Shown one piece after another: positions 1 to 28,421 of a stretch of DNA of 28,421 bases. The stretch's first letter is position 1. The number at the start of each line of letters is the position of its first letter. The notes beneath the pieces are model-generated. The model saw nothing but the letters and a program-made list of their open reading frames with translations, searched no databases and was not told where the DNA came from. The position numbers and the translations under genes were made by a program. The stretch is from a virus, in IMG/VR virus record IMGVR_UViG_3300042923_001814, positions 1-28,421 of that record. The stretch is one strand, 5' to 3'.

Positions 1-399
1 GTGAAAGAGTTCAGCCTAGCCGTCGTCGGCATCAATTATCTCAACGCCGACCAGAGTAACCGCCGCTTCGAACTGGCGATGTGCGCTCCGGGAGAGCCGG
101 TGCATCTGGTACCGGAGACGAACAACAGGCACGATCCGGCTGCTGTCGCGGTGTTCAGCGCCCGCGGCGTCCAGATCGGCTACCTGTCGAGTGAGCGGTG
201 CCTGTGGATCGGCACGAGGATCGGCGCCGGCGAGGAGCATGAAGCTGTGTTTCAGGCCACCGGCCAGCATGCGGCAATGATACGGATCCGCTTCGGAGGC
301 GGGTCACCGACCCTGCCGGCGCCGCCCCCCAAGGAAGCGGCACCGGAGGAGGACGAGTGGCTCAATCAGGATCCCCGTGGGGACGAATGGCTTATGTGA
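1..399 (+). CDS. HIRAN-domain protein, stand-alone
   Basis: A 132-residue protein that is almost entirely one HIRAN domain. The pattern runs from a hydrophobic VVGINY strand (residues 8-13) through the NNRHDPAAVAVF core (about 41-52) to the GYLSSE turn (about 59-64). The rest is a proline-rich then acidic tail (about 100-132) with a repeated DEWL element. HIRAN domains, known from HLTF/Rad5-type helicases, bind DNA ends or stalled-fork structures, so a nucleic-acid-binding role in repair or replication is inferred. No helicase or nuclease is fused. The GTG start is the first base of the window, so an upstream start or ribosome site cannot be judged. It converges with the leftward late block and may be cargo or flanking host DNA. 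Confidence 0.75.
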   Translation: MKEFSLAVVGINYLNADQSNRRFELAMCAPGEPVHLVPETNNRHDPAAVAVFSARGVQIGYLSSERCLWIGTRIGAGEEHEAVFQATGQHAAMIRIRFGGGSPTLPAPPPKEAAPEEDEWLNQDPRGDEWLM

Positions 400-429
400 G
401 CCATCAACGCAGGAGATACACGTAGCGCC

Positions 430-603
430 TTACTGACGCTGATCCTGCTTGCTCTCCATGAGCTCGTTCCACTCGCGCTCATGGCGCGCTCTGCTTTCAG
501 CTCTGAGCCGCTTCAGCTCCACCTTCTTCTTCGACGTGCGCCGATGGAGAAGAACGGCCGTCGCCAACACTACAACGCCAGCACACACGGCTGCGACAAA
601 CAT
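430..603 (-). CDS. Small single-pass membrane protein, unknown function
   Basis: A 57-residue protein with one N-terminal transmembrane segment (MFVAAVCAGVVVLATAVLL, residues 1-19). A strongly basic then mixed-charge helix follows (RRTSKKKVELKRLRAESRARHEREW), predicting a cytoplasmic coiled tail. I chose the ATG at 603 because a GGGGA ribosome-binding sequence lies just upstream. The frame stays open to a GTG at 681, which has no visible Shine-Dalgarno and would add 26 non-hydrophobic residues. It is the last gene of the leftward block, after the methyltransferase. I do not recognise a family. Spanin-like or superinfection-exclusion roles are possible but unsupported. Confidence 0.5.
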   Translation of the reverse strand: MFVAAVCAGVVVLATAVLLHRRTSKKKVELKRLRAESRARHEREWNELMESKQDQRQ

Positions 604-713
604 GTGGTTTCCCCAATTGCCAAAGCGCAGATGTCCGCTTCGGCACGCAGTAGCAAACGCACTTTGCACTGTTGTGACCACCGTTGAGACGAACGGAGCG
701 ACTTCTCGGCCGA

Positions 714-1544
714 TCAGTATCCGGGCGACGACTGGCGAGCCGAGCCGATCGCGCCGCTCGAGATGATCAGCTCGGCCGCGCGCGTGCTGGCCCGTCCGAC
801 AGTATAGGTCGTTTCGGCCTCGATCATGTTGAACCGGCCGAACACCTCGCGCACGCCCGGCGTGTCATTGATCGACAGCAGGAACCGCCCCTTGATGCCG
901 GCAAGCAGCTCGGCCAGGCGCGTGAAGTCGGCGCGGCCGAACACGTCCTGGCCATAGTCGGTCTCGCAGCCCCAATAGGGCGGGTCGAGGTAGAACAGCA
1001 TGCCGGGGCGGTCATAGCGCTGGATGAACGCGCCGAAGTCCAGCTGCTCGATCACCACGCCGCACAGCCGCTCGTGGATCTCGGCCAGCATCGGCTCCAG
1101 CTTGGAGACGTTGAACCGGGCGCCGACTGTCCGGCTGACGCCGAAGGTGCGGCCATCGACCCGCCCCCCGAACGCCAGCCGCTGCAGGTAGAGGAACCGC
1201 ACCGCCCGTTCGAGGTCGGTCAGCGTGTCGGGCGCCTGACGCTTCAGCCGCTCGAACTCGGCCCGGCTGGCGACGCGGAAACGCAGCATGTCGATGAAAT
1301 AGGCGTAATGCCGCTGCACGACGCGAAAGAAGGTGGCGACATCGCCCGAGGCATCGTTGATCACCTCCACCTTCGGCTGCGATCGACGGCGCAGGAAAAT
1401 GCCGCCCATGCCGACGAACGGCTCGGCATAGCCATCATGCTCGATCCGCTCGATCATGCTGACCAGGCGCGCGGCCAGGTTGCGCTTGCCACCGATATAG
1501 CCCGCCGCGGGTGCGACGGGTCGAACAAGATTATGGGTGTTCAT
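714..1544 (-). CDS. dam: DNA N6-adenine methyltransferase, Dam/D12 class
   Basis: A 276-residue protein with the alpha-class (D12/Dam) order of motifs. An N-terminal YIGGKR element (residues 16-21) and the SAM-binding FVGMGG motif (43-48) come first, followed by the catalytic DPPYWG motif (187-192). It transfers a methyl group from S-adenosylmethionine to N6 of adenine. GATC is the usual target of the family, but specificity cannot be proven here. It lies downstream of portal in the leftward late block, separated by 146 bp containing GC-rich hairpins. A phage methyltransferase commonly protects progeny DNA from host restriction. Alphaproteobacterial hosts normally use CcrM (GANTC), so GATC methylation would mark phage DNA as distinct. 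Length and motifs look intact. Confidence 0.9.
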   Translation of the reverse strand: MNTHNLVRPVAPAAGYIGGKRNLAARLVSMIERIEHDGYAEPFVGMGGIFLRRRSQPKVEVINDASGDVATFFRVVQRHYAYFIDMLRFRVASRAEFERLKRQAPDTLTDLERAVRFLYLQRLAFGGRVDGRTFGVSRTVGARFNVSKLEPMLAEIHERLCGVVIEQLDFGAFIQRYDRPGMLFYLDPPYWGCETDYGQDVFGRADFTRLAELLAGIKGRFLLSINDTPGVREVFGRFNMIEAETTYTVGRASTRAAELIISSGAIGSARQSSPGY

Positions 1545-1570
1545 GTTGGAAAAACTCGCCTTGTAGAGAT

Positions 1571-1660
1571 CCCGCCCGGCGACATGCCGGGTGCGGGACG
1601 GCCGATGGCCGTTGGTCGTGGCGAGCTTCCCCTCGTCGGTTCGCCGGGCTGCAACCCGGC
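1571..1660. other. Two GC-rich hairpins between portal and methyltransferase genes
   Basis: The 146-bp gap (1545-1690) contains a near-perfect hairpin at about 1571-1597 (CCCGCCCGGC, loop GACAT, GCCGGGTGCGGG) and a second at 1643-1660 (GCCGGG, 6-nt loop, CCCGGC). Neither is followed by a T tract on the minus strand, so they are not canonical terminators. They could stabilise or attenuate the leftward transcript before the methyltransferase. They are seen directly; function is inference. Confidence 0.4.
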
Positions 1661-1690
1661 TCCCCCGCCCGGCTTCGCGCCGGACTGGAA

Positions 1691-2743
1691 TTATGCGGCA
1701 GGCGCCTCGCGCGGCAGGAACTTGACCGCCTCGATGCCCAGCCGATCATTGATCTCGGTAAAGGCCGTCTGCAGCGGGTAGATCTCCAGCTCGAAGAACA
1801 TCGCCGTCGCGTCCTTCGGATTGCCGAAGGCGGATCCCTGCGCCGGCACGATCCCGAGCAGCTGGGGCGGCACGCGATGCGCCGCCATCACGTCGGCCTG
1901 TGTCGCGTTCTTGATCCCGAGGAACTCGTCCTTTGCGCCCGCCTCGGCGATCGGCATGATCTTGATGCTGCCTTCCTTGCCGTTGGGAGCATGGACGAAC
2001 AAATTCTTGAAATTGCCCGGTCCCTTGGACTGGCGCAGCGCCTCCTTCAGCGCCTCGGTATCGTTGCTGTCGATCTCGCCGGTGGCATAGAGGATATAGC
2101 CGGCGTGGCTGCCGTTCAGGTAATAGCGGCGCCGGAACAGCGTCGCCGCCTCGTTCAGCAGCGCCGCCTGCAGCGCGCTCAGATATTCCGGAACGCCATA
2201 GATTTCCTGGTTCACGTCGGGCTGCATCACCTGCACCACGGCGCCCGCCGGGAAGGCCACGGCATCCTTGCCGCCCGGCACCCACCAGAACGCCCCCTCC
2301 TCCACGCCGCGCCGCGTGTAGCGTGCCATCGAATGCACCAGGCGCAGCGGATCGCCCAGCCGATTGCGCCGCACCTCGACGAAGGCGTTCCCGAACACGA
2401 GATAATCCTGCACCAGCTTGCCGAACTCGGCGCGGGTCAGGATGGAGCTCGGATCGAGCGAGGCGACCAGCAGGTTGCGCTTCAGCATGATTGCGGAGCT
2501 GTGGTGCGGCGACACGCGGAACGCCCGCGCCAGCCCGTCGAGCGGCAGCGGCGGTTCGTACCAGCGCCCGTTGTGCCAGCATTCCAGCATGTCGATCAGC
2601 TGCCGCCCGCCCAGCGCCGGCTCCGGATCGCCGAAGCTGAAGGTCTGCACCGCGCCGCCATTGTCGTTCGCCACGATCGCGCCGGCCGATGCGCTCGCTG
2701 CTTCGCTGCGCGACATGCGCCGTGCCTTGCGTGCCTTGCTCAT
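1691..2743 (-). CDS. Q: Phage portal protein (P2 gpQ family)
   Basis: A 350-residue protein, against 344 in P2, with hallmark segments of the P2-type (PBSX/Q) portal. These are the FSFGDPEPAL entry region, LLVASLDPSSILTRAEF, YLVFGNAFVEVRRNRLGDPLRL (about 114-135) and the PQLLGIVPAQGSAFGNP loop near the C-terminus. Portals form the dodecameric vertex through which DNA is packaged and to which the tail joins. The start codon is one base beyond the terminase stop, so the two genes are translationally coupled, as expected for packaging partners. The family call is secure. Confidence 0.95.
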   Translation of the reverse strand: MSKARKARRMSRSEAASASAGAIVANDNGGAVQTFSFGDPEPALGGRQLIDMLECWHNGRWYEPPLPLDGLARAFRVSPHHSSAIMLKRNLLVASLDPSSILTRAEFGKLVQDYLVFGNAFVEVRRNRLGDPLRLVHSMARYTRRGVEEGAFWWVPGGKDAVAFPAGAVVQVMQPDVNQEIYGVPEYLSALQAALLNEAATLFRRRYYLNGSHAGYILYATGEIDSNDTEALKEALRQSKGPGNFKNLFVHAPNGKEGSIKIMPIAEAGAKDEFLGIKNATQADVMAAHRVPPQLLGIVPAQGSAFGNPKDATAMFFELEIYPLQTAFTEINDRLGIEAVKFLPREAPAA

Positions 2744-2744
2744 G

Positions 2745-4595
2745 TCAGAAGATCTCCATTGAGCCCTTGGGCTTTTCCTGTCCGTCGAGCGGCTCGTTGA
2801 TCATGATGTGCATCAGCGCCCAGGCGAGGTCGGCGTGCCCCACCTCTTCGCTGCGGCTGGCCTTGAAGGTGACGGAGCGACCCGACGTGGTCAGCGCCTT
2901 CTTGATTGACAGGAACGCCGACGCGAGATCCATCCAGCCGCCATCGAACTCGATCCGCCGGCGCTGAAAGCTGTGCTGCGCCTTCATCACCATCGATGTC
3001 TTGGCTTCGAGCGAATAGTCGATCTTGGTCAGGCCGCGGACCTTGCCGATCAGCAGCTGATGCACGGCCGCGCCGACGCCGTTCGCATCGATCCCGAAAT
3101 AGGTGCAATGGTAGCGCGCGAGCCGCGCGATGATGAACTCGGCCTGCTCCTGAAAATCGCCGCGCAGCTGGTGCTTTTCCAGCAACCGGAACTTGCCGCT
3201 CGGCCCATCGGGCGGCAGCGCGATCACCAGCGCGGCATTGTCGCCATCGACGCTGCCCTGCGGATCATAGCCCGCCCACACCGCCCGATCACCGACCGGC
3301 TTCGCCGCCAGCACGTTGAACCATGGCCAGTCAACCTGCGTGTCGACGGTGCAGGCGAGGATGTCGTTGAACTTGAACGCCGACAGGCTGTCGTCGACGA
3401 AATGGCACATCAGCAGGTTGGCGAACTCGTCCGCCGCATATTCGACGCGCAGTTCGTCGATGTTGAACAGGTCGCAGCCGCGCGCCGCGGCATCCTCGAT
3501 CGTCACGATCTGGCGCCACACGCCATCCTCGCACTGCCGCCCCGCCTGCAGGCTGGCGTGCGTCACGTCGATCGTGATCCGGTCGGCCTTCTTCAGCCGG
3601 CGGTTGCGGCGCTCGCCGGTCCAGTACGGGTGCGCCTGGTGCGCGACGGACGAGGGTGTCGAGAAATAGGTCCGGCGCCAGCGCTTGTGCATCGCCATGG
3701 CGCTGGCGACCTTGTTCAGCTCCTCGAAGCCATAGGTCCAGAAGAACTCGTCGAAGTAGAAATTGCCGTGATAGCCCTGTGCGGTGCGGGCGTTGGTGCC
3801 GAGGAAGATCAGCTCGGCAGCAGGCTCGCCTTCAGGGATCGTCTCGGCCGTCAGCACGATCGGGTCGCCCTGCAGCTTCACGCCCACGCGCGCGGCGAAC
3901 TGGACGATATAGTTGCGGAAGATGTGCGCCTGGTTCTTGGACGCCGACAGGAAGATCTGGTTGCCGCCACCCCGGAGCGCGTCGAGCAGCGCCTCGCGGG
4001 CGAAATACCAGGTCGCGCCGATCTGGCGCGACTTCAGGATCATGCGGGTGCGCTCGCTCTTCGCAGCCCACCAGTCTTCCTGATAGCCGAACAGCTCGGC
4101 TTCGAAGATTTCCTCGAGCTGCTCGACCTGCTCGGCGGTGAAATGGTTCTTCTTCGCCTGCTTCTTCTCGCCGGCGTTGCGGTTGGCGACCTTGTCGTTG
4201 AGGTGCCCCTCGTGCCCGCCCGGCGCTTCGTAGCGGCGGATCTTCGCGGTCGCGACGACACCGCGCAGCAGCGCGTCCAGCTCCTTGAACTCGGCGCCGC
4301 TCTTCTTGTCTTTCCAGATCAGGGTGTTGAGCCGGCCTTCCAGCGAATCCTCGATCTTGTCGAGGCAGGAGGCGTCATCCCACTTCCCGCGCTGCTTCCA
4401 GCTTTCCACCGTCGCACGGGCATAGGCCTTGCCGGTCTCGTCATTGGCATAGCCGAGCAGCCCCAGCTCGTCGGCGATCTGTGTCACGCCCCAGCCGCGC
4501 CAATACAGGCTGCGCGCCATGCGCTGCGCCGTCACCGGGATCGGGAAGGTCGCGTGCGGCAATGGCATGCCGGTATCGGCGGGCAGCTTGGTCAT
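2745..4595 (-). CDS. P: Terminase large subunit, ATPase/nuclease (P2 gpP family)
   Basis: A 616-residue protein, against 590 in P2. An N-terminal helix-turn-helix (about 30-47, RSLYWRGWGVTQIADELGL) is followed by an ATPase with the P2-type deviant Walker A, KSRQIGAT (188-195). A Walker B follows, FYFDEF, with D282 and E283. The C-terminal RNase-H-like nuclease shows acidic residues D444 (AGYDPQG), D503 (GIDANG) and D589 (GHADLAW). It cuts and pumps phage DNA into the prohead with the small subunit gpM. It starts the leftward late operon. Its ATG is 59 bp from the centre of the palindrome at 4642-4666, and no strong Shine-Dalgarno is seen before it. Confidence 0.96.
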   Translation of the reverse strand: MTKLPADTGMPLPHATFPIPVTAQRMARSLYWRGWGVTQIADELGLLGYANDETGKAYARATVESWKQRGKWDDASCLDKIEDSLEGRLNTLIWKDKKSGAEFKELDALLRGVVATAKIRRYEAPGGHEGHLNDKVANRNAGEKKQAKKNHFTAEQVEQLEEIFEAELFGYQEDWWAAKSERTRMILKSRQIGATWYFAREALLDALRGGGNQIFLSASKNQAHIFRNYIVQFAARVGVKLQGDPIVLTAETIPEGEPAAELIFLGTNARTAQGYHGNFYFDEFFWTYGFEELNKVASAMAMHKRWRRTYFSTPSSVAHQAHPYWTGERRNRRLKKADRITIDVTHASLQAGRQCEDGVWRQIVTIEDAAARGCDLFNIDELRVEYAADEFANLLMCHFVDDSLSAFKFNDILACTVDTQVDWPWFNVLAAKPVGDRAVWAGYDPQGSVDGDNAALVIALPPDGPSGKFRLLEKHQLRGDFQEQAEFIIARLARYHCTYFGIDANGVGAAVHQLLIGKVRGLTKIDYSLEAKTSMVMKAQHSFQRRRIEFDGGWMDLASAFLSIKKALTTSGRSVTFKASRSEEVGHADLAWALMHIMINEPLDGQEKPKGSMEIF

Positions 4596-4641
4596 GGCCG
4601 CGAGACCTAGCCACGCCGCTCGCCCGCCCGCCTCCTCGCGA

Positions 4642-4666
4642 TCGTGTAGAAAGCCTTTCTACACGA
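4642..4666. promoter_or_regulatory. Late-operon palindrome, site 1 (candidate Ogr-type activator site)
   Basis: A perfect inverted repeat with 12-bp arms (TCGTGTAGAAAG / CTTTCTACACGA) around one central C at 4654, containing TGT-N13-ACA. It lies in the 168-bp gap between the divergent terminase (-) and scaffold (+) genes. The centre is 59 bp from the P start codon and 110 bp from the O start codon. P2 Ogr/Delta proteins bind TGT-N12-ACA dyads upstream of late promoters, so this is the likely equivalent, with one extra base. No T tract follows, so it is not a terminator. A GATC (4640-4643) overlaps its left edge. Confidence 0.75.
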
Positions 4667-4763
4667 GCCGCGCCTTGAGAAGATCGCCGGCTTCGGTCCC
4701 TGTTCGTGGCTCCAGAGCGGCATCGCGCCGCGTGCCGATTATCGAACCGAGGACCGCAGCGCC

Positions 4764-5579
4764 ATGGGCAAGAAGAGCCAGCTATTCCGCGTTTTCGTCG
4801 AGGGCGAGACGATCAGCGATGGTCGCAAGATCACCGCCGACATGATCGACGATTGCGTCGCCACCTTCGATCCGAAGACCTACACGCCCCGCATCAACAT
4901 CGAACATATCGCCGGCTACAGCCCGGAACCGCCCTTCAACGGCTATGGCGATGTGATTGCGGTCGAGGCGCGCGATGACGAGTTCACGATCGCCGGCCAA
5001 GCCAAGAAGCTCCGCGCGCTCTATGCGCAGGTCGACGCCAACGACCAGCTGGTGAAGCTCGCCCAGGCCGATCAGAAGCCGTTCCCCTCGGTCGAACTCA
5101 CCCCCAGCTACGCCGGCAGCGGCAAGGTCGGCCTGGTCGGCCTCGCCTTCACCGACACGCCCGCCTCGATCGGCACCGAACGCCTGAAATTCTCCAGCCG
5201 CGCGCCTGGCACGATCTTCGCGCATGGCACCGACGCTGTGGCGATCGAGTTTGAGGCCGCGCCTGCCGACACCAGCGGCATCAGCGATGCGATCCACGCC
5301 GGCTTTTCCCGTGTGGTTGCGCTGTTCAAACCGCAGGCGCCGGAACCGGCGAAGGAAGAGCCAAAGGAGCCGGCAAACGACAACGACCGCTTCGCGACCG
5401 CGATCGAGGCGCTCGGCACCACCATCACCGCCGCGATTAAGCCAATCGCCGACGCGCAGGCCGCGACCGACCAGCGCTTCGCCGCGCTCGAAAAGAAGCT
5501 GGAGACGAGTGAGGCGCCGAGCGGCTTCTCGCGCGCCCCGCACGCGGGCGGCACCGGCGGTCTGCTGACGGACTGCTGA
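4764..5579 (+). CDS. O: Capsid scaffolding protein with maturation protease (P2 gpO family)
   Basis: A 271-residue protein, against 284 in P2. The N-terminal serine protease domain shows the expected triad at almost P2 positions: D19 (SDGRKI), H48 (NIEHIAG) and S109 (FPSVEL). A proline/glutamate-rich linker (about 190-207) leads to an alpha-helical C-terminal scaffold segment (FATAIEALGTTITAAI onward). In P2 this protein organises capsid assembly and then cleaves itself, the capsid and the portal. It is the first gene of the rightward late operon. A GAGGA ribosome site lies about 10 bases before the ATG, and a leader of about 100 bp separates it from the palindrome. Confidence 0.95.
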   Translation: MGKKSQLFRVFVEGETISDGRKITADMIDDCVATFDPKTYTPRINIEHIAGYSPEPPFNGYGDVIAVEARDDEFTIAGQAKKLRALYAQVDANDQLVKLAQADQKPFPSVELTPSYAGSGKVGLVGLAFTDTPASIGTERLKFSSRAPGTIFAHGTDAVAIEFEAAPADTSGISDAIHAGFSRVVALFKPQAPEPAKEEPKEPANDNDRFATAIEALGTTITAAIKPIADAQAATDQRFAALEKKLETSEAPSGFSRAPHAGGTGGLLTDC

Positions 5580-5630
5580 TCCAACCCGCCCCTTCCCGAC
5601 CCGCCTGACCGACCTTCTGGAGCAAGCCCC

Positions 5631-6680
5631 ATGCGCAATGCCACCCGCGTCCTCTTCCACTCCTTCTGCTCGCAGATCGCGCTGCTGAGCGGCGTCGCCA
5701 GCGCGCAGGAGCGCTTCACCGTTGCCCCGTCTGTCGCCCAGCGACTGATCGAGGTTCAGCAGTCGCAGAGCGACTTCCTGTCGCGCATCAACGTCATCAC
5801 GGTGCTGGAGCAGGAAGGCGACAAGGTCGGCGTCGGCGTCACCCGCCCGATCGCCGGTCGCACCAATACCGCTGCCGGCACGCGCCGCGTTCCCACCCCG
5901 GCGACCGACACGTCGGACATGGGGCGCTATCGCTGCGAACAGACGAACTTCGACACCGCGATCAAATATGCGACGCTCGATGCGTGGGCGCACAAGCCCG
6001 AGTTCCAGCAGCTCGTCCGCAACGCCATCCTGAAGCGCCAGGGCCTCGACCGGATCCTGATCGGCTGGCACGGCACCTCGGTCGCCGCGCAGACCGATCG
6101 CGCGGCCAACCCGCTGCTGCAGGACGTCAACAAGGGCTGGCTGCACAAGATCCGCACTTTCGCGCCCGATCGCGTCATCGCCGATGGCGAGCTGACGGAC
6201 GGCGCCACTAAGGCGGTCTATGTCGGCGACGGCGCGGTCGGTGACGACGTCGATTACGTCAATCTCGACGCGCTGGTGATGGACGCGATCGAGGCGCTCG
6301 ACGAGTGGAACCGCGACGACACCGAACTGGTCGTGATCTGCGGTCGCGATCTTGTCCACGACAAGTACTTCAGCATCGTCAATGCGGCCGGCGACAAGGC
6401 CACCGAGCAGCTCGCGCGCGACGTTCTGATGTCCACCAAGAAGATCGGTGGTCTGCCGGCGGTGCGCGTGCCGGGCTTCCCCGCCGGCAAGCTGCTGATC
6501 ACCCGCCTCGATAACCTCTCGATCTACGAGCAGGAAGGCACCCGCCGTCGCCTGGTCAAGGATGAACCGGCGCTCGACCAGATCGAGAACTACGAGAGCG
6601 TGAACGAGGCCTATGTCGTCGAAGACTACGGCCTGTGCTCGCTCGTCGAGAACATCGTGATGGGCAAGAAGCCGGCCTGA
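5631..6680 (+). CDS. N: Major capsid protein (P2 gpN family)
   Basis: A 349-residue protein, against 357 in P2, with recognisable gpN features. These are VAPSVAQRLIEVQQSQSDFLSRINVI near residues 31-56, RYRCEQTNFDTAIKYATLDAWA, KRQGLDRILIGWHGTS and the C-terminal ENYESVNEAYVVEDYG. It forms the icosahedral shell with an HK97-like fold, after N-terminal trimming by gpO. A GGAG ribosome site lies before the ATG, 51 bp after O. A 6-bp-stem hairpin (GCCGGC, 6671-6688) spans its stop codon and could help protect the abundant capsid message. Confidence 0.96.
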   Translation: MRNATRVLFHSFCSQIALLSGVASAQERFTVAPSVAQRLIEVQQSQSDFLSRINVITVLEQEGDKVGVGVTRPIAGRTNTAAGTRRVPTPATDTSDMGRYRCEQTNFDTAIKYATLDAWAHKPEFQQLVRNAILKRQGLDRILIGWHGTSVAAQTDRAANPLLQDVNKGWLHKIRTFAPDRVIADGELTDGATKAVYVGDGAVGDDVDYVNLDALVMDAIEALDEWNRDDTELVVICGRDLVHDKYFSIVNAAGDKATEQLARDVLMSTKKIGGLPAVRVPGFPAGKLLITRLDNLSIYEQEGTRRRLVKDEPALDQIENYESVNEAYVVEDYGLCSLVENIVMGKKPA

Positions 6681-6727
6681 GCGCCGGCCACGCCCCACCC
6701 CTAAGCCCGCTCTCCACAGGACACGCC

Positions 6728-7519
6728 ATGAGCCTCGCTCGACGCAACCGGGAACGCATCCTGGCACAACAGCAATCGGCGTCCGCTCCTGCCAACATGG
6801 GGAGCGGGCTGACCACTATCGCGCAGGCCGCGTCCGGCGCGGCCGAGCGCGCAGCAGCGCAGATCCAGCTTCGCCTGACGCACGATCTGCGCCGCCTGAA
6901 GGAGATCCAGTCGATCGAGGCGAAGATCGCCGCCAAGCGGGAGATGATCGGCGAATATGCCGCATGGGTTGGCGGGCTTCTCGAACTCGGCCAGCGCGGA
7001 AGCATCGGCGTCGCGGAGGACGTCCTGCCCACCATCATGGTCTGGGCGATCGACACAGCCGACTGGAGCTACGCGCTGCGACTGGCCGAGCATGTGCTGC
7101 GCCACGAAATCCCCCTTCCCGCTCGCTATCAGCGCGCCGCCCCGGCGCTGCTGGTCGAGGAGGTCGCCGAGGCCGCGCTCAAGCTGCAAGCGAAGGGCGA
7201 GGCTTTCCCGCTCGACGTGCTGGAACAGGTCGAGGCGCTCACCGCCGATGCCGACATGCACGACGAGATCCGCGCCAAGCTGATGAAGGCGATCGGCACC
7301 GAACTCGCCCGCCTGGCGGATGCGACGAAGCCGGGCACGGCGGCCTTCGTCGACGCTGCCGAGCGCGCGCTCGTGCCGCTGCGCCGCGCGCAGGATCTGC
7401 ACGGCCGCGCCGGCGCGAAGATGACCATTCAACGGCTGCAGAAGGCGATTGCCAACGCTGCCAAGGAACAAGCCGCGCTCGCGGCACAGGAACAGGCCGG
7501 CACCGCGCCGGCCGCATAG
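6728..7519 (+). CDS. M: Terminase small subunit / endonuclease subunit (P2 gpM family)
   Basis: A 263-residue protein, against 247 in P2. I placed the start at the ATG at 6728 (MSLARRNRERILAQQ), preceded by AGGA. It has a basic N-terminus, a long helical stretch with LRRLKEIQSIEAKIAAKREMI (about 53-73), and family segments EDVLPTIMVWAIDTADWSYAL and AEHVLRHEIPLP. Together with gpP it recognises cos and makes the staggered cut during packaging. The alanine-rich C-terminal tail is variable. The gene sits in the conserved O-N-M-L order. Confidence 0.93.
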   Translation: MSLARRNRERILAQQQSASAPANMGSGLTTIAQAASGAAERAAAQIQLRLTHDLRRLKEIQSIEAKIAAKREMIGEYAAWVGGLLELGQRGSIGVAEDVLPTIMVWAIDTADWSYALRLAEHVLRHEIPLPARYQRAAPALLVEEVAEAALKLQAKGEAFPLDVLEQVEALTADADMHDEIRAKLMKAIGTELARLADATKPGTAAFVDAAERALVPLRRAQDLHGRAGAKMTIQRLQKAIANAAKEQAALAAQEQAGTAPAA

Positions 7520-7522
7520 CTC

Positions 7523-7541
7523 GCCCCCGGCGCTCGGGGGC
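7523..7541. other. Intercistronic GC hairpin downstream of terminase small subunit
   Basis: A perfect 7-bp-arm hairpin (GCCCCCG / CGGGGGC, loop GCGCT) starts four bases after the M stop codon. It is not followed by a T tract, so full termination is unlikely. It could attenuate transcription or block 3' decay. The remaining bases to 7635 show no other feature. Confidence 0.4.
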
Positions 7542-7635
7542 AGATCGCGCGAGACGGGAGGGCTTTCGGGCTGAGGGCCGTCGATCGACCCGGTCTCCAC
7601 CCCCGTTTGCCAGTGGGCGGAACAGGATCGAAAAC

Positions 7636-7878
7636 ATGCCGCAGCTCGCGCAACATCTGCTCGCCACCCTGCTGGTCGCAGCTGGGGGCTGGTTCGCCTT
7701 CGCTGGCGCAATCGCCGCGGCGGTGCCCGAGGCGCTCGCTTTGTCCGACGTCCTCGCCGGCTATCGTGTCGCGCCGATCGCCGCGCGCCACGCCCGCCTG
7801 CTCGCGTTGCTGGTGGCACTGCTCGGGATCCTGCTCTTCGTCGCCGGCGCCATGCTCGCTGTCCGCAGCTTCCCATGA
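7636..7878 (+). CDS. Small two-helix membrane protein between M and L
   Basis: An 80-residue protein with two hydrophobic segments (about 5-30 and 53-75) joined by a short loop (SDVLAGYRVAPIAARHAR). An AGGA ribosome site precedes the ATG, and its last four bases overlap the start of head-completion gene L. P2 has no gene at this place. The topology and size fit a class II holin or antiholin, but a stronger holin candidate lies at 8579-8932. Function is therefore open. An accessory lysis or envelope role is inference. Confidence 0.6.
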   Translation: MPQLAQHLLATLLVAAGGWFAFAGAIAAAVPEALALSDVLAGYRVAPIAARHARLLALLVALLGILLFVAGAMLAVRSFP

Positions 7879-8360
7879 GCAGCTTTCCCCTCCCGATCGT
7901 CGACAATGGCAGCGACGACGCTCCCGCCGTCGAGGCACCGATCATCAACGACGGCTTCTTCCCCGACGTGGATCCCGCGCTGTTCGCGCGTGAGATGCGC
8001 GTGCGCGATGCCGTCACGCCTGAACGGCGCCGGCGTGCGCTGGTCGACGCGATCATCACGGTGGGTAATCAGCTCGCCGCCTGGCGCGACCGGCAGCTGC
8101 TCGCCGGCAGCGCGACGCTCAGCGCTGTCGCCAGCCCGACGATCGATGGTGAAAGCCGCCTCGTCCAGCTCTACCGCACCGCGATCTTCAGCGAGGCCAA
8201 GGCCAAGCTGGTCGAGCGCTATCGCGACGCCGACATCACCCGTGCCGGCAAGGATCAGGTCGAGGATCTGGAACCCTCGATCGGCGAGCTGCGGCGCGAT
8301 TCGGTCTATGCCGTGCGCGATATCCTTGGCGTCGGCCGCGTCACCGTTGCGCTGATCTGA
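7875..8360 (+). CDS. L: Head completion/stabilisation protein (P2 gpL family)
   Basis: A 161-residue protein, against 169 in P2. The family core is visible: INDGFFPDVDPALFAREMRV (about 24-43), then ALVDAIITVGNQLAAWRDRQ, LVQLYRTAIFSEAKAKLVERYRD and a C-terminal RRDSVYAVRDILG. The gpL protein closes the filled head before tail joining. The start overlaps the preceding gene by four bases (ATGA), and the stop shares one base with the ATG of gene X. Confidence 0.92.
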   Translation: MSSFPLPIVDNGSDDAPAVEAPIINDGFFPDVDPALFAREMRVRDAVTPERRRRALVDAIITVGNQLAAWRDRQLLAGSATLSAVASPTIDGESRLVQLYRTAIFSEAKAKLVERYRDADITRAGKDQVEDLEPSIGELRRDSVYAVRDILGVGRVTVALI

Positions 8361-8575
8361 TGGCCGACACGCTCACCGCGCGCCAGGGCGACACGCTCGA
8401 CGGGCTGATCTGGCGCGAGCGCGGCCTCGGGATCGAGGATTGCCCCGCCATCCTCGCGGCCAATCCCGGTCTCGCCGCGCTCGGCCCCACCCTGCCCGCC
8501 GGCACCGCCGTCACCATTCCCGCGATCTCCGCGCCGGCGCTGCCGGTCCGCGACATCGTCCAGCTCTGGAGCTGA
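8360..8575 (+). CDS. X: Tail protein X, LysM-like (P2 gpX family)
   Basis: A 71-residue protein, against 67 in P2, with a LysM-like layout. ARQGDTLDGLIWRERG comes first, then an AILAANPGLAALG helix and LPAGTAVTIPAI. LysM modules bind glycan chains. In P2-type phages gpX is required for tail assembly and is thought to connect baseplate or tube parts with peptidoglycan. It overlaps the L stop by one base. Confidence 0.9.
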   Translation: MADTLTARQGDTLDGLIWRERGLGIEDCPAILAANPGLAALGPTLPAGTAVTIPAISAPALPVRDIVQLWS

Positions 8576-8578
8576 CGC

Positions 8579-8932
8579 ATGGACAAGCACCTTCACGAGA
8601 TCGCCGACGCGGTCCTGTCGTTCCTGCTCAGCCTCGTGCCCTCGGCGTTGGGCGCGACGGTCAGCATGCTGGTCGACGACGGGATCACCTGGGGCAAGAT
8701 GTTCGCCCGGCTCTGGGTCGGCATCGTGGTCAGCTATTTCGTGAAGGGCGCGCTCGTCGCCCTCCTGTCGCTGCACCCCTTCGTCGTCGACGCGATCAGC
8801 TTCCTCACCGGGATGGTCGCCTACAAATCCGCGCCCGGTTTCATCGCCGGCTGCTCGGCCGCGATCGGCGAGGCGCCCGGCCTGATCCGCGATCGTCTGC
8901 TCGCCTTCCTGCCTTCCAAGGAGAAGAAGTGA
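8579..8932 (+). CDS. Phage holin
   Basis: A 117-residue membrane protein with three hydrophobic segments (about 10-31, 44-66 and 68-83) and a charged C-terminal tail (LPSKEKK). The length, topology, basic tail and position directly before the endolysin fit a holin that permeabilises the inner membrane at a set time. The pattern HEIADAVLSFLLSLVPSALGA resembles LydA/holin-3 type proteins, though I cannot assign the family with certainty. Its stop codon shares one base with the endolysin ATG. Confidence 0.75.
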   Translation: MDKHLHEIADAVLSFLLSLVPSALGATVSMLVDDGITWGKMFARLWVGIVVSYFVKGALVALLSLHPFVVDAISFLTGMVAYKSAPGFIAGCSAAIGEAPGLIRDRLLAFLPSKEKK

Positions 8933-9423
8933 TGCCCGCCAAGAGCCGAAAGTCGCTCGCCGGTGTCGTCGGCGTGGCCTGCGCGCTGCTGCTCGCGCCG
9001 TTCGTGTCCGGCTGGGAAAGCGGCGGCAAGCCGCGCCTCGACGCCTATCAGGACATCGTCGGCGTCTGGACGATCTGCGACGGCGAGACCGAGGGCGTGA
9101 AGCCCGGCATGCGCGAGACGCTCGCCGGCTGCGCCGCCCGCAACGAGGCCGCGCTGATCCGCCACGCCGAACCCGTGCTCGCCTGCACGCCTGCCTTGCG
9201 CGGCCACCCGCACCAGCTCGCCGCTGCCGTGTCGCTCGCCTACAATATCGGCACCGGTGCCTATTGCCGCTCGACCGTCGACCGCCGCTTCGATGCCGGC
9301 CAGTGGCGCGCTGCCTGCGACGCCTTCCTGATGTGGAACAAGGCGGGCGGAAAGGTCGTGAACGGCCTCGTCCGCCGGCGCCAGGCGGAACGCGACCTGT
9401 GCCTGAAGGATCTGCCGCGATGA
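8932..9423 (+). CDS. Endolysin, glycoside hydrolase family 24 lysozyme with signal-anchor-release N-terminus
   Basis: A 163-residue muramidase. A weakly hydrophobic N-terminal segment (residues 9-27, rich in Gly/Ala) directly precedes the catalytic domain, the arrangement of SAR endolysins. The GH24 triad is seen as E29 (WESG), D41 (YQDIVG) and T47 (VWTICDG). The family helix QLAAAVSLAYNIGTGAYC and the terminal VNGLVRRRQAERDLCL are also present. It cleaves the glycan backbone of peptidoglycan. The SAR segment would let it reach the periplasm through Sec and activate when the membrane depolarises. It sits between holin and spanins in a standard lysis cassette. Confidence 0.92.
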   Translation: MPAKSRKSLAGVVGVACALLLAPFVSGWESGGKPRLDAYQDIVGVWTICDGETEGVKPGMRETLAGCAARNEAALIRHAEPVLACTPALRGHPHQLAAAVSLAYNIGTGAYCRSTVDRRFDAGQWRAACDAFLMWNKAGGKVVNGLVRRRQAERDLCLKDLPR

Positions 9424-9887
9424 TCCGCTCAGTGTTCGCATGGGTGCGTGCGGAGGCGACCTTCCTCGTCCTGCTCGCCGTCGCCGCTGCCGGCGCCTGG
9501 CTCTATGTCGAGGTGCAGCGGATCCGCGCCGATCGCGACGATCTGCTGCACACGGCCGAGAAGATCTGCGCCCGTGCCGGCGCCGACTGGGCGGCGACGA
9601 AGGAGGCAAAGCGAGGCGTCCTGTGCGCCCGACGCGCAGCCGAGCTGGCGACGTTCAAGAGCACCGCCGATCAGGAAACCGCGCGCTTGCTCGCCGCGGC
9701 GATGGAGGAGGCGAACGCCCGCGCCGCCCGTGACCTGCAGAGCGCCAGCACGTCCGCCGCGCGCATGCGCGATGCCCTTACCCGAATGGAGAACGCCGAT
9801 GCGCAAGCCGAGCGCCGCAACCTTGTCGATCGTGAGTGGACTGCTGCTGTCAACGGCGTTGCCGGGCTGCGCCCACCGGGCCGCTGA
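9420..9887 (+). CDS. Inner-membrane spanin subunit, Rz-like
   Basis: A 155-residue protein with one N-terminal membrane anchor (FLVLLAVAAAGAWLYVEVQ, about 15-33). A long charged periplasmic helix follows (about 34-140), rich in Arg, Glu and Ala, which fits the coiled rod of an i-spanin. It starts with an ATGA overlap on the endolysin stop. Its last 89 bases are shared, in another frame, with the Rz1-like lipoprotein gene, the classic overlapped spanin layout. Role: fusion of inner and outer membranes in the last lysis step. Sequence similarity in this family is low, so the call rests on topology and context. Confidence 0.8.
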   Translation: MIRSVFAWVRAEATFLVLLAVAAAGAWLYVEVQRIRADRDDLLHTAEKICARAGADWAATKEAKRGVLCARRAAELATFKSTADQETARLLAAAMEEANARAARDLQSASTSAARMRDALTRMENADAQAERRNLVDREWTAAVNGVAGLRPPGR

Positions 9888-10131
9888 CCTCCCGCCGGCG
9901 CCCGCGCCGGTCGCGATCAAGGTCGAGGCTCCCCGCCCGCCCGCCGAGCTGCTCGCCTGCGCCGAACGCCCCGCCGGCCTGCCCGAGGATCCGGATCTGA
10001 TCGCGCAGATCCCGACGCGGCTGCGCGCCGGCATCATCCGCCTCGCACAGGCATTCGGCGCCAATGCCGACCGGCACGATCGCCTGGTCGACTGGAACGC
10101 TCCGGGCACCTGCCGCAAGGCCGCGCCGTGA
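9799..10131 (+). CDS. Outer-membrane spanin lipoprotein, Rz1-like
   Basis: A 110-residue protein whose N-terminus is a lipoprotein signal (MRKPSAATLSIVSGLLLSTALPGC) with lipobox LPGC, so Cys24 should be lipidated. A proline-rich stretch follows (DLPPAPAPVAIKVEAPRPP), typical of Rz1 proteins. The C-terminal half (ADLPEDPDLIAQIPTRLR-like region) is longer than in lambda Rz1 (60 residues total). It overlaps the 3' end of the Rz-like gene in the +1 frame, and its stop overlaps the GTG of gene R. It would anchor in the outer membrane and pair with the Rz-like protein. Confidence 0.85.
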   Translation: MRKPSAATLSIVSGLLLSTALPGCAHRAADLPPAPAPVAIKVEAPRPPAELLACAERPAGLPEDPDLIAQIPTRLRAGIIRLAQAFGANADRHDRLVDWNAPGTCRKAAP

Positions 10132-10613
10132 AGAAGGCCGACAGCCTGAAGGCGCTGCTGCTCGCCTCGGTACCGGCGCTGAAGGCGGACCCGGCGAAGC
10201 TCGCGCTCTTCGTCGACAAGGGCAAGGTGTCGGCGGTGCGCAGCAACACGCTCGCCTTCCAGCTCGGCTATACGCTGACCATCTGGATCGAGGCCTATGG
10301 CGGCGATCTCGACGGACTGTTCGTGCCGGTGCTGGCATGGATCGCGCAGAACCAGCCCGAGCTGATCGACCGGCCCGATGGCGAGCCCTTCACCTTCGAG
10401 TCCGAAGTCCTCGACGGCGACACGGCGGATATCTCGATCGAGATCGAGCTGACCGAGCGTGTGCTGATCGAGCGCCGCGACGACGGAAAGCTGCGCACCC
10501 GTCACCTCGACGACGCGCCGATCGCCGACGTTTTCGCTGGCGCCGAGGGTGCTCGCCTGTGGCACACCATCCTCGATGACCAGCTCGCTGGTAACAATCA
10601 GGCGTCGGCATGA
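10128..10613 (+). CDS. R: Tail completion protein (P2 gpR family)
   Basis: A 161-residue protein, against 155 in P2. The motif FQLGYTLTIWIEAYGGDLDGLFVPVLAWIAQNQPEL (about 44-79) is characteristic of the gpR family. It is followed by an acidic beta region with SIEIELTERVLIERRDDG. It starts at a GTG overlapping the Rz1 stop (GTGA) and overlaps gene S by four bases. With gpS it completes the head-proximal end of the tail. Confidence 0.92.
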   Translation: MKKADSLKALLLASVPALKADPAKLALFVDKGKVSAVRSNTLAFQLGYTLTIWIEAYGGDLDGLFVPVLAWIAQNQPELIDRPDGEPFTFESEVLDGDTADISIEIELTERVLIERRDDGKLRTRHLDDAPIADVFAGAEGARLWHTILDDQLAGNNQASA

Positions 10614-11269
10614 GCGACCTGATCGAGATCAACGATCTCGCCACCGCGCTGCTGCAAAGCCTCGCGCCCGGCGCCCGGCGCAAATTGCTTCACCGGATCG
10701 CCCGCGAAACCCGAAATAGCCAATCCGAGCGTATCCGCCGGCAACAGCAGCCAGACGGGTCACCTTTCGCGCGCAAGCGCGAGCCGCGCGAGCCAAAGCT
10801 CGGCGCCTTCGCGGTGCGCTTCCTGTATCCCAAGGGGGCGGCGAACGCGCGCGTTGCCTTCATGAAGAGCTGGGTCCGTCAGGGGCCGCTCATGACCGGC
10901 TTCGACATCGAGGCAGGCGCAATCCGCTCGTTCTTCTGGGATAAGGCGGACTTCCTTCCCGTATCCGCTGACGAGCAGAACCGCGGCGCGGGCAAGCTGC
11001 GCCGAAAAGGTCGACTTCGCGAGAAGGTAATGTTCCGCAAGCTTCGCCTGGCCAAATATCTCCAGAAGGGCGTGGAAGGTGATGAGGCGTGGATCGGCTT
11101 CGCCGACCGCGCTGCGGCCGTCGCCCGCGTTCATCAGGAAGGCCTCGAAGATCGGCCTTCGCTCAAAGGCAAGAAGGTGCGCTACGCGCAGCGCGTGCTG
11201 CTTGGCCTGACCAACGCCGAACAGGACCATATCCTCGACATGCTGGTCGAAGCTGTCATGCCGTCGTGA
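10610..11269 (+). CDS. S: Tail completion/virion morphogenesis protein (P2 gpS family)
   Basis: A 219-residue protein, against about 150 in P2. The N-terminal half shows the family core LLQSLAPGARRKLLHRIARETRNSQSERIRRQQQPDGSPFARKR (about 14-57), and the C-terminus retains YAQRVLLGLTNAEQDHILDMLVEAV. The extra length is an internal basic region (about 115-150, RGAGKLRRKGRLREKVMFRKLRLAKYL). It is the last gene before the second palindrome, which begins one base after the TGA. Confidence 0.88.
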   Translation: MSDLIEINDLATALLQSLAPGARRKLLHRIARETRNSQSERIRRQQQPDGSPFARKREPREPKLGAFAVRFLYPKGAANARVAFMKSWVRQGPLMTGFDIEAGAIRSFFWDKADFLPVSADEQNRGAGKLRRKGRLREKVMFRKLRLAKYLQKGVEGDEAWIGFADRAAAVARVHQEGLEDRPSLKGKKVRYAQRVLLGLTNAEQDHILDMLVEAVMPS

Positions 11270-11294
11270 TCGTGTAGAAAGCCATTCTACACGA
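11270..11294. promoter_or_regulatory. Late-operon palindrome, site 2 (candidate Ogr-type activator site)
   Basis: Inverted repeat TCGTGTAGAAAG - C - CATTCTACACGA with one mismatched pair, centred at 11282 and again containing TGT-N13-ACA. It fills the start of the 71-bp gap between S and J. Its centre is exactly 59 bp from the J start codon, the same distance as site 1 to P. A GATC (11268-11271) overlaps the left edge. No T tract follows. Confidence 0.75.
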
Positions 11295-11340
11295 GCGCGG
11301 CATAGCCAGCTGCGCGCGCGGCGCACGACATGGCCGCGCT

Positions 11341-12234
11341 ATGGCCGCCAGCTCTACCACCGTCGACCTTTCGCGCTTGCCCGCTCCGACCTTTGTCGAG
11401 CAGCGCTCGTTCGAGGAAATCCTCGCCGACATCATCGCCCGCGTGCAGCAGCTGCTGCCGAGCTTCGACGCCACGGTCGACAGCGATCCTGCCGTGAAGG
11501 TGCTGCAGGTCGCCGCCTATCGCGAGTTCCTGCTGCGCCGCGCCTTTCAGGATGCCGCGCTGCAGCTGCTCGTTGCCTATGCGACCGGCGCAGGGCTCGA
11601 CCACCTCGGCGCGCTCGTCGGCGTCGCGCGCCTGGTGATACAGCCTGCCGACGAGGTCACTGGTGCGGCAGCGGTGATGGAGGCCGACGATCCCTTCCGT
11701 CAGCGCATCGTCCTCGCGCCGGAAAGCTTCTCTTCCGCCGGCCCCGAGCTGGCCTATGTCGCGCACGCCAAGAGCGCGAGCGCCGAGATCCTCGACGCCA
11801 GCGCCACCTCCCCGGCGCCGGGCCGCGTCCTCGTCTCGATCCTGTCGAACACCGGCGACGGCAGCGCTTCGCCCGAATTGGTGGCTGCGGTCGACGCGAT
11901 CGTGAACGACAAGGCGATCCGGCCGCTCGGCGATCTGGTGACGACGGCATCGGCGACGATCGTCCCGTTCGAGATTCGCGCCAGCATCGTCACCTTCTCC
12001 GGCCCCGACATCGCTCTCGTGCTGAACTCAGCCTATGCCGCCCTCGCCGCTTACCTCGGCGACAATCGCAAGCTCGGCCGCGCAATCACCCGCTCCGGCC
12101 TGATCGCGGCGCTGACCGTGCCCGGCGTTCACCGCGTGGATCTCGCCAGCCCCGCTGCCGACGTCGCCTGCGATCCGACGCAGGCCGCGTGGAACACCTC
12201 GGCCGTCCTCGACCATGGCGGCTATGCCGCATGA
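11341..12234 (+). CDS. J: Baseplate assembly protein (P2 gpJ family)
   Basis: A 297-residue protein, against 302 in P2. The start VDLSRLPAPTFVEQRSFEEIL mirrors gpJ proteins. Other family segments are VLQVAAYREFLLRRAFQDAALQLLVAYATGAGLDHLGALVGV (about 57-98), DDPFRQRIVLAPESFSSAGPELAYVAHA and VNDKAIRPLGDLVTT. It forms the outer wedge ring of the baseplate. No Shine-Dalgarno is visible before the ATG, notable given the closeness of the palindrome. The stop overlaps the I start (ATGA). Confidence 0.95.
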   Translation: MAASSTTVDLSRLPAPTFVEQRSFEEILADIIARVQQLLPSFDATVDSDPAVKVLQVAAYREFLLRRAFQDAALQLLVAYATGAGLDHLGALVGVARLVIQPADEVTGAAAVMEADDPFRQRIVLAPESFSSAGPELAYVAHAKSASAEILDASATSPAPGRVLVSILSNTGDGSASPELVAAVDAIVNDKAIRPLGDLVTTASATIVPFEIRASIVTFSGPDIALVLNSAYAALAAYLGDNRKLGRAITRSGLIAALTVPGVHRVDLASPAADVACDPTQAAWNTSAVLDHGGYAA

Positions 12235-12875
12235 CCCTGCTGCCGCCCAACGCGACCGCGCTTGAACGCGCGCTGGAGCATGGCACCGCGCAGCTGAGCG
12301 ATGTCACTGCCCCGATCGACACGCTGGTCAATCCCGCGACGATCGCGCCCGAGGCGCTGCCGTGGCTCGCCTATGGCCTCTCGGTGGATAGCTGGAAGGC
12401 GAGCTGGCCCGAGGCGCTGAAGCGCCGCGCCGTCGCCGGATCGATCGCGCTCCACCGCATCAAGGGCACGCGACGCTCGGTCGAGATGGTGCTCGCCCGG
12501 ATCGACGAACTGTCCAGCGTGCTGGAGTGGCACGAGGATCCCGCACGCCTGTCGCCCAACACGTTCGAGATCGACCTGCCGCTAGTCATCGACGCCGGCG
12601 CTCCGGGAGGTGACCGCGCCAGCGCCGCGATGGTCGATGAGATCATAGCCGAAGTCGGCAAGGTAAAGCCCCTGCGGGAACACCTGACCGTCGTTCAGAG
12701 CCTCGTGCTTGAAGGCGGCGTCGGTGTTCAGGGCGCTGTCCGGCTGGCTTCCTACACTCGCGAAGACACCGCGCTGCAGGTCGACACCTCTGCCGCGTGG
12801 GACTTCTACCTGCAAACCGAAGACGGCGAGCCGCTCCAGACGGACGCCGGCACCTTTCTGGACACCGCGGAATGA
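12231..12875 (+). CDS. I: Baseplate/tail protein I (P2 gpI family)
   Basis: A 214-residue protein, against 176 in P2. I used the ATG at 12231 that overlaps the J stop. The core LLPPNATALERALEHGTAQLS and then PEALPWLAYGLSVDSWKASWPEALKRRAVAGSIALHRIKGTRRSVEMVL (about 41-89) is diagnostic. The C-terminal third (VQGAVRLASYTREDTALQVDTSAAWDFYLQTEDGEPLQTDAG) is an extension that probably contacts the fibre. It overlaps the fibre gene by four bases. Confidence 0.92.
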   Translation: MTLLPPNATALERALEHGTAQLSDVTAPIDTLVNPATIAPEALPWLAYGLSVDSWKASWPEALKRRAVAGSIALHRIKGTRRSVEMVLARIDELSSVLEWHEDPARLSPNTFEIDLPLVIDAGAPGGDRASAAMVDEIIAEVGKVKPLREHLTVVQSLVLEGGVGVQGAVRLASYTREDTALQVDTSAAWDFYLQTEDGEPLQTDAGTFLDTAE

Positions 12876-13861
12876 CAAAACTGACCCTTACGGTGACGCG
12901 CGGCGGCCTGGAGCGGTTCACGGCTGCTCAGCTGGACGATGACCTCGATCTGTCAATCGCAACGGTCGGGCTGACCGACAGGGCGTTTGTCGCGGCGCCG
13001 ACACTCGATGCGCTGCCGGGCGAGTTCAAGCGGCTCGCCACGATCTCGGGCGATCAGGTCGGCGACAACATCATCCACATGACACTGCGCGACGAAAGTG
13101 AGGATGCCTATACTGCGAAGGGGTTCGGCCTGTTCCTTGCCGATGGAACCTTGTTTGCTACCTACTGCCAGGAGAGCAGGCTGTTTGAAAAGTCGCCCCG
13201 CGCAACTTTCCTGGCGGCGATCGACATCGGCTTTCCCACTGGTGACGTGTCCGAGCTTCGCTTCGGCAACACCGACTTCCTCAATCCGCCAGCGACCACC
13301 ACGCGAAAGGGCGTGGTCCGCCTCGCCACCCCAGCCGAGGTCGCTGCCGGTCAGTCGTCGGAGTCGGTGACGACGCCGGCAGACCTGCGCCGGGTGCGCT
13401 TCGCGGGAGAGATTACCATCTGGTACGGCAGTGCCGAGGCGGTGCCGGCTGGCTGGGCGATCTGCGATGGTCGTCAGGTCGAGCGCAGCGATGGCACCGG
13501 CCCGATCACCACGCCGGATCTTCGCGGTCGCGTGGTGGTCGGCGCGTCCGCAGATCAGGCGCCCGGCGCGCTGTTCGGCGCGGCCTCGCACGCTCTCTCC
13601 ACCAGCGCCGCGGGTAATCACAACCATGCCGCCGCGACCACGATCACGCCTAACGCGACGGGCCTGTCGGTCGACACCTCAAGCCGCAGCGTGGACGCGG
13701 GCAGCTCCGCGAACAACGTCCTCAACGCTGTGTCACTGATCGATCCTGGTCATGCTCATGGCGCAGCCACCACGACCGAGGCGGCCGGCACGCACCACCA
13801 TGACCTCACCATCGACGTGATCCAGCCGTCGATCGCACTCCACTTCATCATGAAGGTCTGA
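12872..13861 (+). CDS. H: Tail fibre protein with collar domain (P2 gpH-like)
   Basis: A 329-residue protein, far shorter than P2 gpH (669). I placed the start at the ATG overlapping the I stop. The N-terminal domain (1-135) is of the tail-collar-fibre type that attaches to the baseplate. It is followed by a short fibre repeat (TTTRKGVVRLATPAEVAAG, 142-160) and a tail-collar domain (GEITIWYGSAEAVPAGWAICDGRQV, about 179-203, with TPDLRGRVVVGA). The tip has histidine pairs GNHNH, GHAH and THHHD (about 248-310), as in metal-binding short-fibre tips, and ends IALHFIMKV. No G-type fibre chaperone follows. Confidence 0.88.
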   Translation: MTKLTLTVTRGGLERFTAAQLDDDLDLSIATVGLTDRAFVAAPTLDALPGEFKRLATISGDQVGDNIIHMTLRDESEDAYTAKGFGLFLADGTLFATYCQESRLFEKSPRATFLAAIDIGFPTGDVSELRFGNTDFLNPPATTTRKGVVRLATPAEVAAGQSSESVTTPADLRRVRFAGEITIWYGSAEAVPAGWAICDGRQVERSDGTGPITTPDLRGRVVVGASADQAPGALFGAASHALSTSAAGNHNHAAATTITPNATGLSVDTSSRSVDAGSSANNVLNAVSLIDPGHAHGAATTTEAAGTHHHDLTIDVIQPSIALHFIMKV

Positions 13862-13863
13862 CT

Positions 13864-15288
13864 GTGGCCAAAATCTCTCAACTTCCTCCGTTGGATCAGC
13901 CGACCGGCGACGAACGCGTTCCCGCCGTTGACCCGGGCGGAGTGACGAAGGTTGCCAACATCCGCTCCCTTGTCGCGGCAGCGGCGGAAGTGCCCGTCGC
14001 CGAAGCCACCGCGCAAGCTGCAAGGGCCAAGGTCATTGCCGACGGCTTCGCAGACGCAGCCGAGATCGCGGGCCGTTACGTCGATGGCGAGGGAGAGTTC
14101 GTCGAGGTCGACGCAGATCCAGCCGGAAATGTTATGCGCGGCGTGACGCCGCGCGGACGATATCATTTCTCAAGCCTGGCCGTTGGCCCGGCGAACAACG
14201 AGAGCGCGGATGTTCCGCGCTTTGAATTCGCGGACGGCAAGATGGCGTTCCGCGGCAAGGGCTTCATGCCGTCCGCGAATGGAACGGTGTCGCTGATGGA
14301 CCTGTCCGCGACCGAGTGGGCGGACGCAGCCGAGTTGGTCATTGACGAAGCAGGCTTCGTGATCTCCGCGGTGATGCGGGACGGGCGAGTGCTTTCTACC
14401 GCAGGGCTGACGCCCAAAACCGGGAACAAGGCACGGCTGATCGACACCGCGATGCTGCCGGACGGCGCGCTTGCACCTAATCCCAGCGGCGGTTGGACGG
14501 GCACCGGACTGGACCGGGTGCCAGTCGGTCACCGTTATGCCGGCTGCTGGCTGGTCGCCAATCATGGGCAGGATCGGGCTTACAGCCCCGAGAACCCCAA
14601 GGCGTCGGTCTATCAATCGTCCGTCCTACTGCTCACGCCGGATCGGCGCCGGATCATCTGGGAGCGACCGATGCCGGCCGGCGCGCAAAGCGTGCAGGGC
14701 GTCGCGCGCGGCATGGAGGCGAATACCTATTGGGCGGTCGACAAACGACCGTCCGCACCCGCGCTATCCTCGATCCGCAAGTTCGACTTCTCCGGAGTGG
14801 AAGATGCTGCGGCGCGGATCTTGATCACCGACCTCATGCCAGCGCCCGATTTCAACCTGAACGGTATCGCGCTGCATCCTGGCGTCGGGTCGGCTGGCGG
14901 CTTGTGGGTCGGCTGCAACGGCATCCAGCGGATTTATCTCGTGGACATTGCCACCAAGGCGATCCTGCGCACTTTCACGACGTTTGCCGCAGCCGGTGAC
15001 CAGATCGGCTATGACGCAAAGCGCGACTGGTTGTACTTCAGTTATGGCCCCAACGGCACCGATGGCGTGGTCAGGTTCCTGAACGGAACCACCGGAAACA
15101 TACTCGGCGACGTCGTCCTGCCCGGCTCCCAATCAATTGAGGGCATCAAGCTGATCGAGCCGGAAACGCCGTTCTTCACGAAGCCGGGTCACTTCCAAAT
15201 GCTCTCGGTCAACGATGGCGGTTACCACACAGAGGCGAAGCCGCCGCTTTCCCAAACGAACCTCAACGAAGTCTTTCTGGAGTTCTGA
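13864..15288 (+). CDS. Putative receptor-binding tail protein with beta-propeller-like C-terminus
   Basis: A 474-residue protein starting at a GTG two bases after the fibre stop. The N-terminus (MAKISQLPPLDQPTGDERVPAVDPGG) resembles short attachment domains at the start of phage tail proteins. An alanine-rich helix follows (about 40-70). From about 200 there are repeated beta-strand blocks such as GCWLVANHGQDRAYS, TYWAVDKR, GLWVGCNGIQRIYLVDIATKAIL and DWLYFSYGPNGTDGVVRFLNG. These look like NHL/quinoprotein-type propeller blades. No catalytic motif is evident. Location in the fibre module suggests host-surface recognition. That role is inference and the fold assignment is tentative. Confidence 0.6.
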   Translation: MAKISQLPPLDQPTGDERVPAVDPGGVTKVANIRSLVAAAAEVPVAEATAQAARAKVIADGFADAAEIAGRYVDGEGEFVEVDADPAGNVMRGVTPRGRYHFSSLAVGPANNESADVPRFEFADGKMAFRGKGFMPSANGTVSLMDLSATEWADAAELVIDEAGFVISAVMRDGRVLSTAGLTPKTGNKARLIDTAMLPDGALAPNPSGGWTGTGLDRVPVGHRYAGCWLVANHGQDRAYSPENPKASVYQSSVLLLTPDRRRIIWERPMPAGAQSVQGVARGMEANTYWAVDKRPSAPALSSIRKFDFSGVEDAAARILITDLMPAPDFNLNGIALHPGVGSAGGLWVGCNGIQRIYLVDIATKAILRTFTTFAAAGDQIGYDAKRDWLYFSYGPNGTDGVVRFLNGTTGNILGDVVLPGSQSIEGIKLIEPETPFFTKPGHFQMLSVNDGGYHTEAKPPLSQTNLNEVFLEF

Positions 15289-15290
15289 TC

Positions 15291-16031
15291 GTGGCAGTCA
15301 CCCCGACTATCGTCCGCACATTGCATCAGGCCAATGCGTCGAGCCTTAACCTCGGCAACGTCGACACCGAACCGGCACTTGCCCTCCCCGCAGCTGGCCT
15401 GGTCGGCAATTTCCGGTTTGGGCGGTCGCTGGCTCTCTCGCTCCATAACCGTGCGCCCGGCGGCGGCTGGGGTGATCTCTACGTGCCGAGCGGTGCCCCG
15501 ACGATCGAAACGAAATCCGCAAGGATGGCCAGCGCCCTTGGCTATGTCGCGTTCCGCGCACAGGTGCCGGTCGCGCCGATGACGATCCTGTCCGTGTACG
15601 AGCAGCCGGCCGAACCGGCGAACCTCTTGCTCGGCGGGTACGATTCCGGCGGTGCTGCCCAGCTTTTCCTGCGCACCAGCACGACCGGGGCGAACGGAAG
15701 CCTCGTTGCGTTTGCGCGCAAGGATCCCGCTGTGCTGGCTTCAGCCTCCACGCCTTACGGAAGCGCTGGACCACTCTGGGATATGGCCGTGGCGCGCTTC
15801 GATGTCACCGCCAACCAGGTGTCTGTCACCCGACCAAGGACCAACGCCAAGGCCACGGCTCCCTTTGCCGACTGGACCGCGGTTGCTGGCACCTATCGGA
15901 TCGGCGCGTCGGCGGCGGAATCGCGCCATGTGCTTCACCTGATCTATTCCCGCGTCCTCAGCGACGGCGAGATCGCAGGGATCTACGCAAGCGCCAAGGC
16001 CTCGCTGGCCACGTCCGGGATCAACATCTGA
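15291..16031 (+). CDS. Putative lectin-like (LamG/concanavalin-type) tail protein
   Basis: A 246-residue protein starting at a GTG two bases after the previous stop. It is rich in beta strand and has the terminal signature HLIYSRVLSDGEIAGIYASAKA (about 216-237). That form is common at the end of LamG/concanavalin-A-like sugar-binding domains. A middle segment, LLLGGYDSGGAAQLFLRTSTTGANGSLVAFAR, fits strands of a jelly roll. It is the last gene of the J-I-H operon, so a glycan-binding accessory to the fibre is likely. It may instead be a decoration protein. I see no chaperone features. Confidence 0.55.
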   Translation: MAVTPTIVRTLHQANASSLNLGNVDTEPALALPAAGLVGNFRFGRSLALSLHNRAPGGGWGDLYVPSGAPTIETKSARMASALGYVAFRAQVPVAPMTILSVYEQPAEPANLLLGGYDSGGAAQLFLRTSTTGANGSLVAFARKDPAVLASASTPYGSAGPLWDMAVARFDVTANQVSVTRPRTNAKATAPFADWTAVAGTYRIGASAAESRHVLHLIYSRVLSDGEIAGIYASAKASLATSGINI

Positions 16032-16038
16032 CCATTAC

Positions 16039-16073
16039 GCTGCTCGTGTAGAAAGCCTTTCTACACGAGCAGC
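16039..16073. promoter_or_regulatory. Late-operon palindrome, site 3 (candidate Ogr-type activator site)
   Basis: The longest copy: a perfect inverted repeat with 17-bp arms around one central C at 16056. Its inner 25 bp are identical to site 1, including TGT-N13-ACA, and the arms extend outward as GCTGC / GCAGC. It begins eight bases after the lectin-like gene and precedes V. The centre is 44 bp from the first V ATG (16100) and 56 bp from the second in-frame ATG (16112). The long stem lacks a following T tract. Confidence 0.75.
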
Positions 16074-16099
16074 CCCTCGCACTCGCGATCCCGCCGCGC

Positions 16100-16663
16100 A
16101 TGGTCGCGGTCATGGATCCCCGCGACACCCAGCGCCTGATTGGCGATCTCGCCCGTGAGGGGACGATTGTGTCCGTCGATCTCGCGAACGGTACCTGCCG
16201 CGTGCAGATCGCCGACGAGCTGACCACCGGCGACATCCCCTGGCTATCCGGCCGCGTCGGCAAGACGAGCGTCTGGTCGCCTCCCGGCGTCGGCGAACAG
16301 GTGCTGGTGCTGGCGCCCGAAGCGGATACCGAGCGCGCGATCGTCATTGGCAGCCTCAGCTCCGACGTCAGCCCGCATCCCGCAAGCGACGGTTCTACCC
16401 TGATCGCGTTCGAGGACGGCGCACGGATCCTCTACAACCCGGAAAGCCACACGCTCGACGCGGTGCTGCCCGATGGCGGCAAGGCGCTGATCGAGGCGCC
16501 GGGCGGCATCCGCCTGGTCGGCCCCCTGACCGTCGAGGGCGACATCGACCTCAAGGGCAAGATGACGGCCACCGATGATGTCGTCGCGGCCGGCAAGAGC
16601 CTCAAGGGCCACAGGCACACCAACGTTCAGGCGGGCAGCGCCATTTCGGGGCCGCCACAATGA
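16100..16663 (+). CDS. V: Baseplate central spike protein (P2 gpV family)
   Basis: A 187-residue protein, against 211 in P2. An OB-fold N-terminal part (GTIVSVDLANGTCRVQI, VGKTSVWSPPGVGEQVLVLAPEADTERAIVIG) leads to a beta-helical spike (GGIRLVGPLTVEGDIDLKGKMTATDDVVAAGKSLKGH). The apex carries the HxH motif (HRH, 171-173), which coordinates iron in P2 gpV trimers. It punctures the outer membrane. Two starts are possible, ATG 16100 or ATG 16112 (MDPRDTQRL). Neither has a Shine-Dalgarno, and the second lies about as far from the palindrome as the starts of P and J. It overlaps W by four bases. Confidence 0.94.
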   Translation: MVAVMDPRDTQRLIGDLAREGTIVSVDLANGTCRVQIADELTTGDIPWLSGRVGKTSVWSPPGVGEQVLVLAPEADTERAIVIGSLSSDVSPHPASDGSTLIAFEDGARILYNPESHTLDAVLPDGGKALIEAPGGIRLVGPLTVEGDIDLKGKMTATDDVVAAGKSLKGHRHTNVQAGSAISGPPQ

Positions 16664-17025
16664 TCGGCATGGATCGCAACACCGGCAAGCCCTGCGAGGG
16701 TGCCGACCACCTGCGCCAGTCCATCGCCGACATCCTCGGCACGCCGCTCGGCACCCGTGTCGGCCGGCGCGACTATGGCTCGCACATCCCCGAGCTGCTC
16801 GATCAGCCGCTCAATGATCTGACGCGGATCCGCGTCTTCGCTGCCGCTGCCCTGTCGCTGCTGCGCCAGGAGCGCCGCGCACGGATTGATCGGATCGCGC
16901 TCGAACCCGGCGACGCCTCCTGCAGCGCCCGCCTGATCGTCACCGGACGGCGCACCGACGTCGTCGGCCCCTCTGCCGCCTTCGCCTTCTCCACCCCCCT
17001 CTCCGCGCTCAGCTTGCTCGTCTGA
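16660..17025 (+). CDS. W: Baseplate wedge protein (P2 gpW / T4 gp25-like)
   Basis: A 121-residue protein, against 115 in P2. Family hallmarks are HLRQSIADILGTPLGTRVGRRDYGSHIPELLDQPLN (about 17-52), which includes the GTRVGRRDYGS motif of gp25-like proteins that nucleate the sheath. The C-terminal part is a beta sandwich edge (SARLIVTGRRTD). It overlaps the V stop codon (ATGA) and is followed after 13 bp by the sheath gene. Confidence 0.94.
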   Translation: MIGMDRNTGKPCEGADHLRQSIADILGTPLGTRVGRRDYGSHIPELLDQPLNDLTRIRVFAAAALSLLRQERRARIDRIALEPGDASCSARLIVTGRRTDVVGPSAAFAFSTPLSALSLLV

Positions 17026-17038
17026 AAGGATCCTCGCG

Positions 17039-18211
17039 ATGTCGTCGTTCTTCCATGGTATTTCCGTTACCGAGGTGCCGCCCGCGCGTCGCACCATCGG
17101 CACCGTCGCCACTGCCGTCATCGGCCTGGTCGCGACTGCGCCCGCTGCCGACGCGGCGGTCTTCCCGCTCGATACGCCGGTCAAGGTCACGGTGATGCGT
17201 GACGCCATCGCCGCTGCCGGCGCGACCGGCACGCTGCGCGCTGCGCTGGACGCCATTGCGGATCAGGTCCGCACGATCGTCGTCGTCGTGCGCGTCGCGC
17301 CCGGTGCCGACGCCGACGCGACCGAGGCAGCGGTGATCGGTGCTGACGACGACGGCGTGAAGACCGGCATGCAGGCGCTGCTTGCTGCCGAGGCGCAGAT
17401 CGGCGTCCGCCCCCGCATCATCGGCGCGCCTGGCCTCGACACCGAAGACGTGACCGAGGCGCTGGCCGATGTCGCCAAGCGGCTCCGCGCCATGGCCTAT
17501 GCCGCCGCGATCGGCGCCGATCGGCAGCAGGTCGCCGCCTATCGCGCGAACTTCGATCAGCGCGAACTGATGCTGATCTGGCCCGACTTCACCGCGCCCC
17601 TCGGCCCTGACGGCGCGGACGCGCCCAGCTTCGCCGTTGCCCGCGCGCTGGGCCTGCGCGCCGCGATCGACCAGACGCAGGGCTGGCATAAGACGCTCTC
17701 GAACGTGCCGGTCGCCGGCGTCGTCGGCCTGACCAAGGATGTGCAGTTCGACATTCAGGATCCGGATTGCGACGCCAATATCCTGAACGCCGCCCAGGTG
17801 ACGACGATCGTGCGCCTCGCAGGCGAGCTGCGCTTCTGGGGCAACCGCACCTGCGCGGATCCCGAAAGCGCCTTCACCTTCGAAAGCGCCACCCGAACCG
17901 CGCAGATCCTCGCCGACAGCATCGTCGCCGGCATGCTGTGGGCGATGGATAAGCCGCTGACGCCCAGCCTCGCCAAGGACATCGTCGAGGAGATCAACGC
18001 CAAGTTCCGCGCGCTGAAGCGCGAGGGCAAGATCCTCGGCGCCGTCGCCGAGTTCCGCGCCGACAAGAACCCGGTCGACACGCTGAAGCAGGGCAAGCTG
18101 CTGATCAGCTACCGCTACACGCCGGTTCCGCCGCTCGAACACCTCGCGTTCGAGCAGGAGATCTCGGACGAGTTCGTCGCCGACTTCGCCGCCCTGGTCG
18201 CCAACGGCTGA
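17039..18211 (+). CDS. FI: Contractile tail sheath protein (P2 gpFI family)
   Basis: A 390-residue protein, against 396 in P2. The start FFHGISVTEVPPARRTIGTVATAVIGLVATAPAAD and the strand FPLDTPVKVT are diagnostic. The middle contains APGLDTEDVTEALADVAKRLRAMAYA, and the conserved end region reads LISYRYTPVPPLEHLAFEQEISDEFVADFA. Sheath subunits contract to drive the tube through the envelope. A strong AAAGGA ribosome site precedes the ATG. No separate palindrome precedes it, in contrast to P2, which has its own F promoter, so it is probably read from the V promoter. Confidence 0.96.
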   Translation: MSSFFHGISVTEVPPARRTIGTVATAVIGLVATAPAADAAVFPLDTPVKVTVMRDAIAAAGATGTLRAALDAIADQVRTIVVVVRVAPGADADATEAAVIGADDDGVKTGMQALLAAEAQIGVRPRIIGAPGLDTEDVTEALADVAKRLRAMAYAAAIGADRQQVAAYRANFDQRELMLIWPDFTAPLGPDGADAPSFAVARALGLRAAIDQTQGWHKTLSNVPVAGVVGLTKDVQFDIQDPDCDANILNAAQVTTIVRLAGELRFWGNRTCADPESAFTFESATRTAQILADSIVAGMLWAMDKPLTPSLAKDIVEEINAKFRALKREGKILGAVAEFRADKNPVDTLKQGKLLISYRYTPVPPLEHLAFEQEISDEFVADFAALVANG

Positions 18212-18255
18212 TCCCGGCCGCCCCGCCCCCCTCTCTACCATCGAAGGAACACGCC

Positions 18256-18768
18256 ATGGGGATGCCCCGCAAGCTCAAGGATCTGATGCTGTTCAACAGC
18301 GGCGGGCCGTACATCGGCCAGGTCGCATCGTTCACCCTGCCCAAGCTCACCCGCAAGCTCGACGACTGGCGCGGGGGCGGCATGGACGGCACCGTGAAGG
18401 TCGACCTCGGCAGCGAGGCGATGGAAGCGGAATGGACGCTCGGCGGGCCGATGCGCGACGTGCTGTCGCAATATGGCGTCACCCGCGTCGACGGCATCGG
18501 TCTGCGCTTCGCCTGCGCCTATCAGCAGGACGACAACGGCGCGGTCGATTCCATCGAGGTGATGATCCGCGGTCGCCACGAAGAGATCGACATAGGCGAG
18601 CAGAAGCTCGGCGAGAGCGGCGAGTTCAAGGTGAAGACCGCTGTCGCCTATTACAAGCTGGACTGGAACGGCGTCACCGTCATCGAGGCCGACGTGATTG
18701 CCGGCATCCTGATCGTCGACGGCATCGACCGCCGTGCCGAGCTGCGCGCCGCCATCGGCCTTTACTGA
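18256..18768 (+). CDS. FII: Major tail tube protein (P2 gpFII family)
   Basis: A 170-residue protein, against 172 in P2. Recognisable from PRKLKDLMLFNSGGPYIGQVASFTLPKLTRKLDDWRGGGMDGTVKVDLG (about 4-52) and the C-terminal YYKLDWNGVTVIEADVIAGILIVDGIDR. It polymerises into the inner tail tube. An AAGGA ribosome site precedes the ATG, 44 bp after the sheath gene. A strong hairpin lies 15 bp downstream of the stop. Confidence 0.96.
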   Translation: MGMPRKLKDLMLFNSGGPYIGQVASFTLPKLTRKLDDWRGGGMDGTVKVDLGSEAMEAEWTLGGPMRDVLSQYGVTRVDGIGLRFACAYQQDDNGAVDSIEVMIRGRHEEIDIGEQKLGESGEFKVKTAVAYYKLDWNGVTVIEADVIAGILIVDGIDRRAELRAAIGLY

Positions 18769-18783
18769 CCTTCCCCACCTGTC

Positions 18784-18808
18784 CGCCGGCGACCCCGCGT
18801 CGCCGGCG
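18784..18808 (+). terminator. Terminator-like hairpin between tail tube and tail chaperone genes
   Basis: A perfect 9-bp stem (CGCCGGCGA / TCGCCGGCG) with a 7-base loop is followed at once by a pyrimidine-rich TCTTCTTCCC tract. It resembles a weak intrinsic terminator and sits where expression should fall from abundant tube protein to the low-copy chaperones and tape measure. Partial termination is inference. Genes E to D have no other evident promoter, so read-through must occur. Confidence 0.5.
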
Positions 18809-18839
18809 TCTTCTTCCCGATCCAGCGAAAGCCGCCTCC

Positions 18840-19166
18840 ATGACCGACATTGCCACCCTCGCCGGCACCACCAGCCTCGCCACCGTCACCCTCGACGTGC
18901 CGATCAATCGCGCCGGTGCCGAGCCGATCACCACCGTTCAGGTCCGCAAGCCGACCGCCGGAGAGCTGCGCGGCCTGACTCTCATGGCGCTGTCGCAGCT
19001 CGACTATGGCGCGCTCGAAACCCTCTTGCCGCGCATCACCCTGCCGGTGCTGCACAAGGCCGATATCGCGCGCCTCGATCCAGCCGACCTCATGCAGCTG
19101 GGCGGCGAGGTGATGGATTTTTTGCTGCCGAAGGCCGCGAAGGAGGCGGTCTCCCCGGCGACGTAG
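18840..19166 (+). CDS. E: Tail assembly chaperone E (P2 gpE family)
   Basis: A 108-residue protein, against 91 in P2. The family shape is an N-terminal strand pair (LATVTLDVPINRAGAEPITTVQVRKPTAGELRGLTL, about 13-48) followed by helices ending in LMQLGGEVMDFLLPKA. It binds the tape measure during tail assembly. The ATG at 18840 is preceded by AGCGAAAG only, a weak ribosome site. Near its end the in-frame run T TTT TTG (19118-19124) is a -1 slippery site that would give a longer E-E' fusion of about 150 residues, against 142 in P2. Confidence 0.9.
   Translation: MTDIATLAGTTSLATVTLDVPINRAGAEPITTVQVRKPTAGELRGLTLMALSQLDYGALETLLPRITLPVLHKADIARLDPADLMQLGGEVMDFLLPKAAKEAVSPAT
19118..19124 (+). other. 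Programmed -1 ribosomal frameshift site T TTT TTG
   Basis: In the E frame the codons read GAT-TTT-TTG, so the heptamer is correctly phased for tandem -1 slippage. This is the same heptamer used by P2 E/E'. After slippage the frame continues as GCT GCC GAA with no stop until the TGA at 19289-19291, which exactly covers E'. A GC-rich segment follows, but I did not identify a clear stimulatory stem-loop. Confidence 0.85.
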
Positions 19167-19174
19167 AGGAAGTG

Positions 19175-19291
19175 ATGGCGGATCTGGCGCTCGTCTTCGG
19201 ATGGACGCCGGCCGCCATGGATCCGATGACGCCGGCCGAGCTGATGGGCTGGCGCAAGAAAGCGGCGAAGCGCCACAACCCGGAGAGCTGA
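19175..19291 (+). CDS. E': Tail chaperone E' domain (P2 GpE/E' family), reached by frameshift
   Basis: The 38-residue open segment MADLALVFGWTPAAMDPM and following residues match the small P2 E' domain, with the form ADIAxxFxWxPxxxxxMxxxEL and WRxKAxxR. It lies in the -1 frame of E, and the frame is open from the slippery site, so the main product should be the E-E' fusion (E residues 1-95, then 55 residues coded from 19124). An internal ATG at 19175 with nearby AGAGGAAG could also start it alone. It ends two bases before the tape measure ATG. Confidence 0.85.
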   Translation: MADLALVFGWTPAAMDPMTPAELMGWRKKAAKRHNPES

Positions 19292-19292
19292 C

Positions 19293-21677
19293 ATGGCCGA
19301 TCGAAACCTGCGGATCCGCATGCTGCTCGAAGCCGGCGACCGCGTCTCTCGCCCGCTGCGCGACATGGCCGGCGGGTCGAACAAGCTGGCGCAATCGCTG
19401 AAGGGCACGCGCGATAGGCTGAAGGAGGTCGAGCAAGCGCAGGCGGACATCGCCGGCTTTCGCCAACTGAAAGCGGGGCTTCAGTCGACATCGGCGACGA
19501 TGCAGGCCGCCAAGAACCGCGCTGCTGCGCTCGGTCGCGAGATCGCGCAGACCTCTGCGCCGACCAAGGCCATGACGCGCGATTTCGCCAAGGCGAAGGC
19601 CGAGGCCGAACGCCTGACGCGCCAGCACCAGGCGGAAACGAGCCAGCTGCAGCAGCTGCGCGAACGGCTGCGCGCGGCCGGCGTCGAGACCCGCAACCTC
19701 GCCCAGCACGAGCGCGACCTGCGCACGCAAGCTGCAGCGGCGACGCGCGAGATCGACGACCAGAGCAGCCGCCTCGCCGTACTCTCCGACCGGCAGCGCC
19801 GCGTCTCGGCCGCGCGCGAGAAGTTCGCCCGCATGCAGGGGATGGCGGGCGGCATGGCGGCAAGCGGCGCCGCGGCGATCGGCACCGGCGTTGCGATCGG
19901 AACCAGCGTCTGGTCCGGCGTCAAGCAGGCGCAGGATTACGAATCGGCGATGACGTCGATCGGCCAGAAGGCGAACCTCTCGCGCAAGGCGAGCGGCCAG
20001 CTTGGCCGCTCACTGCTCGTGTCCGCCAAAGCGGCGAACCAGCTGCCCGATGCCATGCTGCAGGGTGTGGACGCGCTCGCCGGCTTTGGCCTGTCGCCGC
20101 AGCAGGCAGCGATCATGATGAAGCCAATCGGCAAGGCGGCGACCGCCTACCAGGCCGAGATCGCGGACCTGTCCGCTGCGGCGTTCGCTGCCAAGGACAA
20201 CCTCAAGGTGCCGATCGATCAGGCGGGTCGCGTCATCGACATCATGGCCGAGGCCGGCAAGCAGGGCGCGTTCGAGATCAAGGACATGGCGGGATCCTTC
20301 CCGTCGCTGACCGCGGGCTATCAGGCGCTCGGCCAGTCGGGTACCGGCGCGGTCGCGGATCTCGCCGCGGCGCTGCAGATCGCGCGCAAGGGCGCGGGCG
20401 ATAGCTCCACCGCCGCGAACAACGTCGCCAACATCATCCAGAAGATCAGCTCGCCCGGCACGATCAAGGCATTTTCGAAATTCGGCATCGATCTGCCCAA
20501 GGCGCTGAAGAAGGCGTATGCCGACGGCAAGACGCCGCTGGAGGCGATCGCCGAGCTGACCAAGTCGGCGACCGGCGGTGACCTCAGCAAAATGGGTTTC
20601 CTGTTCGAGGACGCGCAGGTGCAGCAGGGCCTGCGCCCGTTGATCCAGAACATGGAGGAATATCGCCGGATCCGCGCCGAGGCGGCTGGCGCGAGCGGCG
20701 TCACCGACCGCGACTTTGCCGAGCGGATGAAGGATTCGGCCGAACAGTCGAAGGCGCTGACCGTCAACGCACAGGCGCTGGGGATTACGCTCGGCGCCCT
20801 CCTGCTCCCCACCGTCAACAGCGTCACCAAGCGGCTGACCGCCTTCGCCGGCTGGATCGGCAAGGCGGCGCAGCAGCACCCGCGCCTCGCGAAAGCGGCC
20901 GTCATCGGGACCGCGGCAATCGCCGGGCTGTTCCTCCTGTTCGGCACCGGCATGATCATCCTCGCTGGTATCATGGGGCCGATCGCCATCATCAACGCCG
21001 GGCTGACCGCGATGGGCGTTGCGGGCGGCGTGGCATCGATCGGGCTGCTGCCGATCGTCGCGACGGTCATGGCCGTTCTGGGTGCGATTGCTTTGCTCTA
21101 TGCCGCGTGGAACCATTGGGACACGATCAGCGCCGCATGGTTCAGCTTCTGGGGCGGGATCCGGCAGGGGTTCGTCGACGCCGGCAATTGGCTGAAAAGC
21201 ACCGGCGTCGCGCTGTTCAAGACGGCCGGCACGATGATCATGCAGGGGCTGCTAGGCGGGATCGATCCGGGCGTTGTCTTGGCGAAGATCCGCAGCATCG
21301 GCAGCGGCGCGATCAGCACCTTCAAGAGCGTGCTCGGGATCCACTCCCCTTCGCGCGTTTTCGCCGGGCTGGGCGGGTACATGATGGAGGGCCTGTCCAA
21401 CGGCATCGAAGGTGGCGAGGACGGACCCATGTCGCGCCTCCACGGCCTCTCTCGACGCATGACCGGCGCGATCGCTGTGGGTGCGATGGCGGGCGGCGCG
21501 GGATCCGCAGGCGCTGCCGCTCGCGCCGCGCCGCCCGCCCCCATCACGATCATCGTTCAGGGCGCGCCGGGACAGAGCGAGGAGAAGATCGCCCAGATCG
21601 TCGCCCGCAAGCTCGCCGAGGCGCAGGCCGGCGCCACCCGCAACCGCTCAACCTTCGCCGACGAGGACGATTTCTGA
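19293..21677 (+). CDS. T: Tail tape measure protein (P2 gpT family)
   Basis: A 794-residue protein, against 815 in P2. The N-terminal 190 residues are charged and coiled-coil-like (LRIRMLLEAGDRVSRPLRDMAGGSNKLAQSLK and a long RLTRQHQAETSQLQQLRERL segment). A conserved TP901/P2-type core begins near YESAMTSIGQKANLS (about 218). Hydrophobic segments occur at about 550-620 (AVIGTAAIAGLFLLFGTGMIILAGIMGPIAI, IGLLPIVATVMAVLGAIALLYAAW). The C-terminal part contains FKSVLGIHSPSRVFAGLGGYMMEGL, a motif found in many tape measures. It sets tail length and is ejected ahead of the DNA. Start and stop abut E' and U. Confidence 0.95.
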   Translation: MADRNLRIRMLLEAGDRVSRPLRDMAGGSNKLAQSLKGTRDRLKEVEQAQADIAGFRQLKAGLQSTSATMQAAKNRAAALGREIAQTSAPTKAMTRDFAKAKAEAERLTRQHQAETSQLQQLRERLRAAGVETRNLAQHERDLRTQAAAATREIDDQSSRLAVLSDRQRRVSAAREKFARMQGMAGGMAASGAAAIGTGVAIGTSVWSGVKQAQDYESAMTSIGQKANLSRKASGQLGRSLLVSAKAANQLPDAMLQGVDALAGFGLSPQQAAIMMKPIGKAATAYQAEIADLSAAAFAAKDNLKVPIDQAGRVIDIMAEAGKQGAFEIKDMAGSFPSLTAGYQALGQSGTGAVADLAAALQIARKGAGDSSTAANNVANIIQKISSPGTIKAFSKFGIDLPKALKKAYADGKTPLEAIAELTKSATGGDLSKMGFLFEDAQVQQGLRPLIQNMEEYRRIRAEAAGASGVTDRDFAERMKDSAEQSKALTVNAQALGITLGALLLPTVNSVTKRLTAFAGWIGKAAQQHPRLAKAAVIGTAAIAGLFLLFGTGMIILAGIMGPIAIINAGLTAMGVAGGVASIGLLPIVATVMAVLGAIALLYAAWNHWDTISAAWFSFWGGIRQGFVDAGNWLKSTGVALFKTAGTMIMQGLLGGIDPGVVLAKIRSIGSGAISTFKSVLGIHSPSRVFAGLGGYMMEGLSNGIEGGEDGPMSRLHGLSRRMTGAIAVGAMAGGAGSAGAAARAAPPAPITIIVQGAPGQSEEKIAQIVARKLAEAQAGATRNRSTFADEDDF

Positions 21678-22066
21678 TGCTGCTGGCTCTCGGACTCTTC
21701 GCCTTCGGCATCTCCACCCTCGCCCATGACGAGCTGCAGCGCCGCACATCATGGCGCCACGCCACCTCGCCACGCATCGGCGCGCGCGATGCCACGCAAT
21801 ATGTCGGGCCTGGCGAGGAAACGATCTCGATTAGCGGCACCGCCTATGCCGAGCTGAGCAACGGCAGCGCCTCGCTGGACGAGCTGCGCGCCATGGCGAA
21901 CAGCGGCGACGCATGGCCGCTGCTCGACGGCGCCGGCCGCGTGTACGGCGCCTATGTGATCCAAGGGGTCGACGAGCGGCAGAGCGTGCTGCTTGCCGAC
22001 GGTACCCCACTGAAAATCGACTTTGACCTCAACCTGCTGCGCGTCGATGACGAGGCGCGCGCATGA
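21677..22066 (+). CDS. U: Tail protein U (P2 gpU family)
   Basis: A 129-residue protein, shorter than P2 gpU (159), with the family run LLALGLFAFGISTLAHDELQRRTSWRHATSPRIGARDATQYVGPGEETISISGTAYAEL (about 2-60). GpU acts in tail tube termination or length control. The ATG overlaps the last base of the T stop, and its own stop overlaps the D start, so translation is coupled T-U-D. The family usually has a longer C-terminus. This one ends soon after the IDFDLNLLRVDD strand. Confidence 0.92.
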   Translation: MLLALGLFAFGISTLAHDELQRRTSWRHATSPRIGARDATQYVGPGEETISISGTAYAELSNGSASLDELRAMANSGDAWPLLDGAGRVYGAYVIQGVDERQSVLLADGTPLKIDFDLNLLRVDDEARA

Positions 22067-23097
22067 ACAACGTGCCCGATTTCCGCCTGACGATGGGCGG
22101 CACCGACATGCGCGGCACACTGTTCGATGAGGCGATGAAGCTGCTCGATATCACCGAGAAGGTGCGCTCGCGCTTGATCTCGCTCGGCCTGTCGGAAAGG
22201 CGCGGCGAGGAAGCCGACCAGCTCGACATCGTCCTCGACGATTGCGACGGCAAGCTCGATCTCCCGCCCACCGGCGCCACGCTGCAGGTTCAGCTCGGCT
22301 GGAAGAGCGGCAGCGACGTGACGCCCGGGCTGGTCGACAAAGGCCGCTTCATCGTCGACGAGGTGTCGCACAGCGGCCCCCCCGATCAGGTGACGATCCG
22401 CGCCCGGGCAGCGGACTTCGCCGGCGACATCAAGACACGGCGCGAGAAAAGCTATCACGGCACCACCCTCGGCGCGATCGTCGCCGAGATCGCCGGCCGC
22501 CAGAAGCTGAAGGCAAAATGCGCTCCTGCCCTCGCCGGGATTGCGGTGCGCAGCAAGGCGCAGAGCCGGGAAAGCGATATGGCATTCATCCGCCGCCTCG
22601 GCCGCGAGCACAATGCCGTCGCCACGATCAAGGCGGGCGCGCTGATCCTGTCGCCGATCGGCGCCGGTACGACGGCCAGCGGCAAGGCCCTGCCAGCGAT
22701 CACCATTCGCCGCCGCGACGGCGACGCGCACCAGTTCACGCGCCAGACGCGCGACGATGTTCCCGGCGTTGTCGCCACCTGGCACGACCGCAGGGAAGGA
22801 AAGCGCCGCACCTTCACCGCCGGAAAGGCAGAAGGCGCGAAGAAGCTGGCGCGGGTTTATCCGACCGAGGAGGCGGCACAGAGCGCCGCCAACGCCGCGC
22901 AGGCCAAGGCCGGGCGGGAGCCAGTGTCGCTTTCCCTCACCCTCGCACTCGGCCGCCCCGATCTAGCGCCGGAGCAGAAAGCAAAGGCGACCGGCTACAA
23001 GGCGGCAATCGATAATGTGGGCTGGATCATCACTGAGGTGACGCACAGCCTAGGCGACCGAGGTTTCACGACCGGAGTGAAGCTAGAGGCTGCTTAG
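22063..23097 (+). CDS. D: Baseplate hub protein / late control protein D (P2 gpD family)
   Basis: A 344-residue protein, against 387 in P2. It matches gpD (T4 gp27-like hub) from DFRLTMGGTDMRGTLFDEAMKLLDITEKVRSRL through ADQLDIVLDDCDGKLDLPPTGATLQVQLGW and TPGLVDKGRFIVDEVSHSGPPDQVTIRARAADF. Later segments are REKSYHGTTLGAIVAEIAGRQKL, ESDMAFIRRLGREHNAVATIKAGALIL and WIITEVTHSLGDRGFTTGVKLE. It carries the gpV spike. It is the last late gene here. The short gap to the convergent gene shows no clear terminator. Confidence 0.95.
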   Translation: MNNVPDFRLTMGGTDMRGTLFDEAMKLLDITEKVRSRLISLGLSERRGEEADQLDIVLDDCDGKLDLPPTGATLQVQLGWKSGSDVTPGLVDKGRFIVDEVSHSGPPDQVTIRARAADFAGDIKTRREKSYHGTTLGAIVAEIAGRQKLKAKCAPALAGIAVRSKAQSRESDMAFIRRLGREHNAVATIKAGALILSPIGAGTTASGKALPAITIRRRDGDAHQFTRQTRDDVPGVVATWHDRREGKRRTFTAGKAEGAKKLARVYPTEEAAQSAANAAQAKAGREPVSLSLTLALGRPDLAPEQKAKATGYKAAIDNVGWIITEVTHSLGDRGFTTGVKLEAA

Positions 23098-23126
23098 GCG
23101 GGGAATGAACGCCACGAGCAGGCCTA

Positions 23127-23798
23127 CTAAAGTGCAGAGGTATCTATCCCGGCCTTTCCGGCCGCTTCGAACAAGGTGCCAATGCACATAAGAACGCCCG
23201 CTTCGCCACGTTTCGCGTCCTCGGCCAGCTCGGCTTGAACTGACGTCCGGCCTTCTCCATCCGCTATCTTCATCATGTTTTCGAAGGCGGACTGACGGGA
23301 GAGATAAGCGTTGCGACAGAAGGTAAGCGCTTCGTCGGTTTTGGTGCGCGCCTCAATTGCTAGACCCGCCGGCGCGCTTTTTTCATTGATTGTCATTGCC
23401 GCGCCGCGGCAAGATTCTGAACCTGCTTTCGCGGCTGCATAGACTGCGACTATCTTGCCCGTTTCAGCGGAGGCCTTGAGTTCCTCGAATGCTCGATCGC
23501 ACGGCGCCGCGGCCGAAATGACCTCCTTGTAGAGGTTGACGAACGCGGCCTTCGGGTCCTCCGTCGAGGAACTGCTGCCGTCGCCGCTCCCGCTCACTGC
23601 GGCAATCACCGCCACAATAGCGATTAGGCCGCCGCAACCTAGGCATCCAAAAAGACTTTTCCGCTGTTCCGCCTGCTTCGCGTCCTTCGCGGCTGCCATC
23701 TCTTCAGGCGAAAACTCATAACCGCAATGCTTGCACACGAGAGCATCCAACTTGACGTGCTCCGCACAACGCGGACACGCCTTTTCGTTCTGCTTCAT
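23127..23798 (-). CDS. Zinc-ribbon membrane protein, probable lysogenic-conversion gene
   Basis: A 223-residue protein. The N-terminus is a zinc ribbon (C8-X2-C11 and C22-X2-C25, the latter as CKHCGYEF). A basic stretch and one transmembrane helix follow (about 48-69, LFGCLGCGGLIAIVAVIAAVSG), then a Ser/Gly linker. A helical outer domain of about 140 residues contains four spaced cysteines (APCDRAF, SESCRGA, LTFCRNA, LMCIGT). With the ribbon inside, the C-terminal domain would face the periplasm, where disulfides could form. It lies 36 bp downstream of the repressor on the same strand with a very strong GGGAGGGGGG ribosome site, so it should be expressed in the lysogen. Immunity or superinfection exclusion is inference. 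I do not recognise the C-terminal family. Confidence 0.8.
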   Translation of the reverse strand: MKQNEKACPRCAEHVKLDALVCKHCGYEFSPEEMAAAKDAKQAEQRKSLFGCLGCGGLIAIVAVIAAVSGSGDGSSSSTEDPKAAFVNLYKEVISAAAPCDRAFEELKASAETGKIVAVYAAAKAGSESCRGAAMTINEKSAPAGLAIEARTKTDEALTFCRNAYLSRQSAFENMMKIADGEGRTSVQAELAEDAKRGEAGVLMCIGTLFEAAGKAGIDTSAL

Positions 23799-23834
23799 AT
23801 TCCCCCCTCCCGACCGCCCCCGCAGCCAGTTTGT

Positions 23835-24590
23835 TCAGAGCCGTCGCACGATATGCGACACTCGGCCAACGATATGGATCTCTTCTGGGTGCGCGCTGTC
23901 CGGCGGCACATGCGGATTGTCGGAAAGAATTGTGACCTGCTCGCCGCGCACGCGGAGGCGCTTCATCATTGCAACCTCGCCGATCGTGAATGCCCAGATG
24001 GCATCCTGATCGCGTACCGACCGATCAGATCGGTCGATCAGCACCAGATCATTGTCTTCGATTGTAGGCGCCATCGAGTTTCCACGTCCGCGCGCCCAAG
24101 CGAGATCCTGCGGTGACGTGCTGGTCAGAGACTCCAACCAGCGGCGGGGGAAACGTAGTATTTCAACATCCACCGGGTCACCCGCGAAGGTCAATCCCAT
24201 CCCGTAGGCCATGTCGACCGATGCGACGCCGACGAGATCAAGGGTTTCAGCGGCCAGATCCTCTGCCTTGGCAGAGCCGGAGAGCAGGTCCCGGATAAGG
24301 AGAAGTTGCTCGGGCGTGGCCTTGCGGATCAGGTCAGCGGCAAAGCGCTCGGCGGGAGTTTCAGCCGGTGACGCTGCTTTTGGATCTAGCGCCTTTGCGA
24401 ACTGAACCCACCGTGGGACTGTTTTTGCCTTCCCGTTTTCGAAGAACGAGATCGCCTGCTGAGATAGCGTCAATTCCTCTCCGCGACGGCGAGCCTCCTC
24501 AACGACCCGCCTGGACATCTCGGCTGCGGACCAGCCGCGTGAGCTTCTAAGCGCCTTCAGCCACGCTGCCTCGGTTCGAACATCGTCCAC
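23835..24590 (-). CDS. CI-like prophage repressor, HTH plus S24 peptidase domain
   Basis: A 251-residue protein. The N-terminal XRE-type helix-turn-helix (about 14-66) contains LSQQAISFFENGKAKTVPRW. The C-terminal S24/LexA-like domain has nucleophile S172 (RGNSMAPTIEDNDLVLID) and general base K210 (VAMMKRL). An Ala-Gly pair at 136-137 (FAGDPV) lies 35-36 residues before the serine, near the LexA spacing, so RecA-stimulated self-cleavage is plausible. P2 C is not an S24 protein, so this switch is lambda-like. It diverges from the Cro-like gene across an 81-bp operator gap and probably also expresses the downstream zinc-ribbon gene. Confidence 0.93.
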   Translation of the reverse strand: MDDVRTEAAWLKALRSSRGWSAAEMSRRVVEEARRRGEELTLSQQAISFFENGKAKTVPRWVQFAKALDPKAASPAETPAERFAADLIRKATPEQLLLIRDLLSGSAKAEDLAAETLDLVGVASVDMAYGMGLTFAGDPVDVEILRFPRRWLESLTSTSPQDLAWARGRGNSMAPTIEDNDLVLIDRSDRSVRDQDAIWAFTIGEVAMMKRLRVRGEQVTILSDNPHVPPDSAHPEEIHIVGRVSHIVRRL

Positions 24591-24599
24591 GTTTGAAGG

Positions 24600-24616
24600 C
24601 TACAAAGGATTTGTAC
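24600..24616. promoter_or_regulatory. Operator O1 in the repressor/Cro intergenic region
   Basis: Inverted repeat CTACAA-AGGAT-TTGTAC, with five matching bases per arm around a 5-base spacer; the inner TACAAA-GGA-TTTGTA is a perfect dyad. It lies 10 bp upstream of the repressor start codon. It matches O2 in arms and spacer length, with centres 26 bp apart. It is probably bound by the CI-like repressor and/or the Cro-like protein. Confidence 0.7.
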
Positions 24617-24625
24617 AATCAGCTC

Positions 24626-24642
24626 CTACAAATTGCTTGTAG
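24626..24642. promoter_or_regulatory. Operator O2 in the repressor/Cro intergenic region
   Basis: Perfect inverted repeat CTACAA-ATTGC-TTGTAG (6-bp arms, 5-base spacer). It lies 30 bp upstream of the Cro-like start codon. A further TTTGTA half-site (24667-24672) overlaps that start codon. No -35/-10 pair could be called with confidence, but both divergent early promoters must lie in this 81-bp gap. Confidence 0.7.
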
Positions 24643-24671
24643 CCGCTGGTTTTTGCTGGTAGCCCGTTTGT

Positions 24672-24995
24672 ATGGATGACAAACAGCGGACCCAAGCGTT
24701 GGAGGCGTTCAAGGAAGCCGTCGGGCTGGCGCGCACTCAAACCGCATTCGCGGCCACGGTCGGCCTTACCCAGCAGACGGTGTCCAATCGCCTTAGGCGG
24801 AATGACCTGTTGCCTGCGCATGCTGTGCTCGCAGCTGAGCGGGCCTACGGCATATCTCGACATCTGCTTCGCCCCGACATCTACCCGCCCGTTGGAACTC
24901 CGGGCCTGCCTCCGTCCGAAACCGGTATGGAGGCAAGTCGCCCTTCAGTCGCATTCAATCCTACAGTCAAACTGAAGCCGGCGGAGGTAGCATGA
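24672..24995 (+). CDS. Cro-like regulator of the YdaS type
   Basis: A 107-residue protein with a helix-turn-helix (about 20-45, ARTQTAFAATVGLTQQTVSNRLRRN). The segment LPAHAVLAAERAYGISRHLLRPDIYPP is typical of the YdaS/Cro family found opposite CI-type repressors in prophages. A disordered tail follows. As first gene of the rightward early transcript it should act as the lytic-side repressor of the CI-like gene. YdaS has been described as antitoxin-like in databases, but no YdaT-like partner is present, so a Cro role is preferred. Confidence 0.85.
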   Translation: MDDKQRTQALEAFKEAVGLARTQTAFAATVGLTQQTVSNRLRRNDLLPAHAVLAAERAYGISRHLLRPDIYPPVGTPGLPPSETGMEASRPSVAFNPTVKLKPAEVA

Positions 24996-25489
24996 CGCAG
25001 CTGCGCGCACCTCTCACCTTCCCAGCGGCCATGACCCGTGTCGCGGGCGTCATCGGCTGGCCCGCCTGCGCGGCGCTCGCGCGGCGCAACGAACGCACCC
25101 TGCGCTACTGGTCAGAGGATGGCTGCAAGGCCACGCCGCCGATCAACCTCGCGCTGGCCTATGACGCTGCCTATCAGGCGGCGGGCGGCGACGGCGCTCC
25201 CTTCCTCGACGCCTTCGCGCACCAGCTGCAGGTCACCCGCGATCAGCACGACGCCTGTCGGCGCGAGCTTGCCGTCGCCGTGGCAGACGCATCGTCGGAA
25301 AGCGGCGAAGCCGTCGCTGCCGCCATCACCCTTACGCACACCAATGCCTCGCCGCGCTTGGCGCTCCGCGCGCTCGCCGAGGCAGAGCAGGCGCGCAACG
25401 CCTGGGGGCGCCTGATCCGGCGCCTGACACCCTTCCTTCCGAGCGGCACGGGGCCGGTCGCAGGGGATACCGGGGGCACCCACCAGTGA
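24992..25489 (+). CDS. Probable phage regulatory protein, possibly CII/CP76-like
   Basis: A 165-residue protein that overlaps the Cro-like gene by four bases (ATGA). The N-terminal part contains a possible DNA-binding unit (about 15-62, AMTRVAGVIGWPACAALARRNERTLRYWSEDGCKATPPINLALAYDAAY). It is followed by an alanine-rich helical region (about 75-150, AHQLQVTRDQHDACRRELAVAV and ALRALAEAEQARNAWGRLIRRL). This two-part layout and its place after Cro resemble CII/CP76-type phage regulators. I cannot confirm the family. Its stop overlaps the Ogr-like GTG start. Confidence 0.5.
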   Translation: MTQLRAPLTFPAAMTRVAGVIGWPACAALARRNERTLRYWSEDGCKATPPINLALAYDAAYQAAGGDGAPFLDAFAHQLQVTRDQHDACRRELAVAVADASSESGEAVAAAITLTHTNASPRLALRALAEAEQARNAWGRLIRRLTPFLPSGTGPVAGDTGGTHQ

Positions 25490-25833
25490 AGAACCGACGT
25501 CCTTACCCGCCGCGCATGCCGGCCATCGCCTGCCCGCACTGCCAGTCACGCTCGATCGTGCGCAACAGCTGCGAGGTCACACCGACGGTCCGCGAGCTGC
25601 GACTGACCTGCGAGAACATCGATTGCGGCCACGTCTTCGTGGCGCAGCTGTCGGTGATCCGCACGCTGCGTCCGGCCGAACAGCCGAACCCGGCCGTGCG
25701 GATCCCGTTCGGCACCTGGCGCAGCCAGCCGGCCACGCCCGCCAACGACGATAGCCCTCCTCTGCCCGCCAACGATGACCACGGCATCGGCGTCGCGCTC
25801 GCCGCGATGCTGGACGCCAACATGACCACCTGA
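25486..25833 (+). CDS. ogr: Ogr/Delta-type zinc-finger activator of late transcription
   Basis: A 115-residue protein, against 72 in P2 Ogr. It contains the family finger C16-X2-C19-X22-C42-X4-C47, exactly the P2 Ogr/Delta spacing, in the context ACPHCQSRSIVRNSC, RELRLTCENIDCGHVFVAQLSVIRTL. P2 Ogr binds TGT-N12-ACA dyads and recruits RNA polymerase alpha to late promoters. The GTG start overlaps the upstream stop. ATG 25516 (residue 11) is an alternative and gives the more usual family N-terminus. The C-terminal tail has a repeated PANDD element. It lies in the early operon rather than beside gene D as in P2, so early expression would switch on late operons. Confidence 0.9.
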   Translation: MKNRRPYPPRMPAIACPHCQSRSIVRNSCEVTPTVRELRLTCENIDCGHVFVAQLSVIRTLRPAEQPNPAVRIPFGTWRSQPATPANDDSPPLPANDDHGIGVALAAMLDANMTT

Positions 25834-25877
25834 CCAACGCGGCCCCGCGCCGCGCTCCCCTTCGCTGCCCCCTGCCC

Positions 25878-25899
25878 GCTGAAAGCACCCGCTTTCGGC
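25878..25899. other. Hairpin between the Ogr-like gene and the next gene
   Basis: A stem of six perfect pairs (GAAAGC - ACCC - GCTTTC, 25881-25896), extendable to nine with one wobble pair. It lies in a 100-bp pyrimidine-rich gap before the TTG-started gene at 25934. No T tract follows. It could attenuate or protect mRNA; function is not established. Confidence 0.35.
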
Positions 25900-25933
25900 A
25901 ACGCCCCCCGCTTGCCCTGAAAGGACCGCCCCG

Positions 25934-26380
25934 TTGATCCACGTTTCTCCTCAGCAGCTCGCGTCTGCGGCCGTCGTGACGACGCAGCCAAGGGCGCTCA
26001 CGCCCGCCCGGTATCTGGCGCTCCGCCGCTCGGCCGCGGGCATGTCGATCAATGCGGTCGCCGTCATGATCGCGGCGAACAAGCGCGATCTCGGCGAGGC
26101 ACGCGATCTGATCGCGTTGCTCGAAACGCCCGGTGCCGTCGCGCGCCGGCCCGAAACGATCGACGCGCTTCGCAACGCCTTCCCCTTCGATCCGGATGTC
26201 TACCGGCAGCTCGCCTCTGAACCCGCTGAACGCCACCCGCGCGTCTGCCATGCATGCGGTTGCAGCGCTTGGGATCCGCACGTCGACGCGCACGGTATCG
26301 AGACGCTGGACTGGGCGGACGAGGCCACCTGCACGCGTTGCGACAATGCAGCCTCGATCGCGACGGGACGTCTACGGTGA
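25934..26380 (+). CDS. Small zinc-binding protein, unknown function
   Basis: A 148-residue protein starting at TTG, chosen because a good AAAGGA site lies about 10 bases upstream. The first half is helical (ARYLALRRSAAGMSINAVAVMIAANKRDLGEARDLIALLETPG), perhaps a helix-turn-helix. The C-terminal part has C105-X2-C108-G-C110 and C133-X2-C136, fitting one structural zinc site. The stop overlaps the next start (GTGA). It sits in the early operon where P2 would hold replication functions, but I see no nuclease, primase or helicase motif. Confidence 0.65.
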   Translation: MIHVSPQQLASAAVVTTQPRALTPARYLALRRSAAGMSINAVAVMIAANKRDLGEARDLIALLETPGAVARRPETIDALRNAFPFDPDVYRQLASEPAERHPRVCHACGCSAWDPHVDAHGIETLDWADEATCTRCDNAASIATGRLR

Positions 26381-26511
26381 GCGCCGCCTCTCGTGCGCCC
26401 GGGCCCCGCTATCCGCGCCTGAAAACGGCACTGGTGGTCATCGCAGCGATCATCGCGTTTCCCGTCACCATCGCGCTGATGGTTGCTGCCGTTTCGGCAG
26501 GTCGGCGATGA
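26377..26511 (+). CDS. Micro membrane protein 1 (44 residues)
   Basis: A 44-residue protein from a GTG overlapping the upstream stop. A basic N-terminus (SAASRAPGPRYPRLK) leads to one transmembrane helix (TALVVIAAIIAFPVTIALMVAAVSA, about 17-41). Its stop overlaps the ATG of the next small membrane protein. The chain of four-base overlaps supports translation of both. Function is unknown. Confidence 0.5.
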   Translation: MSAASRAPGPRYPRLKTALVVIAAIIAFPVTIALMVAAVSAGRR

Positions 26512-26651
26512 TCGCCGCCATCCATTATGCTGTTGTGGTGCTGGTGTTCGCCGGCGCCGCAGCCATCGCGATCGGCGCGATCGCTATCACGGTTATGCCG
26601 CGGCGCCGGCGCATCGCGAATCTGCTCGCGCAGGCGGTGATGATCCGATGA
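26508..26651 (+). CDS. Micro membrane protein 2 (47 residues)
   Basis: A 47-residue protein from an ATG overlapping the stop of the previous gene. It is one long hydrophobic helix (IHYAVVVLVFAGAAAIAIGAIAITVM, about 5-30) with a basic cytoplasmic end (PRRRRIANLLAQAVMIR). Paired with the 44-residue protein just upstream it could form a two-component membrane unit. The early-operon position argues against a role in late lysis. Function is unknown. Confidence 0.5.
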   Translation: MIAAIHYAVVVLVFAGAAAIAIGAIAITVMPRRRRIANLLAQAVMIR

Positions 26652-26709
26652 TGGTGCGCCCCACGCCGTTGAGCGCGCCTGACGGCGAACGCTCCGATCT
26701 ACGATCCGC

Positions 26710-26734
26710 TCGTGTCGGATCGCATTCTACACAA
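26710..26734. promoter_or_regulatory. Degenerate fourth copy of the late palindrome
   Basis: Contains TGT-N13-ACA (26713-26731, centre 26722). It agrees with site 2 at 19 of 25 positions, including TCGTGT on the left and ATTCTACAC on the right, but its inner arms no longer pair. The centre is 61 bp upstream of the ATG at 26783, close to the 59 bp at P and J. A GATC (26718-26721) lies inside. It may be a weak Ogr-responsive site. Confidence 0.5.
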
Positions 26735-26782
26735 TCGGGCTCTGGCGCTCCGCTTCTGCCCGCCTTCACCACAGAGGCACCC

Positions 26783-27142
26783 ATGACCACCGACGCACTT
26801 TCATGCGGCGATCGCGCGCCTGGTTCAAACCGGGCCGATGTGCCGCTTCAGGCGTGTTCATCAAAGTCGGAACAGCGCGGTCTGCCATTGGCGATCGATC
26901 GAATGATGGGGCTGGAAACCGCCGCCCGGTTGCTCGGCGGCAAGGGGAAGCTCGCTGAGGCTCTGTGCTGCAGCCCGCGCAGCATCCATTACAAGGTGGA
27001 GGCCGGCCGCGGCATCTCCAACCTCGATCTGAACCTCGCCGCCTCCGCGCTGGAAGAGCGCGCGGAGGCATTGCGCACCCATGCCCTCAAGCTGCGCGCC
27101 GTGGCGGGTCATACCCCGGCCGCCAGCAGCCACGGCGCTTGA
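26783..27142 (+). CDS. Small protein with probable helix-turn-helix, unknown function
   Basis: A 119-residue protein from ATG 26783, chosen because AGAGG lies just before it; an in-frame ATG at 26648, overlapping the previous stop, would add 45 low-complexity residues. The C-terminal half (about 44-106) reads LETAARLLGGKGKLAEALCCSPRSIHYKVEAGRGISNLDLNLAASALEERAEALRTHALKLRAV. That is a compact helical unit with the look of a helix-turn-helix (LAEALCCSPRSIHYKVE). A DNA-binding or excision-control role is inferred from context near the integrase and the upstream palindrome. Confidence 0.6.
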   Translation: MTTDALSCGDRAPGSNRADVPLQACSSKSEQRGLPLAIDRMMGLETAARLLGGKGKLAEALCCSPRSIHYKVEAGRGISNLDLNLAASALEERAEALRTHALKLRAVAGHTPAASSHGA

Positions 27143-27153
27143 GGGGAAACGGC

Positions 27154-27336
27154 ATGAGCGCCCCCAGCAAGCGAGCAGCCATGGTTCGTCAGATCGATCT
27201 CACGCGGATCCTTCGCGCCGCGGCGAAGGCCGGCGTGCGCGTCCAGGTGCAAATCGAGGCGGGGCGGATGATCGTCACGCCAATCGACGCGTCTGCCGCA
27301 CCATCGGGCAACAGCTTTGATGGGATGTTTTCGTGA
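27154..27336 (+). CDS. Small basic protein preceding the integrase
   Basis: A 60-residue protein with a strong GAGGGGA ribosome site before ATG 27154 and a four-base overlap with the integrase GTG. It contains VRQIDLTRILRAAAKAGVRVQVQIEAGRMIVTPID (about 11-45), a helix followed by two strands. This recurring alphaproteobacterial prophage arrangement next to an integrase suggests a recombination or regulatory accessory. An excisionase role is possible but there is no recognisable Xis motif. Confidence 0.6.
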   Translation: MSAPSKRAAMVRQIDLTRILRAAAKAGVRVQVQIEAGRMIVTPIDASAAPSGNSFDGMFS

Positions 27337-28421
27337 AGCGCCGCTGGCTTCCGCCCAACGTCAGCGGCTTCGCTGATCGCCATGGCAAGATGCGCTACCG
27401 CTTCCGCCGAAAGGGGCACGCTACCTATTACTTCAAGCATGCGCCCGGCACGCCAGAGTTCCTGGCCGAGCTGCGCGCGTGCGAGGCGGGAGAGGCCGCA
27501 CCGGCGATCGAGGTAGGCATTGATAACGCCGCGCCCGGCACGTTCGATGATCTTCTCGCGCGCTACTACCGGTCGCCCGACTTCCTTAATCCCAGCGAGC
27601 GGACACGCGTAATCTATCGCGGAACGCTGGAGCGTTGGCGCGAACGGACCCGCAGGGGTCAGCGCTACGGCGGCGCCATGGTGCGGGATCTTCAACCGCG
27701 CCATGTCGAGGCGATGCTGGCCGAGCTGCTGCCGCACCGCACCGCCGCCAACATGCTGCGAAAGCGCCTTTCGGCCCTGATGAAATTTGCTGTCCGGATC
27801 GGAATGGTCGGGTCGAACCCTGTCACTGCCACCCGCCCGTTCAAGGTGGAGGGCACCGGCTTTCACAGCTGGTCGGAGGACGAGATCGCCGCGTACGAGG
27901 CTCGCCATCCGCGCGGGACGATGGCGCGCCTGACGTTCGATCTCCTGTTGTGGACGGGTCAGCGCGGCGGCGACGTTCGCCGGCTTGGTCCCGGCAACGT
28001 CAAAAGCGACCGGATCGAGCTGATCCAGGAGAAGACAAAGGCCGAAGTCTCCCTGCCGATCATGCCTGCGCTCGCAGCGTCACTGCTGGCGACACCCGGC
28101 ACCGGCCGCATCTTTGTCCTGACCGAACACGGCCGCCAGTTCAGCGTGAAGGGCTTCGGCAACAAATTCCGCCAGTGGTGCGACGAAGCAGGCCTTCCGG
28201 AATGCTCCGCCCACGGCCTCCGAAAAGCCGCTGCGCGCCGCTTCGCCGAGGCCGGATGCTCCAATCAGGAGATCAAGGCGTGGACCGGCCACACCACCGA
28301 CAGCGAGGTCGCCCGCTACACCAAAGCAGCCGACCAACGCGCCCTCTCCAACACCGCCGGCGAGAAGCTTTTGGCTAACCTTGCCGAAAAGTTAGCCAAT
28401 TCCTCAGCTAAACCTCTGTAA
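27333..28421 (+). CDS. int: Tyrosine-family site-specific integrase
   Basis: A 362-residue recombinase from a GTG overlapping the upstream stop. An N-terminal DNA-arm region (about 1-60) precedes a core-binding SAM-like domain (about 68-165) and the catalytic domain. Active-site residues are R211 (WTGQRGGDV), K236 (EKTKAEV), H294 and R297 (SAHGLRKAA), H320 (WTGHTT) and nucleophile Y329 (VARYTKA). It integrates and, with an excision factor, excises the prophage. The C-terminal tail after the tyrosine is low in complexity and carries an inverted repeat in DNA. The stop codon is the end of the window, so attachment sequences downstream are not visible. Confidence 0.96.
   Translation: MKRRWLPPNVSGFADRHGKMRYRFRRKGHATYYFKHAPGTPEFLAELRACEAGEAAPAIEVGIDNAAPGTFDDLLARYYRSPDFLNPSERTRVIYRGTLERWRERTRRGQRYGGAMVRDLQPRHVEAMLAELLPHRTAANMLRKRLSALMKFAVRIGMVGSNPVTATRPFKVEGTGFHSWSEDEIAAYEARHPRGTMARLTFDLLLWTGQRGGDVRRLGPGNVKSDRIELIQEKTKAEVSLPIMPALAASLLATPGTGRIFVLTEHGRQFSVKGFGNKFRQWCDEAGLPECSAHGLRKAAARRFAEAGCSNQEIKAWTGHTTDSEVARYTKAADQRALSNTAGEKLLANLAEKLANSSAKPL
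28371..28399. repeat. Inverted repeat inside the 3' end of the integrase gene
   Basis: Perfect 9-bp arms TTGGCTAAC (28371-28379) and GTTAGCCAA (28391-28399) with an 11-base spacer. The repeat encodes part of the tail LANLAEKLAN. It lies next to the place where attP is expected and may be an integrase or accessory-protein binding site, or a byproduct of a repeated peptide. Confidence 0.5.

Follow-up and report, generated by a model that had tools for sequence, protein, structure and literature searches.

Palindromes in the late region of a P2-like phage

What reads a long palindrome that recurs among the late genes of a phage, and does the phage encode the reader itself? The window, i.e. the whole stretch of DNA analysed, is an IMG/VR virus record of 28,421 bases that carries three copies of a near-perfect 25-bp palindrome, TCGTGTAGAAAG-C-CTTTCTACACGA, which has the form TGT-N13-ACA. 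A first-pass annotation had described near-identical 25-bp dyads at 4642-4666, 11270-11294 and 16039-16073, each at the head of a late operon, together with a degenerate copy at 26710-26734, and had paired them with an Ogr-type activator. The dyads were confirmed: TCGTGTAGAAAGNCTTTCTACACGA matched at 4642-4666 (0 mismatches), 11270-11294 (1 mismatch) and 16044-16068 (0 mismatches), with 0 matches in 100 dinucleotide shuffles. The copy at 16044-16068 is perfect and extends to 16039-16073 (35 bp, with 17-bp arms). The degenerate copy, with 6 mismatches of 24, was borne out as a non-random sequence, since stretches with ≤7 mismatches numbered 0 in 60 shuffles; a DNA search of relatives found nothing matching its region, and this fourth site is not conserved.

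4642..4666, no strand assigned: proposed operator 1 (palindrome), in the divergent P/O gap, one dyad for two promoters; a dyad at the same place is conserved in relatives
11270..11294, no strand assigned: proposed operator 2 (palindrome), in the S/J gap, head of the J-I-H operon
16039..16073, core 16044-16068, no strand assigned: proposed operator 3 (palindrome), in the H/V gap, head of the V-W-FI-FII-T-U-D operon
26710..26734, no strand assigned: degenerate putative fourth operator, TGT-N13-ACA, dyad centre 61 bp before ATG 26783

The late region around these palindromes is P2-like, with portal, gpP-type terminase, gpO scaffold and P2 capsid identified by Pfam profiles, and baseplate proteins J, I, V and W, sheath and tail protein D by PHROG matches.

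1691-2743: portal Q, continuation of the P operon
2745..4595, minus strand: terminase large subunit P (PF03237, PF17289, PF06056, PF04860)
4764..5579, plus strand: capsid scaffold/protease O, first in the O-N-M-L-X-lysis-R-S operon (PF05929)
11341..12234, plus strand: baseplate J, first gene behind proposed operator 2 (phrog_6, phrog_4226)
16112..16663, plus strand: baseplate V, first gene behind proposed operator 3 (phrog_9992)

For V, the ATG at 16112 was favoured over that at 16100 on the V start position in the conserved profile. The dyads do mark the late operons as had been claimed, except that 4642-4666 lies between the divergent genes P (minus strand, ATG 4595) and O (plus strand, ATG 4764) and does not head a single operon. 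The gpO scaffold, P2-type capsid, gpP-type terminase, P2-type tail genes and divergent P/O arrangement identify the phage as P2-like (Peduoviridae); the nearest phage record reached 62% for the terminase, in an unclassified faecal sequence, and less than 58% for the capsid.

An Ogr-type protein in the same phage

25486..25833, plus strand: Ogr/Delta zinc-finger protein, proposed late activator (PF04606, phrog_603)

The product of this gene matched the Ogr_Delta profile PF04606 (E 6e-14, 52.1 bits, above the cut-off of 26.3) and phrog_603 (transcription regulation), and the C-X2-C-X22-C-X4-C finger assigned to it in the first-pass annotation was verified as C16-X2-C19-X22-C42-X4-C47, with C16, C19, C42 and C47 invariant in 54 aligned Ogr homologues. 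An AlphaFold2 model, confident for the core only, showed a beta zinc-ribbon core with pLDDT above 90; a structure search of the model against the PDB returned no informative match and no homologue showing DNA contact. PF04606 was present in 43/50 P2-like virus contigs, the other 7 being fragments under 27 kb, and Ogr was found in every contig of at least 28 kb.

Promoter geometry around the dyads

Sequences of the P/O gap from 66 phages were aligned on the dyad centre. On the O side, the block TTGAG occupied +21 to +25 (T 92%, T 95%, G 94%, A 83%, G 88%), and on the P side a -10-like block at +45 to +50 (A at +46 and T at +50, 82% each) was followed by the ATG at about +59. The J profile had GACATG at +45 to +50 from the dyad centre, and the V profile CATGGT at about +43 to +48, with the V start near +56. 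The corresponding elements of the window are as follows.

4604..4609, minus strand: predicted -10 (TAGGTC) of the P promoter, 45-50 bp from the dyad centre
4675..4680, plus strand: TTGAGA, predicted O promoter -35, at 21-26 bp from the centre of the dyad
11327..11332, plus strand: conserved block GACATG, at the -10 position of the J promoter (J profile)
16099..16104, plus strand: conserved block CATGGT, at the -10 position of the V promoter (V profile)

The dyad centres of the window lie 59 (P), 59 (J), 56 (V, ATG 16112) and 110 (O) bp from the start codon. If the conserved block is taken as the -10 element, the dyad centre would lie near -56 of each start, and the distances of 59, 59 and 56 thus suggest that the P, J and V late messages are leaderless or nearly so; the O message is predicted to have a leader of about 54 bases. 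The geometry predicts start points at about 4598 (minus strand), 4710, 11338 and 16112. Relative to promoter blocks and start codons, and with start points that are themselves predicted, the dyads occupy the place expected of Ogr/Delta late-promoter sites, which are centred at about -55. The -10 blocks are poor sigma-70 matches, and a sigma-70 consensus scan of 2700-17000 found none of them.

Distribution of the palindrome

We scanned IMG/VR for GTGTAGAA-N3..6-TTCTACAC. Loci with window-like late genes contained 28 palindromes, all with a centre of k=5 (N13) and 0 with k=3, 4 or 6, although 4 of the loci in the k=5 set match the late genes of the window through a lysis gene only; loci without window-like late genes contained 15, 2, 10 and 19 palindromes for centres of 3, 4, 5 and 6, respectively. 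A search of 84,980 species genomes from bacteria and archaea returned seven stretches with the 25-bp pattern, four of them in three Sphingomonas genomes and three in unrelated organisms. P2-like late genes accompanied 3/4 Sphingomonas stretches, and in two of the genomes all matches with ≤3 mismatches fell inside one stretch of about 14 kb. The fourth stretch (L083), devoid of such genes, is the single match of the third genome (UBA978), with 24/25 letters, 3' of uvrB. No phage gene was found near it in this genome bin, and on these grounds, together with its position, a satellite behind the lone palindrome was rejected; it is possibly a terminator or a chance occurrence. The expectation that the palindrome would not be widespread in host genomes away from prophages was thus largely borne out, with two of the three Sphingomonas genomes carrying it in P2-like prophages, the exceptions being the copy by uvrB and the three unrelated matches.

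In the family to which Sphingomonas aracearum (G001) belongs, 41 of 401 genomes had a PF04606/Ogr homologue, and the palindrome (≤1 mismatch) was found in 1/401, within the prophage of that genome, which led us to reject a host-wide repeat. Since 41 genomes carry Ogr and one carries the palindrome, most Ogr-bearing prophages must use other sites. The host type of this P2-like phage is Sphingomonas-type bacteria, and the palindrome is usable as a late-promoter marker in Sphingomonas-type P2-like prophages.

Late-gene dyads of related phages

The regions around Ogr in the family genomes were P2-like in most cases. J and V of Ogr-bearing relatives were preceded by dyads with different arms, usually with an N13 spacer; the spacer was N14 in G149 and N12 in G178, the same at the J and V sites each time. 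Spacer length and site sequence vary jointly. The P/O gap was then surveyed in 80 terminase relatives from viral contigs and in 4 phage records, and contained TGT-N13-ACA 35 times, the N14 form seven times and the N12 form once. Nearly all P/O gaps without TGT-N13-ACA had another long palindrome at the same place, e.g. CAATCGTAGAGA, CATATGGAGAGG, CATCGGGCGAGA or CATTTGGACAG, and TGT-N13-ACA as a rule was therefore rejected. Sorted by eye, the half-sites of the clade fell into about 15 classes, of which TGT...ACA is only one, with spacers of 12, 13 and 14.

Within a phage, the P/O, J and V sites were alike. In 39 phages, the mean half-site distance was 0.11 within phages vs 0.44 between them, and odd or even symmetry agreed in 113/117 within-phage pairs vs 56% between phages (permutation p=5e-4 each for half-site distance and symmetry parity). 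Sites that are shared within a phage and differ between phages call for a trans-acting reader.

Co-variation of the sites with Ogr

In 35 phages, operator distance correlated with Ogr distance (r 0.70). The correlation persisted given terminase (partial r 0.55, p=2e-4), while that between terminase and operators given Ogr was 0.14, in permutation tests on distance matrices that do not fully remove relatedness. Given both terminase and the neighbouring gene, the value for Ogr was 0.58 (p=3e-4). The gene directly upstream of ogr, which is equally linked, had -0.04 with operators once Ogr was accounted for, and was rejected as the reader. In a second panel of 22 prophages, with sites that were partly hand-picked, the Ogr-operator value was 0.36 given the sheath protein (p=2e-4). 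By these values, operator divergence tracks Ogr divergence and not that of the terminase or of the gene adjoining ogr.

One pair of phages (L220/L241) is near-minimal. Over the compared stretch of Ogr the two show 8 residue differences, and within d13-d4 a single base distinguishes their half-sites (d9, G or C; CAATGGTAGAG vs CAATCGTAGAG), a base that is constant across the six arms of either phage.

Proposed mechanism and alternative explanations

We propose that the Ogr-type activator encoded by the phage itself (25486-25833) uses the palindromes as operators, and would bind the dyads and activate the late promoters; we put the probability of this reading at about 0.88. The gene map and the dyad positions match those of P2. 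What is observed are the sites and where they lie, their likeness within a phage, the way they co-vary with Ogr, and promoter blocks at a fixed distance. From these we infer binding by Ogr, its dimerisation, activation and the start points. In the late phase of infection, each dyad would be bound at its two half-sites by Ogr, probably a dimer or a pair, which, from a dyad centred about 56 bp before the start point, would bring the RNA polymerase of the host to weak promoters. Two divergent promoters would be served by the P/O dyad, the J-I-H genes by operator 2 and the genes from V to D by operator 3. The earlier pairing of the dyads with an Ogr-type activator is strongly supported by the comparison, through the co-occurrence with Ogr and the operator/Ogr co-variation.

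Alternatively, the palindromes might be intrinsic terminators or RNA hairpins closing the upstream operons, as would fit the strong RNA hairpins (z -7.8 at 16030-16095), the location of two palindromes directly after a stop codon (S at 11269, the H-region gene at 16031) and the similar palindrome just after uvrB in one host genome. However, the P/O copy stands between the starts of divergent genes, where nothing ends; none of the palindromes has a T-run, and the terminator scan lists none. Moreover, a hairpin role needs neither the same sequence at three places, nor co-variation with Ogr, nor a fixed distance from the start codon. On the placement of the P/O copy, the lack of T-runs and the co-variation, we rejected the terminator reading and consider it very improbable.

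Less probable still is that the sites are operators of some other regulator co-evolving with Ogr, e.g. the YdaS-like protein (24672-24995) or the protein encoded at 24992-25489. Both genes adjoin ogr in many relatives, and an additional TGT-N13-ACA dyad at 24609-24633 (9/13 arm pairs) precedes the YdaS-like gene; against this, the adjacent upstream gene lost its link with the operators given Ogr (the -0.04 above), several phages with good sites have no detectable 24992 homologue (G062, G079) whereas the contigs of at least 28 kb all have Ogr, and layout and distance agree with the Ogr sites of P2. We give least credence to recent duplication or conversion as the source of within-phage likeness, without selection by a DNA-binding protein: two copies are indeed identical over 25 bp, but the likeness is restricted to the dyad and to short promoter blocks in fixed register, the arms mirror each other, and parity and spacer are constant within a phage and variable between phages.

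Relation to known systems

The P2 Ogr consensus is cited as TGT-N12-ACA (PMC3931495), from which the sites of the window (TGT-N13-ACA) depart. In the P2 record (NC_001895), 56 bp separate the activator site at 3057-3087 from the start point of P and 55 bp from that of O, and transcription of V is annotated to begin at its start codon. Exact TGT-N12-ACA is absent from P2's own annotated sites; the consensus is therefore not a strict defining feature, and the "one extra base" that the first-pass annotation saw relative to P2 had been counted against a loose consensus. Nor is the 13-base spacer new, or distinctive as had been proposed: it is the commonest spacing in the clade, it is found ahead of genes in Burkholderia FLC5 and Acidovorax Acica, and it is published for Ralstonia phiRSY1/phiRSA1, which encode an Ogr homologue and have the late motif TGTTGT-(X)13-ACAACA 50-90 bp ahead of start codons (PMC5694545). 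Compared by this published motif, the inner TGT-N13-ACA is as in the window, whereas the half-site arms differ. The claim of a distinct site survives in that the site of the window differs from those of its relatives.

The window resembles P2 in the C-X2-C-X22-C-X4-C Ogr_Delta finger, in an activator site common to divergent P and O, and in a centre about 55 bp before the start. P2, with the late promoters PP, PO, PV and PF, has annotated sites that are weak dyads, whereas those of the window are near-perfect palindromes of 25-35 bp with N13; the operons are split as J-I-H / V-W-FI...D in the window and as V-W-J-I-H-G / FI...D in P2. For Stenotrophomonas phage Smp131 (NC_023588), a J-I-H / V-W-F split, the promoters PP', PO', PJ' and PV', and an Ogr-like protein with C-X2-C-X22-C-X4-C have been proposed or described (PMC3931495). 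It is like the window in operon split and cysteine pattern. As to differences, its terminase P is 53% identical, and near-perfect palindromes and exact TGT-Nk-ACA (k=9-17) were absent from the three Smp131 gaps examined. P4 Delta, which is homologous to P2 Ogr and promotes late genes of both P2 and P4 (PMC8628076), belongs to PF04606 like the Ogr of the window, but is satellite-borne. A description of diversified, Ogr-matched late operators was not found in the open-access literature searched. The mechanism is known, and the diversified, co-varying Ogr/operator pairs appear to be new.

Implications

We hold at about even odds that, in this alphaproteobacterial P2-like clade, Ogr is a rapidly diversifying DNA reader with about 15 largely mutually exclusive activator/operator pairs (spacers 12, 13 and 14), that a phage and its satellites would answer their own activator only, and that a residue-to-base code is readable from near-minimal pairs. 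If operators change together with Ogr, the DNA-reading code of the activator can be worked out, and about 15 natural Ogr/operator pairs, near-minimal ones included, would open it to direct tests using small proteins and short pieces of DNA. The prediction of leaderless late messages is simple to check. The pairs could also give a set of orthogonal compact activators, and a recognition code would account for which phages and P4-like satellites are able to turn on one another's late genes.

Operators and Ogr homologues in related phages and hosts

The last two cysteines of the Ogr finger are separated by five residues (C-X5-C, for example CRNPDAC) instead of four in a subgroup of homologues, namely those of loci L208, L209, L210, L211, L212, L222, L223, L226, L239 and L253, and in the operators of these phages a G replaces the spacer-adjacent T of TGT, giving TGG, GGG or TCG. 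Virus contig IMGVR_UViG_2828624843_000002 (L193) is an exception to within-phage operator identity, its P/O operator reading GTAGTGGCG versus GGTGTGGCG for those before J and V, so that both arms differ.

For Ogr homologues near 29101 on contig C5 of genome G017 (L170/L171) and near 143581 on contig C7 of genome G038 (L158/L159), the 20-kb flanks to both sides contained no P2-like structural genes; these are candidate satellites or remnants. In Sphingomonas sp. UBA978, a palindrome one letter off the phage operator (L083:5141-5165) lies immediately 3' of the host uvrB, with no phage genes found around it in 30 kb; chance, a terminator or a relic are possible readings.

Additional sites in the phage

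Two further regions were delineated:

24609-24633, additional TGT-N13-ACA dyad, GATTTGTACAATCAGCTCCTACAAATT, arm pairs 9/13
26710-27142, degenerate fourth operator and downstream small gene, in-frame ATG at 26783

The additional dyad lies 51 bp ahead of the YdaS-like gene at 24672, the first of the genes running up to ogr, and may function as the operator for a repressor or in Ogr autoregulation; it showed no DNA-level conservation in the relatives searched. Since the degenerate fourth operator lies ahead of 26783, an in-frame ATG in the gene for a small, putatively DNA-binding protein close to the integrase, there may be an Ogr-dependent promoter acting on the lysogeny side of the phage.
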